A DNA stretch of 64,000 nucleotides from Amaricoccus solimangrovi (GTDB taxonomy: Bacteria; Pseudomonadota; Alphaproteobacteria; Rhodobacterales; Rhodobacteraceae). Shown piece after piece: positions 1 through 64,000 of the stretch. The notes beneath the pieces were generated by a model. That model was not told where the DNA came from. It ran no database searches and saw only the letters and a list, made by a program, of their open reading frames with translations. The stretch spans positions 62,001 through 126,000 of the forward strand of contig NZ_VFRP01000004.1 in assembly GCF_006385685.1 (NCBI RefSeq), in the 5' to 3' direction. Made by a program: the position numbers and the translations under genes. The stretch's first letter is position 1. Each line of letters begins with the position of its first letter.

Positions 1-1
1 G

Positions 2-1276
2 ACAGCGGCGGAGAAATGGGTCGAGAGCCGCGTGCCGGTGATCGGCCTCGCGCATGCGACGCTGACCATTCCGACGCCGAAGAACCTGAACTGGATGTGG
101 ATCTGGGGCATCGTGCTCGCGTTCTGCCTCGCGCTCCAGATCGCGACCGGCATCGTGCTCGCGATGCACTACACGCCCCATGTCTCGCTCGCCTTCGCCT
201 CCGTCGAGCACATCATGCGCGACGTGAACGGCGGCTGGGCGCTGCGCTACGTCCATGCGAACGGCGCCTCGCTCTTCTTCTTCGCGGTCTACTGCCACAT
301 CTTCCGGGGCATCTACTACGGCTCCTACAAGACCCCGCGCGAGATCACCTGGATCATCGGCATGCTCATCTACCTGCTGATGATGGGCACGGCCTTCATG
401 GGCTACGTGCTGCCCTGGGGGCAGATGTCCTTCTGGGGCGCGACCGTGATCACCGGCCTCTTCGGCGCGATCCCGGTGGTGGGCGAGCCGATCCAGACGC
501 TGCTCCTCGGCGGGCCGGCGGTCGACAACCCGACGCTGAACCGCTTCTTCTCGCTGCACTATCTGCTGCCCTTCGTGATCGCGGGCCTCGTGATCGTCCA
601 CATCTGGGCCTTCCACACCACCGGCAACAACAACCCGACCGGGGTCGAGGTGCGGCGCACGTCGAAGAAGGAGGCGGAAGCCGACACGCTGCCCTTCTGG
701 CCCTATTTCGTGATCAAGGACCTCTACGCGCTCGTCTTCGTGCTGGTGGTCTTCGCCGCGATCGTGGGCTTCATGCCGAACTTCCTCGGCCACCCCGACA
801 ACTACGTCGAGGCGAACCCGCTGCAGACGCCCGCGCATATCGTGCCGGAATGGTACTTCCTGCCCTTCTACGCGATGCTCCGGGCGATCACCTTCGACAT
901 CTGGTTCATCGACTCGAAGCTCGGCGGCGTGATCGCGATGTTCGGCTCGATCATCCTGCTCGTGCTGCTGCCCTGGCTCGACACGAGCGCGGTGCGCTCG
1001 GGCCGGTACCGTCCGATGTTCAGGATCTGGTTCTGGCTGCTGGTCGTCGATTTCGTGCTGCTGATGTGGTGCGGCTCGCAGCCCGCGGAGCAGCCCTACA
1101 TCATCATCAGCCAGCTCGCGACGCTCTACTGGTTCGCCTTCTTCCTGGTGATCATGCCGCTCCTCGGCGTGATGGAGAAGCCGGAGACCCCGCCCGCGAC
1201 GATCGAGGAGGATTTCGCGGCCCACTACAGCCCGGCGACCGGCGGAACCACGCTGGTCGGAAACCCGGCGGAATAA
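2..1276 (+). CDS. petB: Cytochrome b of the bc1 complex, 5' end cut by window
   Basis: This is the di-heme quinol-oxidising subunit of the cytochrome bc1 complex (complex III) in the inner membrane. The frame is open from base 2, so the start lies outside the window. A GTG at 32 is internal, because the upstream residues ([13 protein letters not shown]) still fit the family. Visible marks are the heme-ligand histidines in the [21 protein letters not shown] and VHIWAFH segments, and the Qo-site PEWY motif in [15 protein letters not shown]. About eight hydrophobic helices span roughly 425 residues, the usual bacterial length. Cytochrome c1 follows 21 bp downstream, as in the fbcFBC/petABC operon. 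The Rieske gene would lie just left of the window. Confidence 0.97.
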
Positions 1277-1297
1277 GACGAGCGAGGGACAGAGCCA

Positions 1298-2101
1298 ATG
1301 CAAGCCAAGACCATTCTCGTCCGTCTCGCGGGCCCGGCGCTGATCGCGCTCGGCCTCGTCGCGACGCCCGCGATGGCCGCGGAGGAGCCGGAGATCACCG
1401 ACTTCTCCTTCTCCTTCGAAGGACCGTTCGGCCGGTTCGACCAGTCGCAGCTGCAGCGCGGGCTGCAGGTCTACACGGAAGTCTGCTCGGCCTGCCACGG
1501 GCTGAAGTTCGTGACCTTCCGCACCCTGGCCGATCCCGGCGGCCCGGCGCTGAGCGAGGAGGCGATGCGCGCCTTCGCGGCCGAGCATACCGTCACCGAC
1601 GCCACGACGGGCGAGGACCGGCCGGCGACGCCGACCGACCATTTCCCGATGTCCTCGCTCCCGAACGCGCCGGACCTCAGCCTGATGGCCAAGGCCCGCG
1701 CCGGCTTCCACGGGCCGATCGGGCTCGGGATCAACCAGATCCTGTTCGGCATGGGCGGCCCGGAGCACATCGCCTCGATCGTCAACGACTTCACCGGCGA
1801 GGAGAAGGAAGAGGCGGGCGTGACGCTCTACGGCAACCACGCCTTCCCGGGCGGCTGGATGGCGATGGCGCCGCCGCTCTCCGACGACCAGGTGGAATAC
1901 GCCGACGGCACGCCCGCGACGGTGGAGCAGATGGGCGAGGACGTGGCCGCCTTCCTGATGTGGACGGCGGAGCCGCACCTGATGGCGCGCAAGCAGGCGG
2001 GTCTCGTCGCGGTGCTGTTCCTCGCGCTGCTCTGCGTGCTGCTCTACTTCACCAACAAGAAGATCTGGTCGCCCTTCAAGGGTGGCAAGAAGCGGGCCTG
2101 A
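1298..2101 (+). CDS. petC: Cytochrome c1
   Basis: This is the c-type heme subunit of the bc1 complex, which passes electrons from the Rieske protein to soluble or membrane cytochrome c. The 267-residue product has an N-terminal signal peptide ending near AMAAEE, a heme-attachment motif CSACHG around residue 66, and a C-terminal membrane anchor ([14 protein letters not shown]) followed by a basic tail. These are the standard c1 layout, with the globular domain in the periplasm. A GAGGGA-type ribosome site precedes the ATG. It is co-oriented with petB and is followed by a strong intrinsic terminator, so it closes the operon. Confidence 0.97.
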
Positions 2102-2124
2102 CCCCAGGCCGGCCCGACGGCATC

Positions 2125-2153
2125 AAGGCCCCGCCCGACCGGCGGGGCCTTTT
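2125..2153 (+). terminator. Intrinsic terminator after petC
   Basis: An 11-bp perfect stem (AAGGCCCCGCC pairing with GGCGGGGCCTT) surrounds a 5-base loop and runs into TTTT. It sits 24 bp after the petC stop, so it ends the bc1 operon. It also lies before the 3' end of the convergent oxidoreductase gene. Confidence 0.9.
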
Positions 2154-2198
2154 CGCTTGGCGGCGATGCCCCGCCCGCTCCTCCGCGCGCCGGCCCGG

Positions 2199-2873
2199 TC
2201 AGTCCCCGGCGTAGCGCTCCTCCGCCCAGGGATCTCCGCGCATGTGATAGCCGTTGCGCTCCCAGAAGCCCGGCGCGTCATGGGCGCGGAACTCGATCCG
2301 GCGCAGCCATTTCGCGCTCTTCCAGAAATAGAGCCGCGGCAGCACGAGGCGCATCGGCCCGCCATGCTCAACCGTGAGCGGCGCGCCCTGCCAGTGGGTC
2401 GCGAGGATCGCATCCGCCGCGGCGAAATCGGCGAGCGTCAGGTTCGTCTCGTAGCCGTCGTGGCTCGTCAGCATCACCGCCCCCGCTTCCCCGTCAGGCT
2501 GGACGAGGTCGAGCAGGTCCCGCGTCAGCACGCCGCCCCAGTCGTTGTCGTAGCGCGACCAGGTGGTGACGCAGTGGATGTCCGAACGGGTCTCGCTCCG
2601 GGGCAGCGCGCTGAAAGCCGCCCAGTCGAGCGTGACGGGATTGCCGACCATGCCCCGGATGTCGAGCCGCCAGGCCGTGAGCGGCACCTCGGGCTGTTCG
2701 CCGAGATCGAGCACCGGCCAGTCCCGCACCAGATGCTGGCCCGGCGGCAGCCGCTCGGCCTCCGGCCGGCCGTGCTGGCCGGTCAGGAAGCGGCCCTGTT
2801 CCGCCCAGGCACGCTTGGTCCGGGTGAGCTTGGTCTCGGGGGGCGTTTCGGCGGGCGTCTGGTCGTCGGACAT
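2199..2873 (-). CDS. Sulfite oxidase-like molybdopterin oxidoreductase
   Basis: This is a 224-residue protein of the sulfite-oxidase molybdopterin fold (bacterial/archaeal SO-like family, related to MsrP/YedY). The segment SDIHCVTTWSRYDNDWGG carries the conserved Cys that ligates molybdenum, and LTSHDGYETNLTL and GGPMRLVLPRLYFWKSAKW are typical of the Moco domain. No signal peptide or Tat motif is visible at the chosen ATG, so a cytoplasmic location is likely. I see no heme or dimerisation domain. The start MSDDQ is preceded by GAGCGAGGCCCG. The substrate is unknown. It is divergent from aroC, sharing a 141-bp intergenic region. Confidence 0.85.
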   Translation of the reverse strand: MSDDQTPAETPPETKLTRTKRAWAEQGRFLTGQHGRPEAERLPPGQHLVRDWPVLDLGEQPEVPLTAWRLDIRGMVGNPVTLDWAAFSALPRSETRSDIHCVTTWSRYDNDWGGVLTRDLLDLVQPDGEAGAVMLTSHDGYETNLTLADFAAADAILATHWQGAPLTVEHGGPMRLVLPRLYFWKSAKWLRRIEFRAHDAPGFWERNGYHMRGDPWAEERYAGD

Positions 2874-3014
2874 CGGGCCTCGCTCCTGCATCCTGCGGGC
2901 CGCGATGGTTCCAGAGTCCCGCGCGGCTGTAAAGCGGCGGCGCGAGGCCCGGGGCTTTTCGCGGCCCCGCCCGCGCGCTAAGGGGAGGCGCCCGCGCAGA
3001 GGAGGAACGCCCCC

Positions 3015-4115
3015 ATGTCGATCAACGGTTTCGGCCATCTGTTCCGCGTCACCACCTGGGGCGAGAGCCACGGGCCGGCGCTCGGCTGCGTCGTCGACGG
3101 CTGCCCGCCGGGCGTGGCGCTGTCGGAAGCGGCGATCCAGCCCTGGCTCGACGCGCGCAAGCCCGGCACCAGCCGCTTCACCACCCAGCGGCGCGAAGCC
3201 GACGCGGTCGAGATCCTCTCCGGCGTCTTCGAGGGAAGGACCACCGGCACGCCGATCAGCCTGATGATCCGCAACACCGACCAGCGCTCGAAGGACTATG
3301 GCGACATCGCCGAGAAGTTCCGGCCGGGCCACGCGGACATCACCTATTTCCAGAAATACGGGATCCGCGACTATCGCGGCGGCGGCCGGTCCAGCGCGCG
3401 GGAGACGGCGGCGCGGGTCGCCGCGGGCGGGGTCGCCCGGGCCGCGCTGGCGGAACTCGTCCCCGGGCTGCGGATCCGGGGCGCGATGGTGCGGATGGGG
3501 GCGATGGCGATCGATCCCGCCGCCTGGGACTGGGAAGAGGTCGGGGCGAATCCGTTCTGGTGCCCCGACAAGGGCGCGGCCGCGGACTGGGCCGACTATC
3601 TCGACCAGCTGCGCAAGTCCGGCAATTCGATCGGCGCGGTGGTCGAGATCCGCGCCGAGGGCGTGCCGCCCGGCCTCGGCGCGCCGGTCTACGGCAAGCT
3701 CGACACCGAGATCGCCGCGGCGATGATGTCGATCAACGCGGTCAAGGGGGTGGAGATCGGCGCGGGCTTCGCCTCGGCGGAACTGACCGGCTCGGAGAAC
3801 GCGGACGAGATCTTCATGGGCAACGACGGCCCGCGCTATTCCTCGAACCACGCGGGCGGCATTCTGGGCGGCATCTCGACCGGGCAGGAAATCGTCGCGC
3901 GCTTCGCGGTGAAGCCGACGAGTTCGATCCTGACGCCGCGGCGCACGATAACGAAGTCCGGCGAGGAGACCGAGATCGTGACCAAGGGGCGCCACGATCC
4001 CTGCGTCGGCATCCGCGCGGTGCCGGTGGGCGAGGCGATGATGGCCTGCGTCCTGCTCGACCATCTCCTGCTCCATCGCGGCCAGGTCGGCGACCGCGGC
4101 GGCCGGATAGCGTAG
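3015..4115 (+). CDS. aroC: Chorismate synthase
   Basis: This enzyme converts 5-enolpyruvylshikimate 3-phosphate to chorismate, the last step of the shikimate pathway, using reduced FMN. Family signatures are clear: [18 protein letters not shown] at the N-terminus, the [18 protein letters not shown] block, and [20 protein letters not shown] and [20 protein letters not shown] near the end. Length (366 residues) is normal. The ATG follows AGAGGAGGAA. The last residues after HRGQ look unconserved. The TAG stop is supplied by the GTAG head of a REP-like palindrome (see the repeat at 4112-4190), which suggests the 3' end was remodelled by that element. Confidence 0.97.
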
Positions 4116-4190
4116 GGCGGACATCTGTCCGCCACCCCCCGGCCCGCCATCCCGCGCCGCGCCTCTCCGGCGGACCGAGGTCCGCCCTAC
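4112..4190. repeat. Inverted pair of REP-like palindromes (copies 1 and 2)
   Basis: Copy 1 (4112-4133, forward) reads GTAG then arms GGCGGACA / TGTCCGCC around TC. Copy 2 (4169-4190, reverse) has arms GGCGGACC / GGTCCGCC around GA and ends in CTAC. The two face each other between the convergent genes aroC and the RlmD-like gene, like a bacterial interspersed mosaic element. The TAG of copy 1 (4113-4115) is the aroC stop, and the TAG of copy 2 (CTA at 4187-4189) is the stop of the opposing gene. In RNA they could form hairpins on either transcript. Confidence 0.85.
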
Positions 4191-5428
4191 CGGGTGAGGG
4201 CCGCCGCGATCTCGACATGGCCGGACCAGCGGAACTGGTCCACGACCTGGACCCAGTCGAGCCGGTAGCCGCCCTCGGCGAGGATCGCCACGTCGCGTGC
4301 GAAGGTGACGGGATCGCAGGAGACCATCGCGACCCGGCGCACGCGGGAGGCCGCGAGCGCGCGCGACTGCGCCTCCGCCCCGGCGCGGGCGGGATCGAGC
4401 ACCACCGCCTCGAACGCGTCGAGTTCCGCGCCGGTCAGCGGCCGGCGGAAGAGGTCGCGCCGCTCGGTCGTCACGCGACGCAGGCCCCGCGCCTCGCGCC
4501 AACCCCGGTCGAGCGCGGCCAGCGCCGGCGCGGAATTCTCCACCGCGCGCACCTCCGCCCCCTCGGCGAGCGGCAGCGAGAAGGTGCCGCAGCCCGAGAA
4601 GAGATCCGCGACCCGCCGCGCGCCGCCGGCCGCCTCCAGCACCGCGCCCGTCAGCGCCGCCTGTCCCTCCGCCGTCGCCTGCAGGAACCCGCCCGGCGGC
4701 GGCGTCACCCGCGCGGCGCCGAAGGCCTGCCAGGGCGGGCGGCGCAGCGCCACCGTCTCGCCGTTCCAGCTCAGCCGCGCGAACTCGCCCGCCTCCGCCA
4801 GCCGCGCCGCCGCGACGAGCCCCGCCCCATCGAGCGGCTTCGCCTCGCGCACGTCGAGATCGAGCCCGCCCTCCGAGCTCGTGAGCGCGAGCCGGATCGT
4901 CCCGCCCCGCCCCGCGCCGAGCGCGGTGAACTCGGCGAGGAGCGGCTTGGCCGCGAGCAGTTCGGGCCGGATCAGCGGGCATTCGATAATATCGACCACC
5001 GCCTCCGACCGGCGCGCGTGAAAGCCGAGCGCGACGGTCTTGCGCGTCCGCCGCCCGGCGAAGCTCGCGCGCCGGCGGGAGCGCGCCGGCGAGGTCGCGA
5101 CCGGCCGGAACGGCGCCGAAAGGCCGTGGCGGGCGAGCGCCACCTCGACCGTCTCCCGCTTCCAGCGCGCGAGGAAGGCGTCGGAGGCATGTTGCAGCGC
5201 GCAGCCGCCGCAGGTTCCGAAATGCCGGCAGGGCGGCGTCACGCGCTCCGGCGCGGCCTCGACGATCTCGTCCGGAACGAGTATCCCGTCGACGGGCAGG
5301 CCCCTCACCCGCTCGCCGGGCAGGGCGAAGGGCACGGTGAGCGCCGCCTCGCCGCCCGCGACGCCCTCGCCCGCGCGGTTCAGCCGCTCGACGCGCGCCT
5401 CGCGCGGTGCCTCGCCCGCCTCCGTCAT
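4187..5428 (-). CDS. Class I SAM-dependent RNA methyltransferase, RlmD/RumA-like
   Basis: This is a TrmA/RumA-family uracil-C5 methyltransferase, most likely acting on 23S rRNA. A short TRAM-like N-terminal beta domain (residues about 8-55) is followed by an iron-sulfur cysteine cluster in PPCRHFGTCGGCALQH. The SAM motif is VADLFSGCGTFSLPLAEG. The catalytic region contains VLDPARAG and the nucleophile motif VSCDPVTFARD. It ends in the DQFRWSGHVE block typical of the family. Length is 413 residues. It lies 31 bp downstream of the SDR gene on the same strand. Its stop TAG lies in a REP-like element. The exact target base cannot be read from sequence. Confidence 0.9.
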   Translation of the reverse strand: MTEAGEAPREARVERLNRAGEGVAGGEAALTVPFALPGERVRGLPVDGILVPDEIVEAAPERVTPPCRHFGTCGGCALQHASDAFLARWKRETVEVALARHGLSAPFRPVATSPARSRRRASFAGRRTRKTVALGFHARRSEAVVDIIECPLIRPELLAAKPLLAEFTALGAGRGGTIRLALTSSEGGLDLDVREAKPLDGAGLVAAARLAEAGEFARLSWNGETVALRRPPWQAFGAARVTPPPGGFLQATAEGQAALTGAVLEAAGGARRVADLFSGCGTFSLPLAEGAEVRAVENSAPALAALDRGWREARGLRRVTTERRDLFRRPLTGAELDAFEAVVLDPARAGAEAQSRALAASRVRRVAMVSCDPVTFARDVAILAEGGYRLDWVQVVDQFRWSGHVEIAAALTR

Positions 5429-5459
5429 GCCCCGCTCCCCCCGCGGATCCCCGGCCGCC

Positions 5460-6245
5460 TCAGCGGCGGGGCGGCGCCGCGCCCTCGAGGCCGATCCGCG
5501 CGCGCATCTCGGGATCGCGGAGCGAGATCTCCTCGCCCGCGAAGGCCGCCGCCGCGTCGGTGCAGAGCCAGACCAGCGCCTTCGCCGGATCCTCGGGCGC
5601 CGCGTGGCTCGCGAAATCCATCTGGCTCACCGGGTTGATGCCCGAGGCCTTGATCCGGCGCTGCATGTCGGTCGCGACCGTGCCTGGCGAGAGGCCGAAG
5701 ACGCGGATCCCGTGCCCCTTCATCTCGAGATGGGCGCAGCGCGTCAGCATCGCCACCCCCGCCTTTCCGGCGCAATAGGCGCTCCAGCCCTCCAGCGGAT
5801 TGCGCGCGGCGCCGGAGCTGAGGTTCACGATCACCCCCCGCCCGCGCGCCCGCATCGCCGGGAGGGCGGCGCGCATCCCGTGATAGATCCCCTTCAGATT
5901 GACGTCGATGTGATGCGACCACTCGCCCGGATCGCCGGTCGCGAGCGGGGCGATCGGGTCGATCATGCCGGCGTTGTTGATGAGCGCGTCGAGCCCGCCC
6001 AGCCAGTCCGCGGCGTGGCCGATCGCCGCCTCCACCTGGGAATAGCGCGCCACGTCGCAGGTCATCGCCTCGACCCGCGCGCCGCCGGCGCGCAGCTTCT
6101 CCGCGAGCGCCGTGAGCCCCTGCGACGAGCGTGCGAGCAGGAGCAGGCTCGCCCCCTCCGCCGCCATCGCCTCCGCCGCCGCCGCGCCGATCCCCCGGCT
6201 CGCGCCGGTGATCACGATCGTCTTGCCGGCCAGCCTGTCGCCCAT
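5460..6245 (-). CDS. SDR-family NAD(P)-dependent oxidoreductase
   Basis: This is a classical short-chain dehydrogenase/reductase of 261 residues. The cofactor motif TGASRGIG is near residue 13, NNAG is around residue 90, and the catalytic Tyr-x-x-x-Lys appears as SAYCAGK. The PG turn after the active site is SPGTVATDM. I chose the ATG at 6245 because the family begins just before the Rossmann strand and because GAAGGAG lies 6 bases upstream. A longer in-frame extension to 6377 has no family support. The substrate is unknown. It probably forms a two-gene unit with the RNA methyltransferase. Confidence 0.9.
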   Translation of the reverse strand: MGDRLAGKTIVITGASRGIGAAAAEAMAAEGASLLLLARSSQGLTALAEKLRAGGARVEAMTCDVARYSQVEAAIGHAADWLGGLDALINNAGMIDPIAPLATGDPGEWSHHIDVNLKGIYHGMRAALPAMRARGRGVIVNLSSGAARNPLEGWSAYCAGKAGVAMLTRCAHLEMKGHGIRVFGLSPGTVATDMQRRIKASGINPVSQMDFASHAAPEDPAKALVWLCTDAAAAFAGEEISLRDPEMRARIGLEGAAPPRR

Positions 6246-6515
6246 GGGTATTCTCCTTCGATCCGCGGGGCCGATAAAGGCGCGGGGATACCCGGAACGC
6301 AACCCCGCCATCGGAACCGGCTCGCGGTTGTCTCCCCGGGCGGAAGGGATTACCTCTGCCAGGTCCCGTCCTGCCAAAGGTACCGCGCATGCCGCCCGAA
6401 GTCACGCAAGGGCTTGTGATCCCGGAGTTCCGCGCCGGCCTGCCCGGCGCCGGACGCGGGCTCTCCGCCAGGGGCGCCGGGCGCGCCCTTCCCACCCCGC
6501 CGAGGATTTCCTGAC

Positions 6516-7886
6516 ATGGCCCCCGATACCGCCCGCGACGCGGGCCCAGACCTGACGCTGCTGACCGAGGCGCTGCTCGACGCCGCCCGGACCGCGGGCG
6601 CCGACGCCGCGGACGCGATCGCCGTCCAGGGCGAGAGCCTCTCCGTCGGCGTGCGCGACGGCGCGCTGGAACAGGCGGAACGGTCCGAGGTCGTCGACAT
6701 CGGGCTTCGCGTGCTGATCGGCCAGCGCCAGGCCTGCGTCTCGTCGAGCGACATCCGCCCGGACACGATCGCCGCGATGGCCGAGCGCGCCGTCGCCATG
6801 GCGCGGGAGGCGCCCGAGGATCCCTGGTGCGGCCTCGCCGAGCCCGAGGAGATCGCGCTGGAATGGGATGCCGAGGGGCTCGACCTGATCGACCACGTGC
6901 ATCTGCCCGGCCCCGAGGACCTGCGCGCCGCCGCGCTGACCGCGGAGGCGGCGGCCCGCGCCGTGCCCGGGGTGAGCCGGATGGACAGCGCCGGGGCGAG
7001 CTGGGGTGCGAGCCGCTTCCATCTCGCCGCCAGCAACGGCTTCTCCGGCGGCTACGGCCGCACCCACCACGGGATCGAGGCGGTGGCGATCCAGGGCGAG
7101 GGTCTCGCGATGGAGCGCGACTACGCCTATGACTCGCGCACCCATTTCACCGACATGGAGGATCCCGAGACCATCGGGCGGCGCGCCGGCGAGCGGGCCG
7201 TGGCGCGCGGGGGCGCGCGCAAGCCGCCGACCGGCGCCTTCCCGGTGGTCTTCGACGAGCGCGTGGCCCAGACGCTGATCGGCCATCTCGTCCAGGCCGC
7301 GAACGGCGCCAGCGTCGCGCGCGGCTCGAGCTGGCTGCGCGACGCGATGGACACGCCCGTGCTGCCCGAGGCCTTCGACCTCATCGAGGATCCCCACCGC
7401 CCGCGCGTCGCCGGATCGCGTCCCTTCGACGCCGAGGGCATCCTCGCGCGCCGCCGCGCCATCGTCGCGGGGGGCGCGCTGCGCTCCTGGACGCTCGACC
7501 TCGCGACCGCGCGCCAGCTCGGCCTCGCGACCACCGGCAACGCGAGCCGCGGCACCTCCGCCCCGCCCTCGCCCGGTCTCTCGAACCTCGCGCTCACGCA
7601 GGGGACGGCCAGCCGCGACGAGCTGATCGCCGCCATGGGCACCGGGCTCATCGTCACCTCGCTCATCGGCGCCTCGATCAACCCGACCACCGGCGACTAT
7701 TCGCGCGGCGCCGGCGGCTTCTGGGTCGAGAAGGGCGAGATCGTCCATCCGGTGAACGAATGCACCATCGCCGGCAACCTGCGCGAGATGCTGGGCTCCA
7801 TCGTCGCGGCGAACGACGCGCGGACGCACCTGTCGCGCGTGGTGCCGAGCCTGCTCCTCGAAGGGATCGTCATTGCCGGCGACTGA
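6516..7886 (+). CDS. pmbA: TldD/PmbA-family metalloprotease homologue (PmbA/TldE)
   Basis: The product is a 456-residue PmbA/TldE-type protein. The family forms a TldD-TldE heterodimer that degrades or matures peptides, as with microcin B17 and antitoxin CcdA in enterics. The N-terminal domain contains GVRDGALEQAERSE, and the C-terminal domain contains GTGLIVTSLIGASINPTTGDYSRGAGGFWVEKGE, a hallmark of the PmbA half. The HExxxH zinc site belongs to TldD and, as expected, is absent here. It is the first gene of a five-gene run. Its 3' end overlaps the next gene by 14 bp, suggesting translational coupling. Confidence 0.93.
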   Translation: MAPDTARDAGPDLTLLTEALLDAARTAGADAADAIAVQGESLSVGVRDGALEQAERSEVVDIGLRVLIGQRQACVSSSDIRPDTIAAMAERAVAMAREAPEDPWCGLAEPEEIALEWDAEGLDLIDHVHLPGPEDLRAAALTAEAAARAVPGVSRMDSAGASWGASRFHLAASNGFSGGYGRTHHGIEAVAIQGEGLAMERDYAYDSRTHFTDMEDPETIGRRAGERAVARGGARKPPTGAFPVVFDERVAQTLIGHLVQAANGASVARGSSWLRDAMDTPVLPEAFDLIEDPHRPRVAGSRPFDAEGILARRRAIVAGGALRSWTLDLATARQLGLATTGNASRGTSAPPSPGLSNLALTQGTASRDELIAAMGTGLIVTSLIGASINPTTGDYSRGAGGFWVEKGEIVHPVNECTIAGNLREMLGSIVAANDARTHLSRVVPSLLLEGIVIAGD

Positions 7887-8652
7887 TCTCGCGCTCATCA
7901 CCGAGGCGGCCGAGGCGGCGGGCGAGATCGCGCGCCGCCATTTCAACGCCGCCCCCCGGACCTGGGAGAAGCCGGGTGGCTTCGGACCGGTGACCGAGGC
8001 CGATCTCGAGATCGACGCGATGCTCCACGAGCGGCTGCTCGGCGCGCGACCCGGTTACGGCTGGCTGTCGGAGGAGAGCCCGGACGATCCGGCGCGGCTC
8101 GAGGCCCGGCGCGTCTTCGTGCTCGACCCGATCGACGGCACGCGGGCCTTCATCGCCGGGCAGAAGGGCTGGGCGCATTCGATCGCCGTCGCCGAGCGGG
8201 GCGAGATCGTCGCCGCCGTGGTCCACCTGCCGATGCTCGGGCGCACCTACGCCGCCCGCCTCGGCCATGGCGCGACGCTGAACGGCCAGCCGATCGCGGC
8301 GAGCGGGCGCGAGGCGCTCGACGGCGCGCGGCTGCTCGCGACCAGCGCGACGATGGATCCGGGGCGCTGGGTCGGGCGCGCGCCGGAATTCGACCGGCAC
8401 TTCCGCCCCTCGCTCGCCAACCGCGTCTGCCTCGTCGCCGAGGGCCGTTTCGACGCGATGCTGACGCTGCGCCCGACTTGGGAATGGGACGTCGCGGCGG
8501 GCGACCTGATCGCGCGGGAGGCCGGCGCCGCCGTCGCCACCGCGACCGGCGCGGCGCCGCGCTACAACGCGCCCGATCCGCGCCTGCCCGGCTTTCTCGC
8601 CGCCGCCCCGGCGCTCCGCGCGCCCCTCCTGCGGCGGCTCGCGGCCGACTGA
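7873..8652 (+). CDS. Inositol monophosphatase-family phosphatase, CysQ-like
   Basis: This is a Mg-dependent phosphatase of the IMPase/CysQ superfamily, 259 residues. Metal-site motifs are all visible: EESPDD (first Glu), DPIDGTRAFIAGQ and WEWDVAAGDLIAREAGA. It starts at a TTG inside the end of pmbA (14-bp overlap). No ATG occurs before the conserved N-terminus. Related proteins dephosphorylate 3'(2')-phosphoadenosine 5'-phosphate or inositol/histidinol phosphates. The context (pmbA, DUF4170, waaA, lpxK) does not settle the substrate. It is co-transcribed with its neighbours by spacing. Confidence 0.88.
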   Translation: MPATDLALITEAAEAAGEIARRHFNAAPRTWEKPGGFGPVTEADLEIDAMLHERLLGARPGYGWLSEESPDDPARLEARRVFVLDPIDGTRAFIAGQKGWAHSIAVAERGEIVAAVVHLPMLGRTYAARLGHGATLNGQPIAASGREALDGARLLATSATMDPGRWVGRAPEFDRHFRPSLANRVCLVAEGRFDAMLTLRPTWEWDVAAGDLIAREAGAAVATATGAAPRYNAPDPRLPGFLAAAPALRAPLLRRLAAD

Positions 8653-8735
8653 GAGGGCTTCTCGCGGGCGCGGCATTGATTTCGCGGCCGCGTTGTCTAA
8701 GCTTGGCCAACCCCTTCCAAGAGCAAGGACGCTCC

Positions 8736-8966
8736 ATGGCCCAACTGTTGCATCTCGTGTTCGGCGGCGAACTGACCGATACGCGCGGAACCGAATTCCG
8801 CGACGTGGACGCGATTGATATCGTGGGAATTTTCCCGAACTACGCGACCGCCTACGCCGCCTGGAAGGCGAAGGCGCAGGGTACGGTCGACAACGCGCAG
8901 GTCCGCTATTTCATCGCGCATCTGCATCGGCTACACGACGAGCCGAAACCCGCCCCCGGCGGCTGA
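8736..8966 (+). CDS. DUF4170 small protein
   Basis: This is a 76-residue soluble protein matching the DUF4170 family by its pattern of LLHLVFGGEL, FRDVDAIDIVGIFPNYATAYAAWKAKAQ and AQVRYFIAHLHRLHD. Its function is not known. It sits between the CysQ-like phosphatase and waaA with only 15 bp before waaA, an arrangement I recall as recurrent in Rhodobacterales. A role linked to lipid A/Kdo assembly is therefore inferred only from context. No signal peptide or membrane segment is present. The ATG follows AGAGCAAGGAC. Confidence 0.88.
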   Translation: MAQLLHLVFGGELTDTRGTEFRDVDAIDIVGIFPNYATAYAAWKAKAQGTVDNAQVRYFIAHLHRLHDEPKPAPGG

Positions 8967-8981
8967 CAGCTCTGAGGGATC

Positions 8982-10277
8982 ATGGCCTCCGTCGCGCCCC
9001 GCTCGGCCCTGCTTGGCCTCTACCTCTTCGTGTCGCGACGCCTCGGCCGGGTGACCCTGCGCCTGCTCGCCCGGCGCAAGGCGGAGGGCAAGGAGCATGG
9101 CGAGCGCATGCCCGAGCGCATGGGGATCGCCGGGACGCCCCGGCCCGACGGGCGGCTCGTCTGGTTCCACGCGGCCTCGGTCGGCGAGGCCGCCTCGCTC
9201 CTCGAACTGCTGCGCCGGCTGCAACTCGCCCGTCCCGAGGTCACCACGCTCGTCACCACCGTGACGGTGACCTCGGAGCGCTTCCTCGAGGAACGCCTGC
9301 CGCCGGGCTGCGTCCACCAGTTCGCCGCCGCCGACGTGCTGCCCTGGGTCGAGCGTTTCCTCGACCACTGGCGCCCGGATGTCGCGGTCTGGACCGAAAG
9401 CGAACTCTGGCCCGCGACGCTCTACGCGACCTCCGCCCGCGGCGCGGCGATGCTGCTCATCAACGCGCGGATCTCGCACCGGAGCTACCGGCGCTGGCGC
9501 CTCGTCCGCGGCCTCTCCCGCGCGCTGCTCGGCCGCTTCGACCGGATCCTCGCGCAGGACGATCTCGCCGGCCAGCAGCTGATCGCGCTCGGCGCCGATC
9601 CGGAGCATCTGAGCGTCACCGGCAGCCTGAAGGAAGGCGCGGCGCCCCTGCCCCATGACGAGGCCGAGCGGGTGGCGATCGCCCGCGCCTTCGCCGGCCG
9701 GCCGGTCTGGCTCGCCGCCTCGACCCATCCGGGCGAGGAGGAGGCCGCGATCGCCGCGCATCTGACCGCGCGCCGCGGCCTGCCGATGCTGGCGCTGATC
9801 CTCGCGCCGCGCCATCCCGTCCGGGGCGACGAGGTGGCCGCGCTCCTGCGCGCGCGCGGACTCACGGTCGCCCAGCGTTCGAAGGGCGAGAAGATCGGGG
9901 CGGAGACGGATGTCTATCTCGCCGACACGCTCGGCGAGATGGGGCTCTGGTACCGGATCGCCTCGGTCAGCTTCATCGGCGGCAGCCTGGTCGAGGTGGG
10001 CGGGCATAATCCGTTCGAACCCGCGCTCCTCGGCAGCGCGATCCTCTACGGGCCGCATGTGCGCAACTTCGCCGACGCCTATGCGCGGCTGAAGGCCGCC
10101 AACGCCGCGATCGAGGTGACCGACGCCGAGGAACTCGGCCGCGAACTCGCGACCGCGCTCGCCCCCGACCGCGCGGCGGCGATGGCGGCGAATGCCTGGG
10201 CCGCCTGTTCCGAGGGGGCCGAGGTCACCGACACGGTTCTCGAGACGATCACCGCCCTGCTCGACCGGCCGCGCTGA
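8982..10277 (+). CDS. waaA: 3-deoxy-D-manno-octulosonic acid transferase (Kdo transferase)
   Basis: This GT30 glycosyltransferase adds Kdo from CMP-Kdo to the lipid A precursor at the inner membrane. The 431-residue product has an N-terminal hydrophobic anchor and the marks WFHAASVGEA, AVWTESELWPATLY, NARISHRSYRRW, GSLKEGAAPLP and DTLGEMGLWYRIASVSFIGGSLVEVGGHNPFEP, which are the conserved donor and acceptor blocks. AGGGA lies just before the ATG. The stop overlaps the lpxK start (TGATG), so the two late lipid A enzymes are translationally coupled. Confidence 0.96.
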   Translation: MASVAPRSALLGLYLFVSRRLGRVTLRLLARRKAEGKEHGERMPERMGIAGTPRPDGRLVWFHAASVGEAASLLELLRRLQLARPEVTTLVTTVTVTSERFLEERLPPGCVHQFAAADVLPWVERFLDHWRPDVAVWTESELWPATLYATSARGAAMLLINARISHRSYRRWRLVRGLSRALLGRFDRILAQDDLAGQQLIALGADPEHLSVTGSLKEGAAPLPHDEAERVAIARAFAGRPVWLAASTHPGEEEAAIAAHLTARRGLPMLALILAPRHPVRGDEVAALLRARGLTVAQRSKGEKIGAETDVYLADTLGEMGLWYRIASVSFIGGSLVEVGGHNPFEPALLGSAILYGPHVRNFADAYARLKAANAAIEVTDAEELGRELATALAPDRAAAMAANAWAACSEGAEVTDTVLETITALLDRPR

Positions 10278-11263
10278 TGCGCGCCCCGCGCTTCTGGGGC
10301 AATCCGCCCGCGCGGCCGGGCTGGCAGGCGCGGCTGCTCGCGCCGCTCGCCTGGCTCTGGGCGGCGGCGACCGCGCGGCGCCTCGCCCGAGGCGCGCGCG
10401 CGCGCGTCGGCGCGCCGGTGATCTGCGTCGGCAACATCACCGTCGGCGGCAGCGGCAAGACGCCGACCGTCATGGCGCTCGTCGAACGGCTGACCGCGCG
10501 GGGCCGGAAACCGCATGTGATCTCGCGCGGACATGGCGGAAGCCTCGAAGGCCCGCTCCTGGTGGACGAGCGGCGGCATACCGCGGCCGAGGTCGGCGAC
10601 GAGCCGCTGCTCATCGCCCCCTTCGCCCCGGTCTGGATCGGCGCCGACCGCGCCGCCTCGGCCGCCGCCGCCGTCGCCGCGGGCGCGGACGCGCTGGTGA
10701 TGGACGACGGTTTCCAGAACGCCGGGCTCGCGCAGGATCTCGCCATCGTCGTGGTCGACGCCGAATACGGTTTCGGCAACGGCCGCGTGCTGCCGGCCGG
10801 ACCGCTCCGCGAGCCGGTCGCGGCCGGCCTCGCCCGCGCCGATCTCCTGCTCGCCGTCGGTCCGGAAGCGGCCCGCGCGCGTTTCGCCCGCGACTGGCCG
10901 GCCCGCGTTCCGCTGCTCGGCGCGGAGCTTCGCCCGCTCGCGACCGGAATGGACTGGACCGGGCTGCGCGCGCTGGCCTTCGCGGGGATCGGCCGGCCGG
11001 AGAAGTTCTTCGCCACGCTGAGGGCGCGGGGGGCCGAACTGGTCGCGACCCGCGCCTTCGACGATCACGCGCACTACGATCCGCGCCTGCTCGCGCGCCT
11101 CAGGGCCGAGGCGAAGGCGCTCGGCGCGCAGCTCGTCACCACCGAGAAGGACGCCGCGCGCCTGCCGCCCGCGCTCCGCGCCGGGGTGCTGGCGCTGCCG
11201 GTACGGCTCGCCTTCGCGGATCCGGCCCCCCTCGACGCCGCGCTGGACCGGCTCGGCCTCTAG
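10277..11263 (+). CDS. lpxK: Tetraacyldisaccharide 4'-kinase
   Basis: LpxK phosphorylates the 4' position of tetraacyldisaccharide-1-phosphate to give lipid IVA. The Walker A motif is GNITVGGSGKTP near residue 55, and DDGFQN supplies the second conserved active-site block (residues about 145-150). An N-terminal hydrophobic stretch serves membrane association. It has 328 residues, normal for the family. It begins one base inside the waaA stop and converges with tlyA, with a 4-bp overlap of their stop regions. Confidence 0.96.
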   Translation: MRAPRFWGNPPARPGWQARLLAPLAWLWAAATARRLARGARARVGAPVICVGNITVGGSGKTPTVMALVERLTARGRKPHVISRGHGGSLEGPLLVDERRHTAAEVGDEPLLIAPFAPVWIGADRAASAAAAVAAGADALVMDDGFQNAGLAQDLAIVVVDAEYGFGNGRVLPAGPLREPVAAGLARADLLLAVGPEAARARFARDWPARVPLLGAELRPLATGMDWTGLRALAFAGIGRPEKFFATLRARGAELVATRAFDDHAHYDPRLLARLRAEAKALGAQLVTTEKDAARLPPALRAGVLALPVRLAFADPAPLDAALDRLGL

Positions 11264-11988
11264 CCCTTTCGCGCCGCGATCAGGTACTCCGTATTGCCGT
11301 CGCCGCCGAGGATCGGGCTTACCTCCTCGCCGATGACGCGCCAGCCCGTTCCGGTCAGGAAATCGCGCACCGCCGCCCGGGCGCGCGCGACCGCCTCCGC
11401 GTCGCGCACGATCCCGCCCTTGCCGACGAAGGCGGGGCCGACCTCGAACTGCGGCTTCACCAGCGCCACCAGCACCGCGCCCGGCCGCGCCAGCGCCAGC
11501 GCCGGGGGCAGCGCCTTGGCGAGCGAGATGAAGGAGAGGTCGGAGACGACGAAATCGGGCGGCGGCGCGTGCTCCGGCCCGAGGTCGCGGGCGTTCAGCC
11601 CCTCGATCGCCCGGAGCCTCGGCTCGGCCCGCAGCGCCGGGGCGAGCTGGCCATGCCCGACATCGACCGCCCAGACCTCCGCCGCGCCGCGTTCGAGCAG
11701 CACCTGGCTGAACCCGCCGGTCGAGGCGCCGAGATCGAGCGCCACCGCACCCGCCGGATCGAGCCCGAAGGCATCGAGCGCGTGGACGAGCTTCAGCGCC
11801 GCGCGGGAGACATAGGGCAGCGGATCGCCGGTCAGCGCCAGCGCCGCCTCGGGCCCGACCTTGCGCGCGGGCTTGCGCTCCACCGCGCCGTCGACCGTCA
11901 CCACGCCGGCGGCGATCAGCGCCTGGGCCCGCGCCCGGCTCTCCGCGAGGCCGCGCGCGACCAGCGCCTGGTCGAGCCGCGCGCTCAT
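11260..11988 (-). CDS. tlyA: TlyA-family rRNA 2'-O-methyltransferase (hemolysin A family)
   Basis: The product has an N-terminal S4 RNA-binding domain (MSARLDQALVARGLAES through VTVDG, residues 1-65). It is followed by an FtsJ/RrmJ-type methyltransferase domain with the SAM motif ALDLGASTGGFSQVLLERGA. TlyA proteins 2'-O-methylate cytidines in 16S and/or 23S rRNA in actinobacteria. The alphaproteobacterial target is less certain. Length is 242 residues. The opening gap to the upstream ABC gene holds three REP-like palindromes that could affect its leader. Confidence 0.9.
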   Translation of the reverse strand: MSARLDQALVARGLAESRARAQALIAAGVVTVDGAVERKPARKVGPEAALALTGDPLPYVSRAALKLVHALDAFGLDPAGAVALDLGASTGGFSQVLLERGAAEVWAVDVGHGQLAPALRAEPRLRAIEGLNARDLGPEHAPPPDFVVSDLSFISLAKALPPALALARPGAVLVALVKPQFEVGPAFVGKGGIVRDAEAVARARAAVRDFLTGTGWRVIGEEVSPILGGDGNTEYLIAARKG

Positions 11989-12018
11989 CGGAAGTATCCG
12001 GGCGAGGCGCGGAGGGAC

Positions 12019-12122
12019 GGCGGACCAAGGTCCGCCCTACGCGGGCCGCTCCGTAGGGCGGACCTCGGTCCGCCATCCCCCCCGCCCCGCAGCGCGCTCC
12101 GTAGGGCGGACCTCGGTCCGCC
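12019..12122. repeat. Cluster of three REP-like palindromes (copies 3-5)
   Basis: Copy 3 (12019-12040) is in reverse orientation, with arms GGCGGACC / GGTCCGCC around AA and ending CTAC. Copies 4 (12053-12074) and 5 (12101-12122) are forward, GTAG then the same arms around TC. Copies 4 and 5 are followed by a nearly identical C-rich tail, so they look like a recent tandem duplication. The cluster fills the 151-bp space between tlyA and the ABC exporter gene. Confidence 0.85.
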
Positions 12123-12139
12123 GTCCCCCCCGCCCCCCG

Positions 12140-13971
12140 TCATTCGGCGGCGAGGTCGATGAAACCGCCCGACTGGCGGTTCCAGAAGCCCGCGTAGAGC
12201 CCGCCCCGGCGCAGGAGTTGGGTATGGCCCCCCTCCTCGACGATCCGGCCGCCGTCGAGCACGACGATCCGGTCCATCCGCGCGATGGTCGAGAGCCGGT
12301 GCGCGATCGCGATCACCGTCTTGCCCTCCATCACCGTGTCGAGCGTGTCCTGGATCGCCGCCTCCACCTCCGAATCGAGCGCCGAGGTCGCCTCGTCGAG
12401 CACCAGGACCGGCGCGTTCTTCAGGATCACGCGGGCGAGCGCGATCCGCTGGCGCTGGCCGCCCGAGAGCTTCACGCCGCGCTCGCCGAGATGGGCGGCG
12501 TAGCCCTCGCGCCCCTTGAAGTCGCGCAGGCCCAGGATGAAGTCATGCGCCTCCGCCCGCCGCGCCGCCTCCTCGACCTCCTCGATCGTGGCGTCGGGCC
12601 GGCCGTAGCGGATGTTCTCGAGCGCGGAGCGGTTGAACATCGCCGTCTCCTGCCGCACCACGCCGATCTGGGCGCGCAAGCTGTCCTGCGTCAGGTCGCG
12701 GATGTCGGCGCCGTCGAGCAGGATCCGCCCGCCCTCGACGTCGTAGAGCCTGAGGAGCAGCGAGACCGCCGTGGTCTTGCCCGCGCCGGAGCGGCCCACC
12801 AGCGCCACCCGCTCGCCCGGCCGGACGCGGAGCGTGAACCCGTCGAGCGCCGCGCGGGTCCGGCCGTAGCCGAAACGCACCTCCTCGAAATCCACCTGCC
12901 CCCGCGCCGGGGCGGCGGCCGGCGTCGCATGGGAGGCGTCGGTGATCCGGTGCGGGGGCGAGAGCGTGCGCATCCCGTCCTCGATCTCGCCGAAATTCGC
13001 GACGATCCCCATCGCCGTCATGCTGACCCAGCCCGACATCTGCGCGAGCCGCGTCGCGATCATCCCCGCCGTCGCGATCTCGCCCGCGCTCGCCGCGCCG
13101 CGCGTCCAGAGCAGGAGCGAGCCGCCGACGAGCAGCACCGGCAGCCCGCCCGAGAGCGTCATCAGCCAGAAGCGGAAGGACGCGCTCGCCGTGCCGAAGC
13201 GGATCGCCGCCTGACGATAGCCGCCGAGCGCCTCGCTCGTCGCGCGGTCCTCGCCCTCGCCATGGGAGAAGAGCTTCACGGTGGCGATGTTGGTGATCGT
13301 GTCGACCACCTGGCCCGTCACGATGGCCCGCGCCGCCGCCCGCGCGGTCGAGCCGCCCCGGATCCGCGGCATGTAGGTCCGGATCAGCACGACATAGCCG
13401 CCGAGCCAGACCAGCATCACGACGCCGAGCCAGAGGTTCACCCCGGCCATCACCGCGATCGCGCCGACGATGGCGGTGACCGCGAGGCCGAGCGTGTTGA
13501 CCGTCTCGCTCACCGCCTCGGTGATCGCGCGCGCGGTCTGCTGCTGCTTCTGCGCGATGCGCCCGGCGAAATCGTCGTCGAAGAAGGAGAGCGACTGGCC
13601 GAGCGTGTGCCGGTTCAGCCGCGACAGCACCAGCGGATAGAGGTTCGGGTTGAGCGTGAGCGCGTTCACCGCCGCGCCCGCTCCCATGAGCGCGGGCCGC
13701 AGCAGCAGGAAGAAGCCCATCGCGAGCAGGAGCTGGTGCCAGTGCCGGGCGATCAGGTCGGCCGGCCCGCTCGACTGCGCGAGGTCGATGAGCCAGCCGA
13801 TGATCTGCGCGCTCAGCACCTCGGTGACCCCGACCGAGACCGAGATCGCGAGGCCGATCAGCACGGCCGGCAGCGCGCCCCGAAGCGCCCAGCGCAGGAA
13901 GATCCAGAGCCGGTCGGGAGGCGGCCCCTCCGCCGTCCGGGTATGATCGATCAGTTCGGAAAAGAACCGCT

Positions 13972-13975
<4 letters not shown>
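12140..13975 (-). CDS. ABC exporter half-transporter (permease plus ATPase)
   Basis: This is a type IV (MsbA/exporter-fold) ABC protein of 611 residues. About six membrane helices in residues 30-300 precede a nucleotide-binding domain. That domain carries Walker A GRSGAGKTTAVSLLLRLYD, signature LSGGQRQRIALARVIL, Walker B VLVLDEATSALD and the H-loop IAIAHRLST. The start is GTG, which overlaps the stop of the upstream paralogue (GTGA). The two proteins therefore probably form a heterodimer. Their ATPase halves are almost identical over the signature and C-terminus. The substrate cannot be inferred. Confidence 0.93.
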
Positions 13976-15813
<1,838 letters not shown>

Positions 15814-16099
15814 GGCGGGAGACCTTGGAAGAGGGAGGCGGAGCTGTGGAAGCGGGGCGAGCCACGCGGCCCGATTCGCGGGACGGCGGCTCAGAAGCGC
15901 GCGGAAATCCCGGAAATTGCCATTCCACATATCCCTCCCGAAGGTCGGCGGCCTTTTACCGCGGACGCGGCCGGATGTCACGCCTCGATCGGCCCGGCGC
16001 TTCGCGAAGGCTTGATTCAGCGCAAGGCGCGCCGGGCGCGGCGGGCGCAGACCGCTCGGCGGCGCCGCGGGTCCATCGCGGCTGGACAGGAGCGGAAAG

Positions 16100-17068
16100 A
16101 TGTCGGTAACCGGGATCCGGAAATGCCGGGATGAGGATCAAATGGTCGGTCGGGTCGAAGTCGAGACGGTCTCCGAGGAGGCGAGCGCGGAGCGCAAGGC
16201 CCGCGCCAGCGCCTGGTTCACGGAGTTGCGCGACCGGATCCGCGCCGCCTTCGAGGCGCTGGAGGACGCGCAGGACACCGGCCCCTTCGCCGACCTGCCC
16301 CCGGGCCGGTTCGAGCGCAAGGAGACCCGGCGCCAGTCCGCCGTGGCGGGCGAGGACGCCGGCGGCGGCGTCATGTCGGTGATGCGCGAGGGCCGGGTCT
16401 TCGAGAAGGTGGGCGTCAACATCTCGACCGTGCACGGCACGCTCGAGCCGATGGCGCGGCGGCACCTGACCGCGCGCAAGGAGATCCCGGGCCTCGACGA
16501 GGATCCGCGCTTCTGGGCGAGCGGGATCAGCCTCGTCGCGCACATGCGCTCGCCGCTGACGCCGGCGGTGCACATGAACACGCGGATGTTCTGGACCCCG
16601 GCGGGAAGCTGGTTCGGCGGCGGCGCCGATCTCAACCCGATGTTCGACGTGGCCGAGGACACGGCCTTCTTCCACGCGAAGCTCCGCGAGGCCTGCGACG
16701 CGCATGATCCCTCCTACTATCCCCGGTTCAAGGAATGGGCGGACGAGTATTTCATGATCCGCCACTGGAACGAGCCGCGCGGTGTCGGCGGGATCTTCTA
16801 CGACGATCTCTCGACCGGCGACTGGGAGGCGGATTTCGCCTTCACCCAGGACGTCGGCCGCGCCTTCCTCGCCGCCTTCCCCGCGATCACCGAGCGGCAC
16901 ATGCGCGAGCCCTGGACCGAGGCGCAGCGCGAGGTCCAGCTCGTGAAGCGCGGGCGCTACGCCGAGTTCAACCTAGTCTATGACCGGGGTACCCAGTTCG
17001 GACTGCGGACCGGGCACAATCCCGAGGCGGTGCTGATGTCGCTGCCGCCGGTCGCCAAGTGGCCGTGA
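16100..17068 (+). CDS. hemF: Aerobic coproporphyrinogen III oxidase
   Basis: HemF is the oxygen-dependent decarboxylase that converts coproporphyrinogen III to protoporphyrinogen IX in heme (and bacteriochlorophyll) synthesis. Motifs include GVNISTVHG, SLVAHMRSPLTPAVHMNTR, WFGGGADLNP, EPRGVGGIFYDDL and RYAEFNLVYDRGTQFGLRTG, which contain the conserved catalytic and substrate-binding residues. The start at 16100 has AGGAG at good spacing. A second ATG at 16142 (MVGRVE) also has a GAGGAT site and would give a length closer to relatives. The gene converges on cca. Confidence 0.96.
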   Translation: MSVTGIRKCRDEDQMVGRVEVETVSEEASAERKARASAWFTELRDRIRAAFEALEDAQDTGPFADLPPGRFERKETRRQSAVAGEDAGGGVMSVMREGRVFEKVGVNISTVHGTLEPMARRHLTARKEIPGLDEDPRFWASGISLVAHMRSPLTPAVHMNTRMFWTPAGSWFGGGADLNPMFDVAEDTAFFHAKLREACDAHDPSYYPRFKEWADEYFMIRHWNEPRGVGGIFYDDLSTGDWEADFAFTQDVGRAFLAAFPAITERHMREPWTEAQREVQLVKRGRYAEFNLVYDRGTQFGLRTGHNPEAVLMSLPPVAKWP

Positions 17069-17075
17069 CAGCGCC

Positions 17076-17149
17076 CGATATGTAAACGCATATCGCGCCG
17101 CCGGCGACGGGATCGGCGGCGCTCCGGGTGAATATGCATATGCATATTC
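17076..17149. terminator. Three stacked palindromes between convergent hemF and cca
   Basis: Between the hemF stop and the cca stop lie three inverted repeats in a row. The first is CGATATG / CATATCG around TAAACG (17076-17095). The second is a GC-rich stem GCGCCGCCG / CGGCGGCGC (17095-17122). The third is the perfect 20-bp palindrome GAATATGCATATGCATATTC (17130-17149). The central stem can act as a bidirectional terminator. The AT-rich outer palindromes stand out against very GC-rich surroundings and could be protein-binding sites. Confidence 0.6.
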
Positions 17150-17156
17150 GCCGCGC

Positions 17157-18335
17157 TCAGGCGCCCTGGGCGGCGGGGTGGCGCAGGAGGTCGGCGCGGG
17201 TGAGGGTGAAGCCCGAGTCGATCCAGGCCCCCTCCAGCGCGCGCAGCGCCGCGCCGAGCGCGGGGCCGCGCAGCGGCAGGTCGGCGGCGGAGACCGGCAT
17301 TTTCGCGGCGGCGCCGCGCGCGATCTCGCCGGCGAGACCCGGGTCGGGCACGGCCGCGAGGGTGGCGACGCGGATCAGCGCCGCGTCCCGCGCCGCCTCC
17401 GCCCCGTGGCGATAGGCCGCCTCCGCCGGATTGGCGCGGCCGAGCGCGGCGCCGATCGCCGCGATCCGCCGCGCCTCGGCCTTGGAGAGCCGCAGCCGGT
17501 CCGCCCAGTCGGGCGCCCCGCCGAGCGCGGCGAGCCGGCGCGGCCAGTCCGGGCCGACCCCGAGCTTTCGCTCCGCGAGCAGGAGCGGCCCGATGGCCCG
17601 GGGATCGGCGCCGGGCAGGATCCGGGCGAGGATCCCGGTCCCGGCCATCGCGCCGAGCGCCGTCGCCGGATCGGGCGCGGCGAGCAGCTTGCGCGTCTCC
17701 GCGCCCACGCGCTCGCGCGAGAGCGCGTCGAGCCCCTCCTGCCCCGCCGCGCAGGCGGCGAGCCCCTCCGGGTCGAGCCCGCCCTCGGGATCGGCGTACC
17801 AGGCATGGAAGCGGAAGAAGCGCAGGACGCGGAGGTAATCCTCGGCGATGCGCTCCTGCGGATCGCCGACGAAGCGGAGCCGGCGCGCCGCGAGATCGGC
17901 GAGCCCCTCGCCCAGCGGATCGAGCACCGCGCCCGATCCGTCCGCGTAGAGCGCGTTCATCGTGAAGTCGCGCCGCGCCGCGTCCTCGGCGAGCGAGTCG
18001 GAGAAGGCGACGACCGCGTGCCGGCCGAAGGTCTCGACGTCGCGGCGGAAGGTGGTCACCTCGAAGGGGGCGCCCCTGAGCACGAGGGTCACGGTGCCGT
18101 GCTCGATCCCGCTCGGCACCGTCCGGATCCCGGCGGATCCCGCGAGGTCCAGCACGCGCTCCGGCCGGGCGTCGGTCGCGATGTCGATATCCGTCGCCGC
18201 CGCGCCGATCAGCGCGTTGCGCACGCAGCCGCCGACGAAATAGGCGCGATGCCCGGCGCGGGTCAGCAGCGCCATCGCCTCGGGCGCCCCGCCCCCGACC
18301 AGCCAGTCCGCCGAGACGCGGGTCGCGAGGGTCAC
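17157..18335 (-). CDS. cca: CCA tRNA nucleotidyltransferase
   Basis: This class II tRNA nucleotidyltransferase adds or repairs the 3' CCA end. The head domain has YFVGGCVRNALIG, the metal-binding DIDIATDARPE and the RRDFTMNALYAD motif. The helical neck follows (ERIAEDYLRVLRFFRFHAWY). Length is 392 residues. The start is a GTG that overlaps the stop of the upstream Nudix gene (GTGA). No HD phosphohydrolase domain is evident. The pair with the Nudix gene is a probable two-gene operon. Confidence 0.95.
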   Translation of the reverse strand: MTLATRVSADWLVGGGAPEAMALLTRAGHRAYFVGGCVRNALIGAAATDIDIATDARPERVLDLAGSAGIRTVPSGIEHGTVTLVLRGAPFEVTTFRRDVETFGRHAVVAFSDSLAEDAARRDFTMNALYADGSGAVLDPLGEGLADLAARRLRFVGDPQERIAEDYLRVLRFFRFHAWYADPEGGLDPEGLAACAAGQEGLDALSRERVGAETRKLLAAPDPATALGAMAGTGILARILPGADPRAIGPLLLAERKLGVGPDWPRRLAALGGAPDWADRLRLSKAEARRIAAIGAALGRANPAEAAYRHGAEAARDAALIRVATLAAVPDPGLAGEIARGAAAKMPVSAADLPLRGPALGAALRALEGAWIDSGFTLTRADLLRHPAAQGA

Positions 18336-18952
18336 GGCGCGCCGATCAGGTCGCCGAGCGTCGCGAGCATCCGCGCCGTGGCGCCCCAGATGTAATAGGG
18401 GCCGTAGGGGATCGCGAGATAGATCCGCCGCCCCCCTCCCCAGGCGCGGCTGTGCCGCCGCCGGTGCGCCGGATCGACGAGGAAGGCGAGCGGAACCTCG
18501 AAGACCTCCTCGACCTCCGAAGGGTCGATCCGGGGCTCGAATCCCGGCGTCACCAAGCCGACGAAGGGCGTCACCGAGAACCGCGTCACCGTCTCGTGCC
18601 GGTCGAAGGAGCCGAGGATGCTGACCGAGGCGGGATCGAGCCCGATCTCCTCGCGCGCCTCGCGCAGCGCCGCGTGCAGCGGCGTCGGATCGCCCGGATC
18701 CTGCTTGCCGCCCGGAAAGGCGATCTGCCCCGGATGATGCCGGAGCCGCGCGGCGCGGCGCGTCAGCACGACGTTGAGCCCCGCCCCGCGCGCGATCAGC
18801 GGCACCAGCACCGAGGCGGCGCGGAGCCGGAGCGGTCCCTCCGGCCGCCATTCCGGGTTGAAGTCGAAATCGGAGGTTCCCGCGAAATCCCCGCCGTCCG
18901 GCGGGCGCAGCGCCGATCTGATATGTGCGATGTTGAGCCGTTGCTGATCCAT
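18332..18952 (-). CDS. Nudix hydrolase, CoA pyrophosphatase type
   Basis: This is a 206-residue Nudix protein of the NudL/CoAse type. The Nudix box lies in [25 protein letters not shown], with the metal-binding REAREE. The extra [20 protein letters not shown] block upstream is diagnostic of CoA pyrophosphatases, which cleave CoA to 4'-phosphopantetheine and 3',5'-ADP. The start MDQQRL was chosen over a 146-residue upstream extension lacking conservation. It is divergent from glyA across 235 bp and coupled to cca downstream. Confidence 0.9.
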
Positions 18953-19187
18953 GCCGACGCCGCGGAAATCCCTTTCGGAAAGGATGGTATGCCAGCCCCC
19001 CGCGTGCAAGCCCGGCAAGCCCGGACCGGCCGGGCGAAAGAGCCGATTCGCCGCCGCGACGCCGCTCGCGCGCGAAATCGTGTCGCAATCGCGCGCGCGG
19101 AGGGGGAGGAACGGGGCTAGGACGGGGGACGTTTTGCCGGGTTCCCCGCGATCTGCGATCGCGGTATCAGTCCCGGCGAAATCCCTC

Positions 19188-20504
19188 ATGGCCCGGAGTA
19201 CCGCCCCCGTGAAAGACATCCCGACCGAAAGCGGCTTTTTCACCGAGAACCTCGGCTCGCGCGATCCGGAGCTGGCGCGCGCGATCGGCAACGAGCTGAC
19301 GCGGCAGCGCGACGAGATCGAGCTCATCGCCTCGGAGAACATCGTGAGCCTCGCGGTCCTGCAGGCGCAGGGCTCGGTGCTGACCAACAAATACGCGGAG
19401 GGCTATCCCGGCCGCCGCTACTACGGCGGCTGCCAGTATGTCGACGTGGCCGAGCAGCTCGCGATCGACCGGGCGAAGCAGATCTTCGGCGCCGGTTTCG
19501 CGAATGTGCAGGCGAATTCCGGCAGCCAGGCGAATCAGTCGGTGTTCCTCGCGCTCTTGAAGCCGGGCGACACCTTCCTCGCGATGGATCTCTCGGCCGG
19601 CGGTCACCTGACGCATGGCGCGAAGCCGAACATGTCGGGCAAGTGGTTCAACGCGGTGCATTACGGCGTGCGCCAGCAGGACAGCACTCTCGACTACGAC
19701 CAGATGGAAGAGCTCGCCCGCGAGCATCAGCCGAAGCTCATCATCGCCGGCGGCTCGGCCATCCCGCGCCAGATCGACTTCGCGCGCTTCCGCAAGGTCG
19801 CCGACGAGATCGGCGCCTATCTGATGGTCGACATGGCGCATTTCGCGGGCCTCGTGGCCGGCGGCCAGCATCCGAACCCGCTCGAGCACGCGCATGTGGT
19901 CACGACCACCACGCACAAGACCCTGCGCGGTCCGCGTGGCGGCATGGTGCTCACCAATGACGAGACGATCGCGAAGAAGATCAACTCGGCGATCTTCCCG
20001 GGGCTTCAGGGCGGTCCGCTCATGCATGTGATCGCCGGCAAGGCGGTGGCCTTCGGCGAGGCGCTGCGGCCCGAATTCTCCGAATACGCGGCGAACGTGG
20101 TCGCCAATGCCCGGACGCTGGCCGAGACGCTGATGAAGGGCGGGATCGACATCGTCACCGGCGGCACCGACACGCATCTGATGCTGGTCGACCTGCGGCC
20201 CAAGGGCGTGACCGGCAAGGACGCGGAGGCCGCGCTCGGCCGGGCGCATATCACCTGCAACAAGAACGGCATCCCGTTCGACCCGCAGCCGCCGACCGTG
20301 ACCTCGGGCGTCCGGCTCGGCACGCCCGCGGGCACGACGCGCGGCTTCGGCGAGGCGGAGTTCCGCGAGATCGGCGAACTCATCGTCGAGGTGGTGGACG
20401 GTCTCGCGAAGAACGGCGTGGACGGCAACGGCGAGGTCGAGGCGAGCGTGAAGGCGCGCGTGCGGGCGCTCTGCGACCGCTTCCCGCTCTACCCGGGCCT
20501 CTGA
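19188..20504 (+). CDS. glyA: Serine hydroxymethyltransferase
   Basis: This PLP enzyme interconverts serine and glycine with tetrahydrofolate, the main source of one-carbon units. The hallmarks are [44 protein letters not shown] and the PLP-lysine motif [15 protein letters not shown]. The ATG at 19188 gives 438 residues. A GTG at 19209 would give a length nearer the usual 431, and no strong ribosome site discriminates. The stop overlaps the start of the next gene by one base (TGATG), so the secreted lyase-like protein is translationally coupled to it. Confidence 0.96.
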
Positions 20505-21847
20505 TGATCCGGGCGCGTCCAGCGCGCCCGACACGCCCCGCGCGGCGGTTCGCCGCGCGCGCGGGGCTCGCGCTTCTCGCGCTCATCCTCGCCGCGACCG
20601 GCGTCGCGGCGCAGGAGGCGCCGGACGCCGCCCTGCCGGAGGGCGTCGAGCGCTATACCAAATCCCGCTCCGACTGCTTCCTGCCCGGCGAGCGCCGGGA
20701 CTATGACAAGTGGATCGCGCAGTTCCGCCAGCCCCTGGCCGGCTGCGACGTCGGCGTGATCGCGCCGCCGCGCGTGATCCAGTCCCACCGTCTCTACAAG
20801 GAGCGCTCCGGCTGGATCGTCGACTGCGTCGGCATGCGCCAGAAGGAATTCGCCACCCGCTTCATCGACACCTATCTGGGCGAGATCGTGTCCCGCGCCG
20901 AGGAGGCGGAGACCTCACCCGCCGCTGCGACCTGCGGCGCGAACATGTTGCGGGTCTGGGCCGAGGCCGATGCGATGACCGAGATCGGCGACGGGGGGTA
21001 CGAGGGCCAGAGCGAACTCAAGATCAGCTGGACCTTCGGCGGGCTCTCCGCCGCCTATTTCATCCATCCGAAGCTCCGCGAGGCCGCGCGGGAGATCAGG
21101 ACCGCGGACGGCGGCACGGCGGATCAGGAAATCCTCGCCTGGTTCCGCAAGCTGTCCGGCCCGGTCTCGGCGCAGATCGACCGCGAGCGCGCGGAGAACA
21201 ACGAGGACAACCTCCAGTACTGGCGGGGCTATGCGATCCTGCCCACCGCGTTCATGACCGGGGACGCCGAACTGACGCGGCAGAGCCGGCGGGTCTTCGA
21301 CGCGGCGCTCGGCCAGGTCGTCATGGGGTCGAAGGATCCGGCCGACGACGGCTGGCTGCCGTACGAGATGGAACGCGGGCCACGCGCCCTGCTCTACCAG
21401 ATGTACGCGACCACGCCGGTGCTCGCGATGGCGCTGCTGTCGAAATCCGAGGGCTGCGGCTTTCTCGCCGGCGAGGAGGCGCGGGCGCGGCTGACGATGA
21501 TGCTCACCCGCGTGCTGGAAGGCTGGTCCGATCCGACGATCGTCTCCGCCCAGGTGGCGCGCTATGGCAGGAACGGCAAGCGGCTGAGGCAGATCAGGAC
21601 CGGGACGCCGCGCCGCGCGGCGCGGCTCCTCTATCTCGCGAACCAGATCGACCCGAAGCTCTACGAGGCGGTGGATCGGAACCTCGCCGCCTTCACCGGC
21701 GAGCCGAGTCCGGTCTTCAAGCCGACGACCGGCGCCAAGGCGGGCAACGACCGGCTCGGCGGGGATTACCGGGACATCGCCGCCGCGGCGGAACGGCCGG
21801 GGCCGCCGCCGGCGGCGATCGCCGGCGTCTGCCGCGCCAAGGGCTGA
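20504..21847 (+). CDS. Secreted alginate-lyase-domain (PL5-like) protein with altered active site
   Basis: The 447-residue product has a signal peptide (hydrophobic core residues 20-34, cleavage near VAAQ) and then an alpha-helical domain resembling AlgL. The diagnostic stretch DGWLPYEMERGPRALLYQMYATTPVLAMALL parallels the AlgL segment carrying the catalytic Tyr. Aligned on the conserved Tyr-Trp, the AlgL motif N-H-x-Y-W reads N236-L-Q-Y-W240, so the catalytic His is Leu. The general-base Tyr (Y298) is kept. It may be a different polysaccharide lyase, a non-catalytic glycan binder, or a subfamily with its own chemistry. Overlap with the glyA stop is unexpected functionally. Confidence 0.6.
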   Translation: MIRARPARPTRPARRFAARAGLALLALILAATGVAAQEAPDAALPEGVERYTKSRSDCFLPGERRDYDKWIAQFRQPLAGCDVGVIAPPRVIQSHRLYKERSGWIVDCVGMRQKEFATRFIDTYLGEIVSRAEEAETSPAAATCGANMLRVWAEADAMTEIGDGGYEGQSELKISWTFGGLSAAYFIHPKLREAAREIRTADGGTADQEILAWFRKLSGPVSAQIDRERAENNEDNLQYWRGYAILPTAFMTGDAELTRQSRRVFDAALGQVVMGSKDPADDGWLPYEMERGPRALLYQMYATTPVLAMALLSKSEGCGFLAGEEARARLTMMLTRVLEGWSDPTIVSAQVARYGRNGKRLRQIRTGTPRRAARLLYLANQIDPKLYEAVDRNLAAFTGEPSPVFKPTTGAKAGNDRLGGDYRDIAAAAERPGPPPAAIAGVCRAKG

Positions 21848-21890
21848 ACCGGCGGCTGAACGGGCGCCTGGCCCGCCCCGGGGGTGGGAA

Positions 21891-23714
21891 TCAGGCCGTC
21901 TCGGCGGGCTTGTCGAAACGGTGCTTCACGTAGCTTCCCGGCGCGGGCTCGACAATGCCATGCACGGCGCCGGGCTCGCGCGCGGCGACCATCTCGCCCG
22001 AACGCTCCTTCAGCCAGGCGTCCCAGTCCACCCACCAGCTGCCCGGCGTCTCGTGCGCCCCCCTGAGCCAGTCGTCGAGCTCGGCCCCGGACATGTCGGC
22101 GTTGGTCCAGAACTGGTACTTGCCGAGCACCGGCGGGTTGACCACGCCCGCGATATGGCCGGAGCCGGAGAGGACGAAGCGCAGGTCCGCGCCCTTCATC
22201 TCCTTCGCGCCGCGATAGACCGAGGCGGCCGGGGCGATGTGATCCTCGCGCGTCGCCACGTGATAGACCGGCCCCCTGATGTCGGCGAGGGTCACCGGCA
22301 CGCCGCGGACGCTGAACTGGCCCTTGGCGAAGGCGTTCCGGATGTAGAACTGCTGCAGGTAGAAGCCGTGCACCCGCGCGGGCATCGCGGTCGAATCGGC
22401 GTTCCAGTACAGCAGGTCGAACGGGAACGGCTCCTTGCCGAGCATGTAGTTCGAGACGACGTAGCCCCAGATCAGGTCGTTCGCGCGCAGCATGTTGAAG
22501 GCCGAGGCCATCCGGTCGGCGGGCATGTAGCCCTTCTCCATGTCGCCGTCGATCACGCCGATCGTCTGCTCGTCGACCAGGATCTGCAATTCGCCCGCGT
22601 CCTCGAAATCGAGCTGCGCGGTGAAGAAGGTCGCCGAGTTCACCCGGGTGTCGCCGGTCTTGCCCATGTAGGCGAGCATCGTTCCCGCGAGCGTGCCGCC
22701 GATGCAGTAGGAGGCGATGTCGAGGCTGTCCTGCCCGGTCTCCCGCAGCACCTCGTCGATGGCCGCGGACATGCCGTTGAACATGTAGCTGTCCCAGGTC
22801 TCGCCGCCGTGCCGCTCGTCGGGATTGACCCAGGAAACCATGAAGACCGTGTGGCCCTGATCGACCAGCCACTTGACGAGGCTCTTCTTCGGATTGAGGT
22901 CGAGCACGTAGTACTTGTTGATCCAGGGCGGGATGATCAGCAGCGGCTTCGCACGCACCTGCTCGGTCGTCGGCGCGTACTGGATCAGCTGCAGGATCTG
23001 GTTCTGCCAGATCACCGCGCCGGGCGAGACGGCGGTGTTCCGCCCCACCTCGAACGCGTCCATGTCCGTCTGCCGGATGATGAGCTTGCCCTTTCCGCGC
23101 TCGAGATCCTGCAGCATCATCTTGAGGCCGCGCACGAGGTTGTCGCCCTTCTGCGAGACCGTGGCCTCGAGCACCTCGGGGTTGAGCGCGAAGAAATTCG
23201 CCGGGTTCATCGCCTCGGCGAACTGGCGGGTGTAGAAGGCGGCCTTCTTGCGCTCCTTCGGATCCATCTCGCCGACGGTTCCGACCGCGTCCTGGATGAA
23301 GCCCGAGGTCAGCAGATAGGACTGCTTGAGATAGTCGAAGACCGCGTTCTCGCTCCAGTCCTTGTGCGCGAAACGCTTGTCCGCCTTCATCATGTGCGGC
23401 AGGTCGAGATTCTCCGGCACATCCTTCGCGCCGAGCCACTTCAGCATCGAATTCTGCCAGAGCGCGTTCTGCGCCGCCCAGTATTCGAGCGTCTTGTCCG
23501 CGACCTGCTTCGGGTTGTCCCACATCTGCCGGTAGAGCTCGGCGAAGGTGGGCCAGGTGTTCAGCGGGTCGGGACGCACCTGCCCGCCGCCTTCCTGCAT
23601 CTGCGCCGCGAGAAACTTCTGCCAGATCTGGCCCGAGATGTCGAAGACCTCGGCCATGTTGTGCGCGACATGCTGGCCCTGCTCCGCCAGCGTCTGCTCG
23701 TCCTTCGTATCCAT
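21891..23714 (-). CDS. phaC: Class I poly(3-hydroxyalkanoate) synthase
   Basis: PhaC polymerises (R)-3-hydroxyacyl-CoA to PHB/PHA on granules. The 607-residue length is class I. The catalytic triad is visible: Cys about residue 337 in the lipase-like box ASYCIGGT, Asp in VATREDHIAP, and His in SGSGHIAGVVNPP. LNPKKSLVKWLVDQGHTVFMVSW is a family signature. I give the ATG at 23714. A GTG six bases earlier (23720) sits at a better distance from GGAGG and could be the true start. No phaA, phaB, phasin or phaR lies nearby, so it is not in a pha operon here. Confidence 0.96.
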   Translation of the reverse strand: MDTKDEQTLAEQGQHVAHNMAEVFDISGQIWQKFLAAQMQEGGGQVRPDPLNTWPTFAELYRQMWDNPKQVADKTLEYWAAQNALWQNSMLKWLGAKDVPENLDLPHMMKADKRFAHKDWSENAVFDYLKQSYLLTSGFIQDAVGTVGEMDPKERKKAAFYTRQFAEAMNPANFFALNPEVLEATVSQKGDNLVRGLKMMLQDLERGKGKLIIRQTDMDAFEVGRNTAVSPGAVIWQNQILQLIQYAPTTEQVRAKPLLIIPPWINKYYVLDLNPKKSLVKWLVDQGHTVFMVSWVNPDERHGGETWDSYMFNGMSAAIDEVLRETGQDSLDIASYCIGGTLAGTMLAYMGKTGDTRVNSATFFTAQLDFEDAGELQILVDEQTIGVIDGDMEKGYMPADRMASAFNMLRANDLIWGYVVSNYMLGKEPFPFDLLYWNADSTAMPARVHGFYLQQFYIRNAFAKGQFSVRGVPVTLADIRGPVYHVATREDHIAPAASVYRGAKEMKGADLRFVLSGSGHIAGVVNPPVLGKYQFWTNADMSGAELDDWLRGAHETPGSWWVDWDAWLKERSGEMVAAREPGAVHGIVEPAPGSYVKHRFDKPAETA

Positions 23715-23831
23715 GGCCACGCGTTTCCCCTCCGAGATAGACCGCCGAGCTTGCCGCCCGACTTTGGTACCGATACTACTGTCACGCGGGCGGGCGCGCC
23801 AACAGCGAAAATCCTCATTCCCGGGAGCGAC

Positions 23832-24212
23832 ATGCGACACTCCGGCGCCCTGCCAGACCGGTTGCCCGCCGCGCCGCGGCGCGCCGGACGGCTGCTCGGC
23901 CTCGCGCTTCCGGGCCTCGCGCTGCTCGGTCTCGCCGCCTGCGACGCGCCGCCCGAGGCGCGGTTTCCGATCTCCGAGAAGGGCGCCGCCCTGCCCACGC
24001 CCGAGCTTGGCGAGACGGCGCGTTTCGGCCGGGTCGCGGGCACGTCCGGGACCGAGGGCGGCGCGCTCGAGGCCGACCGCGCCGCGCTCGCCGCCCGCGC
24101 GGAGGCGCTGCGCGCGCGGGCCGCCGATCTCTCCGGCCCCGTGCTCGATCCCGCGACCCGCACGCGTCTGCTCGACGCGCGCGAGAGCGGGGCCGCGGCC
24201 CCGCCGCCCTGA
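23832..24212 (+). CDS. Small putative lipoprotein
   Basis: The product is a 126-residue protein with a basic N-terminus, a hydrophobic stretch and a lipobox LGLAAC near residue 36, so it is a predicted lipoprotein. The mature part contains a helical, Ala/Arg-rich segment (ADRAALAARAEALRARAADLSG) that could form a short coiled coil. I do not recognise the family. It is divergent from phaC, with a 117-bp shared upstream region, and lies 52 bp before the MFS gene on the same strand. The ATG follows CGGGAGCGAC. Confidence 0.6.
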   Translation: MRHSGALPDRLPAAPRRAGRLLGLALPGLALLGLAACDAPPEARFPISEKGAALPTPELGETARFGRVAGTSGTEGGALEADRAALAARAEALRARAADLSGPVLDPATRTRLLDARESGAAAPPP

Positions 24213-24264
24213 CCGCCACCTTGACCGCCTTCGCGCCGCGCGCGCTTTCGAACGGGGCCTCGCG

Positions 24265-25449
24265 ATGATCTCCGACTTCGCCCGACAAGCGATCGTGCTC
24301 GGCCTGCTCGGCGCGGTCGGCCCCTTCGCGATCGACATGTATCTGCCGGCGCTTCCCACCATCGCCGCCGATCTCGGGGCGACGACGGCCGCGACGCAGA
24401 TGACGCTGATGGTCTTCTTCCTCGCCTTCGGCCTCTGCCAGCTGATCTACGGTCCGGTCTCGGACATGACCGGCCGGCGGCCGCCGCTGGCCTTCGGCCT
24501 CGGCCTCTTCGCGCTCGCCTCGCTCGGCTGCGCGCTCGCGCCGACGATCGAATGGCTGATCCTCGCCCGCTTCCTGCAGGGCGTGGGCGCCTCGGCGGTG
24601 ATGGTGATCCCGCGCGCGATCATCCGCGACCGCTATACCGGGACCGAGGCGACGCGGATGATGGCCCTCGTCATGCTGGTGATCAGCGTGAGCCCGATGC
24701 TCGCGCCCCTCACGGGCAGCGCGCTGATCGCGCTTTTCGGCTGGCGGGCGGTCTTCGCCGGGATCCTCGCCGCCTCGCTGCTGAGCCTCTTCCTGGTCCT
24801 GCGCGTCCTGCCCGAGACGCACGCGCCGGAGAAACGGGCCCCGCTCAGCTTCGCCGCGCTCGGCCGGGGCTTCGCCACCCTGGCGCGGGACCCGGTCTTT
24901 CTCGGCCTCACCTTCATCGGCGGCCTCGGCATGGCGAGCTTCTTCGCCTTCCTCGCCGCCTCCTCCTTCCTCTACATCGACCATTTCGGGCTGACGCCCA
25001 CGCAATACAGCCTCGCCTTCGCGATGAACGCGATCGGCTTCTTCGCCGCCTCGCAACTCGCGGCCCGGCTCGGGGAGCGGCACGGCGCGCCGAAGGTGGT
25101 GAGGGCGGCGACGGCGGGCTACGCGGCGGGCATGCTCACGCTGCTCGCCGTGACGCTCGCGGGGATCGACAGCCTGCCCGCGCTGATGGCGCTGCTCTTC
25201 GTGAGCTTCGCCTTCCTCGGGCTGGTGATCCCGACGGCGATGATCCTCGCGCTCGAGGAGCACGGCGAGATCGCCGGCATCGCCTCGGCGCTCGGCGGCA
25301 CGCTCCAGATGGTGCTGGGCGCGCTCTCCATCGCCGTGGTGAGCGCGCTCTTCGACGGAACGCCGCTGCCGATGGTCGCGACCATCGGCGTCTGCGCGAC
25401 GGTGGCGCTCGTCCTGTCGCGCACGGCGCTCCGCCGGCTGGGGGCGTGA
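24265..25449 (+). CDS. Bcr/CflA-family multidrug efflux MFS transporter
   Basis: This is a 12-helix major facilitator of the DHA1 Bcr/CflA group, 394 residues. Typical marks are GPFAIDMYLPALPTIAADLGAT at the start, the loop motif YGPVSDMTGRRPPL, and RFLQGVGASAVMVIPRAIIRDRY in the antiporter motif C region. The family exports bicyclomycin, chloramphenicol/florfenicol or sulfonamides by proton antiport. The substrate here is unknown. The ATG at 24265 starts directly before the first helix. Two REP-like palindromes follow the stop. Confidence 0.92.
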   Translation: MISDFARQAIVLGLLGAVGPFAIDMYLPALPTIAADLGATTAATQMTLMVFFLAFGLCQLIYGPVSDMTGRRPPLAFGLGLFALASLGCALAPTIEWLILARFLQGVGASAVMVIPRAIIRDRYTGTEATRMMALVMLVISVSPMLAPLTGSALIALFGWRAVFAGILAASLLSLFLVLRVLPETHAPEKRAPLSFAALGRGFATLARDPVFLGLTFIGGLGMASFFAFLAASSFLYIDHFGLTPTQYSLAFAMNAIGFFAASQLAARLGERHGAPKVVRAATAGYAAGMLTLLAVTLAGIDSLPALMALLFVSFAFLGLVIPTAMILALEEHGEIAGIASALGGTLQMVLGALSIAVVSALFDGTPLPMVATIGVCATVALVLSRTALRRLGA

Positions 25450-25469
25450 GGGGGGGAGCCGGGGGGGGT

Positions 25470-25522
25470 GGCGGACAGATGTCCGCCCTACGGAAGGGGT
25501 GGCGGACTGAAGTCCGCCCTAC
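25470..25522. repeat. Two REP-like palindromes in direct order (copies 6 and 7)
   Basis: Copy 6 (25470-25491) has arms GGCGGACA / TGTCCGCC around GA. Copy 7 (25501-25522) has arms GGCGGACT / AGTCCGCC around GA. Both end in CTAC, so they are in reverse orientation. The innermost base pair differs between copies (A-T against T-A) yet still pairs. The CTA of copy 7 (25519-25521) is the TAG stop of the monooxygenase-like gene on the minus strand. Confidence 0.85.
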
Positions 25523-25827
25523 GATTCGAGGACGGTCTCGAAACCTTCGAAGCGGGGGCCGCCGACGTAGAGGGGCTTGCGCTCGCCGGCCCCGGCATGG
25601 GCGTGGCGGAACTGTTCGGAGCGCGTCCAGGCCTCGAAGGCGGCCCGGTCCTTCCAGAAGGAATGCGAGATGTAGAGCGTATGCTCCTCCGTGCTCGGCC
25701 CCCGGAGAAGCCGGAAGCTCTCGAAACCGGGCACCTCGCGGAGCCGGCTGTCGCGGTTGCGCCACATCTCCTCGAAAGCCGCCTCCGACCCGGGAACGAC
25801 CTGGAAGCGGTTCATCGCCACGAACAT
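25519..25827 (-). CDS. Antibiotic biosynthesis monooxygenase (ABM)-domain protein
   Basis: This is a 102-residue single-domain ABM-fold protein resembling HmoA/IsdG-like small monooxygenases. It shows MFVAMNRFQVVPGSEAAFEEMW, the conserved PGFESFRLLRG and a HTLYISHSFWKDRAAFEAWTRSEQF segment. Such proteins include heme-degrading enzymes and quinone-type monooxygenases. The heme-ligand residues cannot be assigned with certainty, so function is left open. The ATG at 25827 is 7 bases from AGGAGG. An adjoining GTG (25830) is closer and less likely. The stop TAG comes from the head of REP copy 7. Confidence 0.87.
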   Translation of the reverse strand: MFVAMNRFQVVPGSEAAFEEMWRNRDSRLREVPGFESFRLLRGPSTEEHTLYISHSFWKDRAAFEAWTRSEQFRHAHAGAGERKPLYVGGPRFEGFETVLES

Positions 25828-25905
25828 CACTCACCCTCCTGACTGGCCGGCGCACCATCGCGAAAGACGCGGCGCGCCGCAAGCCCGGGGCACGGAAACG
25901 CGAAA

Positions 25906-25927
25906 GCCCCGCGCGCGGGCGCGGGGC
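25906..25927 (-). terminator. Intrinsic terminator of the trcR-like gene
   Basis: A 9-bp stem GCCCCGCGC / GCGCGGGGC with a 4-base loop is followed, on the minus strand, by CTTTCG. It lies 28 bp past the DUF1013 gene stop and ends that transcript before the monooxygenase gene. Confidence 0.8.
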
Positions 25928-25955
25928 CTCGTCGCATCCGCGCCGGGGGCGGAAT

Positions 25956-26693
25956 CTATTCCTCGTCGTCCTCCTCGGCCGGGCCGAGGCCGGTGAACAG
26001 GCTCTCGGCATCCACCTTCGCCTCCTCCCGCGAGCGTTCGCCCGCGCCGATCTTGAAGTTCTCGAGGCCCGAGATGCTGGAGGGAACGCGCGGCTCCGGC
26101 TCCTGGCTGAGCGATTCCTGGGTCGAGACCAGCTTCATCCGCTCCGCGTCGCTCATCACGCCGTCCTTGCCCTGCTTCGCGACGGCCTTCGCCACGGCGA
26201 TGTCGAGCTCGGACTGCTTGCACATGCCGAGCGCCACCGGATCGACCGGCGAGATGTTGGCGATGTTCCAGTGCGTGCGCTCGCGGATCGATTCGATCGT
26301 CGGCTTGGTCGTGCCGACCAGCTTCGCGATCTGCCCGTCCGAGAGCTCGGGATGGAACTTGACGAGCCAGGCGATCGCCGCCGGCCGGTCCTGCCGCTTC
26401 GAGAGCGGCGTGTAGCGCGGACCCTTCCGCTTCTGCTCCCCCTCGGCCGCCGGATTGCGCCAGAGCCTGAGCGTCGCGCGCGGATCCTTCTCGCAGCGCG
26501 CGATCTCCTCGGCGGTCAGCTGGCGGTTGGCGACCGGATCGAAGCCCTTGATCCCCTGCGCGACCTCGCCATCGGCTATGCCGTTGACCTCGAGCTCGTG
26601 CAGGCCGCAGAATTCGGCGATCTGCCGGAAGGTGAGCGTGGTGTTCTCCACCAGCCAGACGGCGGTCGCGCGTTGCATCAATGGAAGCGCCAT
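25956..26693 (-). CDS. trcR: DUF1013 protein, TrcR-type cell-cycle transcriptional regulator
   Basis: The 245-residue protein matches DUF1013, which is near-universal in alphaproteobacteria and is annotated as the cell-cycle regulator TrcR. The N-terminal half (MALPLMQRATAVWLVENTTLTFRQIAEFCGLHELEV) and a second helix-turn-helix-like unit (ELSDGQIAKLVGTTKPTIESIRERTHW, near residues 115-140) look like two tandem DNA-binding modules. An acidic tail ends the protein. It is transcribed alone, divergent from the RNase T2 gene, with a 112-bp promoter region between them. Confidence 0.9.
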   Translation of the reverse strand: MALPLMQRATAVWLVENTTLTFRQIAEFCGLHELEVNGIADGEVAQGIKGFDPVANRQLTAEEIARCEKDPRATLRLWRNPAAEGEQKRKGPRYTPLSKRQDRPAAIAWLVKFHPELSDGQIAKLVGTTKPTIESIRERTHWNIANISPVDPVALGMCKQSELDIAVAKAVAKQGKDGVMSDAERMKLVSTQESLSQEPEPRVPSSISGLENFKIGAGERSREEAKVDAESLFTGLGPAEEDDEE

Positions 26694-26789
26694 GAGCCGA
26701 ATCTCCTCCTGTCGAACAAAACCCTCCCCGAGCCGAAAACTCGGGTGTGCCGCGGCACAGGATACGGTCTTCGTGGGGAATACGCCGTG

Positions 26790-26797
26790 CTATATAG
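26790..26797. promoter_or_regulatory. Symmetric -10-like box CTATATAG between trcR and RNase T2
   Basis: CTATATAG is its own reverse complement, so it could serve as a -10 element for either divergent gene. Read rightwards it is only 8 bases from the RNase T2 ATG, which would leave a very short leader. Read leftwards it would give trcR a leader of about 90 bases. No strong -35 is visible on either side. Confidence 0.4.
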
Positions 26798-26805
26798 GCG
26801 CTCGG

Positions 26806-27462
26806 ATGCGAATGATAAAGGGGCTTCGACTCCTGCTCGCGGCGGCCGCGCTCGCGCTCGGCGCGGCGGGGGGCGCCTCCGCCGTCGATCCGGAACCGGG
26901 CGATTTCGACTACTACGTGCTGGCGCTGAGCTGGAGCCCCACCTGGTGCGAGGCGGAGGTGGCCGCCGGCGACGCGCCCGATCAATGCGCGCCGCATCGC
27001 GACATCGGCTTCGCGCTGCACGGGCTCTGGCCGCAATACGACGACGGCGGCTGGCCGGAATACTGCGACACCGCCGAACGCGATCCTTCGCGCGGGCAAT
27101 CGGCCGCGATGAAGGACATCATGGGCTCGCCCGGCCTCGCCTGGTACCAGTGGAAGAAGCACGGGCGCTGCTCCGGGCTCGGCGCCGCGCCGTATTACGA
27201 CCTGTCGCGCCGGGCCTTCGAGAAGGTGAGGATGCCCGGGATCGGCGGGAAGACGATGAGCGCGGAGGCGATCGAATCGGCCTTCCTCGACGCCAACCCC
27301 TGGCTCGCGCCGGACGACCTGATCGTCACCTGCGCCGGGGGCAAGCTGCGCGAGGCGCGGATCTGTCTCTCCCGCGATCTCGCGCCCCAGGCCTGCGCCG
27401 CGGACGTGCGCGCGGATGCCTGCCGCGCCGGCGCCGCGCTGGACGTGCCGCCGATCCCCTGA
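26806..27462 (+). CDS. Secreted ribonuclease T2-family protein
   Basis: This is an RNase T2 (Rh/T2/S type) endoribonuclease of 218 residues with a signal peptide (residues 1-25, cleavage near ASAVDP). Both catalytic blocks are intact: CAS I as FALHGLWPQ and CAS II as WKKHGRC, supplying the two active-site histidines, with several cysteines positioned for disulfides. It should act in the periplasm or outside the cell on bulk RNA by a 2',3'-cyclic intermediate. The ATG at 26806 directly precedes the basic n-region. No inhibitor or immunity-like gene is adjacent. Confidence 0.93.
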   Translation: MRMIKGLRLLLAAAALALGAAGGASAVDPEPGDFDYYVLALSWSPTWCEAEVAAGDAPDQCAPHRDIGFALHGLWPQYDDGGWPEYCDTAERDPSRGQSAAMKDIMGSPGLAWYQWKKHGRCSGLGAAPYYDLSRRAFEKVRMPGIGGKTMSAEAIESAFLDANPWLAPDDLIVTCAGGKLREARICLSRDLAPQACAADVRADACRAGAALDVPPIP

Positions 27463-27468
27463 CGCGCG

Positions 27469-28449
27469 TCAGACGACGCTGAGCACGATCTTGCCCACAT
27501 GCGCGGAGCTTTCCATCCGCGCATGCGCCGCCGCCGCGTCCTCGAGCGGGAAGACCCGGTCCATCACCGGCGCGATCCGGCCGCTGGCGAGATGCGGCCA
27601 GACCTCGCGCCCGAGCGCCTCGGCGATCCGCGCCTTCTCCTCGATCGAGCGCGGGCGCAGCGTCGAGCCGGTGAGCGTCAGCCGCTTCGTCATCACGAGG
27701 GCGAAGTTCACCTCGACCTTGGCCCCCCCGAGGAAGGCGATCATCACCATCCGCCCGTCGGGCGCGAGCGCGCGGATGCCCCGGGGGATGTAGTCGCCCC
27801 CCACCATGTCGAGGATGAGGTTGACCCCCTCGCCCCCGGTCGCCTCCTTGACGACAGCCACGAAATCCTCGTCGCGGTAGTTGATCGCGACCTCCGCGCC
27901 GAGGTCGCGGCAGGCGGCGCATTTCTCCGGCGAGCCCGCGGTCGCGAAGACCCGCGCGCCCCGGAGCGCGGCGAGCTGGATCGCCGTCGTGCCGATCCCC
28001 GAGGAGCCGCCGTGGACGAGGAAGCTTTCGCCCGCCCGAAGCCCGCCCCGGTCGAACACATTGCTCCAGACCGTGAAGAAGGTCTCGCAGAGCGCCGCCG
28101 CCTCGGCCATCGTCAGATCGCCCGGGATCGGCAGCGCATGCGCCTCGGGCGTCACCGCGTATTCGGCGTAGCCCCCGCCCGGCAGCAGCGCGCAGACCGG
28201 GTCGCCGACGCGCCAGCGCGTGACGCCGGCCCCGACCTCGGCCACCACGCCGGCGCATTCGAGCCCCGGCAGGTCCGAGGCGCCGGGCGGCGGCGCGTAG
28301 GCCCCGGCCCGCTGCAGCGCGTCGGGGCGGTTGACCCCGGCCGCGTGCACCGCGATCAGGATTTCCCCCGCGCCCGGCACCGGCGCCTGCCGCTCGGCGA
28401 GGCGCAGCACCTCCGGTCCGCCCGGCTCCGTGATCTCGATCGCCCGCAC
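27469..28449 (-). CDS. NAD(P)H-quinone oxidoreductase, zinc-independent MDR family (Qor/PIG3-like)
   Basis: This is a medium-chain dehydrogenase/reductase of 326 residues. The N-terminal GroES-like domain has AAGVNRPDALQRAGAY and PGLECAGVVAEVGAGVTRW. The Rossmann domain has VHGGSSGIGTTAIQLA. Zinc-ligand residues of alcohol dehydrogenases are absent, which with PGLECAGVV points to the quinone reductase/PIG3 branch using NADPH. The start is GTG at 28449, with GGAGG at 8 bases. An upstream extension lacks conservation. It lies 130 bp from COQ9 on the same strand, so a link to quinone metabolism is plausible but unproven. Confidence 0.9.
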   Translation of the reverse strand: MRAIEITEPGGPEVLRLAERQAPVPGAGEILIAVHAAGVNRPDALQRAGAYAPPPGASDLPGLECAGVVAEVGAGVTRWRVGDPVCALLPGGGYAEYAVTPEAHALPIPGDLTMAEAAALCETFFTVWSNVFDRGGLRAGESFLVHGGSSGIGTTAIQLAALRGARVFATAGSPEKCAACRDLGAEVAINYRDEDFVAVVKEATGGEGVNLILDMVGGDYIPRGIRALAPDGRMVMIAFLGGAKVEVNFALVMTKRLTLTGSTLRPRSIEEKARIAEALGREVWPHLASGRIAPVMDRVFPLEDAAAAHARMESSAHVGKIVLSVV

Positions 28450-28579
28450 GCCCGTTCCTCCGTCGTCTTGATGTCGTCGCAACGGCGGGCCAGGCCCGCG
28501 GACCCGCGGGCGGCCCATGGGCCGGTGGTCGCGGGATCCGCGGAGGCCCGGGCCGCCGCCTTCCCGCAATACCCCGGGC

Positions 28580-29317
28580 TCAGTCCGCGTACCACCCCGG
28601 CAGATCGCGGCGCGGCGGCGCCGCGGGCGCCCGGACCCGGCCGAGCAGCCGGAGCGGGCCGCTCAGCACCGCCCGGGCCACCGGATTGGCACCGATCCGC
28701 GCCTTCGCCTTCTCGAACCGCATCAGATCCTCGATCCGGCGCCGGGTGAAGGCGCGGGTGCGCGGAAAGCCCGGCTCGTCCTCGCCGAGCCAGTAGAGCA
28801 GCGCCGAGGAATAGATCGCCGACAGCGTCGCCCGTTTCGAATACCAGTTGAAATCGTCGCTCGTGTCGCCGAGCGCCGTCCAGATCGCATCGGCGGTGTG
28901 CCAGAGCGCCAGCGCCCCCTCCGGCGCGTGACGCGGCAGCGCGAGGAGCGCCACGCCGCGGCGGACCGCGTCCTTCTCCCCGGCGACGACGTCGAGCCGG
29001 GTGTCGATCGCCACCGCCACCTTGTCGCGGAACCGCAATCCCTCGAGATCCAGCGCCGCCAGCCGTTCCGCGAAATCCCGGTCCCGCGCCCTGTGATAGG
29101 CGAGCAGAAGGTCGAGGCCGCCGCGCGCGAACTCGAACCGCGCGAGCGCCGGATCGACCCCGGCCTCCGCGATGGCGAGCGCGAGCGTCTTGTCCGTCCA
29201 GCCGTCGAAGGGCACATGCGGCAGCGCGGCGGCGATCACATGCGCGCGCAGCCGCTTGCCTCCGACGGGGTTCGCGACCTCCGTTCCGCTGGCGGGCATT
29301 TCGGGGAAATCGGCCAT
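28580..29317 (-). CDS. COQ9-family ubiquinone biosynthesis protein
   Basis: This is a 245-residue COQ9 homologue, a lipid-binding TetR-like fold that in eukaryotes presents quinone intermediates to COQ7. The C-terminal part contains the conserved WHTADAIWTALGDTSDDFNWYSKRATLSAIYSSALLYWL segment, a family signature. The N-terminal part is helical, without a signal peptide. It is divergent from rpsU, sharing 137 bp with a symmetric -10-like box. A bacterial role in ubiquinone biosynthesis is inferred from the family. Confidence 0.92.
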   Translation of the reverse strand: MADFPEMPASGTEVANPVGGKRLRAHVIAAALPHVPFDGWTDKTLALAIAEAGVDPALARFEFARGGLDLLLAYHRARDRDFAERLAALDLEGLRFRDKVAVAIDTRLDVVAGEKDAVRRGVALLALPRHAPEGALALWHTADAIWTALGDTSDDFNWYSKRATLSAIYSSALLYWLGEDEPGFPRTRAFTRRRIEDLMRFEKAKARIGANPVARAVLSGPLRLLGRVRAPAAPPRRDLPGWYAD

Positions 29318-29373
29318 TCACGCTCCTCTCTCCGGTCACGGGGAACCGGGCACACCGGACTCGGCCGCGACCG

Positions 29374-29404
29374 GTGGACATGGCCGGTCGCATCCCCTAT
29401 ATAG
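29374..29404 (+). promoter_or_regulatory. Candidate sigma-70 promoter of rpsU
   Basis: GTGGAC (29374-29379) is separated by 17 bases from CTATAT (29397-29402), giving a plausible housekeeping promoter with a leader of about 47 bases to the rpsU GTG. The -10 box is symmetric (CTATATAG) and may also serve the divergent COQ9 gene. Confidence 0.45.
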
Positions 29405-29454
29405 CGCCTTCCTGCCGAATTTCGAAACTCTTGACTGGAAGGTGGTGACTACCC

Positions 29455-29661
29455 GTGCAGGTAATGGTTCGTGACAACAACGTCGATCAGGCGCTCCGTG
29501 CTCTCAAGAAGAAGCTGCAGCGCGAAGGCGTGTTCCGCGAGATGAAGCTGAAGCAGCATTTCGAGAAGCCCTCCGTGAAGAAGGCTCGCGAAAAGGCCGA
29601 GGCCGTGCGGCGCGCGCGCAAGCTGGCGCGCAAGAAGATGCAGCGCGAAGGTCTGCTCTGA
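29455..29661 (+). CDS. rpsU: 30S ribosomal protein S21
   Basis: This is a 68-residue, strongly basic S21. The sequence [38 protein letters not shown] and the Arg/Lys tail [13 protein letters not shown] are near-canonical for alphaproteobacteria. S21 helps the 30S subunit recognise mRNA. Translation starts at GTG, preceded by GGAAGGTGG. The gene is monocistronic, with a promoter candidate upstream and an intrinsic terminator downstream. Codon use is less GC-extreme than in its neighbours, as expected for a highly expressed gene. Confidence 0.98.
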
Positions 29662-29712
29662 GGCGACCTCAAGCCATGCAATACTTGCGCGGCCTCGCGC
29701 CGCGCACCGCCA

Positions 29713-29748
29713 GAACCCCCGGGGCCCCCGCCTCGGGGGTTTCTTCTT
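29713..29748 (+). terminator. Terminator of rpsU
   Basis: GAACCCCC pairs with GGGGGTTT across a GC-rich loop and is followed by CTTCTTG, 50 bp past the rpsU stop. The internal CCCCGG / CCCCGCC runs allow alternative pairings, but all give a strong hairpin before a pyrimidine-rich tail. Confidence 0.75.
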
Positions 29749-29781
29749 GCGGGGCGGACTTGCGCCGCCTTATCCGGCCCG

Positions 29782-30399
29782 TCAGGGCTTCGGGCCGGGG
29801 GCGGTCGCGTCCTGTTCTTCCCAGACCTTGTTCTGGCCCTTGTCGTTCTCGTAGATCCGATGCGTCCGCACACCCGGCAACTCCGCGAAATCGCGGTGAA
29901 TCGATTCGGGGAAGAGCGACGAGCCGACCACGCCGGTGAAGGGCGGCACCGGCTTGAGCACGTCGGCGACCGCGAGCGCGCATTCCATCTTCAGGCTCTT
30001 CCCGTGCTCCACCGCGTTCGCGAAGATCCGGTCGGCCTCGGCCTTCGTGACCGCCACGCGCTGCGTCTCGACGTAATAGCCGGCGCGGGCATGGTAGCGT
30101 TCGTAGTAGTCGACGAAGCGCGGCGTCATCCCGTAGTGGATGTCACCGGCGCGGGGCAGGTCGGGATGGGTGAAGGTTCCCGCCGGGTCGAACAGGACCT
30201 GTTGCGACCCGTTGATCAGCAGCCCGGCATGCGCCGACTTGTCCGACCGCTCGTCCACCATGGAAAGGAGCGTGATCGAGGGCGGTTCGGGGCTGATGTA
30301 ACGCGCCCGGGCGATCTCCTCGGGCGAGGCGGGGGTATAGAACTCGCAACCCGACAGGGTGGCCGCGACGACCGCGGCCAGCAACAGACGCGACAACAC
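29782..30399 (-). CDS. Predicted lipoprotein with a possible permuted papain-like (NlpC/P60-like) fold
   Basis: The 205-residue product has a short signal peptide and lipobox LSGC (lipid Cys18). The mature protein shows DKSAHAGLLINGSQQVLFDPAG with His57, and later KMECALAVADVL with Cys140, which resembles the NCATFVADVL-type helix of papain-like hydrolases. A His before the Cys is the order seen in circularly permuted NlpC/P60 and LRAT-like enzymes, so a peptidase or acyltransferase activity is possible. This is inference from short motifs. It lies 25 bp downstream of the aa3 subunit IV gene on the same strand. Confidence 0.6.
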   Translation of the reverse strand: MLSRLLLAAVVAATLSGCEFYTPASPEEIARARYISPEPPSITLLSMVDERSDKSAHAGLLINGSQQVLFDPAGTFTHPDLPRAGDIHYGMTPRFVDYYERYHARAGYYVETQRVAVTKAEADRIFANAVEHGKSLKMECALAVADVLKPVPPFTGVVGSSLFPESIHRDFAELPGVRTHRIYENDKGQNKVWEEQDATAPGPKP

Positions 30400-30424
30400 C
30401 GAACGGAACTCTCGCGAAGGGCGA

Positions 30425-30577
30425 TCAGCTGTTGAACAGCGCGAGGAAGATCAGCACGAGAATCGCACCGCCGAAGAGATAGACCCAGAACTTCATGAAG
30501 GCCCCGAACATCCTCTCATGCTCGGTGATATCCATCGTCCCGGGGACGTGCTCGGTCGCGGGGTGATGCTCGGCCAT
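30425..30577 (-). CDS. aa3-type cytochrome c oxidase subunit IV
   Basis: This is a 50-residue protein with one membrane helix (FMKFWVYLFGGAILVLIFLALF) preceded by a polar N-terminus with TMDITEHERMFGAF. That is the pattern of the bacterial aa3-type oxidase subunit IV found in Paracoccus and Rhodobacter. The subunit is peripheral to catalysis and is usually encoded away from the main cta genes, as here. The ATG follows GGAGTTCACGC. It is likely co-transcribed with the lipoprotein gene 25 bp downstream. Confidence 0.9.
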   Translation of the reverse strand: MAEHHPATEHVPGTMDITEHERMFGAFMKFWVYLFGGAILVLIFLALFNS

Positions 30578-30797
30578 GCGTGAACTCCGTGGTCTTCGCC
30601 CCTGCTCCGGGGCCTCGCGCGGCACTCTAGCCGCGCTCGGCGGCGCTGTCAGCGGCAATCGGCGGGGATGCGACCGATTGCCTGGTCGGCGCGCGCGGCC
30701 TTCGCGCTTTCCGGCGGCGGCGCGACGGGGTAGAACCGTCGGCGCCGGCCGGGTGGCGGCGAGGGACCGGCGCGCGGAGGATCTGTTGGCGGACCTG

Positions 30798-31781
30798 ATG
30801 AACACGATCCTGCTCTCCGATACGCCCCGCGGCCTGCGCGCGGCGGCCGGGCTGCTGCGCCAGGGCGGAACCGTGGCCTTCCCGACCGAGACCGTCTACG
30901 GCCTCGGCGCCGATGCGCGGAACGACCGGGCGGTGGCGCGGATCTACGCCGCCAAGGGCCGTCCGAGCTTCAACCCGCTCATCGTCCATGTCCGCGACCT
31001 CGCCCATGCCGAGGCGATCACCGAGATGTCGCCCGCCGCGCGCGCGCTCGGCGCCGCCTTCTGGCCCGGGCCGCTCACGCTGGTCCTGCCGCGCCGCGCC
31101 GCCGCGGATCTCTCCGAACTCACCACGGCGGGGCTGCCGAGCGTGGCGATCCGCGTGCCCGACCACGATCTCGCCCAGCGCCTGCTCGCGGAATTCGGCG
31201 GCCCGCTCGCCGCGCCCTCGGCCAATCCCTCCGGCCGGGTCAGCGCGACGCGGCCCGAACACGTGATGGAGGGGCTCGAGGGCCGGATCTCGGCGGTGTT
31301 CGACGCCGGGCCGACGCCGGTCGGGCTCGAATCGACCATCCTCGCCTTCGACGGCGACACGCCCGTGCTGCTGCGCCCCGGCGGCCTGCCGGTCGAGGCG
31401 ATCGCCGCGGCGCTGGGCCGGCCGGTCGACACGCGCGCCGCGCGCCACATCACCGCGCCGGGCCAGCTCAGTTCGCATTACGCGCCGCGCGCCACCCTGC
31501 GGCTCGAGGCGGCGGGACCGGGCCCGGACGAGGTCTGGCTCGGCTTCGGGCCGCTCTCGGTGCTGCGGCCGGGCCTGAACCTCTCGCCCCGGGGGGATCT
31601 GGTGGAAGCGGCGGCGAATCTCTTCTCGCATCTGCGCGCCGCGGACGCGCTCGCGGCCGAGACGGGGGCGGCGCGGATCGCGGTGGCGCCGGTGCCGCGC
31701 ACCGGGCTCGGCCTCGCGATCAACGACCGGCTGGAACGCGCGGCCGCGCCGCGCCCGGGAGAGTTCTCCGCGACGCTCTGA
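30798..31781 (+). CDS. L-threonylcarbamoyladenylate synthase (TsaC/Sua5 type)
   Basis: The enzyme makes threonylcarbamoyl-AMP from threonine, bicarbonate and ATP for t6A37 modification of tRNA. The YrdC domain carries AFPTETVYGLGADA, the KGRPSFNPLIVHV segment and SANPSGRVSATRPEHV. A C-terminal Sua5 domain follows (HYAPRA onward), making it the long Sua5 form (327 residues). I give the ATG at 30798. A TTG at 30786, 5 bases from a GGAGG, is better placed for ribosome binding and may be the real start. Confidence 0.93.
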   Translation: MNTILLSDTPRGLRAAAGLLRQGGTVAFPTETVYGLGADARNDRAVARIYAAKGRPSFNPLIVHVRDLAHAEAITEMSPAARALGAAFWPGPLTLVLPRRAAADLSELTTAGLPSVAIRVPDHDLAQRLLAEFGGPLAAPSANPSGRVSATRPEHVMEGLEGRISAVFDAGPTPVGLESTILAFDGDTPVLLRPGGLPVEAIAAALGRPVDTRAARHITAPGQLSSHYAPRATLRLEAAGPGPDEVWLGFGPLSVLRPGLNLSPRGDLVEAAANLFSHLRAADALAAETGAARIAVAPVPRTGLGLAINDRLERAAAPRPGEFSATL

Positions 31782-31790
31782 GCCGCGCGG

Positions 31791-32363
31791 TCAGGCCCGC
31801 CCGCCCTCGGCGGAGAGGAGCCGCGGGTCGATCGAGATCGAGCGCAAGGCTCCGGACCATTTGCCCGCATCGGCCGCGCCGAAGACGAGGTCGCTGTCCG
31901 CCGGCGCGGTCAGCCAGCCGTTGGCCTGGATCTCGCCCTCGAGCTGCCCCGGCCCCCAGCCGGAATAGCCGAGCGCGAGCAGCGCGCGTTTCGGCCCCTG
32001 GCCCCGCGCGATGTCGCGCAGGATCTCGACGGTCGCCGTCATCGCGAAGTCGCTGTTCACCCGCAGGCTCGATCCCTCGACGTGATAGTCGCCGGAATGC
32101 AGCACGAATCCCCGCCCGTGCTCCACCGGGCCGCCCAGATGCACCCGTGTCTCGGGCAGATCGGCGGCGGCGGGGATGCTCAGCTGTTCGAGAAGATCGG
32201 CGAACCGCAGGTCCGGCGCGGGCTTGTTGACGATGAGCCCCATCGCGCCTTCCTCGGAATGGGCGCAGACGAAGACGAGCGAGCGCTCGAATCGCTGATC
32301 CCCCATCCCGGGCATGGCGATGAGAAACTGACCGCAGAGAAAGTTGGCATCCGGGTTGTCCAT
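31791..32363 (-). CDS. YqgE/AlgH family protein
   Basis: This is a 190-residue cytoplasmic protein of the UPF0301 (YqgE/AlgH) family. Signatures are LCGQFLIAMPGMGDQRFERSLVFVCAHSEEGAMGLIVNKP, and later the FVLHSGDY and ALLALGYSGWGPGQLEGEIQANGWL blocks. AlgH was linked to alginate gene expression in Pseudomonas, but the molecular function is not established. It converges on the TsaC gene with a 9-bp gap and is divergent from the DsbD-like gene. Confidence 0.93.
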   Translation of the reverse strand: MDNPDANFLCGQFLIAMPGMGDQRFERSLVFVCAHSEEGAMGLIVNKPAPDLRFADLLEQLSIPAAADLPETRVHLGGPVEHGRGFVLHSGDYHVEGSSLRVNSDFAMTATVEILRDIARGQGPKRALLALGYSGWGPGQLEGEIQANGWLTAPADSDLVFGAADAGKWSGALRSISIDPRLLSAEGGRA

Positions 32364-32520
32364 GCAGCCAGAGATTATAGCGCCGCCGCGCGTTTACAAT
32401 GGAGAGGCGGCGAAATCACGCGGTCTTCGCGGGGCCGCGCGCGGGAAGCCGCCGCGGCTCGCCGCGATTTGACCGGGCGCGGGGCGCGAGGGGCTTTCGC
32501 CGCGGCGCCCGGCGTGGAAA

Positions 32521-33408
32521 ATGGGACCCATGTTCCATGCCGCCCCGCCCTCGCTGATCGCGCCCGCCTTCTTCGCCGGCCTCCTCGCCGCGACCGCCCT
32601 CGCAGGCCCCCACGCCGCCGCCGCCGAGGCCGCGCCCGACGGGGCGGCGATGGTCGATGGCGCGGCGCGCGTCTCGCTGATCGACGGCTGGCGCGCGCCG
32701 GACGGGCGCGTGGTCGCAGCGATCTCCGTGAGGCTGGCGCCGGGCTGGCATACCTACTGGCGCAATCCCGGCGACGTCGGCATGCCGCCGAGCTTCGACT
32801 GGGGCGGGTCGGAGAACCTCGCCGGCGTCGCGATCGACTGGCCGCGGCCGAAGCTGTTCGAGGCCTTCGGCGACCGCTCAATCGGCTATGACGGCGATCT
32901 CGTCCTGCCGATCACGCTGACGCCGCGCGATCCGTCGCGTCCCGTGGACCTGTCGCTCGACCTCGCGATCGGTGTCTGCTCGGATGTCTGCGTCCCCGAC
33001 CAGGCGAAGCTCTCCGCGCGGTTCGGGCCCCGGCCGAGCGATCCCGATCCCGCGCCGATCCGCGCGGCGCTGGCGGACCGGCCGCGCACGGCGGCGGAGG
33101 CGGGCGTCGCGGAGGTGACCTGCGATCTGGCGCAGGGTCCGGACGGGCTCGAGATGACGGCGACGGTCACCTTCGACGGCCCCGCGAAGCCCGGCCAGAT
33201 GGCGGTGATCGAAAGCTCCCAGCCCGGCCTCTGGATCGGGGCGCCGGAGGCGCGGTCCCGGGGCCGCTCCCTCGTCGCGCGCGCGCCGGTGGAGGCGAAA
33301 TCCGCCGCGATCGACCGGGGCGACCTGCGCCTCACGCTGGTCGGCGACGACGACGCGATCGACATCCGGGGCTGCGGCTCGGCGCGTCGGGCCTCCGCCG
33401 CGCGCTGA
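32521..33408 (+). CDS. Periplasmic DsbD N-terminal-domain protein
   Basis: The 295-residue product has a signal peptide (hydrophobic core FFAGLLAATALAG, cleavage near AAAAEA). It then has a beta-rich domain related to the DsbD alpha/DUF4424-like region: ISVRLAPGWHTYWRNPGDVGMPPSFDW and a CSDVC pair in AIGVCSDVCVPDQAKL. The transmembrane and thioredoxin modules of full DsbD are missing, so it is a stand-alone periplasmic domain. It may receive electrons from a CcdA/ScsB-type partner encoded elsewhere. A final Cys sits in RGCGSARR. Confidence 0.83.
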   Translation: MGPMFHAAPPSLIAPAFFAGLLAATALAGPHAAAAEAAPDGAAMVDGAARVSLIDGWRAPDGRVVAAISVRLAPGWHTYWRNPGDVGMPPSFDWGGSENLAGVAIDWPRPKLFEAFGDRSIGYDGDLVLPITLTPRDPSRPVDLSLDLAIGVCSDVCVPDQAKLSARFGPRPSDPDPAPIRAALADRPRTAAEAGVAEVTCDLAQGPDGLEMTATVTFDGPAKPGQMAVIESSQPGLWIGAPEARSRGRSLVARAPVEAKSAAIDRGDLRLTLVGDDDAIDIRGCGSARRASAAR

Positions 33409-33503
33409 GGCGCCGCGCGGCCTTGCCGCCCGACGGCGCGGAACCCATCTGAAAGGGGTGTGGGGACCGCGCCGGGGGAGGCGGGGTCCGGGGGAGGCGT
33501 CTT

Positions 33504-34004
33504 GTGATCGAGATCCGCTGGTCGACGGCCGAGGACGCCGAGCCGCTGGCGCGGCTCCACGCCGCCTCCTGGCGGAACGCCTATGCCGGCATCCTGGCGC
33601 GGCCGGTGATCGACCGGATGATCTCCTACCGGAGCGCGGCCTTCTGGCGGCGCACCGGCGGATCGGGCCGCGCGCTCGTCCTCGTGCTCGACGGCGCGGT
33701 GCTCGGCTATGCGACGATGGGCTTCGACCGCCGCGCGCTGCGCGCCGGGACGCGCGACACGGGCGAGATCTTCGAACTCTATCTCGCGCCCGAGGCGCAG
33801 GGGATCGGCCTCGGCCGCCAGCTCTTCGAGGCCGCCCGGCGCGAACTCCGCGCCCACGGCTTCCGGCGGCTGCGCGTCTGGGCGCTCGCCGAGAACGAGA
33901 TCGCCCGCCGCTTCTACGCCGGGCTCGGTGGCCACGAGGAGGAGCGGGCGGTGGAGCGCATCGGCGAGCGCGACGTCGAGAAGGTGGCCTTCACCTGGGA
34001 CTGA
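33504..34004 (+). CDS. GNAT-family N-acetyltransferase
   Basis: This is a 166-residue acetyltransferase. The acetyl-CoA pyrophosphate-binding motif is FELYLAPEAQGIGLGRQLFEAAR, and the C-terminal motif B is ARRFYAGLGGHEEE. The N-terminus (IRWSTAEDAEPLARLHAASWRNAYAGIL) is typical of RimI-like small-molecule or protein acetyltransferases. Translation starts at GTG. The substrate is not predictable. It is followed by a perfect palindrome and then the TRAP operon. Confidence 0.88.
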   Translation: MIEIRWSTAEDAEPLARLHAASWRNAYAGILARPVIDRMISYRSAAFWRRTGGSGRALVLVLDGAVLGYATMGFDRRALRAGTRDTGEIFELYLAPEAQGIGLGRQLFEAARRELRAHGFRRLRVWALAENEIARRFYAGLGGHEEERAVERIGERDVEKVAFTWD

Positions 34005-34053
34005 GCCGTGCCGGCCACGATCCTTCCGGAAACCTTCGCGGCCGAAACCCGTA

Positions 34054-34075
34054 GCCACGCGCGGCCGCGCGTGGC
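34054..34075. repeat. 22-bp perfect palindrome upstream of dctP
   Basis: The 22-bp stretch GCCACGCGCGG / CCGCGCGTGGC is an exact inverted repeat with no loop, lying 50 bp after the GNAT stop and 49 bp before dctP. It may be a terminator or attenuator for the GNAT transcript, or an operator for the TRAP operon. It is followed by the near-repeats CCTCAAGG and CCTCAAGGG. Confidence 0.5.
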
Positions 34076-34123
34076 ACAAATATTCCTCAAGGTCCTCAAG
34101 GGCCACCAAGGGGAGGAATATCC

Positions 34124-35134
34124 ATGCTGACACGTCGCGGCTTCAACGCCCTGACGGCCGGAGCGCTCGCAACCCTGTCGGCGCCAGGCATCGTCCGCGC
34201 GCAGGACAAGATCACCGTCAAGTTCAGCCACGTCGTCGCGCCCGACACGCCGAAGGGCAAGGGCGCGCTCCGGTTCAAGGAACTGGCGGAGCAGTATACC
34301 GACGGCGCGGTGACGGTGGAGGTCTATCCCAACAGCCAGCTCTACAAGGACAAGGAGGAGCTCGAGGCGCTCCAGCTCGGCGCGGTGCAGATGCTCGCGC
34401 CCTCGCTCGCGAAATTCGGCCCGCTCGGCGTGCAGCAGTTCGAACTCTTCGACCTGCCGATGCTGATGAACAGCCGCGAGGATCTGCGCAAGATCACCGA
34501 CGGGCCGGTCGGCAAGCAGCTGCTCGGGATGCTCGAGCCGAAGGGGATCATCGGCCTCGCCTACTGGGACAACGGCTTCAAGATCATGTCGGCGAACTCG
34601 CCGCTGCACGTTCCCGACGATTTCCTCGGCCTCAAGATGCGCATCCAGTCCTCGAAGATCCTCGAGGCGCAGATGGAGGCGCTCGGCGCGGTGCCGCAGG
34701 TGATGGCCTTCTCCGAGGTCTACCAGGCGCTCCAGACCGGCGTCGTCGACGGGACCGAGAACCCGCCCTCGAACATGTATACCCAGCGGATGAACGAGGT
34801 GCAGAAACACGCGACGCTGTCGCGCCACGGCTATCTCGGCTACGCGGTCATCGTGAACGCGGACTTCTGGAAGGGCCTGCCGGAGGATACCCGCGCCAGC
34901 CTCGACAAGGCGATGGCGGAGGCGACGGTCTATGCCAATTCGATCGCCGAGGAGGAGAATGCGAACGCGCTCCAGGCGATGATGGACGCGGGCACCACCA
35001 CCTTCTACGAGCTCCCCCCCGACGAGCGGGCGGAGTGGGAGGCGGTGCTGAGGCCGGTGCACGAGCAGATGGCGGACCGGATCGGCCCCGAGCTGATCCA
35101 GCAGGTCTACGACACGCTCGGCACGCCGAGCTGA
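34124..35134 (+). CDS. dctP: TRAP transporter substrate-binding protein, C4-dicarboxylate (DctP) type
   Basis: This is a periplasmic binding protein of the TAXI-unrelated DctP family, 336 residues. The signal is Tat-like (TRRGFNALTAGALATLSAPGIVRAQ). The sequence FSHVVAPDTPKGKGALRFKELAEQ, YPNSQLYKDKEELEALQLGAVQMLAPS and FSEVYQALQTGVVDGTENPPSN closely matches DctP proteins that bind malate, succinate and fumarate, including the conserved Arg in KMRIQSS that grips the carboxylate. AGGGGAGG lies before the ATG. It is the first gene of dctPQM. Confidence 0.93.
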   Translation: MLTRRGFNALTAGALATLSAPGIVRAQDKITVKFSHVVAPDTPKGKGALRFKELAEQYTDGAVTVEVYPNSQLYKDKEELEALQLGAVQMLAPSLAKFGPLGVQQFELFDLPMLMNSREDLRKITDGPVGKQLLGMLEPKGIIGLAYWDNGFKIMSANSPLHVPDDFLGLKMRIQSSKILEAQMEALGAVPQVMAFSEVYQALQTGVVDGTENPPSNMYTQRMNEVQKHATLSRHGYLGYAVIVNADFWKGLPEDTRASLDKAMAEATVYANSIAEEENANALQAMMDAGTTTFYELPPDERAEWEAVLRPVHEQMADRIGPELIQQVYDTLGTPS

Positions 35135-35186
35135 TCCATCCGCGGGCGGGCGGAGGATCCGCCCGTCCCCTGCCCGAGGGCGTGCC

Positions 35187-35819
35187 ATGCTCCTGCGTAT
35201 CCTCGACCGGTTCGAGGAGATCCTGATCTCGGTGCTGATGGCGCTCGCCGTCGCGCTCATCTTCGTCGCGGTCCTGCACCGCTTCTCGATCGGCTTCGCC
35301 GCCGACCTGGTCGGCTGGGCGAGAGCCTACGAGCTGCCCTGGCTGATGGATTTCGCCCGCTCGACCTTCAAGGCGATCAATTCGATCAAGCTCACCTGGG
35401 CGCAGGAGGCCTGCATCTACCTCTTCGTCTGGATGGCGAAGTTCGGCGCCGCCTATGGCGTCAGGATCGGCATCCATGTCGGCGTCGACATCCTCTCCGA
35501 CCGGCTGCGGGGCCCGGCGAAGACCATCATCACCGTTATCGCCATGTCGGGCGGCATCCTCTTCACCGCGATCATCGCCTGGATCGGCGCCGAATTCGTC
35601 TGGCACGTGCGCGCGGGCGGCCAGACCTCGCCCGATCTCGAGATGCCGATGTGGATCATCTATCTCGCCGTCCCGCTCGGCTCGGCGCTCATGTGCTTCC
35701 GCTTCATACAGGCGCTCTGGATCTACCTGCGGACGGGCGAGATCGCGCATCATGATCTCGCCTCGGTCGAGGGCGTCAGGGAAGAGGGGCGCGACGTCGC
35801 CGAGGGAGGCCACGGATGA
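35187..35819 (+). CDS. dctQ: TRAP transporter small permease (DctQ)
   Basis: This is a four-helix small membrane subunit of the TRAP transporter, 210 residues. Helices lie near residues 12-30, 70-92, 112-135 and 152-172. The long first periplasmic loop and the WAQEACIYLFVWMAKFGAAYGVR segment are typical of C4-dicarboxylate DctQ proteins. The small subunit helps fold and dock the large permease. Its stop overlaps the dctM start by 4 bp (ATGA), giving coupled synthesis. Confidence 0.92.
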   Translation: MLLRILDRFEEILISVLMALAVALIFVAVLHRFSIGFAADLVGWARAYELPWLMDFARSTFKAINSIKLTWAQEACIYLFVWMAKFGAAYGVRIGIHVGVDILSDRLRGPAKTIITVIAMSGGILFTAIIAWIGAEFVWHVRAGGQTSPDLEMPMWIIYLAVPLGSALMCFRFIQALWIYLRTGEIAHHDLASVEGVREEGRDVAEGGHG

Positions 35820-37141
35820 CCGCGCTCATCATCTTCCTGATCCTCGCCGCGCTTCTGATCACCGGCATGCCGGTCTCGATCGCGCTCGGCCTCACGGTCT
35901 TCGCCTTCCTGTTCGGCTTCACCACGATCCCGCTCGATTCGATCGCCCTGAAGCTCTTCACCGGCATCGAGAAGTTCGAGATCATGGCGATCCCGTTCTT
36001 CATCCTCGCCGGCAATTTCCTGACCCATGGCGGGGTGGCGCGCCGGATGATCCGCTTCGCGACCGCGATGGTCGGGCACTGGTACGGCGGCATGGGGCTC
36101 GCCGCCGTGCTCTCCTGCGCGCTCTTCGCGGCGATCTCGGGCTCCTCGCCCGCGACGGTGATGGCGGTCGGCTCTATCCTGCTGCCCGCGATGGTCCAGC
36201 AGGGCTATCCGCCGCGCTTCGGCGTCGGCACGGTCACGACCGCCGGCGGGCTCGGCATCCTGATCCCGCCCTCGATCGTGATGGTGATGTATTCGGTCGC
36301 GACCTCCGGCATGGTCGCGACCGGGCCGGACGGCGGGCAGGTGCTCTCCGCCTCGATCGGCACGCTCTTCATGGCGGGCGTCGTGCCCGGCATCCTGCTC
36401 GCCATGATGCTCGGCGCCACGACGATCTTCCGCGCCTGGCGCAATGACTACCCGAGGATGGAGCGGGCGGGCTGGGGCGAACGCTGGCGGGCCTTCCGCG
36501 AGTCGATCTGGGGGCTCCTGCTCATCGTCATCATCATGGGCGGGATCTACGGCGGGATCTTCACGCCCACCGAGGCCGCGGCCGTCAGCGCGGTCTACGC
36601 CTTCGTGATCGCGGTCTGGGTCTATCGCGACATCCGGCTGCGCGACGTGCCCCGGGTGCTGCTCACCTCCGCGGCGATGTCGGCGATGCTGCTCTACATC
36701 ATCACCAACGCGGTGATGTTCGCCTTCATCCTGACCTCGGAACAGATCCCGCAGGCGATGTCGAGCTGGATCGTCGACCAGGGCCTCGGCAGGATCGGCT
36801 TCCTGCTCGTCGTCAACGTGCTCCTGCTCGCGATCGGCATGGTGATGGAGCCCTCGGCCATCGTGCTGATCATGGCGCCGATCCTCTACCCGGTCGCGGT
36901 CAGGCTCGGCGTCGATCCGGTGCATTTCGGGATCATGATGGTGGTCAACATGGAGATCGGCCTCTGCACGCCCCCGGTCGGGCTCAATCTCTACGTGGGT
37001 TCCGCGATCTCGAAGCTCGGCCTGACAGAAGTCACGAGGGCGGCGGCGCCCTGGATCCTCACGGCGCTGGCCTTCCTGATGCTCGTGACCTACCTCCCCG
37101 ACATAACGCTGCTTCTGCCGAGGCTCCTCGGGATGAACTGA
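35816..37141 (+). CDS. dctM: TRAP transporter large permease (DctM)
   Basis: This is the 441-residue, roughly 12-helix sodium-coupled permease of the DctM family in the ion-transporter superfamily. The two pseudo-symmetric substrate/ion-binding hairpins are visible in ALFAAISGSSPATVMAVGSILLPAM with TTAGGLGILIPPSIVMVMY, and in NMEIGLCTPPVGLNLYVG. It carries C4-dicarboxylates inward with the DctP-bound substrate. Dicarboxylates feed aspartate synthesis, which fits the cyanophycin genes nearby, although that link is inferred. Confidence 0.95.
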   Translation: MTALIIFLILAALLITGMPVSIALGLTVFAFLFGFTTIPLDSIALKLFTGIEKFEIMAIPFFILAGNFLTHGGVARRMIRFATAMVGHWYGGMGLAAVLSCALFAAISGSSPATVMAVGSILLPAMVQQGYPPRFGVGTVTTAGGLGILIPPSIVMVMYSVATSGMVATGPDGGQVLSASIGTLFMAGVVPGILLAMMLGATTIFRAWRNDYPRMERAGWGERWRAFRESIWGLLLIVIIMGGIYGGIFTPTEAAAVSAVYAFVIAVWVYRDIRLRDVPRVLLTSAAMSAMLLYIITNAVMFAFILTSEQIPQAMSSWIVDQGLGRIGFLLVVNVLLLAIGMVMEPSAIVLIMAPILYPVAVRLGVDPVHFGIMMVVNMEIGLCTPPVGLNLYVGSAISKLGLTEVTRAAAPWILTALAFLMLVTYLPDITLLLPRLLGMN

Positions 37142-37193
37142 GCGGCCGGGACCAGGCCGCGCGGTCCGCCGCGCGGCGACCAGAGGGAAGTGA

Positions 37194-38603
37194 ATGCCTC
37201 TCGACGCGCGTTTCGCCGGACTGGCCGGTGTGCTTCCGGCGGGCGTGATGCTCGCGATGATCGGCTACGAATACACCGGCCACCCGGCCTGGACCGCGAT
37301 CGCGGGCGTGCTCTCGGTCGCCGCCATCGCCGTCTTCAGCCTCGACGCGCCGCCCTCCCGCTCGGCCTTCGTCGTCGTCGGCCTCGGCCTCGCGGGATGG
37401 GCGGTCGCGACCCGACCCGACTGGCGCGCCGGCCTCGGCACGGCGATCGAGCGCGGCGCCTTCATCATCGCGCTCTTCACCGCGCTGACCGCGATCCGGA
37501 CGGCGGCGATGAGCTCGCGCGAGATCGTCGCCTGCGGCCGCTTCCTCGCGCGCCAGCCTCCGGGCCGGCGCTACCTCGCGCTGACGCTCGGCGGGCACCT
37601 CTTCGGGCTCGTGCTCATGTACGGCTCCATCGCGCTCCTCGGCGGGCTCGCGGCCGAGAGCACCGCGGCCGAGCCGGATGCCGAGATCCGGCGCCACCGG
37701 CTGCGGCGGATGCTGCTCGCGGTGCACCGGGGCTTCGCGGCGACGCTCTGCTGGTCGCCGATCGCCTTCTCGATGGCGATCACCACGACCCTGGTGCCGG
37801 GCGCGAGCTGGAGCCGCGCCGTGCTTCCCTGCCTCGTCAGCGCCGCGCTGCTCCTGCTCGGGGGCTGGGCGCTCGACACGGTCTTCAAGCCGAGGCTGTC
37901 ACGCCCCGCGCCGCCGCCGGCGGCCGTCGAGCCCGGCGGCTGGGTCGAGAACCTGCGCCCGCTCATCCTGCTGCTCGTCACCGTGGTCGCGGGGGCGGCG
38001 CTTCTGCGCGCGCTGACCGGGGTCGAGATCGTCGGCGCGGTCATGTCGCTCGTGCCCGCCGTCGCGGTCGGCTGGATCTTCCTCCAGGGCTCGCCCTTCG
38101 GCCGGAGCCGGGGCGCGCATACCGCCTCGCGCGTGGCGGACTTCGTCACCGGAGAGCTGGCGGCCTTCCGGGGCCAGATCCTGCTCCTCTTCATGGCCGC
38201 CTTCATCGGCAGCCTCGGCGCCTTCGTCCTCGTGCCGCTGATGGCCGATCACGGCCCCGACCTGACCGCGCCGCCGCCCGCGCTGATCGCGCTCGCGCTG
38301 CTCTGGATCATCCCGCTGACGGGGCAGCTCGGCATGAACCCGATTCTCGCGGTCTCGCTGCTGATCCCGCTCGTGCCCGCGCCGGCGGCGCTCGGCCTCG
38401 ACCCGACCGTGCTCGTCGCCGCGATCACCGGCGGCTGGGCGCTGAGCGGCACGACCTCGCCCTTCACCGCCTCGGTGCTGCTCGTCGCCTCGATCGGCCG
38501 GGTGCGGCCGATCCGCGCGGGACTGGCCTGGAACGGCGCCTACATGCTCGTCATGGGCGCGGCGCTCTCGCTCTGGGTGCTGATCCTCGCCGCGCTGCTC
38601 TGA
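37194..38603 (+). CDS. Polytopic membrane protein, possible ion-transporter-superfamily permease
   Basis: The 469-residue product has about 12 hydrophobic segments and no recognisable soluble domain. Two internal stretches resemble the re-entrant hairpins of ion-transporter-superfamily permeases (DASS, CitMHS, TRAP-M): an early MLLAVHRGFAATLCWSPIAFSMAITTT, and a late GQLGMNPILAVSLLIPLVP with GGWALSGTTSPFTASVLLVAS. I cannot name the family. It follows dctM by 52 bp on the same strand, after a small GC hairpin. It converges on the cyanophycinase gene with a 2-bp gap. An amino-acid or dicarboxylate exporter is possible but unproven. Confidence 0.65.
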   Translation: MPLDARFAGLAGVLPAGVMLAMIGYEYTGHPAWTAIAGVLSVAAIAVFSLDAPPSRSAFVVVGLGLAGWAVATRPDWRAGLGTAIERGAFIIALFTALTAIRTAAMSSREIVACGRFLARQPPGRRYLALTLGGHLFGLVLMYGSIALLGGLAAESTAAEPDAEIRRHRLRRMLLAVHRGFAATLCWSPIAFSMAITTTLVPGASWSRAVLPCLVSAALLLLGGWALDTVFKPRLSRPAPPPAAVEPGGWVENLRPLILLLVTVVAGAALLRALTGVEIVGAVMSLVPAVAVGWIFLQGSPFGRSRGAHTASRVADFVTGELAAFRGQILLLFMAAFIGSLGAFVLVPLMADHGPDLTAPPPALIALALLWIIPLTGQLGMNPILAVSLLIPLVPAPAALGLDPTVLVAAITGGWALSGTTSPFTASVLLVASIGRVRPIRAGLAWNGAYMLVMGAALSLWVLILAALL

Positions 38604-38605
38604 TC

Positions 38606-40780
38606 TCAGGCGTCGTATTCGTCGCGCGGCGATTCGAGATCGAGCACGGCGCTGAGCGTGCCGCGCGAATGCAGACGCACCCGCGCCCCGCGCGCGCCGC
38701 GCGAATCGACGTCGCGCGCCAGATTCGCGGCCAGCCGTTCGAGCAGGGTCGGAGAGGCGGCGCAGGGGATCGCCCGGATCACCTCGCCGGTCGCGAGATC
38801 CGCGACATCGCCGGGGCCGACCACGGTCAGCCGGATGTCCTTCGCGACGAAACTGTCGCTCTGGAGCTCCAGCGCCGAGGCGGCGGTGTCGACGAGGACG
38901 AAACCATGCCGCCCCCGCGCCTCGAGCCGCGCGCCGTTCGCGGTGGCCACCACCGCGCTTTCCTCGCAGACGCCGATCCCGAAACGCTCGTTCTCCTCGG
39001 CGCAGGCGACGACGAGGCGGCCGAGCCGGCCCGAGGAGATGAGGTTCTGGTCGACGATTCCGGCGCCGAGAAAGCCGATCCCCTCCTGGATCACCAACCC
39101 GGGATGGCCGAGATCGGAGGTCACGCCGTAGCGCAGCGCCTCCTCCGAACTGCCGCCCGCGATCATCACCGAGGAAAGCGCCGCCGCCGCCCCGCTCGGC
39201 GCGATCAGCGCCGCGCCCCGCGCATGGGCGCGCGCGATGGCCCTCAGCACGCCGCTTTCCTCGCCCCGGTGCAGCATGGTCTCGACCAGCCGGATCTGGT
39301 TGCCGCCGCAAAGGAGCACCGCGTCGAGTTCCGCGATCCGGTTCAGCTGGTCGGGATCCGCGGACACATACTCGACCGTGTCGATCGTCACCCCGAGATC
39401 GATCCCGCGCAGCCCGGCCCGCTCCAGCGCGCGCAGATGGTCGGCCGCGGTCCGCGCCGGCTCGGCCGAGGCGGCGGCGATCACGCCGATCTCCCCGTTC
39501 CCGACCAGATCGCGCACCGCGCGCAGCAGGTCCCCGCCCCCCTCCCCGAGCGGCGAGGAACCGAGAAGGATGAGCGGCGCCCCCGGATTGACCGATTCCG
39601 CGCTCCAGCCGCGGCGGCCGGCGCGATCGGCGGCCCGCGCCTCGCTCAGATGCTCGCGGACCAGTTCCGCGCGGAAGTTCAGCGCCGTCATCCTGAGCCC
39701 GGTCTCGGGCGTCGCGATCAGGCCGCGCGAGAGCCGCGGCGGCTTTTCGAGCGTCACCGCCGCGTTGATCCCGGTCCTGACGTCGAGCGCCTCGCCCCGG
39801 TCCTCGGTGTAATGCGCCGGATCGCCGAGCACGAGCCGCGCCATCAGGTCGTAGAGCGCGTAGGCGCCGAAGACGTTGCGGCGCGAATTGGCCGGCGCGC
39901 GATAGGCGAGTTCGCGTTTGCGCACCCGCCGCTTCGCCGCGCCCGGATGGCCACGCAGCTTGCGCAGATCGATCCAGTCGCCGTCGTCGACATAGGAGAG
40001 CCGGAATTCCTGCACCGCCCGGCCTTCCGCGTCGGTCTTGCGCCGCCGCAGATCGACGAGCATCACGCCGTATTCGCCGCGGACCCGCGCGACATCGCCC
40101 TCGACGAGGAGCGCGGTGTTCTCGTCGATGCCGAAGCCCCAGCGCGCGCCCGCCGACTGCATCCCGACGATGAGCCGGCCGAGGCGGCCGCGCTTGATGA
40201 AATGCTGGTCGACCATGCCGAAGCCGAAGAAGCCGAGGCCGGTTCCCATCAGGAGCCCCGGCGCCTCCGGGTCGGAGGTGAGCCCGTGCACCACCGATTC
40301 GAGCGAGGTGCCGCCGAGGATCATCGGCCCCGACATCATCGCCGCGCCCGCGCTCGATCCCGCGACGAGCCCCCCGCGTCCATGCGCCGCGCGGATCGCC
40401 GCCAGCACCGGCGTCTCGGCCCCGTCGCGCAGGAGCGCGTCCACGATCTTCGCCTGATCGCCGCCGGTGAAATAGACGCTGCCGAAGGCGGCGATCTTCT
40501 CGATGATTCCCGGGTCGAAGGCGGCGCGCGCCGCGTTGCCCTCGTGCAGGTCGCAGACCTCGACCTCGAATCCGTGGCTCAGGAAGGCGTTCCGCGTCTC
40601 CGCGCCCACCTCCGCCGGCTCGCCGGAGGCGGTCGGAAAGACCAGGATCCGCCCGCCCGACAGGCGGTGCATCTCGCCGTAGACGGCGACATTGTCGTCC
40701 TCCAGCCGTCCGCCGATGACGGCGAGGCGCTTGCCGCCGGCGGCCGCGGCCCGCTCGGCCAGCACGGACCAAGGGGCCAT
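38606..40780 (-). CDS. Cyanophycinase with two tandem peptidase-S51-like domains
   Basis: Cyanophycinase hydrolyses cyanophycin to beta-Asp-Arg dipeptides. The first domain (about residues 18-300) has YFTGGDQAKIVDAL and the Ser-nucleophile motif GLVAGSSAGAAMMSGPMI (Ser143), then DENTALLVEGD. The second half (about 415-700) repeats the fold: LLCGGNQIRLVETML, ALIAPSGAAAALSSVMIAGG (near 528), and GLVIQEGIGFLGAGIVDQNLI paralleling GLLMGTGLGFFGFGMVDQHFI. Its nucleophile position has become Gly, so it looks catalytically dead. At 724 residues it is more than twice the usual ~270-residue bacterial enzyme. It lies 13 bp downstream of cphA, so the two share a transcript. Confidence 0.88.
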   Translation of the reverse strand: MAPWSVLAERAAAAGGKRLAVIGGRLEDDNVAVYGEMHRLSGGRILVFPTASGEPAEVGAETRNAFLSHGFEVEVCDLHEGNAARAAFDPGIIEKIAAFGSVYFTGGDQAKIVDALLRDGAETPVLAAIRAAHGRGGLVAGSSAGAAMMSGPMILGGTSLESVVHGLTSDPEAPGLLMGTGLGFFGFGMVDQHFIKRGRLGRLIVGMQSAGARWGFGIDENTALLVEGDVARVRGEYGVMLVDLRRRKTDAEGRAVQEFRLSYVDDGDWIDLRKLRGHPGAAKRRVRKRELAYRAPANSRRNVFGAYALYDLMARLVLGDPAHYTEDRGEALDVRTGINAAVTLEKPPRLSRGLIATPETGLRMTALNFRAELVREHLSEARAADRAGRRGWSAESVNPGAPLILLGSSPLGEGGGDLLRAVRDLVGNGEIGVIAAASAEPARTAADHLRALERAGLRGIDLGVTIDTVEYVSADPDQLNRIAELDAVLLCGGNQIRLVETMLHRGEESGVLRAIARAHARGAALIAPSGAAAALSSVMIAGGSSEEALRYGVTSDLGHPGLVIQEGIGFLGAGIVDQNLISSGRLGRLVVACAEENERFGIGVCEESAVVATANGARLEARGRHGFVLVDTAASALELQSDSFVAKDIRLTVVGPGDVADLATGEVIRAIPCAASPTLLERLAANLARDVDSRGARGARVRLHSRGTLSAVLDLESPRDEYDA

Positions 40781-40793
40781 GCGTTTTTTCCGA

Positions 40794-43538
40794 TCAGTCA
40801 AGGGGGGCGATACGCACACCGCGCTCGTCGCTCACGATGCGATACCCTTCCGGTACATCGAAACCGGAGGCGGCGACCAGAGTCTCCGGCGCCACCGGCT
40901 CGGGTTTTTCCACCGGGTTGAAGTAGATGATGCGCTTCCAGGACCGCGTGATCCCCTCGCAGAAGATGAGCACCAGATCCTGCGGCCGCGCCATGTGGAG
41001 GGCGGTGTCGATCGAGTCCTCTTCCCGCGGCACGACCTCGATCCGCTCCGGATCGACGCCCTGCTCGATCAGGCGGGCCTTGATCATTTCCGGCACCTCA
41101 TCGGCCGTCCGGCCCCGCGGATCGTCGTCGGAATGGCAGATGTAGTGATCGAAATGGCCTGCGATCTTGTCGGCGATCGCGCGCACGTCCTCGTCGCGCC
41201 GGTCGCCCGGGCAGGTCGCGCAGATGATGCGCTTGCCGAGCGGCTGGAGCCGTTCCACCAGATCCACCATCGCGCCCACCGCCGCCTCGTTGTGGCCGTA
41301 GTCGAGGATCACGCGGAAGCCGTGCTCGTCATAGACGTTCATCCGGCCCGGGCTCTGGTAGAAGGTGTTGTCGAAGGTCCTGAGCCCGTTGCGGATCTGG
41401 TCCAGCGTCAGCCCCAGCGCATGCGCCATGGCGGCGGCGAACATCGCGTTCTCGACGTTGTGCAGCGCCTTGCCCTCGAGCGTCGCCGGGATGAGATGCG
41501 TCCAGATCAGCGGAACCTGCGCGCCATTCAGGTAGATCACGATCTGATCGCCGTTCAGCCCCTGCTCCAGTACGACGGCGGGCTGGCCGAGCCGGATATG
41601 CTCGCGCACGAGCGGGTGATCCGGGCGGCGCGTGACGTAGCAGATCTCGCGCGCCTCGGTGAAGGCGGCCATCTTCAGCGTCTGCTCGTCGTCGGCGTTC
41701 AGCACCGCGCAGTCCTTGGCGACCTCGACGACCAGCCGCTTGACCGTGGCCAGTTCCTCGAGCGTGTCGACCCCGCCGAGCCCGAGATGGTCCGAGGTCA
41801 CGTTCAGCACCGCGCCGACGTCGCAGTAGCGGTAGCCGAGCCCCGCGCGCACGATCCCGCCCCGCGCCGTCTCGAGCACAGCCATGTCGACCGACGGGTC
41901 GCGCAGGACCATCGAGGCCGCGACCGGCCCGGTCATGTCGCCGCGCACCGTGACGTTGCCGTCGATATAGACCGCGTCGGTTGAGGTCTGGCCGACGACA
42001 TGCCCGGCCATCTTCAGCACATGGGCGAGCATGCGCGCCGTCGTCGTCTTGCCGTTGGTGCCGGTCAGCGCCGCGATCGGGATCCGGCTCGGCGTGCCGG
42101 CCGGGAACAGCATCTCCATCACCTTGCCGCCGACGTCGCGGCTCTTGCCCTCGGAAGGCGCGATATGCATCCGCATGCCGGGCCCCGCGTTGATCTCGCA
42201 GATCGCGCCGCCGGTCTCGCGGAAGCTCCGGGTGATGTCGGAGGTGAGGAAATCGACGCCGCCGATATCGAGGCCCACGCCCCGGATCGCGCGTTCCGCC
42301 ATCAGCTTGTTGTCGGGATGGATCACGTCGGTCACGTCGATCGCGGTGCCGCCGGTCGAGATGTTCGCGGTCTTGCGAAGATAGACCACCTCTCCGTCCG
42401 CTGGCACCGTCTCGTGCGTGTAGCCCTTTTCCCGCAGCAGCGCGTCGGCGGCCTCGTCGAGTTCGAGGCGCGTCAGCATGTTCTCGTGCCCGACGCCCCG
42501 GCGCGGATCCTGGTTCACCACGTCGACCAGCGCGGCGATCGTGCTCTTCCCGTCGCCGACGACATGGCCCGGCATCCGGCGCGCGGCGGCGACGAGCTCG
42601 CCGTTCACCACGAAGAGCCGGTGGTCGTCTCCGAGGATCATGCTCTCGACCACGACGCCGCCCGAGCCTTCCTCCGCCGCCCGCTCGTAGGCGGCGGCGA
42701 CCTCCTCGTCGGCTGTGAGATTGACCGCGACGCCGCGGCCGTGATTGCCGTCGACCGGCTTCACCACCACCGGGTAGCCGATGTCCTTCGCCGCGTCGAT
42801 CGCGTCCTCGGCGTCGCGCACGAAGACCTGGCGCGGAACCGGCAGGCCGAGATCGTGGAGGAGCTTCGTGCAGAGTTCCTTGTCGGAGGCGATCTCGACG
42901 GCGATATGCGAGGTCTGGCTCGACAGCGCCGCCTCGATCCGCTTCGCGTATTTTCCCTGGCCGACCTGGATCATGCTGGCCTCGTTGAGCCGCGTCCAGG
43001 GAATGTCGCGCGCCTCCGCCGCGTGAACCAGCGCGAGCGCGGAAGGACCAAGCGCGCGGCGGCCGGCGAAGGAGTCGAAATCCTCGATCTCCTCGGCGAT
43101 GGCAGCGGCGTCCGCGCCCTCCTCCGGAGCGATCAGGTCGAGGATGATCTCCCGCGCGACCTCGCCGGCCTCGAGCCCGACCTCGCGCGATTCGTAGCCG
43201 TAGAGCACCTCGACGCAATCGGCCTCGGCCGAGGGCCGGGTGAAGGCCCCGTCGGAGGGGGCGCCGGCCCGGATCTGGAGCGCGAGCGCCACATGGGCGA
43301 GCAACTCGCCGAGGTGGCAGTCCGGCGCCTCGCGCAGCCTCGGCAGCAGGGGCGCGCCGGTCTCGGTCAGCGCATGCGAGAGCGTCGGCAATTCGCGCAG
43401 CAGCGGCGGCAGGAGAGCCTCGGCGTAATCCCGCACCGGTATCCCGGCGCGCCGATGCAGATCGAGCGTGAGCCGGATCATCGGCTGCCGGGAATAGACG
43501 TTCGGGCCGACGTAGACCGAGGACGAGACGATTTCCAT
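40794..43538 (-). CDS. cphA: Cyanophycin synthetase
   Basis: CphA makes multi-L-arginyl-poly-L-aspartate without a template, using ATP. The 914-residue protein shows all three modules. These are the N-domain (VYVGPNVYSRQPMIRLTLDL), an ATP-grasp domain adding Asp (YPVVVKPVDGNHGRGVAVNL through CEINAGPGMRMH), and a Mur-ligase-like domain adding Arg with P-loop TGTNGKTTTARM near residue 492, LETARGGIVRAGLGY and NVTSDHLGLGG. The ATG has AGGAG at 5 bases. Orientation and spacing give a cphA-cyanophycinase operon. No second synthetase (cphA2) is present. Confidence 0.97.
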   Translation of the reverse strand: MEIVSSSVYVGPNVYSRQPMIRLTLDLHRRAGIPVRDYAEALLPPLLRELPTLSHALTETGAPLLPRLREAPDCHLGELLAHVALALQIRAGAPSDGAFTRPSAEADCVEVLYGYESREVGLEAGEVAREIILDLIAPEEGADAAAIAEEIEDFDSFAGRRALGPSALALVHAAEARDIPWTRLNEASMIQVGQGKYAKRIEAALSSQTSHIAVEIASDKELCTKLLHDLGLPVPRQVFVRDAEDAIDAAKDIGYPVVVKPVDGNHGRGVAVNLTADEEVAAAYERAAEEGSGGVVVESMILGDDHRLFVVNGELVAAARRMPGHVVGDGKSTIAALVDVVNQDPRRGVGHENMLTRLELDEAADALLREKGYTHETVPADGEVVYLRKTANISTGGTAIDVTDVIHPDNKLMAERAIRGVGLDIGGVDFLTSDITRSFRETGGAICEINAGPGMRMHIAPSEGKSRDVGGKVMEMLFPAGTPSRIPIAALTGTNGKTTTARMLAHVLKMAGHVVGQTSTDAVYIDGNVTVRGDMTGPVAASMVLRDPSVDMAVLETARGGIVRAGLGYRYCDVGAVLNVTSDHLGLGGVDTLEELATVKRLVVEVAKDCAVLNADDEQTLKMAAFTEAREICYVTRRPDHPLVREHIRLGQPAVVLEQGLNGDQIVIYLNGAQVPLIWTHLIPATLEGKALHNVENAMFAAAMAHALGLTLDQIRNGLRTFDNTFYQSPGRMNVYDEHGFRVILDYGHNEAAVGAMVDLVERLQPLGKRIICATCPGDRRDEDVRAIADKIAGHFDHYICHSDDDPRGRTADEVPEMIKARLIEQGVDPERIEVVPREEDSIDTALHMARPQDLVLIFCEGITRSWKRIIYFNPVEKPEPVAPETLVAASGFDVPEGYRIVSDERGVRIAPLD

Positions 43539-43633
43539 GACCGCTCCTGTTAACCGGACACTCTCAGTGGTAATCCGGGGCGCGGCTCCCGAAAAGCACC
43601 AATCGAGGGGCGCGAGAGCCGGAGGGAAACGCG

Positions 43634-44794
43634 ATGACGGGCGAGGCGACGAGCGAGCCGGGGCGAGGGGGACGGCGCGAGGTGATCGCGCTGCCTCCGG
43701 TCGCACCCGGAACGAGACGGGAGCTGACGGTGCTCCGGTTCGGGACGCCGGGCGCGCGGCCGAAGGCCTATCTGCAGGCGGGTCTGCACGCGGACGAACT
43801 GCCCGGGATGCTGATCCTCTCGATCCTCGCCGACCTCCTGGCCGGCGCGGAGGCGCGCGGCGAGATCCGGGGCGAGATCGTGCTCGTGCCGGTCGCGAAT
43901 CCGATCGGCCTCGCGCAGCACCGCGCGGGCTTCCTGCTCGGCCGCTACGACAACAGTTCGACCGGCAACTACAACCGCGACTACCTCGACCTCGCCCGGA
44001 TGATCGAGCCCCGCCTCGCCGGTCGCCTCGGGGCCGACGCGGCGGCGAATGTCGCGATCATCCGCGCCGCGATGGCCGAGGCGCTGGCCGGGGAGGAGCC
44101 GCTGACCGAGGTCGCGGCGCTCCGCCACGCGCTGCTCACCCTGTCGCACGACGCGGATTTCATGCTCGACCTGCACGCGGACAACGCGGCGGAGGTGCAT
44201 CTCTACACCGGCACGCCGCTCTGGCCCGACGCCGCCGATCTCGCGGCCGGGATCGGCGCGCGCGCCGTGCTGCTCGCCGAGCTTTCCGGCGGCAACCCGT
44301 TCGACGAGGCGGTTGGCGGCCCCTGGTGGAGCCTCGCCCGCGCCTATCCCGACGCGGCGATCCCGCCCGCCTGCCTGTCCGCGACGCTCGAGATGCGCTC
44401 GAACGACGCGGTGGACGGCGACCTTGCCCAAGGCGACGCGCTGGCGCTCCTGGACTTCCTGAGGCGCCGGGGACTGGTTTCGGGCGCGGCCGCCGAGTTG
44501 CCCCGGTCGCTCTGCGACGCCACCCCGCTCGAGGCGATGCAGCAGGTGACCGCCACGGCCGCGGGCATCGTGGTCTACAAGGCCGCGCTCGGCGCCATGG
44601 TGGCGGACGGCGACCTGATCGCCGAGATCGTCGACCCGCTCGGCCTGACCCCGCCCGCGGAGATCCGCGCGCGCACCGCCGGCGTCCTCTTCGCGCGGCA
44701 TTCGCAGCCCTATGCCTGGAGCGGCAAGATCATCGCCAAGATCGCCGGCGCCGAGCCGCTGCCCGAGCGGACGGGAAAGCTCCTGCCCGGCTGA
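43634..44794 (+). CDS. Succinylglutamate desuccinylase/aspartoacylase-family zinc hydrolase
   Basis: This is an M14-like metallohydrolase of 386 residues. The zinc ligands are His52 and Glu55 (GLHADELPGM) and His181 (DLHAD). The probable catalytic Glu253 is in LSATLEMRSND. The C-terminal region (TATAAGIVVYKAALGAMVADGDLIAEIVDPLG) is the small beta domain common to the aspartoacylase/AstE/DoeB group. It is divergent from cphA with a 95-bp gap and faces the Lrp-arginase-rocD genes. Aspartoacylases cleave N-acyl-Asp, so a role in splitting the beta-Asp-Arg dipeptide is attractive but inferred. N-acetyl-diamino-acid deacylation is the main alternative. Confidence 0.85.
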   Translation: MTGEATSEPGRGGRREVIALPPVAPGTRRELTVLRFGTPGARPKAYLQAGLHADELPGMLILSILADLLAGAEARGEIRGEIVLVPVANPIGLAQHRAGFLLGRYDNSSTGNYNRDYLDLARMIEPRLAGRLGADAAANVAIIRAAMAEALAGEEPLTEVAALRHALLTLSHDADFMLDLHADNAAEVHLYTGTPLWPDAADLAAGIGARAVLLAELSGGNPFDEAVGGPWWSLARAYPDAAIPPACLSATLEMRSNDAVDGDLAQGDALALLDFLRRRGLVSGAAAELPRSLCDATPLEAMQQVTATAAGIVVYKAALGAMVADGDLIAEIVDPLGLTPPAEIRARTAGVLFARHSQPYAWSGKIIAKIAGAEPLPERTGKLLPG

Positions 44795-44847
44795 CGGGGG
44801 CGCGACACGGGGCGGCGGATCGGAATCTGACGTGCGAGGCGGGAAGG

Positions 44848-44922
44848 GGCGGACAAATGTCCGCCCTACGGCGGGATGGCGGACAAATGTCCGCCCTACG
44901 GTGGGGCGGACCTCGGTCCGCC
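44848..44922. repeat. Cluster of three REP-like palindromes (copies 8-10)
   Basis: Copies 8 (44848-44869) and 9 (44878-44899) are reverse, with arms GGCGGACA / TGTCCGCC around AA and ending CTAC. Copy 10 (44901-44922) is forward, with head GTGG instead of GTAG and arms GGCGGACC / GGTCCGCC around TC. Copies 9 and 10 face each other. The cluster lies between the convergent aspartoacylase-like and Lrp genes. Confidence 0.85.
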
Positions 44923-44928
44923 GGCCCT

Positions 44929-45357
44929 CTACCCCAATTCCGCGAGCAATATGCTCGTCTCCGAATTCGCCACCGCCGGCATCGCACGGATCGCGGTCAG
45001 CGCCGCGTCGAGCGCGGCGAGATCGGGCGTGACCAGTTCCGCGATCATGTCCCAGCGGCCGTTGGTCGAATGCACCCGGCCCACCTCGGGCATCCGCCGC
45101 AGTTGCGCCACCACGCGCCGCGCCTCGGCGGCGCGCAGTTCGATCGCCATGATGGCGCGCACACCCCCGCCACCTTCGTCGCCGCGCACCCGCGCGGTGA
45201 AGCCGAGGAGCACGCCCCGGCGCAGCAGCCGGTCGATCCGGTTCTGCGCCGTGCCCCGCGAGACGCCGAGATGGCGCGCCAGCGTCGCCGTCGGCATCCG
45301 CCCGTCCGCCCGCAGCAGCCCGATCAGCCGTGCATCGAGGTCATCCAGCCCGCTCAT
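44929..45357 (-). CDS. Lrp/AsnC-family transcriptional regulator
   Basis: This is a 142-residue feast/famine regulator. The N-terminal winged helix-turn-helix is DDLDARLIGLLRADGRMPTATLARHLGVSRGTAQNRIDRLLRRGVLLGF. The C-terminal RAM ligand-binding domain runs from GVRAIMAIELRAAEARRVVAQLR to the end. It is divergent from arginase across 135 bp containing a repeated ATCTGACGAT element. In agrobacteria an Lrp-type gene of this kind (arcR) sits beside arginase genes and responds to arginine, so the same job is likely here. The start MSGLDD was chosen by homology because the ribosome site is weak. Confidence 0.92.
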   Translation of the reverse strand: MSGLDDLDARLIGLLRADGRMPTATLARHLGVSRGTAQNRIDRLLRRGVLLGFTARVRGDEGGGGVRAIMAIELRAAEARRVVAQLRRMPEVGRVHSTNGRWDMIAELVTPDLAALDAALTAIRAMPAVANSETSILLAELG

Positions 45358-45398
45358 CTGACGATCCGCGCATGAAATCTGACGATACGTCAGCAGAT
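45356..45398. promoter_or_regulatory. Candidate Lrp operator between regulator and arginase
   Basis: The 10-mer ATCTGACGAT occurs at 45356-45365 and again at 45377-45386, exactly 21 bp apart, or two helical turns. The second copy continues into ACGTCAGCAGAT, making an imperfect inverted repeat (ATCTGACG / CGTCAG-C-AGAT). The first copy overlaps the start codon of the Lrp gene. Phased, partly symmetric sites are typical of Lrp-family binding and would allow autoregulation and arginase control. Confidence 0.55.
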
Positions 45399-45492
45399 AG
45401 GACGGAATGCTCCACTTTGCCAGCTTTTCGCTAGCGCGCGGCCGCCATAGAAAAAGGCAGACCTCCGCCCGTGCACAAAAAGGGAGCGCGCA

Positions 45493-46521
45493 TTGTACGA
45501 CAGGCCGTGTCCGGAAGAATACCTCGCCTCGCATACCCGTCAGGACATCCTGATGCTCGGGATCGGGCTCGAACTCGGCGCTTCGACACGCGGCGCGCTG
45601 ATGGGGCCGGACGCGCTGCGCACCGCCGGGATCGCGCCGATGCTCGCCAATCTCGGCCACCGCTTCGCCGATCGCGGCACGCTGCGCGAGGCCGAGCCGG
45701 TCCGGGTCGACATGGCCCCCGAATGGGCGGCGCGCTGCAATCACCTCGCGGAGATCGGCGGATGGACACGCGCGATCCATGACCGCGCCCATGCGATGAG
45801 CAAGGGCGCTGGCGGTCCCGGCGCGCCGGTGCCGCTCTTCGTCGGCGGCGACCATGCGATCTCGATGGGCACGATCTCGGGCGTCGCCCGCGCCTGCGCC
45901 GAGGCGGGGCGCGAGATCGCCGTGCTCTGGGTCGACGCCCATCCCGACTACAACACGCCCGAGACGACGCCCTCGGGCAACATGCACGGCATGTCGCTCG
46001 CCTTCCTCGCCGGCGACCCGATCCTCGCGCCGCTGCTCGACGGGAGCCGTCCGCTCGCGCCGGTCGCGCGCGAGAACATCCATGTCATCGGCGCGCGTTC
46101 GATCGACCCGGGCGAGCGGGCGCGGCTGCGCGCGCACGGGATCGACTGCGTCGACATGCGCCACATCGACGAGCGCGGCGTCTGCGCGCTGATGGAGGAG
46201 CGAATCGCGCGCTGGAAGGAACGCGGCGTCCACCTGCACCTCAGCCTCGACCTCGACAGCCTCGATCCCTCCGTCGCGCCGGGCACCGGCACCCAGGTTC
46301 CGGGCGGCGCGACCTACCGCGAGGCGCATCTCATCATGGAGATGCTGTCGGACAGCGGCCTCGTCGGTTCGATGGATCTGGTCGAACTCAACCCTTTCCT
46401 CGACGAGCGCGGGCGCAGCGCCGTGGTCGCGGTCGAACTGATCGCGAGCGTCTTCGGGCGCACCGTGCTCGACCGCCTGCCTGACGCGCGGCGCTTCGCC
46501 GACCTCCCCGCCCGCGCATGA
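45493..46521 (+). CDS. rocF: Arginase
   Basis: Arginase hydrolyses L-arginine to ornithine and urea with a di-manganese centre. The ureohydrolase motifs are complete: [36 protein letters not shown] and [23 protein letters not shown]. Length is 342 residues with a TTG start at 45493, supported by GGGAG at good spacing. An ATG at 45553 is an alternative that would trim the first beta strand. The 3' end lies beside rocD, with only 35 bp to its most likely start. No urease gene is in the window, so the fate of urea is unresolved. Confidence 0.94.
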
Positions 46522-46556
46522 CCGGGCGCCCGAAGATGAGCCAAGGAGAAAAAGAA

Positions 46557-47756
46557 ATGCTCGACGCCGCCGAACTGATCGCCCTCGAACACCGTCTCGG
46601 CGCCCACAACTACAAGCCGCTCGACGTGGTCCTCACCCGCGGCCAGGGCGTCTGGGTCGAGGATGTGGCGGGCAACCGCTACCTCGACTGCCTCTCGGCC
46701 TATTCCGCCGTGAACCAGGGCCATTGCCATCCGAAGATCCTCGCCGCGATGATCGACCAGGCGAGCCGGCTGACGCTGACCTCCCGCGCCTTCCGCAACG
46801 ACCAGCTCGGCCACTTCTACGAGGAACTCGCGACGCTGACGAAGAGCCACAAGGTGCTGCCGATGAACTCGGGCGCCGAGGCGGTCGAGACCGCGATCAA
46901 GGCGGTGCGCAAATGGGGCTACGAGATCAAGGGCGTGCCCGAGGACCGCGCCGAGATCATCGTCTGCGAGAACAACTTCCACGGCCGCACGCTCGGCATC
47001 GTCTCCTTCTCGACCGACCCGGACGCGCGCGGCGGCTTCGGCCCGTTCCTGCCCGGCTTCAAGGTGATCCCCTTCGGGGACGCCGAAGCGCTCGAGGCGG
47101 CGATCACCGAGAACACCGTCGCCTTCCTCGTCGAGCCGATCCAGGGCGAGGCCGGCGTCATCATCCCGCCAGCGGGCTATTTCACGCGCGTCCGCGAGCT
47201 CTGCTCCGCGAACAACGTCACGCTGATCCTCGACGAGATCCAGACGGGCCTCGGCCGCGCGGGCAAGCTGCTCGCCGAGGAGCACGAGGGGATCGAGGCC
47301 GACGTGACGCTGGTCGGCAAGGCACTCGGCGGTGGCTTCTACCCGATCTCGGCGGTGCTCTCGAACTCCGACGTGCTCGGGGTGCTCCAGCCGGGCCAGC
47401 ACGGCTCGACCTTCGGCGGCAACCCGCTCGCCTGCGCCGTGGCCCGGGCGGCGCTCAGGGTGCTGGTCGAGGAGGGGATGATCGAACGCTCGGCCGAACT
47501 CGGGGCCTATTTCAAGCAAGGCCTGGAAGCGATCCGCTCGAACCGCGTGAAGGAGGTGCGCGGCCGGGGCCTGATGCTCGCGGTCGAGCTCCACGAGGAG
47601 GCCGGGCCCGCGCGGCCGGTGGTCGAGGCGCTGCGCGAGGCGGGGCTGCTCGCCAAGGAGACGCATGGCCAGACCATCCGCTTCTCGCCGCCGCTCGTCA
47701 TCGAGCGGGCGGAGGTGGACTGGGCGCTCGAACGGATAGGCGCGGCGCTGCGGTGA
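46557..47756 (+). CDS. rocD: Ornithine--oxo-acid transaminase
   Basis: This class III PLP aminotransferase converts ornithine and 2-oxoglutarate to glutamate-5-semialdehyde and glutamate. Key segments are [59 protein letters not shown], the PLP lysine in [19 protein letters not shown], and [15 protein letters not shown] chose the ATG at 46557 because AAGGAG lies 8 bases upstream and the length (399) matches the family. In-frame ATGs at 46518 and 46536 lack ribosome sites. With rocF it completes arginine-to-glutamate catabolism. Confidence 0.94.
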
Positions 47757-47763
47757 GGGCGGC

Positions 47764-47777
47764 GGGTGCGAGCACCC
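47764..47777. terminator. Small hairpin between convergent rocD and ABC operon
   Basis: GGGTGC pairs with GCACCC around GA in the 25-bp gap between the rocD stop and the ABC ATPase stop. It is compact and lacks a clear T-run, so termination efficiency is uncertain. Confidence 0.4.
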
Positions 47778-47781
47778 ACCC

Positions 47782-48579
47782 TCAGAGCAGCGTCGCCGCG
47801 CCCCGGTCGAGGTAGGTTTCGAGGAACTGGTCGATCCGGGGCTCGCGCGGCTTGGCGAAGACCTCGCCCGGCGCCCCCTCCACCAGGATCCGCCCGTGGT
47901 CGAGGAAGGCGATCTTCGAGCCGACCGAGGCGGCGAAGCCGATCTCGTGCGTGACGACCAGCATCGTCATGCCGCTCTCCGCCAGCCGCCGCATCACGTT
48001 CAGTACCTCCCCCGTCAGTTCGGGATCGAGCGAGGCGGTCGGCTCGTCGAAGAGCATGATCCCGGGATCGAGCGCGAGCGCGCGGGCGATCGCGACGCGC
48101 TGCTGCTGGCCGCCCGAGAGCTCGCTCGGGTAATGTCCCGCCCGCGCCCCCAGGCCGATCGCGTCGAGTTCCTTGCGCGCGCGCTCCTCCGCGTCGGCCC
48201 GGCTCATGCCGCGCACCGTCACCAGCGCCTCGGAGACGTTGCCGACCGCGGTCATGTGCGGCCAGAGGTTGAACTGCTGGAACACCATGCCGATCCGGCT
48301 CCGCACCTTGCGGATCTGGCGCGCCGGCAGCTTCACCCGCGCGCCGTTCGGCCCCCGGTCGAAGCCGAGCGGATCGCCGTTGATCGAGATATAGCCGTCG
48401 GTCGGCTCCTCTAGCAGCGCGACGCAGCGCAGCAGCGTGGACTTGCCCGAGCCGGAGGGGCCGATCAGACAGGTGACCTTGCCGCGCGGGATGTCGAGGT
48501 CGATCCCGTCGAGCACCCGCGTGGTGCCGAAATCCTTGCACAGCCCCTCGATGCGGACGGCGGGCATCGGCGCGCTCAT
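47782..48579 (-). CDS. Polar amino-acid ABC transporter ATPase
   Basis: This is a 265-residue ATPase of the PAAT (His/Glu/Gln/Arg) import family. It has Walker A GPSGSGKSTLLRCVALLEEPT, Q-loop GMVFQQFNLWPHMTAVGNV, signature LSGGQQQRVAIARALA, Walker B IMLFDEPTASLDPE, and switch His VVTHEIGFA. It closes a four-gene operon (binding protein, two permeases, ATPase), overlapping the upstream permease by 4 bp. Its place next to arginase and cyanophycin genes suggests arginine, ornithine or another basic amino acid as substrate, which is inferred. Confidence 0.94.
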   Translation of the reverse strand: MSAPMPAVRIEGLCKDFGTTRVLDGIDLDIPRGKVTCLIGPSGSGKSTLLRCVALLEEPTDGYISINGDPLGFDRGPNGARVKLPARQIRKVRSRIGMVFQQFNLWPHMTAVGNVSEALVTVRGMSRADAEERARKELDAIGLGARAGHYPSELSGGQQQRVAIARALALDPGIMLFDEPTASLDPELTGEVLNVMRRLAESGMTMLVVTHEIGFAASVGSKIAFLDHGRILVEGAPGEVFAKPREPRIDQFLETYLDRGAATLL

Positions 48580-49241
48580 GTCGCGAACCGGTATTTCGAG
48601 AGCCGCGCCTCGGCCCGGCGGCCGAGCGCGCCGCAGATCTCGACCAGCGCCCAGTAGAGGAGCGCGAGCACGGTGAAGCTCTCGACGAAGGCGTAATGCT
48701 GGGTGCCGATCGCGCTGACGCTCAAGGTCAGTTCCGGCAGCGAGATGATCGAGAGGATCGCCGTCTCCTTCAGGATGAGGATGGTCATGTTCACCATCGA
48801 GGGCAGGACGAGCACCGTCATCTCCGGCAGGATGATCCGCCTCAGCGTCTGCCATTCGGTGAAGCCGACGCAGTCGGCGGCCTCGAGGTGCCCCTTCGGG
48901 ATCGCGTCGAATCCGGCGCGCCAGAGCTCGGAGTAATAGGCCGCGGCGTAGATCGCGAGCGCGAGGATCCCCGCCGGGATGTTCTCGAGCCTCAGCCCGA
49001 TGAAGGGCCCGCCATAGTAGAGCAGGAACACCTGCACCAGGAAGGGCGTGCCCCGGATCACCTCGACGATGCCGCGCAGCAGCCAGCCGAGCGGCGCCGG
49101 GCCGTAGCGCCGGCCGACCGCGACGGCGAAGCCGACCGCGAGGCCGAGGGCCGAGCCGATCACCCAGAGCATCAGCGTGACGCCGAGCCCCTCGAGAATC
49201 CGCGGCAGATAGGAGAGGATGAGGCCGAGGTCGAAGCTCAT
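48576..49241 (-). CDS. Polar amino-acid ABC transporter permease
   Basis: This is a HisM/GltK-type inner membrane permease of 221 residues with about five helices. The EAA loop that docks the ATPase is visible in AIPKGHLEAADCVGFTEWQTLRRIILPEM. EVIRGTPFLVQVFLLYYGGP is a typical PAAT signature. The start at 49241 (MSFDLG) overlaps the stop of the upstream permease (ATGA). A longer start at 49253 would ignore that coupling. Confidence 0.92.
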   Translation of the reverse strand: MSFDLGLILSYLPRILEGLGVTLMLWVIGSALGLAVGFAVAVGRRYGPAPLGWLLRGIVEVIRGTPFLVQVFLLYYGGPFIGLRLENIPAGILALAIYAAAYYSELWRAGFDAIPKGHLEAADCVGFTEWQTLRRIILPEMTVLVLPSMVNMTILILKETAILSIISLPELTLSVSAIGTQHYAFVESFTVLALLYWALVEICGALGRRAEARLSKYRFAT

Positions 49242-49879
49242 ATCCGCCCCCATCTCAGCCGCGCCTCGAGCCCGGTGCCGAGCAGGGCGACGACGATGTT
49301 GATGACGAGATAGATGAGCCCGGCGGCGGCGTAGAGTTCGAGCGGGCGGTAGGTGCTCGCCGCGAGATCCTGCGCCATGCGCGTGAGCTCGATCACGCCC
49401 ACGACCGAGACGAGGGACGAGCTCTTCAGCATCATGATCGCCTCGGAGACGAGCGCGGGCAGCGTGAGCTTGAAGGCGATCGGAAGCCGGATCCTCCGGA
49501 AGGTCTGGGCCGCCGACATGCCGGTCATCTCCGCCGCCTCGAGAAGCCCGCTCGGCACCGCGCCGAGGCCGCCGCGCATGATCTCGGCCTGATAGGCGGC
49601 GGTGCAGAGCGCCATGCCGGTGATCGCCGCCACCTCGCTCGGCACGTCGAGCCCGATCGAGGGCAGCAGGTAGTAGATGAGCAGCAGCTGCACGAGGAGC
49701 GGCGTACCCCGGAAGAAGCTCACGAAGAGCCGCCCCGCCCCGCGCGCGACCCGGTTGTGCGAGAGCATGCCGGCGCAGACGAGGCAGGCGATCAGGAAGC
49801 CGATGGCGATCGCGCCCGCGGAGAGCAGCACGGTGAGCCGCGCCGCCTCCACCAGCAGCCAGAAGAGCTTCCAGGACAT
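49238..49879 (-). CDS. Polar amino-acid ABC transporter permease
   Basis: This is a second PAAT permease of 213 residues, pairing with its neighbour as a heterodimer. It shows SFFRGTPLLVQLLLIYYLLPSIG and the EAA loop AVPSGLLEAAEMTGMSAAQTFRRIRLPIAFKLTLPALV. About five membrane helices are predicted. It starts 15 bp after the binding-protein stop and is coupled to the next permease by a 4-bp overlap. Confidence 0.92.
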   Translation of the reverse strand: MSWKLFWLLVEAARLTVLLSAGAIAIGFLIACLVCAGMLSHNRVARGAGRLFVSFFRGTPLLVQLLLIYYLLPSIGLDVPSEVAAITGMALCTAAYQAEIMRGGLGAVPSGLLEAAEMTGMSAAQTFRRIRLPIAFKLTLPALVSEAIMMLKSSSLVSVVGVIELTRMAQDLAASTYRPLELYAAAGLIYLVINIVVALLGTGLEARLRWGRI

Positions 49880-49894
49880 CGGCCGCTCAGCGGA

Positions 49895-50713
49895 TCAGAA
49901 CGCCGCCTCGGTCACCTGGTCGGGCGTGTCGAAGGTCACGCCGAACCACTTCTTCTGCATCTCGCCGAGCCGGCCATCGGCTTTCATCTTCAGGATCGCC
50001 GCGTCGATCGCGTCCATCAGGGTCTTGTATTCGGGATCCTTGCGGCCCGGGAAACCGAAATAGGTCTTCACGCCGAAGGGCGGCTCGACCAGGGCGAAGG
50101 TCTCCGGGCGCTGCTGCGCGACATAGGCGATGTTGGGGTAGGAATTCGCGACCGCGACGATCCGGCCGGCGGCGAGATCGGCGTAGGCCTCGTTGAAGCT
50201 CACGTATTCCTTGATCTCGGAGGGCGGCGAGGGCAGCGTCGCCGCGTATTCCTGGAGCTGGGCGAGCTGGGCCGTCGCCTTGCCGCTCCCGACCGCCATG
50301 CCGCTGATCTGGTCGGGCTCCGTTACGCTGTCGTCGCCCGCCTGCTTGAGGAGCGCGACGGTCGCCTCCGCGACCGGGCTGGAGAAGCGGTAGCGCTCCA
50401 TCCGCGCCTGGGTGATCGTCGCCGGGCCGGCCACCATGTCGAACTTGCCGCTCTCGAGCCCGGGCAGTACGCCGTCCCAGGGCAGCGTCACCCATTCGAT
50501 CTTCACGCCCAGCTCCTTGCCGATCTCGTCGAAGAGATCGACGTTGAGCCCGACATGCTCGCCCGCGTCGATGAAGTCGAAGGGCGCGAAGGCGGTCTCG
50601 GTGCCGACGGTCAGCACGCCCGCCGCCTTCACCTTGTCGAGCACGTCCTCGGCCAGCGCGGCGGTGCCCACGGAGGCGGCGAGCGCGGCGGCGAGAATGG
50701 ATTTCAGGAACAT
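49895..50713 (-). CDS. Polar amino-acid ABC transporter substrate-binding protein
   Basis: This is a family 3 periplasmic binding protein of 272 residues with a signal peptide (cleavage near ALAEDV). The characteristic blocks are VLTVGTETAFAPFDFIDAGEHVGLNVDLFDEI and LPWDGVLPGLESGKFDMVAGPATITQARMERYRFS. The amino-acid backbone would be held by the Arg in TQARMERY and the Asp in the second lobe, as in the family. It is first in its operon. Specificity is not readable, but the genomic context favours arginine or ornithine. Confidence 0.92.
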   Translation of the reverse strand: MFLKSILAAALAASVGTAALAEDVLDKVKAAGVLTVGTETAFAPFDFIDAGEHVGLNVDLFDEIGKELGVKIEWVTLPWDGVLPGLESGKFDMVAGPATITQARMERYRFSSPVAEATVALLKQAGDDSVTEPDQISGMAVGSGKATAQLAQLQEYAATLPSPPSEIKEYVSFNEAYADLAAGRIVAVANSYPNIAYVAQQRPETFALVEPPFGVKTYFGFPGRKDPEYKTLMDAIDAAILKMKADGRLGEMQKKWFGVTFDTPDQVTEAAF

Positions 50714-50868
50714 CGAGGCAACCCCCTGGCTGATGGTCGGGCTAAGTCGGTCGCCGAATGGCCGGCGCTTCGCAACATCTCCGTCGGGTCAGGGGAGCCC
50801 GGCGCGGCGCGCTTGTCAATCGGCTGGGCAATCGAACCTTAACCGCCGTCAAATCAGGCAGGCCGCGA

Positions 50869-53631
50869 TCAGGCTCCGCCCCGGCTTCCGGGATCGCGCT
50901 TCCCCGCCGGGGGCGAGCCCGCGATCAGCGCGGCGGCGTCGGCGAGCGGCGCGGTGGGCGCGAGGACGGAACGCGCGCAGAGGTAGATCGGCCGCCAGTC
51001 CGGGGCGAATTTCTGCCGGAACCGCCGGACGCCGCCGACGTCGTAGTCCCGCTCGCCCCGGCGGTGGATCAGCGCGGCGAAGCGGATCCAGACATCCGCC
51101 TCGCGCCCGCCGCCGCGGGCCGAGGCCAGCGGCGCGGGGCCGAGGCTGAATTCGCGATAGCCCTCGAGCGAGAGCCGCCGCATCGTCTCGCTCAGCAGGA
51201 AGGCCATCGCGTCGCGCGGGGCGTCGGGGTGATGGCGCATCAGATCGACCGCGGCGCCATCGCGCGAGCGGGTGACGAAGAGGCTCGCGAAGGCCACGAT
51301 CTCGCCCCGCTGGCGCGCCACGGCGATCGGGAAGCCGCGCAGATAGGCCGGATCGAAGAAGCCGAAGGCGAAGCGCCGCTCCCGCCCGCCCCGCTGCGCG
51401 AGCCAGGCGTCCGAGACCCGCCGCAGCGCCGGCCAGAGCCCGGGCGCGTGCGGCGGCCGCAGGATCTCGACCGAGAGCCCGGCGCGCCGGCCCCGCCGCG
51501 CGATCCGGCGCAGCTCCCGCCGGGCCGGCCCCTCGAGCGAGAAGCCCGTGAGCGGCACCACCGCCTCGTCGCCCATCCGGTGGAGCGCGAGGCCGAGTTC
51601 GACCGACTGTCGGATGAAGCGTTCCGGCGCCCCGAAGAAGATCGGCCGCGCGCCCGCCGCCCGCGCGGCGTCGTGGAACGCCCAGGCGAGGCTGCCCCGC
51701 GTCTCCGCCGCGCCGACCGGGGCGCCCAGCGCGATCCAGGAGCCGCCGCGCACGCCGTAGGAGACGACCGCGTCGCCGGTCTCGGAGAACATCAGCATCT
51801 TGTCGCCCGTGACCGCGAGCATCTCCGGGGCGCGGCCGTGCGCCTCGATGATCGCGCGGGCGCGTTCGAGCGAATCCGGGTTCGACGCCTGCGACGGCCA
51901 GGCCCGCGTCTTCATCGCTGCGAAGAGCAGCGCGAGCATCAGCGCGACGCTGCCGGTCAGCGCGGCGCGGAGCGCGCGCGGCCCGCTCTCCTGCACCGAG
52001 AACTGCCACCACATCGCCCCGGTATAGGGCGCGCTGCGGTGGACCGCGTAATAGGTGACCCCGATCGAGAGCAGGATCGCCAGCGTGAACAGGATCCATT
52101 GCGGCGAGAGCACGCCCTGGGTCAGCCGCGCGTCGCGGTAGAACTCCCGCCGGCAGGGCAGGATCAGCAGCGCGAGCAGCGCGAGGATCAGCGCCCGGTC
52201 GTAATCGGCGCCGTGCAGCAGCGAGGCGCCGATGCCGAGCCCCATCGCGCAGAGCGCCAGCCAGAAGGCGGCGCGGGAGCGGCGGAACATGCCGAGCGCC
52301 AGCACGACGAGCGCCGAGCCCAGCACCGAGGTGAGCAGCGCGCCCCCTTCGAGCAGCAGGAGCGGCATCACGTGCTGGACCGCGTCCTCCACCGCGTCGT
52401 TGCGCAGCATCGGCCCGCGCAGCAGGCCGGAGAACATCATGAAGAGCCCGGCGGCGAGCACGACCATGCCCATCGCGAGCGGAATGACCGACTGCCCGGC
52501 CTGGAGCACCGGCTGGAGCCGGGCCAGCGTCTGGCTCTTGCCGGTCGCGGTCCAGATCTCCGAGAGCGAGAGCAGGACGAGGGCGAGGACGAAGGGCAGG
52601 ATGTAGTAGATGATCCGGAAGAGCAGCAGCCCCGTCACCGCGTCCGCCACCGGCACCGAGGCGCCGAGGGCCGCGATGATGACGCTCTCGAACACGCCCA
52701 CCCCGCCCGGCACGTGGCTCGCCACGCCGATCATCACCGCGACCGCGTAGACCGCGATGAAGGTCACGAAGCCGATGTCGCCCGTCGGCAGCAGCACATA
52801 GAGCGCGAAGGAGGCGGCGGCGATGTCGACCGAGCAGAACAGGATCTGCCAGGAGACGTCGCTGAGCCGCGGCGCCCGGATCTCGAACCAGCGGAGCCGG
52901 AGCGAAGCCTGGCGCAGCGTCAGGACCAGGATGATCCCGACCATCGCGACGAAGGCCGCGACGGAGAGGAGCCGGACTGTCCCGGGCGGCAGCGCGCTGA
53001 TGCCCGCGATCGCGGTCGGATGGAGCGCCAGCGCGCCGAGGCCGATCACCGTCGCGCCGAGCCCGTAGGCGATCGCGACATAGCCCGAGATCGCCGCCAC
53101 GTCGTAGCCGTCGAGCCCGAGCGAAGTGTAGATCCGGTAGCGCACCGCGCCGCCGGAAAGGGCCGAGAGGCCGATCGTGTTGCCGAAGGCGTAGCCGAGG
53201 AAGCCGCCGAGCGCGACCGAGGGCAGCGGCAGGTGCTTGCCGATGTAGCGCGCGCCCGTCCAGTCGTAGCCGACCAGCGCCGCGTAGCCGATCGCCGTGG
53301 CGCCGATCGCCGAGAGATAGATATGCGTCGGGGTGGCGCGGATGCTCCGGAGCACGTCGCGGAAGTCGAGCGGAGCCAGCAGCCGGTGCAGCGCGTAGAG
53401 CCCGGCGGCGAAGAGGCAGAGCGTGATCAGGACGGGCGCGTGCTTGCGCAGGAGGTCGAGCGGGCCGCCCCCGCTCGGCTCGTCCGGGCAGGCGCCGGCG
53501 AGATCGGCCGCGCCGCCGAGACCCGCGCTCCGGGTCGCGCGGGAATCACCGCCGCGCCCGTCGCCGCGGCGTCCGCCGGCGCGCGCTTCCCTTCCGGGGG
53601 GATCCCGCCTCGGCGCGGCTTGGTCTCTCAC
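50869..53631 (-). CDS. mprF: MprF-type phosphatidylglycerol aminoacyltransferase/flippase
   Basis: This is a bifunctional membrane protein of 920 residues. The N-terminal half has about 14 helices and includes a flippase/LPG_synthase_TM domain (LSALSGGAVRYRIYTSLG, ASHVPGGVGVFESVIIAALG). The C-terminal soluble DUF2156 domain (about residues 560-890) has MLMFSETGDAVVSYGVRGGSWIALGAPVG and ends in FRQKFAPDWRPIYL. It transfers Lys or another amino acid from tRNA to phosphatidylglycerol and flips the product, giving resistance to cationic peptides. Start GTG at 53631 has AAGGA at 7 bases. The first ~58 residues are low-complexity and may not be conserved. Confidence 0.9.
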   Translation of the reverse strand: MRDQAAPRRDPPGREARAGGRRGDGRGGDSRATRSAGLGGAADLAGACPDEPSGGGPLDLLRKHAPVLITLCLFAAGLYALHRLLAPLDFRDVLRSIRATPTHIYLSAIGATAIGYAALVGYDWTGARYIGKHLPLPSVALGGFLGYAFGNTIGLSALSGGAVRYRIYTSLGLDGYDVAAISGYVAIAYGLGATVIGLGALALHPTAIAGISALPPGTVRLLSVAAFVAMVGIILVLTLRQASLRLRWFEIRAPRLSDVSWQILFCSVDIAAASFALYVLLPTGDIGFVTFIAVYAVAVMIGVASHVPGGVGVFESVIIAALGASVPVADAVTGLLLFRIIYYILPFVLALVLLSLSEIWTATGKSQTLARLQPVLQAGQSVIPLAMGMVVLAAGLFMMFSGLLRGPMLRNDAVEDAVQHVMPLLLLEGGALLTSVLGSALVVLALGMFRRSRAAFWLALCAMGLGIGASLLHGADYDRALILALLALLILPCRREFYRDARLTQGVLSPQWILFTLAILLSIGVTYYAVHRSAPYTGAMWWQFSVQESGPRALRAALTGSVALMLALLFAAMKTRAWPSQASNPDSLERARAIIEAHGRAPEMLAVTGDKMLMFSETGDAVVSYGVRGGSWIALGAPVGAAETRGSLAWAFHDAARAAGARPIFFGAPERFIRQSVELGLALHRMGDEAVVPLTGFSLEGPARRELRRIARRGRRAGLSVEILRPPHAPGLWPALRRVSDAWLAQRGGRERRFAFGFFDPAYLRGFPIAVARQRGEIVAFASLFVTRSRDGAAVDLMRHHPDAPRDAMAFLLSETMRRLSLEGYREFSLGPAPLASARGGGREADVWIRFAALIHRRGERDYDVGGVRRFRQKFAPDWRPIYLCARSVLAPTAPLADAAALIAGSPPAGKRDPGSRGGA

Positions 53632-53730
53632 GGACTTGTCCTTAAGCGCCCTCTGTTCCGGCTCGAATAACCGAACTCGCGTCCGAGAGCCAGCGCGGCG
53701 AGCCGCCGCGGACGGCCGGCGGACCCGGGA

Positions 53731-54255
53731 TCAGCCGCGCGGGCGCCCCGCCTCGAACAGGAACCAGACGCGTTCCTCCGTCTCGTCGATCCAGTTCTCG
53801 AGCAGGCTCGCGGTGCCGACGTCGCCGTGGTCGTCGCAGGTCACATGCGCCTCGCGCATCGCCGCGGCCAGCGCGAAATTGTCCTCGCGCAGTTCCGCCA
53901 GCATGTCCTCGGGCGCGACGAAATCGGCGTCGTTGTCCCGCAGCCGCTGCAGCTTCGAGACTTGGCCGATCGAGCGCAGCGTCGTGCCCCCGAGCTTGCG
54001 CACCCGCTCCGCCATCGGATCGGTCATCGCGAAGATCCGCGCCGCCTGCTCGTCGAGAAGCAGGTGGTAGTCGCGGAAATGCGGGCCGCTCATGTGCCAG
54101 TGGAAGTTCTTGGTCTTGAGATAGAGCGCGAACACGTCCGCGAGCAGTTCGTTCAGCGCCGCCCCGATGTCGCGCCGCGCCTCCTCGCCGAGGCCGTTCG
54201 GGGTGGTCATCGCCGCCTTGCGCGCCGCGGTCCGTTGCTTGGTCTTCGAGGCCAT
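53731..54255 (-). CDS. dps: Dps-family ferritin-like protein
   Basis: This is a 174-residue DNA-protection-during-starvation protein. The intersubunit ferroxidase site is in FHWHMSGPHFRDYHLLLDEQ with downstream DPMAERVRKLGG. The last helix is ENWIDETEERVWFLFE. A Lys/Arg-rich N-terminal tail (MASKTKQRTAARKAAM) is of the type that binds DNA in E. coli Dps. It oxidises and stores iron with peroxide and guards DNA in stationary phase, consistent with a lifestyle that also stores PHA and cyanophycin. GGAGGG precedes the ATG. Confidence 0.93.
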   Translation of the reverse strand: MASKTKQRTAARKAAMTTPNGLGEEARRDIGAALNELLADVFALYLKTKNFHWHMSGPHFRDYHLLLDEQAARIFAMTDPMAERVRKLGGTTLRSIGQVSKLQRLRDNDADFVAPEDMLAELREDNFALAAAMREAHVTCDDHGDVGTASLLENWIDETEERVWFLFEAGRPRG

Positions 54256-54395
54256 CGCCGGTCCCTCCTCGCCATTGCCATCGCGGAGAGGACGCCGGGC
54301 CGGCGCTTTCGTTCCACGCGACGCCCGCCGATCGCGGCGAAGCGATCCGGCTTGACCGGGCCGGCGGGGGCGGGGCAGACCGGCGAGGCGCGCGC

Positions 54396-55091
54396 TCAGG
54401 CCGCGCCGGCCAGGGGGAAGCGCTTCAACAGATGGAAATTCCCGTTCAGATCCTCGCCGAACAGGCAGATGTCCTCGACCCGGCAGGATCTCGCGAGCGC
54501 CTCGTCGATCAGCGGGGCGAGCGCGCGCGCGGTCGCCGCCCGCTCCGCCTCGGGCAAGGGGCCGGTCAGCGTGAGATGGAAGCGGAAATCCGAGAGGACG
54601 AAGGGATAGCCCCAGGTCTCGAGATGGGCGCGCTGGCTCTCGGTCAGGCGGTCCGGCCGGCGCCGCGCGATCTCCGAGGGCGAGGGCGGGGCGCGGAACG
54701 CGTCGAGCCAGGTGACGCAGGCGCGCGCCAGATGGTCGAGTTCCGGCACCGGCCGCGCCGGGACCAGCGCGAGGAAATCGCCCAGCGTTCCGACGGCGAG
54801 CGGCAGGTCGAAGGGCGCGAATTCCCGCGCCAGCGCCGTGATCTCGGCGTCGAGCGCGGCGGGCTCCCGCCCCTCGGCCAGCACGAAGGGCGGCTTCAGC
54901 GTCCCGTGGAAACCGTACCGGCGCGGCGGCTCCGTCAGGGTCTCGCGCGGGGCGGGCAGGCCCGCCACCTCGAGCCCCTTGCGCGCCCGGCCGGCCTGGG
55001 CGTCCCAGCCGAGCCAGTCGGCGCCGAAACGGGCCAGCGCGCTGTTCATCTTCGGGGCGACATAGACCGCCCAGCGCAGGATGTCCCGCAT
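54396..55091 (-). CDS. DUF1045 phosphonate-metabolism protein (2H phosphoesterase-like)
   Basis: This is a 231-residue DUF1045 protein. Two H-x-T-type motifs characteristic of 2H phosphoesterases are visible: YGFHGTLKPPF and FRFHLTLTGPL. DUF1045 genes usually lie in C-P lyase (phn) operons next to phnM, and a cyclic phosphodiesterase role has been suggested. Here it is divergent from phnM with only 31 bp between starts. No phnGHIJKL lie in the window. The ATG at 55091 has GAGGAG at 7 bases. The longer form from 55124 is unsupported. Confidence 0.87.
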   Translation of the reverse strand: MRDILRWAVYVAPKMNSALARFGADWLGWDAQAGRARKGLEVAGLPAPRETLTEPPRRYGFHGTLKPPFVLAEGREPAALDAEITALAREFAPFDLPLAVGTLGDFLALVPARPVPELDHLARACVTWLDAFRAPPSPSEIARRRPDRLTESQRAHLETWGYPFVLSDFRFHLTLTGPLPEAERAATARALAPLIDEALARSCRVEDICLFGEDLNGNFHLLKRFPLAGAA

Positions 55092-55122
55092 TCGCTCGCT
55101 CCTCGGGATGACAGGTACTGCC

Positions 55123-56277
55123 ATGCCACATGAAACCGCCGCCCCGCAACCGCTCCGCCTCGCGAATGCGCGTCTCGTGCTGGAGGACAGAGTGTCGCGG
55201 GGCGGCCTCGTCCTGAGCGGGGGGCGGATCGCGGAGATCGTCGCCCCGGACGCCGCCGGAGCGGGCGCGATCGACTGCGCGGGCGACTACCTGCTGCCCG
55301 GTCTCGTCGAACTGCACACCGACAATCTGGAACGCCACCTCCAGCCCCGCCCGGGGGTGCGCTGGCCCGAGACCGCCGCGATCCTCGCCCATGACGCGGA
55401 GATCGCGGGCACCGGGATCACCACCGTCTTCGACGCGCTGCGCGTCGGCTCGCTGGTCGGAAGCAAGGCGGGATATGCGAAATACGCCCGCGGCCTCGCG
55501 ACCGCGATCGGCGGGCTGCGCGGCGCGGGCGCCCTCAAGGCCGATCACCACCTGCACCTGCGCGCAGAGATGTGCTCGGAGACGCTGATCGGGGAACTCG
55601 CCGAATTCCTTCCCGAGGACGGGATCGGCATCGTGAGCCTGATGGACCACACCCCCGGCCAGCGGCAGTTCAGGGATGTCGACCAGATGCGCCGCTATCA
55701 GCGCGGCCGGCTCGACGAGGCGGAGTTCCAGGCCCATGTCGCCCGGCTGCTCGACCTCCGCCGGACCCTCGGCGCCGCGCATGAGCGGGCCGCGGTCGCC
55801 GCCGCGCGGCGGCTTGGCGCGGTGATCGCGAGCCATGATGACACCGACGCGGCCCATGTCGCCACCTCCGCCGCGCATGGCGCGAGCCTCGCGGAATTTC
55901 CGACCACCTCCGAGGCGGCCCGCGCCTGCCGCGCCGCCGGCATCGCGGTGATGATGGGCGCGCCGAACCTGCTGCGCGGGGGATCGCATTCGGGCAATGT
56001 CGCGGCGGCCGAACTGGCCGGAGCCGGGCTGCTCGACATCCTCTCCTCCGACTACATCCCCTCGGCGCTGCTGCTCGGCGCGTTCCGTCTCGGGGAAATG
56101 ACCGGCGACCTGCCGGCCGCGGTCGCGACGGTCACCGCCGCCCCGGCGCGGGCGGCGCGGCTCGCCGACCGCGGCCGGATCGCGCCGGGGCTGCGCGCCG
56201 ATCTCGCGCGGGTCCGGGTGATCGGCGGGCTGCCGGTCGTCCGGGGGGTCTGGGTGGCCGGGGCGAGGGTGGCCTGA
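55123..56277 (+). CDS. phnM: Alpha-D-ribose 1-methylphosphonate 5-triphosphate diphosphatase
   Basis: PhnM is an amidohydrolase-superfamily enzyme that removes pyrophosphate from ribose-methylphosphonate triphosphate in the C-P lyase pathway. The binuclear metal site residues are visible in GLVELHTDNLERHLQPRPGVRW, the DHHLHLRAEM histidines, SLMDHTPGQRQF, ASHDDTDAAHV and SSDYIPSALLLGAF. Length is 384 residues from the ATG at 55123. An ATG at 55108 is possible. The core C-P lyase genes are absent nearby, so the pathway must be completed elsewhere or this is a relic pair. Confidence 0.93.
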   Translation: MPHETAAPQPLRLANARLVLEDRVSRGGLVLSGGRIAEIVAPDAAGAGAIDCAGDYLLPGLVELHTDNLERHLQPRPGVRWPETAAILAHDAEIAGTGITTVFDALRVGSLVGSKAGYAKYARGLATAIGGLRGAGALKADHHLHLRAEMCSETLIGELAEFLPEDGIGIVSLMDHTPGQRQFRDVDQMRRYQRGRLDEAEFQAHVARLLDLRRTLGAAHERAAVAAARRLGAVIASHDDTDAAHVATSAAHGASLAEFPTTSEAARACRAAGIAVMMGAPNLLRGGSHSGNVAAAELAGAGLLDILSSDYIPSALLLGAFRLGEMTGDLPAAVATVTAAPARAARLADRGRIAPGLRADLARVRVIGGLPVVRGVWVAGARVA

Positions 56278-56364
56278 GAGCGGAAGCTTCGGGGAGGCGG
56301 CCTTGATCTCGGCGCGCGGGCCTGTTCACATGGGGCCGACAGTGGCCATCCGGACCGGCTCCCC

Positions 56365-57138
56365 ATGCTCTCCTACCAGCACGTCTATCACGCCGGCAAC
56401 GCGGCCGACCTGCACAAGCATATCGTGCTCGCGGAACTGCTGAGCCGGCTGACGCGCAAGCCCCGGCCGATCAGCTATGTCGAGACCCATGCCGGGCGGG
56501 GCGTCTACGACCTCGCCGCGCCCGAGGCGATCAAGACCGGCGAGGCGGCGCGCGGGATCGACCGGCTGGCGCCCGACGCCGCCTCGCCCTATGGCGCCGC
56601 GCTCGCGGCCTTCCGCGCGCGCCACGGCGCCCGCGCCTATCCCGGCTCGCCCGCGCTCGCCCGCGCGCTGCTCCGGCCCGAGGACCGGATCTGGCTCATG
56701 GAACTGCACCCGGCCGAGCACGCCGCGCTCGCCGCGGCGATGGCGGGCGGCGGCGTCGCGATCCACCGCCGCGACGGGCGCGAGGGCGTGCTCGCGCTCG
56801 CCCCGTTCAAGCCGCGCCGCGGGCTCGTGCTGGTCGACCCCTCCTACGAGGTGAAGGACGAATACGCCGAGACGGCGGCCTTCTGTCGCAGGCTGGTCCA
56901 GAAATGGCCCGAGGCGGCGATCCTCGTCTGGTACCCGATCCTGCCCGCCGGCCGGCACGCGGAACTGCTCGACGGGCTGGCCGCGCTGCCGCTCCGCCTC
57001 GACGAGACGCGGTTCCGCGAGGCGCCGGAGCGGGGCATGACCGGCTCCGGCCTCATCCTGATCAACGGGCCGCACGGATCGGAAGCCGCCTTCGCGGCGG
57101 CGCACCGCCTCGCGGCGCCGGTGCTGTCTCCCGCCTGA
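56365..57138 (+). CDS. rlmJ: 23S rRNA (adenine(2030)-N6)-methyltransferase
   Basis: RlmJ methylates A2030 of 23S rRNA before ribosome assembly is complete. The 257-residue protein shows MLSYQHVYHAGNAADLHKHIVLAELL at the start, ETHAGRGVYDL as the SAM-binding motif, and LVDPSYEVKDEY as the catalytic DPPY-like motif with Ser in place of the second Pro. VWYPILPAGRH completes the family profile. It is a single gene between phnM and vanZ. Confidence 0.94.
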   Translation: MLSYQHVYHAGNAADLHKHIVLAELLSRLTRKPRPISYVETHAGRGVYDLAAPEAIKTGEAARGIDRLAPDAASPYGAALAAFRARHGARAYPGSPALARALLRPEDRIWLMELHPAEHAALAAAMAGGGVAIHRRDGREGVLALAPFKPRRGLVLVDPSYEVKDEYAETAAFCRRLVQKWPEAAILVWYPILPAGRHAELLDGLAALPLRLDETRFREAPERGMTGSGLILINGPHGSEAAFAAAHRLAAPVLSPA

Positions 57139-57202
57139 GACCCGCGACAATTTGATGGATCGAACCGCTTTCCTTCCCGCGCGGAACGCGTAGATTGCTG
57201 CG

Positions 57203-57616
57203 ATGCGGTATCTCGTCTCGCTCAACCAGCGCTACTGGCCCGTCCTGGTGCTCGTCCTGCTCGTCCTCGTGACGGCGGGCAGCCTCGATCCGGGGCACGA
57301 GCCGCTGCCGGGCTTCCTGCCCTGGGACAAGGCGCGGCACTTCCTCGCATACGCCGCCGTCGCCTTCCCGATCGCGCTGGCCCGGCCGCGCCGCTGGGGC
57401 TGGATGATGCTCGGGCTGCTCGGCTGGGGGCTCGCGATCGAGTTCATCCAGCCCGCCGTGGGGCGGGACCAGGACATGCGCGATTTCCTCGCCAATTCCT
57501 CCGGGGTGCTGCTCGCGGTCCTGCTGTCGGAGACGCTGCGCCGGCTCGCCCTCGCCTTCCGGCGCGGCGTTCAGTCCCTGCCCTTGCGCAGGATCAGCCC
57601 CTTCGACGGATCGTAG
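57203..57616 (+). CDS. VanZ-family small membrane protein
   Basis: This is a 137-residue protein with about four hydrophobic helices. The VanZ pattern is visible: TAGSLDPGHEPLPGF, then WDKARHFLAYAAVAFPIAL, and EFIQPAVGRDQDMRDFLANSSGVLLA. VanZ itself gives low-level teicoplanin resistance, but most homologues have unknown function. The last 46 bp overlap, on the opposite strand, the 3' end of the ABC permease gene, so its C-terminal tail is encoded antisense to that gene. Confidence 0.85.
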   Translation: MRYLVSLNQRYWPVLVLVLLVLVTAGSLDPGHEPLPGFLPWDKARHFLAYAAVAFPIALARPRRWGWMMLGLLGWGLAIEFIQPAVGRDQDMRDFLANSSGVLLAVLLSETLRRLALAFRRGVQSLPLRRISPFDGS

Positions 57617-58392
57617 GCGATCACCGCGAGCGCGAGGAAGACGATGCCGCAGGCCACCACCACGCCGAGCGAGAGCCAGTTGATCCGCAGATAGAAGGCG
57701 AAGCGGATGAGTTCGACCGCGTGGGTGAACGGATTGAACTGCGCGATCCGCCAGAGCAGCACGCTCGATTCGCGGATCCGCCAGAGCGGGTAGAGCGCGG
57801 AGGAGGCGAAGAACATCGGGAAGATGACGAAATTCATCACGCCCGCGAAATTCTCGAGCTGCCGGATCACCGAGGAGAGCAGCAGCCCGAAGGCGCCGAA
57901 CATCAGCCCCGAGAGGATCAGCGCCGGCAGGACCGCGAGATGGCCGAGCGGCGGCGGCTCGATCCCCCAGAGCCAGGCGACCAGCACGAAGGCGTAGACC
58001 TGCAGCACCGAGACCGCGACGCCCCCGGCGAGCTTCGAGGTCAGCAGGAACCAGCGCGGAAAGGGGCTCACGAGCAGGGTGCGCATCGCCCCGGTCTCGC
58101 GGTCGTAGACCATCGAGAGCGAGCTCTGCATCCCCGCGAAGAGCAGGATCATCGCGCAGAGCCCCGGCATGACATAGGTGTCATAGAGCACATAGGTCTC
58201 GTAGGGCGGGATGATCGACATGCCGAGCACGGCGCGGAAGCCGGCGGCGAAGATGAAGAGCCAGACGAGCGGACGCACCAGCGCCGAGAGGAACCGCTCG
58301 CGCTGCCGGGTGAAGCGCATCGTCTCGCGCCAGACGATGCCGCGCAGCGCCCGCAGGCGGCCGCGCCAGGAAAGATCGCCCGCCGGGGTCAT
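57571..58392 (-). CDS. ABC-2 type permease of a PQQ-alcohol-dehydrogenase-associated system (PedC-like)
   Basis: This is a 273-residue ABC-2 permease with six helices. It has the family stretch MQSSLSMVYDRETGAMRTLLVSPFPRWFLLTSKL and RIAQFNPFTHAVELIRFAFY. Its order with the ATPase, a cupredoxin-like protein, a beta-propeller and a binding protein matches the conserved PQQ-dependent alcohol dehydrogenase ABC cluster. PedC of Pseudomonas putida and LutF of Methylobacterium are the counterparts, both tied to lanthanide-dependent growth. It is coupled to the ATPase by an ATGA overlap. Confidence 0.88.
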   Translation of the reverse strand: MTPAGDLSWRGRLRALRGIVWRETMRFTRQRERFLSALVRPLVWLFIFAAGFRAVLGMSIIPPYETYVLYDTYVMPGLCAMILLFAGMQSSLSMVYDRETGAMRTLLVSPFPRWFLLTSKLAGGVAVSVLQVYAFVLVAWLWGIEPPPLGHLAVLPALILSGLMFGAFGLLLSSVIRQLENFAGVMNFVIFPMFFASSALYPLWRIRESSVLLWRIAQFNPFTHAVELIRFAFYLRINWLSLGVVVACGIVFLALAVIAYDPSKGLILRKGRD

Positions 58393-59132
58393 GCCCGCGC
58401 CTCCGCCTCGCCGGCCGCGCCGGTGAGGTCGAGGAAGGCGGGGGCGAGGCCCTTGTCGCCCGCGATCTCCGCCGCCGACGCCTCGGCGCGCACCCGCCCC
58501 CGGTGCAGCACGACGACCCGGTCCTCCGGTTCGATCTCCTCGAAGATATGGGTGGCCCAGAGCACGCCCATGCCCTCCCGCGCGACCAGATCGCGCACGA
58601 GCCGCCCGACCTCGGCGCGCGCGCGCACGTCGAGCCCGGCCGTCGCCTCGTCGAGCAGCAGGAGCGCGGGCCGGTGCATCAGCGCCCGCGCGATCTCCGC
58701 CCGCCGGGTCTGGCCACCGGAAAGCGTCGCCACGCGGGCGTCGTGCTTCTCGCTCAGGCCGACCGCCGCCAGCACCTCGCGCGCGCGGCTCCGCGCCGCG
58801 CCCCGCGCCATGCCGTGGAGCGCGGCGTGATAGCCGAGGTTCTGCGCCACGGTCAGGTCGGCGTCGAGCGCGCGGCTCTGGAACACCACGCCGAGCGCGG
58901 CGAGCGCGGGACCGGGATCGGTCCTGAGATCGTGGCCGAGCACGGCGATATGGCCCGAGCGGCTGTTGTAGAGCCGGGTGATCAGCGAGAAGAGCGTGGT
59001 CTTGCCCGCGCCGTTCACGCCGAGGAGCGCGACGAAGCGCCCCCGGGGAACGGTCAGCGAGACGTCGTCGAGCGCCCGGAGCGCCCCGAACGAGTGGCTG
59101 ACTCCGCCGACGGTAAGCGCGTTCTCTGTCAC
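58389..59132 (-). CDS. ABC ATPase of the PQQ-alcohol-dehydrogenase-associated system (PedB-like)
   Basis: This is a 247-residue ATPase with Walker A GVNGAGKTTLFSLITRLY, Q-loop LGVVFQSRALDADLTVAQNLGYHAALHG, signature LSGGQTRRAEIARALM and Walker B LLLLDEATAGLD, followed by WATHIFEEIEPEDRVVVLHRGR. This matches the ATP-binding subunit of the PQQ-dependent alcohol dehydrogenase ABC family. The start is GTG at 59132. It is expected to power transport, either of a metal or of a metal complex, with the adjacent permease. Confidence 0.9.
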   Translation of the reverse strand: MTENALTVGGVSHSFGALRALDDVSLTVPRGRFVALLGVNGAGKTTLFSLITRLYNSRSGHIAVLGHDLRTDPGPALAALGVVFQSRALDADLTVAQNLGYHAALHGMARGAARSRAREVLAAVGLSEKHDARVATLSGGQTRRAEIARALMHRPALLLLDEATAGLDVRARAEVGRLVRDLVAREGMGVLWATHIFEEIEPEDRVVVLHRGRVRAEASAAEIAGDKGLAPAFLDLTGAAGEAEARA

Positions 59133-59226
59133 CTGGGGACTGGCTCCCTGTTCGCCGCCCGCGAGCTTCGGCCCCGGGCCGGCGCGGGGTCAAGCCCGCC
59201 CCGCCGCCGCGCGCCCTCCCCCGCGA

Positions 59227-59676
59227 TCACTTGATGATGAAGGTGGCCCGCTGCGTCTCGCCGGTCGTGCCGCGGATGCGCAGGTGGTACTGGCCCGGCG
59301 TGATCGCGATGAAGGAGATCCGCGCCTCGCCCTCGTCGTCGAACTCGATCGAATCGAGGCCGAGCGGACGAATCTCGATGTCGTTGATCACGACCTCGTT
59401 GACCCAGACGTTGCGGAAGAGATCCGGCCCCTCGACCGCGGTCTCGGCGGTGCCGTCCGACTTCACGTCGATCCGGTAGTAGCCGCCGGCGTTCAGTTCG
59501 TAGGTGCCCGCGGATTTCATCGCCCCCGCCGTGAGCTCGACCGGATCGAGATCGGTCCGGTTCGACCGCTCCATCAGCCCGGCCGGGCCGATCTCGAGCA
59601 CGCGGTTCTGCGCGAGCGCCATCTGGCCCGCGCCGAGCGCGAGCGCCGAGGCGAGCGCGATCCTCAGGAATGACAT
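59227..59676 (-). CDS. Periplasmic cupredoxin-like protein of the PQQ/ABC cluster
   Basis: This is a 149-residue protein with a signal peptide (cleavage near ALAQNR) and a mainly beta mature domain. YELNAGGYYRIDVKSDGTAETAVEGPDLF and FIAITPGQYHLRIRG resemble a cupredoxin-type fold, but the usual copper ligands (His, Cys, Met) are not present. I recall similar small proteins in quinoprotein-linked ABC clusters. It could bind a metal or act as a chaperone, and function is not established. GGAGG lies 8 bases from the ATG at 59676. It lies between the beta-propeller and ATPase genes. Confidence 0.72.
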   Translation of the reverse strand: MSFLRIALASALALGAGQMALAQNRVLEIGPAGLMERSNRTDLDPVELTAGAMKSAGTYELNAGGYYRIDVKSDGTAETAVEGPDLFRNVWVNEVVINDIEIRPLGLDSIEFDDEGEARISFIAITPGQYHLRIRGTTGETQRATFIIK

Positions 59677-59713
59677 CCGGCGTTCCTCCATCCAGTACGC
59701 ATGTGCTTTTCCG

Positions 59714-60682
59714 TCAGTCCGCCCTGATCGCGACGCCCCAGGGCTGCTCCCCGACCTGGATCGACTTCACGACCTTCAGGTCGTCCACGTCGATCACGGA
59801 GACGTCGTTCGAGATGCCGTTGGTGGTCCAGAGCTGCTTCTCGTCCGGCGAGAAGGCGAGCTGCCAGACGCGCTGACCGACGAGAAGATACTCCTCGACC
59901 TCGAAGCTTTCGCCATCGACGACGGCGACGCGGTTGGCGGGGCCGAGCGCGACGAAGATCTTCTTCCCGTCCTTCGTCACCCGCACGCCGACCGGCTGCA
60001 GCGCCTCCTTCGGCACGCCCGGCACCTCGAAGCCGATCTTGTGGATCACCTCGTGCTTTTCCGGGTCGATCACGCTGACCGTGCCGCCGATCTCGGCGGA
60101 GACGAAGAGCAGCCTGCCATCGTCGGTGAACTGGGCGAAGCGCGGGCGCTGGTCGACGAGCACGTTGGCGACGATCTCGTCCGTCCCGGTGTCGATGAAA
60201 TGCGCCATGTTCGTCGTCTCGGAGGTATTGACGAGGATCTTGCCGTCCGGGCTCACCCCCATCCCCTCGGGCTCGATGCCCACGGGGATCTCGGCCTTGA
60301 CCGTGCCCGAGGCGGTGTCGATCGCGGTGACGAGATTGTCGTCCTCGTTCGCGACGTAGAGGATGGAACCGTCCGGCGTCAGCACGCCGAGTTCCGGATC
60401 CGGACCGGAGGGCAGCGTGCCGAGGATCTCGTGCGTCGCGGCGTCGAGCACCTGCACCGTGTCGTCGTCGGAGGCGAGGATGTAGAGCTTCGCTCCGTCG
60501 GGGCTCATGATGATGCCGCGCGGGCGCTGGCCCACGTCGATCGTGTCGGTGACCTCCATGGTCTCGCCGTCGATCACCGAGACCGAATTGCCGCGCTCGT
60601 TCGAGACGAAGACGGTATAGGCGCCGGCCGGGACCGGCGCGGCGAGGCCCAGCAGGGCGGCGGACGCGAGGAGCTTGCGCAT
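59714..60682 (-). CDS. YVTN beta-propeller protein of the PQQ/ABC cluster
   Basis: This is a periplasmic protein of 322 residues with a signal peptide (cleavage near AGAYTV). It has about seven blades of the YVTN type, each with patterns such as GNSVSVIDGETMEV, GQRPRGIIMSPDGAKLYI and DPELGVLTPDGSILYVANEDDN. It matches the PQQ-dependent catabolism-associated beta-propeller family, which always accompanies the ABC genes found here. A cytochrome-free propeller in this location may scaffold or deliver a ligand to the transporter. The ATG at 60682 is 17 bp after the binding-protein stop. Confidence 0.88.
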   Translation of the reverse strand: MRKLLASAALLGLAAPVPAGAYTVFVSNERGNSVSVIDGETMEVTDTIDVGQRPRGIIMSPDGAKLYILASDDDTVQVLDAATHEILGTLPSGPDPELGVLTPDGSILYVANEDDNLVTAIDTASGTVKAEIPVGIEPEGMGVSPDGKILVNTSETTNMAHFIDTGTDEIVANVLVDQRPRFAQFTDDGRLLFVSAEIGGTVSVIDPEKHEVIHKIGFEVPGVPKEALQPVGVRVTKDGKKIFVALGPANRVAVVDGESFEVEEYLLVGQRVWQLAFSPDEKQLWTTNGISNDVSVIDVDDLKVVKSIQVGEQPWGVAIRAD

Positions 60683-60699
60683 GGGTCTGCCTTTCGGGG

Positions 60700-61905
60700 T
60701 CACTTGAAGGAGCACTTCGTCTCGGGCGCGTCGGTCCCGAGCGTGTCGAGCGGCGTCACCTGGTGCAGGAACCCGTCCTGCGGCGAGACCGAGACCACGA
60801 GGTGGTCGGAGGCGAGCAGGACCGGCTGGCGCAACTGGTGGTCCCAGGGGCGGTAGTTGACCGGCTGGCCCTTGAAGGCGGCGAGCTGCAGGTCGGGACT
60901 CCCGATATAGGCGGCCATCGCGGCGAGGCCGGTGTCGGGCGCGCGCGTCGCGGCCTCCCCCAGCGTGCGGATCGCGAGCCAGGCGTTGTAGTCGAGCGGC
61001 CGCATCGGCCGGCCCGCCCGCTTCTCGAAGCGCGTCTGCAGCTGCGCGCCGCCCCAGGCATCCGCCGCCGGGCTCCAGGTCGTGGGCGTGAGCCCGGCGG
61101 AGCCCACCACGGGGCGCGGATCCCAGGTGTGATAGGGGAGATAGGCGGCGAAGACCTCGTTCTCGTCGGCGGCGACGAGCACGTCGTGATCGGGGGCGGA
61201 CTGGGTGAAGACCGGTATCTGTGCCTGGACCTGCGCGAGACCGGTATCGGTCTGGCGCGAGCCGCCGGTATCCTCGAAGACCCGGGTCTCGACGATCTTC
61301 CCGCCGAACTTCTTCGCCGAATGCGCGTAGGCCTCGCCGAGCGCTCTGTCGCCCGGGTGGGAGCCTTCGACGAGGAACCATTTCGGCCAGCGCTTCCAGG
61401 CGAGGAACTGCGCGACCGCGTCGGTGCCCATCGACCGGCTGAGCGCGACGTGGAAGACGTTGGCGCGGCAGTCGGCGTTGCGCAACGCGTCATCCGGCGC
61501 CTGGGCGTTGAAGAGGATCGCGCCCTTTCCGGCGGCGTCCGACATCGCCAGAAGTTCCGGCGCGTCGGCGAGCGCCACGATGTAGTCGACCCCCTTCGCG
61601 ACCAGATCGCGGACGGCCGCCGCCGCCTCGCCCGGCTTCGCCTCGACGGTCTCGAGCGTGAAGCTCTGGCCCATGAAGGCGCCGGTCGTGTTGTTGTCGC
61701 CGGTCCCGAGCTCGGCGCCGGCGAAGCCGAGATCCGCGGGCGGCAGGTCGACGCGGGAGATCGGCAGCGGACGGTCGTAATCGACCCGCACCACCGCCGC
61801 GGCGACCACCGCCTTCGCCGCGCCGGCGGGGGCGCCGGTCTGGCCGAAGGCGGTGCCGGCGCAGCAGAAGGCCGCGGTTGCGATGATCGCGCGAAGCGAG
61901 GTCAT
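60700..61905 (-). CDS. Periplasmic binding protein of the PQQ-alcohol-dehydrogenase ABC system (PedA/LutA-like)
   Basis: This is a 401-residue periplasmic type I binding protein (branched-chain amino-acid binding fold) with a signal peptide (cleavage near AFGQTG). It matches the ABC substrate-binding family specific to PQQ-dependent alcohol dehydrogenase systems through RNADCRANVFHVALSRSMGTDAVAQFLAWKRW and the conserved C-terminal ETKCSF. In Methylobacterium the corresponding LutA belongs to a lanthanide uptake locus. It is the first gene of a five-gene operon running left and is divergent from the DUF3280-like gene. Confidence 0.88.
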   Translation of the reverse strand: MTSLRAIIATAAFCCAGTAFGQTGAPAGAAKAVVAAAVVRVDYDRPLPISRVDLPPADLGFAGAELGTGDNNTTGAFMGQSFTLETVEAKPGEAAAAVRDLVAKGVDYIVALADAPELLAMSDAAGKGAILFNAQAPDDALRNADCRANVFHVALSRSMGTDAVAQFLAWKRWPKWFLVEGSHPGDRALGEAYAHSAKKFGGKIVETRVFEDTGGSRQTDTGLAQVQAQIPVFTQSAPDHDVLVAADENEVFAAYLPYHTWDPRPVVGSAGLTPTTWSPAADAWGGAQLQTRFEKRAGRPMRPLDYNAWLAIRTLGEAATRAPDTGLAAMAAYIGSPDLQLAAFKGQPVNYRPWDHQLRQPVLLASDHLVVSVSPQDGFLHQVTPLDTLGTDAPETKCSFK

Positions 61906-62120
61906 GGCCGGTTCTCCCCCGCGCCCCCGGGCGCGACTTTCCGGGGTCCGCGCCCCGGTTCCGCGTCATACCTCGCAAGCTCCGCCGCCGCTTGTCCACC
62001 GGAAAGACCGGAACTCACGCGAATTTCGGAGAAAAAGAGTCGGGATCCGATCGTCCGGCCCCCGCCCCTTTCCGTGAACTTCGACCTTGGTACCATGGCG
62101 GGGACAGTCCGGAGGCCCTC

Positions 62121-62630
62121 ATGACCCGTCTGAACCCCGCCCTGATTCTCGCCCTGACGTTCGCTCTGGTCCAGCCGGCCGCGGCGGAGGAGCTCTGGCA
62201 GGGGCGCTCGGCCGCCTTCTTCGGGGCGCACTGGATCGATACGTCGACCGAGGGCGCGATCAACGGCCCGCGCGCGGACGAGACCGCGCGTGTCCGGATG
62301 CTCGACGACTATATCGCCGAGGGGCTGAGGGCGGGCGGGCTCACGCTCGTCGATCTCGGCCCCGCGGAGGCGAAGCTGGCCGCGGTCAGGAACCCCGAAC
62401 ATTGCAACGGCTGCGACGTGAGGATCGCGCGCGAGCTTGGCGCGGATTATTCCGTGGTCGCCGAGGTCCAGAAGGTCTCGAACCTGATCCTCGCGATCAA
62501 CATCTACGTCCGCGACGCCGCGACCGGAGCGCAGCTGCGCGGCCAGGCGGTGGATATCCGCGGCAATACCGACGAGAGCTGGCGGCGCGGCGCGCGCTAC
62601 ATCCTGAGGAACAACATCTTCGCGCAGTGA
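62121..62630 (+). CDS. DUF3280/DUF2380-like secreted protein
   Basis: The 169-residue product has a signal peptide (cleavage near AAAEEL). It has a single domain with FFGAHWIDTSTEG, a CNGC pair in EHCNGCDVRIARELGADYSVVAEVQKVSNLILAINIYVRD, and RGNTDESWRRGARYIL. I recall this family beside quinoprotein alcohol dehydrogenases. No function is established. The two cysteines could form a disulfide or bind a metal. GGAGG lies 5 bases from the ATG. A cloverleaf-like inverted-repeat array follows the stop at once. Confidence 0.8.
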   Translation: MTRLNPALILALTFALVQPAAAEELWQGRSAAFFGAHWIDTSTEGAINGPRADETARVRMLDDYIAEGLRAGGLTLVDLGPAEAKLAAVRNPEHCNGCDVRIARELGADYSVVAEVQKVSNLILAINIYVRDAATGAQLRGQAVDIRGNTDESWRRGARYILRNNIFAQ

Positions 62631-62633
62631 AAG

Positions 62634-62740
62634 GCGTCCCTCCGGGACGCGGCGGAGCGGCCCTTTGGCCGCGAGTCCGGTTTCTCCCCGCCTGTTGGCG
62701 GGGCCCCTCGCTCCGGAGCCTGACGGCTCCTGCGCGGACT
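62634..62740. repeat. Array of four tight hairpins with an enclosing stem
   Basis: Four consecutive perfect stems lie here: GCGTCCC/GGGACGC (62634-62650), GCGGCC/GGCCGC (62657-62672), CCCCGCC/GGCGGGG (62686-62703) and GGAGCC/GGCTCC (62715-62730). Loops are 3-4 bases. AGTCCG (62674-62679) pairs with CGGACT (62735-62740) and encloses the last two. The region has no ORF. It could be a terminator-like repeat, an intergenic repeat family, or a structured RNA. Confidence 0.6.
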
Positions 62741-62838
62741 GCCCGATAGATTTCATGCCCATATGAAACATGAGGAAGAAGCGAGCTTGAGGGGAGCACC
62801 CGGCGGGGCGAACAGCCGGCGGGGTTTCGGCGCCGCGC

Positions 62839-63546
62839 TCAGGGCGCGGCGGGAGCGGGCCGGGCCGGATCGGGCGCGACATGAGGCCTGACGCGCTCGA
62901 GCGGCCATCCTTGCGCGGCCCATCCGTCGGTGCCGGCGGGGTACCAGAAGATCCGGGCGTAACCCGTCTCCACCGCGCGTTTCGCGCCGTTCCAGGACAT
63001 CCAGCAGTCCTGCTTGCAGAAGAAGACCATGGGCGCGTCCATCCGCCCCCCCGAGAGTCCGGCGAGGGCGTCGAGGAAGTAGCGCTCCGTGGCGGGGTCG
63101 AGCGCGTCGTAGCCGGTGTTCGCGAGCCAGGTCGCGCCCGGGATCGTCTCGTGGGGCGGGTCGCGCCAGAGCGTGCCGGCCGGCAGGTTCGCGGGCCTGA
63201 CCGGAGTCGGAAGCAGGTCGACGAAGGGGATGCCGGCGCGCCAGAGCGCATGCGCCGCCGCGTCCCCGATCACCTCCGCGCCTTTCAGCGTCGCGGGAAC
63301 CGGCGAACGGTAGGGTTCGCCGTGATAGCTATCGGGCTCTGGAACCTCATCCGTCGCCGCCTCCGGCCGGGCGGCGGGCGGCTCCGCCTCCGCGCCGGCC
63401 GGGCGCGGGGGCGGCGGCGCGGCGGCGAGCCCCTCGCGCGCGGCGGGAGGCGGAACGCCCTCCTGCGCGGCGCGCGCGGCGGCGGGCGCGGCGAGGACGG
63501 CGAGGGCGCTCAGGCAGAGCGCGCCCGCCGTCCCCGCCCGGGTCAT
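62839..63546 (-). CDS. PQQ-dependent catabolism-associated CXXCW-motif, rhodanese-like protein
   Basis: This is a 235-residue protein with a signal peptide (cleavage near ARAAQE), a Pro/Ala-rich linker to about residue 70 and a rhodanese-like domain. The defining motif appears as FFCKQDCWMSWNGAKRA, that is Cys-three residues-Cys-Trp. WLANTGYDALDPATERYF and RIFWYPAGTDGWAAQGWPL complete the family pattern. It is restricted to PQQ alcohol-oxidation clusters and is presumably periplasmic, perhaps in redox or metal handling. Its start overlaps the stop of the MoxJ-like gene (ATGA). Confidence 0.88.
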   Translation of the reverse strand: MTRAGTAGALCLSALAVLAAPAAARAAQEGVPPPAAREGLAAAPPPPRPAGAEAEPPAARPEAATDEVPEPDSYHGEPYRSPVPATLKGAEVIGDAAAHALWRAGIPFVDLLPTPVRPANLPAGTLWRDPPHETIPGATWLANTGYDALDPATERYFLDALAGLSGGRMDAPMVFFCKQDCWMSWNGAKRAVETGYARIFWYPAGTDGWAAQGWPLERVRPHVAPDPARPAPAAP

Positions 63547-64000
63547 TGCGTGACCTCCGGCTTCAGCGCCGTGCCCATGTCGTTGAGGAGCGGCACGCCC
63601 GCCTCGCGCAGGATCTCGTCGATCCGGGGCTGGACCTTGCGGAGCGTCGAGTTGAGCTCGCGCTTCCACACGTCCTCGCCGTTCCGCACGCCCATGGAGA
63701 CGCGGTAGAAGAGCCGGGGGGCGCCCTGGGGTTTCGGCTCCCCCACCAGCGGCGTGAGCTTCAGCGGCGCGCCCGACTGCTTGACGAGCGGCCCGGCGAC
63801 CGGCCCCCACATCACGGCGATGTCGAGTTCGCCGGCTTCGAGCGCCCTCAGCATGTCCTCGTTCGGGCTCTCCACCCTCCGGTCGACCTGGAGGTTGTAG
63901 CCCCGCACGGTCTTGAGGAGCCCGTAATGCGCGAGATAGCTCGCCGGCGGGGTGCCGGCGATCACGCCGATCCGGCGGCCCCGGAGCCGGGGATCGGCGA
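63543..64000 (-). CDS. Quinoprotein dehydrogenase-associated substrate-binding protein (MoxJ-like), 5' end outside window
   Basis: These are the last ~152 residues of a family 3-like periplasmic protein. The frame stays open to the window edge (ADPRLRGRRIGVIAGTPP), so the GTG at 63965 is not the start. LEAGELDIAVMWGPVAGPLVKQ and FYRVSMGVRNGEDVWKRELN are typical of the MoxJ-type proteins encoded beside methanol and other PQQ dehydrogenases. MoxJ/XoxJ is thought to help activate or assemble the dehydrogenase. The dehydrogenase and its cytochrome should lie just right of the window. Confidence 0.87.
   Translation of the reverse strand, partial: ADPRLRGRRIGVIAGTPPASYLAHYGLLKTVRGYNLQVDRRVESPNEDMLRALEAGELDIAVMWGPVAGPLVKQSGAPLKLTPLVGEPKPQGAPRLFYRVSMGVRNGEDVWKRELNSTLRKVQPRIDEILREAGVPLLNDMGTALKPEVTQ

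Follow-up and report, generated by a model that had tools for sequence, protein, structure and literature searches.

A putative cyanophycin storage-and-release cassette with a two-domain cyanophycinase in Amaricoccus solimangrovi

Positions 34124-50713 of the window, the 64,000-nucleotide stretch of Amaricoccus solimangrovi DNA analyzed here, probably encode a cyanophycin storage-and-release system carried by a three-gene cassette (cphA, a tandem cphB and cphZ) with a local arginine-catabolic arm; this reading draws on the genes and domains present, the residues lost, and patterns of conservation and co-occurrence. As we picture its working, CphA would polymerize Asp and Arg without a built-in endo-cyanophycinase site for making primers. 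Cutting the polymer to beta-Asp-Arg would fall to the N domain of the tandem CphB, whose C domain, a seemingly dead cyanophycinase fold, most likely holds the chain. CphZ would split beta-Asp-Arg into Asp and Arg, and arginase and ornithine aminotransferase would convert Arg to urea, glutamate semialdehyde and transferred nitrogen, with an Lrp protein possibly co-regulating the locus.

Genes for synthesis, cleavage and dipeptide hydrolysis

The genes predicted to make, cut and split the polymer are all encoded inside 6.2 kb. cphA (40794..43538, minus strand; 914 residues from the ATG at 43538) encodes a cyanophycin synthetase 1, which TIGR02068 matches over its whole length at 1005.5 bits, above the curated cut-off of 850; a 970-residue version of the ORF is over-extended, since PDB 7lgm and 7lgn align from residue 1 of the 914-residue version. 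The cphA stop codon (40794-40796) is separated by 13 bases from the first ATG of the cyanophycinase gene (40780) on the same strand, so a single cphA-cphB transcript is likely. On the other side, cphZ (43634..44794, plus strand) diverges from cphA, its start codon lying 95 bases from that of cphA. A search of 43400-45700 turned up no sigma-70-like promoter, a weak test in a high-G+C genome; inspection of the intergenic stretches by eye identified no regulator sites, and an Rfam search of the DNA gave nothing above gathering scores.

The N-domain motif Cx19HxxEH is absent from the window CphA, as it is from the sequence of 7lgm, presumably the CphA of Acinetobacter baylyi. The window CphA thus lacks what PMC9262961 describes as the mark of a primer-independent CphA1.

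cphB (38606..40780, minus strand) encodes a tandem of 724 residues from the ATG at 40780, made of two TIGR02069/S51 stretches: an N-terminal domain predicted to be catalytic (40034..40738) and a C-terminal domain predicted to be catalytically dead (38870..39586). Residues are numbered here from an upstream GTG at 40819 (737 residues). The account of this locus in an earlier note had not included the two-domain structure. CphB is a cyanophycinase by family, scoring 242.8 bits against a TIGR02069 cut-off of 126.6 with Ser, His and Glu (the cyanophycinase catalytic triad) in its N domain, and it departs from the single S51 domain of solved cyanophycinases. A structure model of the full protein (pLDDT 84.9, pTM 0.81) found 7uqw, 7uqv and 3en0 as its best Foldseek matches.

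The third gene encodes an aspartoacylase-like (AstE/AspA-type) protein, whose best PDB matches are 8ein (E 3.7e-117) and 8eip (2.5e-116), with phmmer scores of 394.9 and 392.1 bits over residues 19-381. We take both structures to be CphZ. The alignment shows HADE, DLHADN and a Glu that is Ala in 8eip; we take the His and Glu residues among these to belong to the active site of CphZ. With near full-length homology to the solved enzyme and these residues kept, the gene is most likely cphZ, encoding a beta-Asp-Arg hydrolase. Searches of the organism's own genome returned no match to PF01112 (IaaA) and none over the cut-off for IadA. The earlier note's picture of storage and release genes adjoining those for arginine breakdown is borne out, and is stronger than stated because the splitting of the dipeptide is most likely provided by this gene. 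CphZ is cited as a cyanophycin dipeptide hydrolase in PMC10206079 (its ref. 49).

The tandem cyanophycinase and the missing primer-making site

The two domains of CphB have had different fates. Ser156, His206 and Glu233 of the N domain are invariant in all 35 tandem proteins compared, the window included, a table that leaves out L082 and L098 (start chosen too late) and L102 and L107 (cut by a contig end). The C domain alone scores 91.8 bits with TIGR02069, under the 126.6 cut-off, but modelled separately (pLDDT 87.1) it reaches TM scores of 0.81-0.88, by target length, against nine cyanophycinase chains. Its catalytic His, which a stand-alone active enzyme would keep, is replaced in 35/35 proteins, by Asn in 22 (Asn592 in the window) and by Lys in 13. 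The Arg178 equivalent is lost as well, and Ser is retained at the nucleophile position in 26/35; the call that the domain is dead therefore rests on the lost His. Equivalents of Gln101, Arg180 and Arg183 are retained in 35, 35 and 34 of the 35, and several of these positions are polymer contacts of cyanophycinase. Across 15 pairs, dN/dS was 0.022-0.331 for the N domain and 0.018-0.352 for the C domain; both are under similar purifying selection. Judged by its residues, then, the N domain is apparently working and the C domain apparently dead yet carefully preserved: a pseudoenzyme domain in a storage-polymer pathway, under conservation of much the same strength as the active domain.

The tandem also keeps particular company. 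Cx19HxxEH is missing from 33/33 readable CphA proteins beside a tandem cyanophycinase, the window's included, and is present in 46/47 beside single-domain cyanophycinases. The first count omits L077, L089, L091 and L099 (no CphA N-terminus) and L087 and L096 (too little CphA), and includes L093, where CphA falls in two ORFs and the N-terminal one was read by hand; the second leaves out L102, a contig-end fragment that the script had classed as single. In a tree without near-duplicate rows, the N domains form one clade and the C domains another, and the tandem maps to a single origin, leaving at most one informative pair for a test on independent pairs. Because the tandem arose once, its link to motif-less CphA is a lineage correlation and not proof. 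Fisher p-values take no account of shared ancestry and are given no weight here.

The link may accordingly be historical: one founder cassette happened to have both traits, which were inherited as a unit with no compensation between them. The single origin favors this account, as do L162, L181 and L185, where a motif-less CphA stands in the stretch examined without a tandem and without a motif-bearing partner. Weighing against it, the pairing holds in all 33 readable loci across a wide range of bacteria, and 16 of the 19 motif-less CphA outside the tandem lineage adjoin a motif-bearing paralogue. On balance we put the historical account at just under an even chance.

The C domain might instead be a structural half only. 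Known cyanophycinases are oligomers, and the tandem could be an internal pseudo-dimer in which a single site works and the dead half serves as scaffold. Both domains have a cyanophycinase fold in the models, and the N and C clades contain similar groupings (compared without a formal congruence test), as expected for a fixed internal dimer; the difficulty is that the C domain keeps several polymer-contact residues, beyond those needed for the fold. This is a real possibility to which we lend a minority share of belief.

More tentatively, and with the balance of probability leaning clearly the other way, the tandem could be a primer-keeping degrader, in which the chain is anchored by the dead C domain while the N domain spares short chains or makes internal cuts, thereby priming the motif-less CphA. 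According to PMC9262961, CphA enzymes lacking this N-domain site may prime on leftover strands or other small molecules in the cell; the cassette offers a concrete, genetically linked candidate source of such primers. If so, there would be at least three natural solutions to the primer problem: the N domain of the synthase, a partner CphA paralogue and a two-domain degrader. An open-access literature search found no published two-domain cyanophycinase, and a plasmid search with the tandem returned 18 records, none spanning 80% of it.

Neighboring genes and distribution

All of the genes named in the earlier note were found at the locus with Pfam and NCBIfam profiles. Beyond cphZ lie an Lrp/AsnC-type regulator (44929..45357, start inferred, minus strand; PF13404 and PF01037) and, on the plus strand, arginase (45493..46521; TIGR01229, 250.6 bits against a cut-off of 227.6) and a class-III aminotransferase, ornithine aminotransferase (46518..47756; TIGR01885, 531.6 against 378.4; with the related NF003145 it scores 583.4, short of the 656 required). 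A urease alpha match over the cut-off lies elsewhere in the genome. An ABC importer follows on the minus strand: an ATPase (47782..48519, start approximate; PF00005), two permeases (48576..49879, as 48576-49253 and 49238-49879; PF00528 twice) and a family-3 polar amino-acid binding protein (49895..50713; PF00497), the best PDB matches of which are glutamine/arginine-type and ancestral binding proteins. At the opposite end, a DctP-DctQ-DctM TRAP importer of C4-dicarboxylate type (34124..37141, plus strand; Pfam) has a DctP that matches C4-dicarboxylate DctP structures; between dctM and cphB, a multi-pass membrane-like protein of 469 residues (37194-38603) has no match in Pfam or NCBIfam.

How far these neighbors belong with cphA was judged from 21 tandem loci with at least 7.5 kb on both sides, set against 23 single-domain cyanophycinase loci. 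In the species scan cphA adjoins the tandem in 38/38 loci. The expectation of the earlier note that neighbors would be conserved with cphA holds well for cphZ (19/21 against 2/23), holds in a minority for arginase (4/21 against 0/23) and fails for DctP (0/21 against 0/23). Ornithine aminotransferase occurs in 3/21, all mycobacterial, against 0/23. With L076 and L078, whose flanks are too short for the 4/21 count, there are six arginase loci, and the five of them that were scanned further have ornithine cyclodeaminase in place of the aminotransferase; an arginine arm is thus shared by a minority of relatives, in most cases built with ornithine cyclodeaminase.

The earlier note had drawn a single nitrogen-reserve module that took in both importers. 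All of the genes are present and adjacent, and DctP is C4-dicarboxylate-like, but with DctP in 0/21 and DctM in 1/21 tandem loci (2/23 single-domain loci) the neighbor test leaves the C4-dicarboxylate importer outside the module, and with the family-3 binding protein in 3/21 against 2/23 the ABC link is weak; we consider this wider module improbable. Least probable of all is a locus that mainly scavenges outside cyanophycin or beta-Asp-Arg through an ABC importer, as the aot operon of P. aeruginosa does. In its favor, the 20-kb stretches L052 and L053 carry CphZ, family-3 ABC genes and a cyanophycinase with no CphA match; against it, a full-length cphA sits 13 bases from cphB in the window.

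The storage-and-release cassette itself is better conserved. Of the 39 tandem loci, counting the window's, 31 have a CphZ match above 250 bits. Among the remaining eight, five are cut off by a contig end at that place; L075, L081 and L082 are not. No CphZ match was found anywhere in the genomes of L077, L081 and L082, and the only one in the L075 genome, at 43%, lies elsewhere. The tandem with cphA, mostly also with cphZ, occurs in Rhodobacterales, Parvularculaceae, Granulosicoccus, Tatumella, actinobacteria and one acidobacterial MAG, so that the cassette recurs in Pseudomonadota, Actinomycetota and that MAG and seems to travel between lineages. This puts CphZ-like genes next to cphA in both actinobacteria and proteobacteria.

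A cyanophycinase match was found in 35 of 390 sampled Rhodobacterales genomes, the window's included, and surroundings were read for 15 of the 35 (window, G340 and 13 others). At phylum level, 22 of 29 genomes with CphA were read (19 plus the window, G002 and G690); among the seven left out, the match in G845 falls at coordinates identical to those in G1344 (L184). Two further sets of 18 and 21 genomes were covered whole, with G1227 sharing the coordinates of G791, and L049, a duplicate of L068, was left out of the neighbor, independent-pair and motif counts. The same-genus genome G369 has no cyanophycinase match. The idea that it shows an empty site was rejected: identity is only 27-51% for its TRAP, ABC and MprF matches, and their arrangement differs, so a before-and-after comparison is impossible.

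Comparison with known systems

The N domain of the window CphB shares its fold and its Ser/His/Glu with the Synechocystis-type cyanophycinase (PDB 3en0, 7uqw; TIGR02069). Solved cyanophycinase chains are single domains of 259-291 residues, to which the window protein adds a second, His-less S51 domain. Its CphZ, a near full-length homologue of the solved enzyme, adjoins cphA-cphB and is predicted to have the same activity.

Related gene sets have been described in the order. Like the window, the Octadecabacter arcticus cluster, from a member of the Roseobacter clade, joins genes for making and degrading cyanophycin; PMC3646047 treats this cluster as probably acquired horizontally, groups its CphA mostly with gammaproteobacterial sequences and, in 2013, called the cluster unique among the Roseobacter clade. 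The view that such a locus is unusual in Rhodobacterales is thus partly right, tempered by this published cluster and by the 35 genomes above. Clusters of cphA, cyanophycinase and IaaA, for instance in Roseivivax halodurans (PMC10206079), carry out the same three-step storage and release with IaaA, not CphZ, as the dipeptidase; of the 33 further genomes in the order that have a cyanophycinase, 14 have IaaA, and these matched only the N domain of the tandem.

Another parallel is Tatumella morbirosei. Its CphA1, to which we assign 7lgn on the strength of an N-terminus identical to that of L083, is primer-dependent according to PMC9262961; the window CphA belongs to the same lineage, with 66-67% identity, and both lack Cx19HxxEH. 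The Tatumella morbirosei genome (L083) also carries a tandem cphB and cphZ beside cphA, as the window does. PMC9262961 tested the synthase, and the present comparison extends to the cyanophycinase encoded beside it.

A two-domain cyanophycinase with one predicted active site

The main interest of this locus lies not in its list of neighbours but in a two-domain (tandem) cyanophycinase, CphB, whose partners are a CphA devoid of the primer site and CphZ, a probable hydrolase of cyanophycin dipeptides (beta-Asp-Arg). The protein contains two S51 stretches, an N domain predicted to be catalytic and a C domain predicted to be catalytically dead. For a predicted model of the whole protein (pLDDT 84.9), the first structural matches are nine known cyanophycinase chains, and the same nine come first for the C domain modeled alone (pLDDT 87.1; TM 0.81-0.88 by target length). 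Across 35 full tandem proteins (the window's and those of 34 other loci), aligned to Synechocystis numbering, the N domain keeps Ser132, His174, and Glu201 in 35/35. At the equivalent C-domain positions, His is replaced by Asn in 22 and Lys in 13, Ser is kept in 26 (Gly in nine), and Glu in 31 (Asp in four). The C domain nonetheless keeps Gln101, Asp172, Gln173, and Arg180 in all 35 and Arg183 in 34; Arg178 is kept in none. Mean pairwise identity is 0.658 for the N domain and 0.632 for the C domain, and dN/dS spans a similar range for both in 15 close pairs. A tree of 92 domains separates the N domains from the C domains, each set being a single clade, so the arrangement is most simply explained by one old duplication or fusion, which would afterwards have been inherited as a unit.

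A cyanophycinase match was found in 35 of 390 Rhodobacterales genomes, with a whole-length tandem match in only two of these, the window's genome and G340; a sample of the class added no further tandem (any cyanophycinase match in 12 of 385 genomes). Scanning 84,980 species genomes with two peptide patterns of the tandem N domain yielded 40 loci, all but two of which (L104 and L106) have the tandem, complete or as a fragment at a contig end; this 38 of 40 is not a frequency, since the query itself came from the tandem. The 38 occur in Rhodobacterales, Parvularculaceae, Granulosicoccus, Tatumella, and Mycobacterium/Mycolicibacterium, as well as in further MAGs of actinobacteria and a single MAG labelled Acidobacteria, which sits among actinobacterial rows in the domain tree and may be mis-binned. 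A MAG titled Exiguobacterium profundum (Bacillota; L075) carries a Rhodobacterales-like cassette, and its title is probably wrong.

The primer site of CphA

PMC9262961 describes a Cx19HxxEH motif in the CphA1 N domain that makes primers, and a Tatumella enzyme, TmCphA1, that lacks it and is primer-dependent. We searched for this motif, allowing spacings of 17-21. It is absent from all 33 tandem-adjacent CphA proteins with a readable N-terminus and present in 46 of 47 whose stretch also contains a single-domain cyanophycinase next to them (exception L162). The pattern was first seen in loci L055-L107. Those obtained afterwards, L150-L205, include one tandem locus (L186), which carries cphZ but no motif, and 34 single-domain loci, 33 of which bear the motif. 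In three further loci (L174-L176), a motif-bearing CphA occurs and cyanophycinase is absent. Outside the tandem-linked lineage, 19 CphA proteins (L162 included) are motif-less by pattern search alone, as their N domains align poorly with the window CphA, most matches starting at residue 46-157; for 16 of the 19, the locus also encodes a paralogue with the motif, the three exceptions being L162, L181, and L185. In the CphA tree, the tandem-linked rows form a single lineage, which also takes in the truncated L102, and an independent-pair test offers at most one informative pair. The association between tandem and motif loss is a single evolutionary event, maintained across a wide range, rather than many.

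Sixteen loci (L156-L161, L163-L169, and L182-L184) hold two CphA-like genes, the better match without the primer-site pattern and the other with it, for which a division of labour is possible. In Mycolicibacterium litorale F4 (L093, ~7000-9900), cphA is split between two ORFs; the gene may be broken, or the split may stem from a sequencing error.

Locus layout and the arginine arm

The earlier note had proposed a single nitrogen-reserve locus; that idea is right in part, and every gene on its list was borne out by profile matches in the window (G000:C71:62001-126000, within a 4.86 Mb genome). At one end, on the + strand, dctPQM is followed by a membrane-type gene (37194-38603, after dctM) whose 469-residue product appears to be multi-pass and has no Pfam or NCBIfam match. 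On the - strand lie cphB and cphA, spaced by 13 bases; cphZ diverges from cphA on the + strand, with 95 bases between the facing start codons. Beyond cphZ are lrp (-), arginase and ornithine aminotransferase (+), and four ABC genes (-). An MprF-type lysyl-phosphatidylglycerol synthase/flippase gene (50869-53631) adjoins the ABC importer; in the same-genus genome G369, an MprF-like gene also neighbours a related ABC set, but in a divergent arrangement and at only 29-51% identity. Between cphZ and lrp stand two exact copies (44848-44865 and 44878-44895) of an 18-base palindrome, GGCGGACAAATGTCCGCC, which has 68 matches with at most one mismatch in the A. solimangrovi genome (39 forward, 29 reverse), where its reversed control has none; it looks like a REP-type repeat family.

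A cphZ gene is found close to cphA-cphB in 19 of the 21 tandem loci that have at least 7.5 kb on both sides. Arginase is present in the window and in six other tandem loci (L068, L076, L078, L084, L085, and L103). L068 and L076 share the window's order and orientation, arginase-lrp-cphZ-cphA-cphB, with arginase scores just under the cut-off. The gene adjoining arginase is ornithine cyclodeaminase in all five loci scanned (L068, L076, L078, L085, and L103), and the two mycobacterial loci scanned (L094 and L097) carry a window-type aminotransferase with a DDAH/arginine-deiminase-like gene, plus an amino-acid permease in L097. This recurrence with different enzymes favours a function over chance for an arm leading from arginine to ornithine and on, albeit in a minority of loci.

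CphZ and the two cyanophycin systems of Rhodobacterales

The window CphA passes TIGR02068. The hydrolase at 43634-44794, called aspartoacylase-like in the earlier note, aligns with 8ein and 8eip, which we take to be CphZ, over residues 19-381 of 386 at 392-395 bits, and with the other four solved proteins matched at no more than 109 bits. PMC10206079 assigns genes annotated in this way, where they cluster with cphA and cyanophycinase, to the cyanophycin dipeptide hydrolase family of beta-Asp-Arg/Lys-specific dipeptidases, and the A. solimangrovi genome contains no match to the IaaA family and none over cut-off to IadA; together, these make CphZ the most likely agent of the final, dipeptide-splitting step. 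We infer a scheme in which primed CphA would build the polymer, the CphB N domain would cut off beta-Asp-Arg units as the C domain holds the chain, and CphZ would split the dipeptide. Arginase, urease (matched elsewhere in the genome), and the aminotransferase would then hand nitrogen on, and the Lrp protein may sense arginine.

Irrespective of locus length, and counting the window, 31 of 39 tandem loci have a CphZ match above 250 bits; no match exceeds 100 bits where any of the 46 motif-bearing CphA proteins accompanies a single-domain cyanophycinase. In L052 and L053, CphZ is embedded among family-3 ABC genes, a single-domain cyanophycinase (frame of ~460 codons) lies nearby, and the 20-kb stretch has no CphA match; each looks like a scavenging cluster. 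IaaA is not exclusive to non-tandem genomes, being found elsewhere in the genome in two of nine tandem genomes searched (G340 and G772). Among the other 33 cyanophycinase genomes of Rhodobacterales, no CphZ match exceeds 70 bits (best 69.5) and 14 have IaaA, in 11 cases no more than 5 kb from the cyanophycinase gene. A single order thus hosts two different cyanophycin systems.
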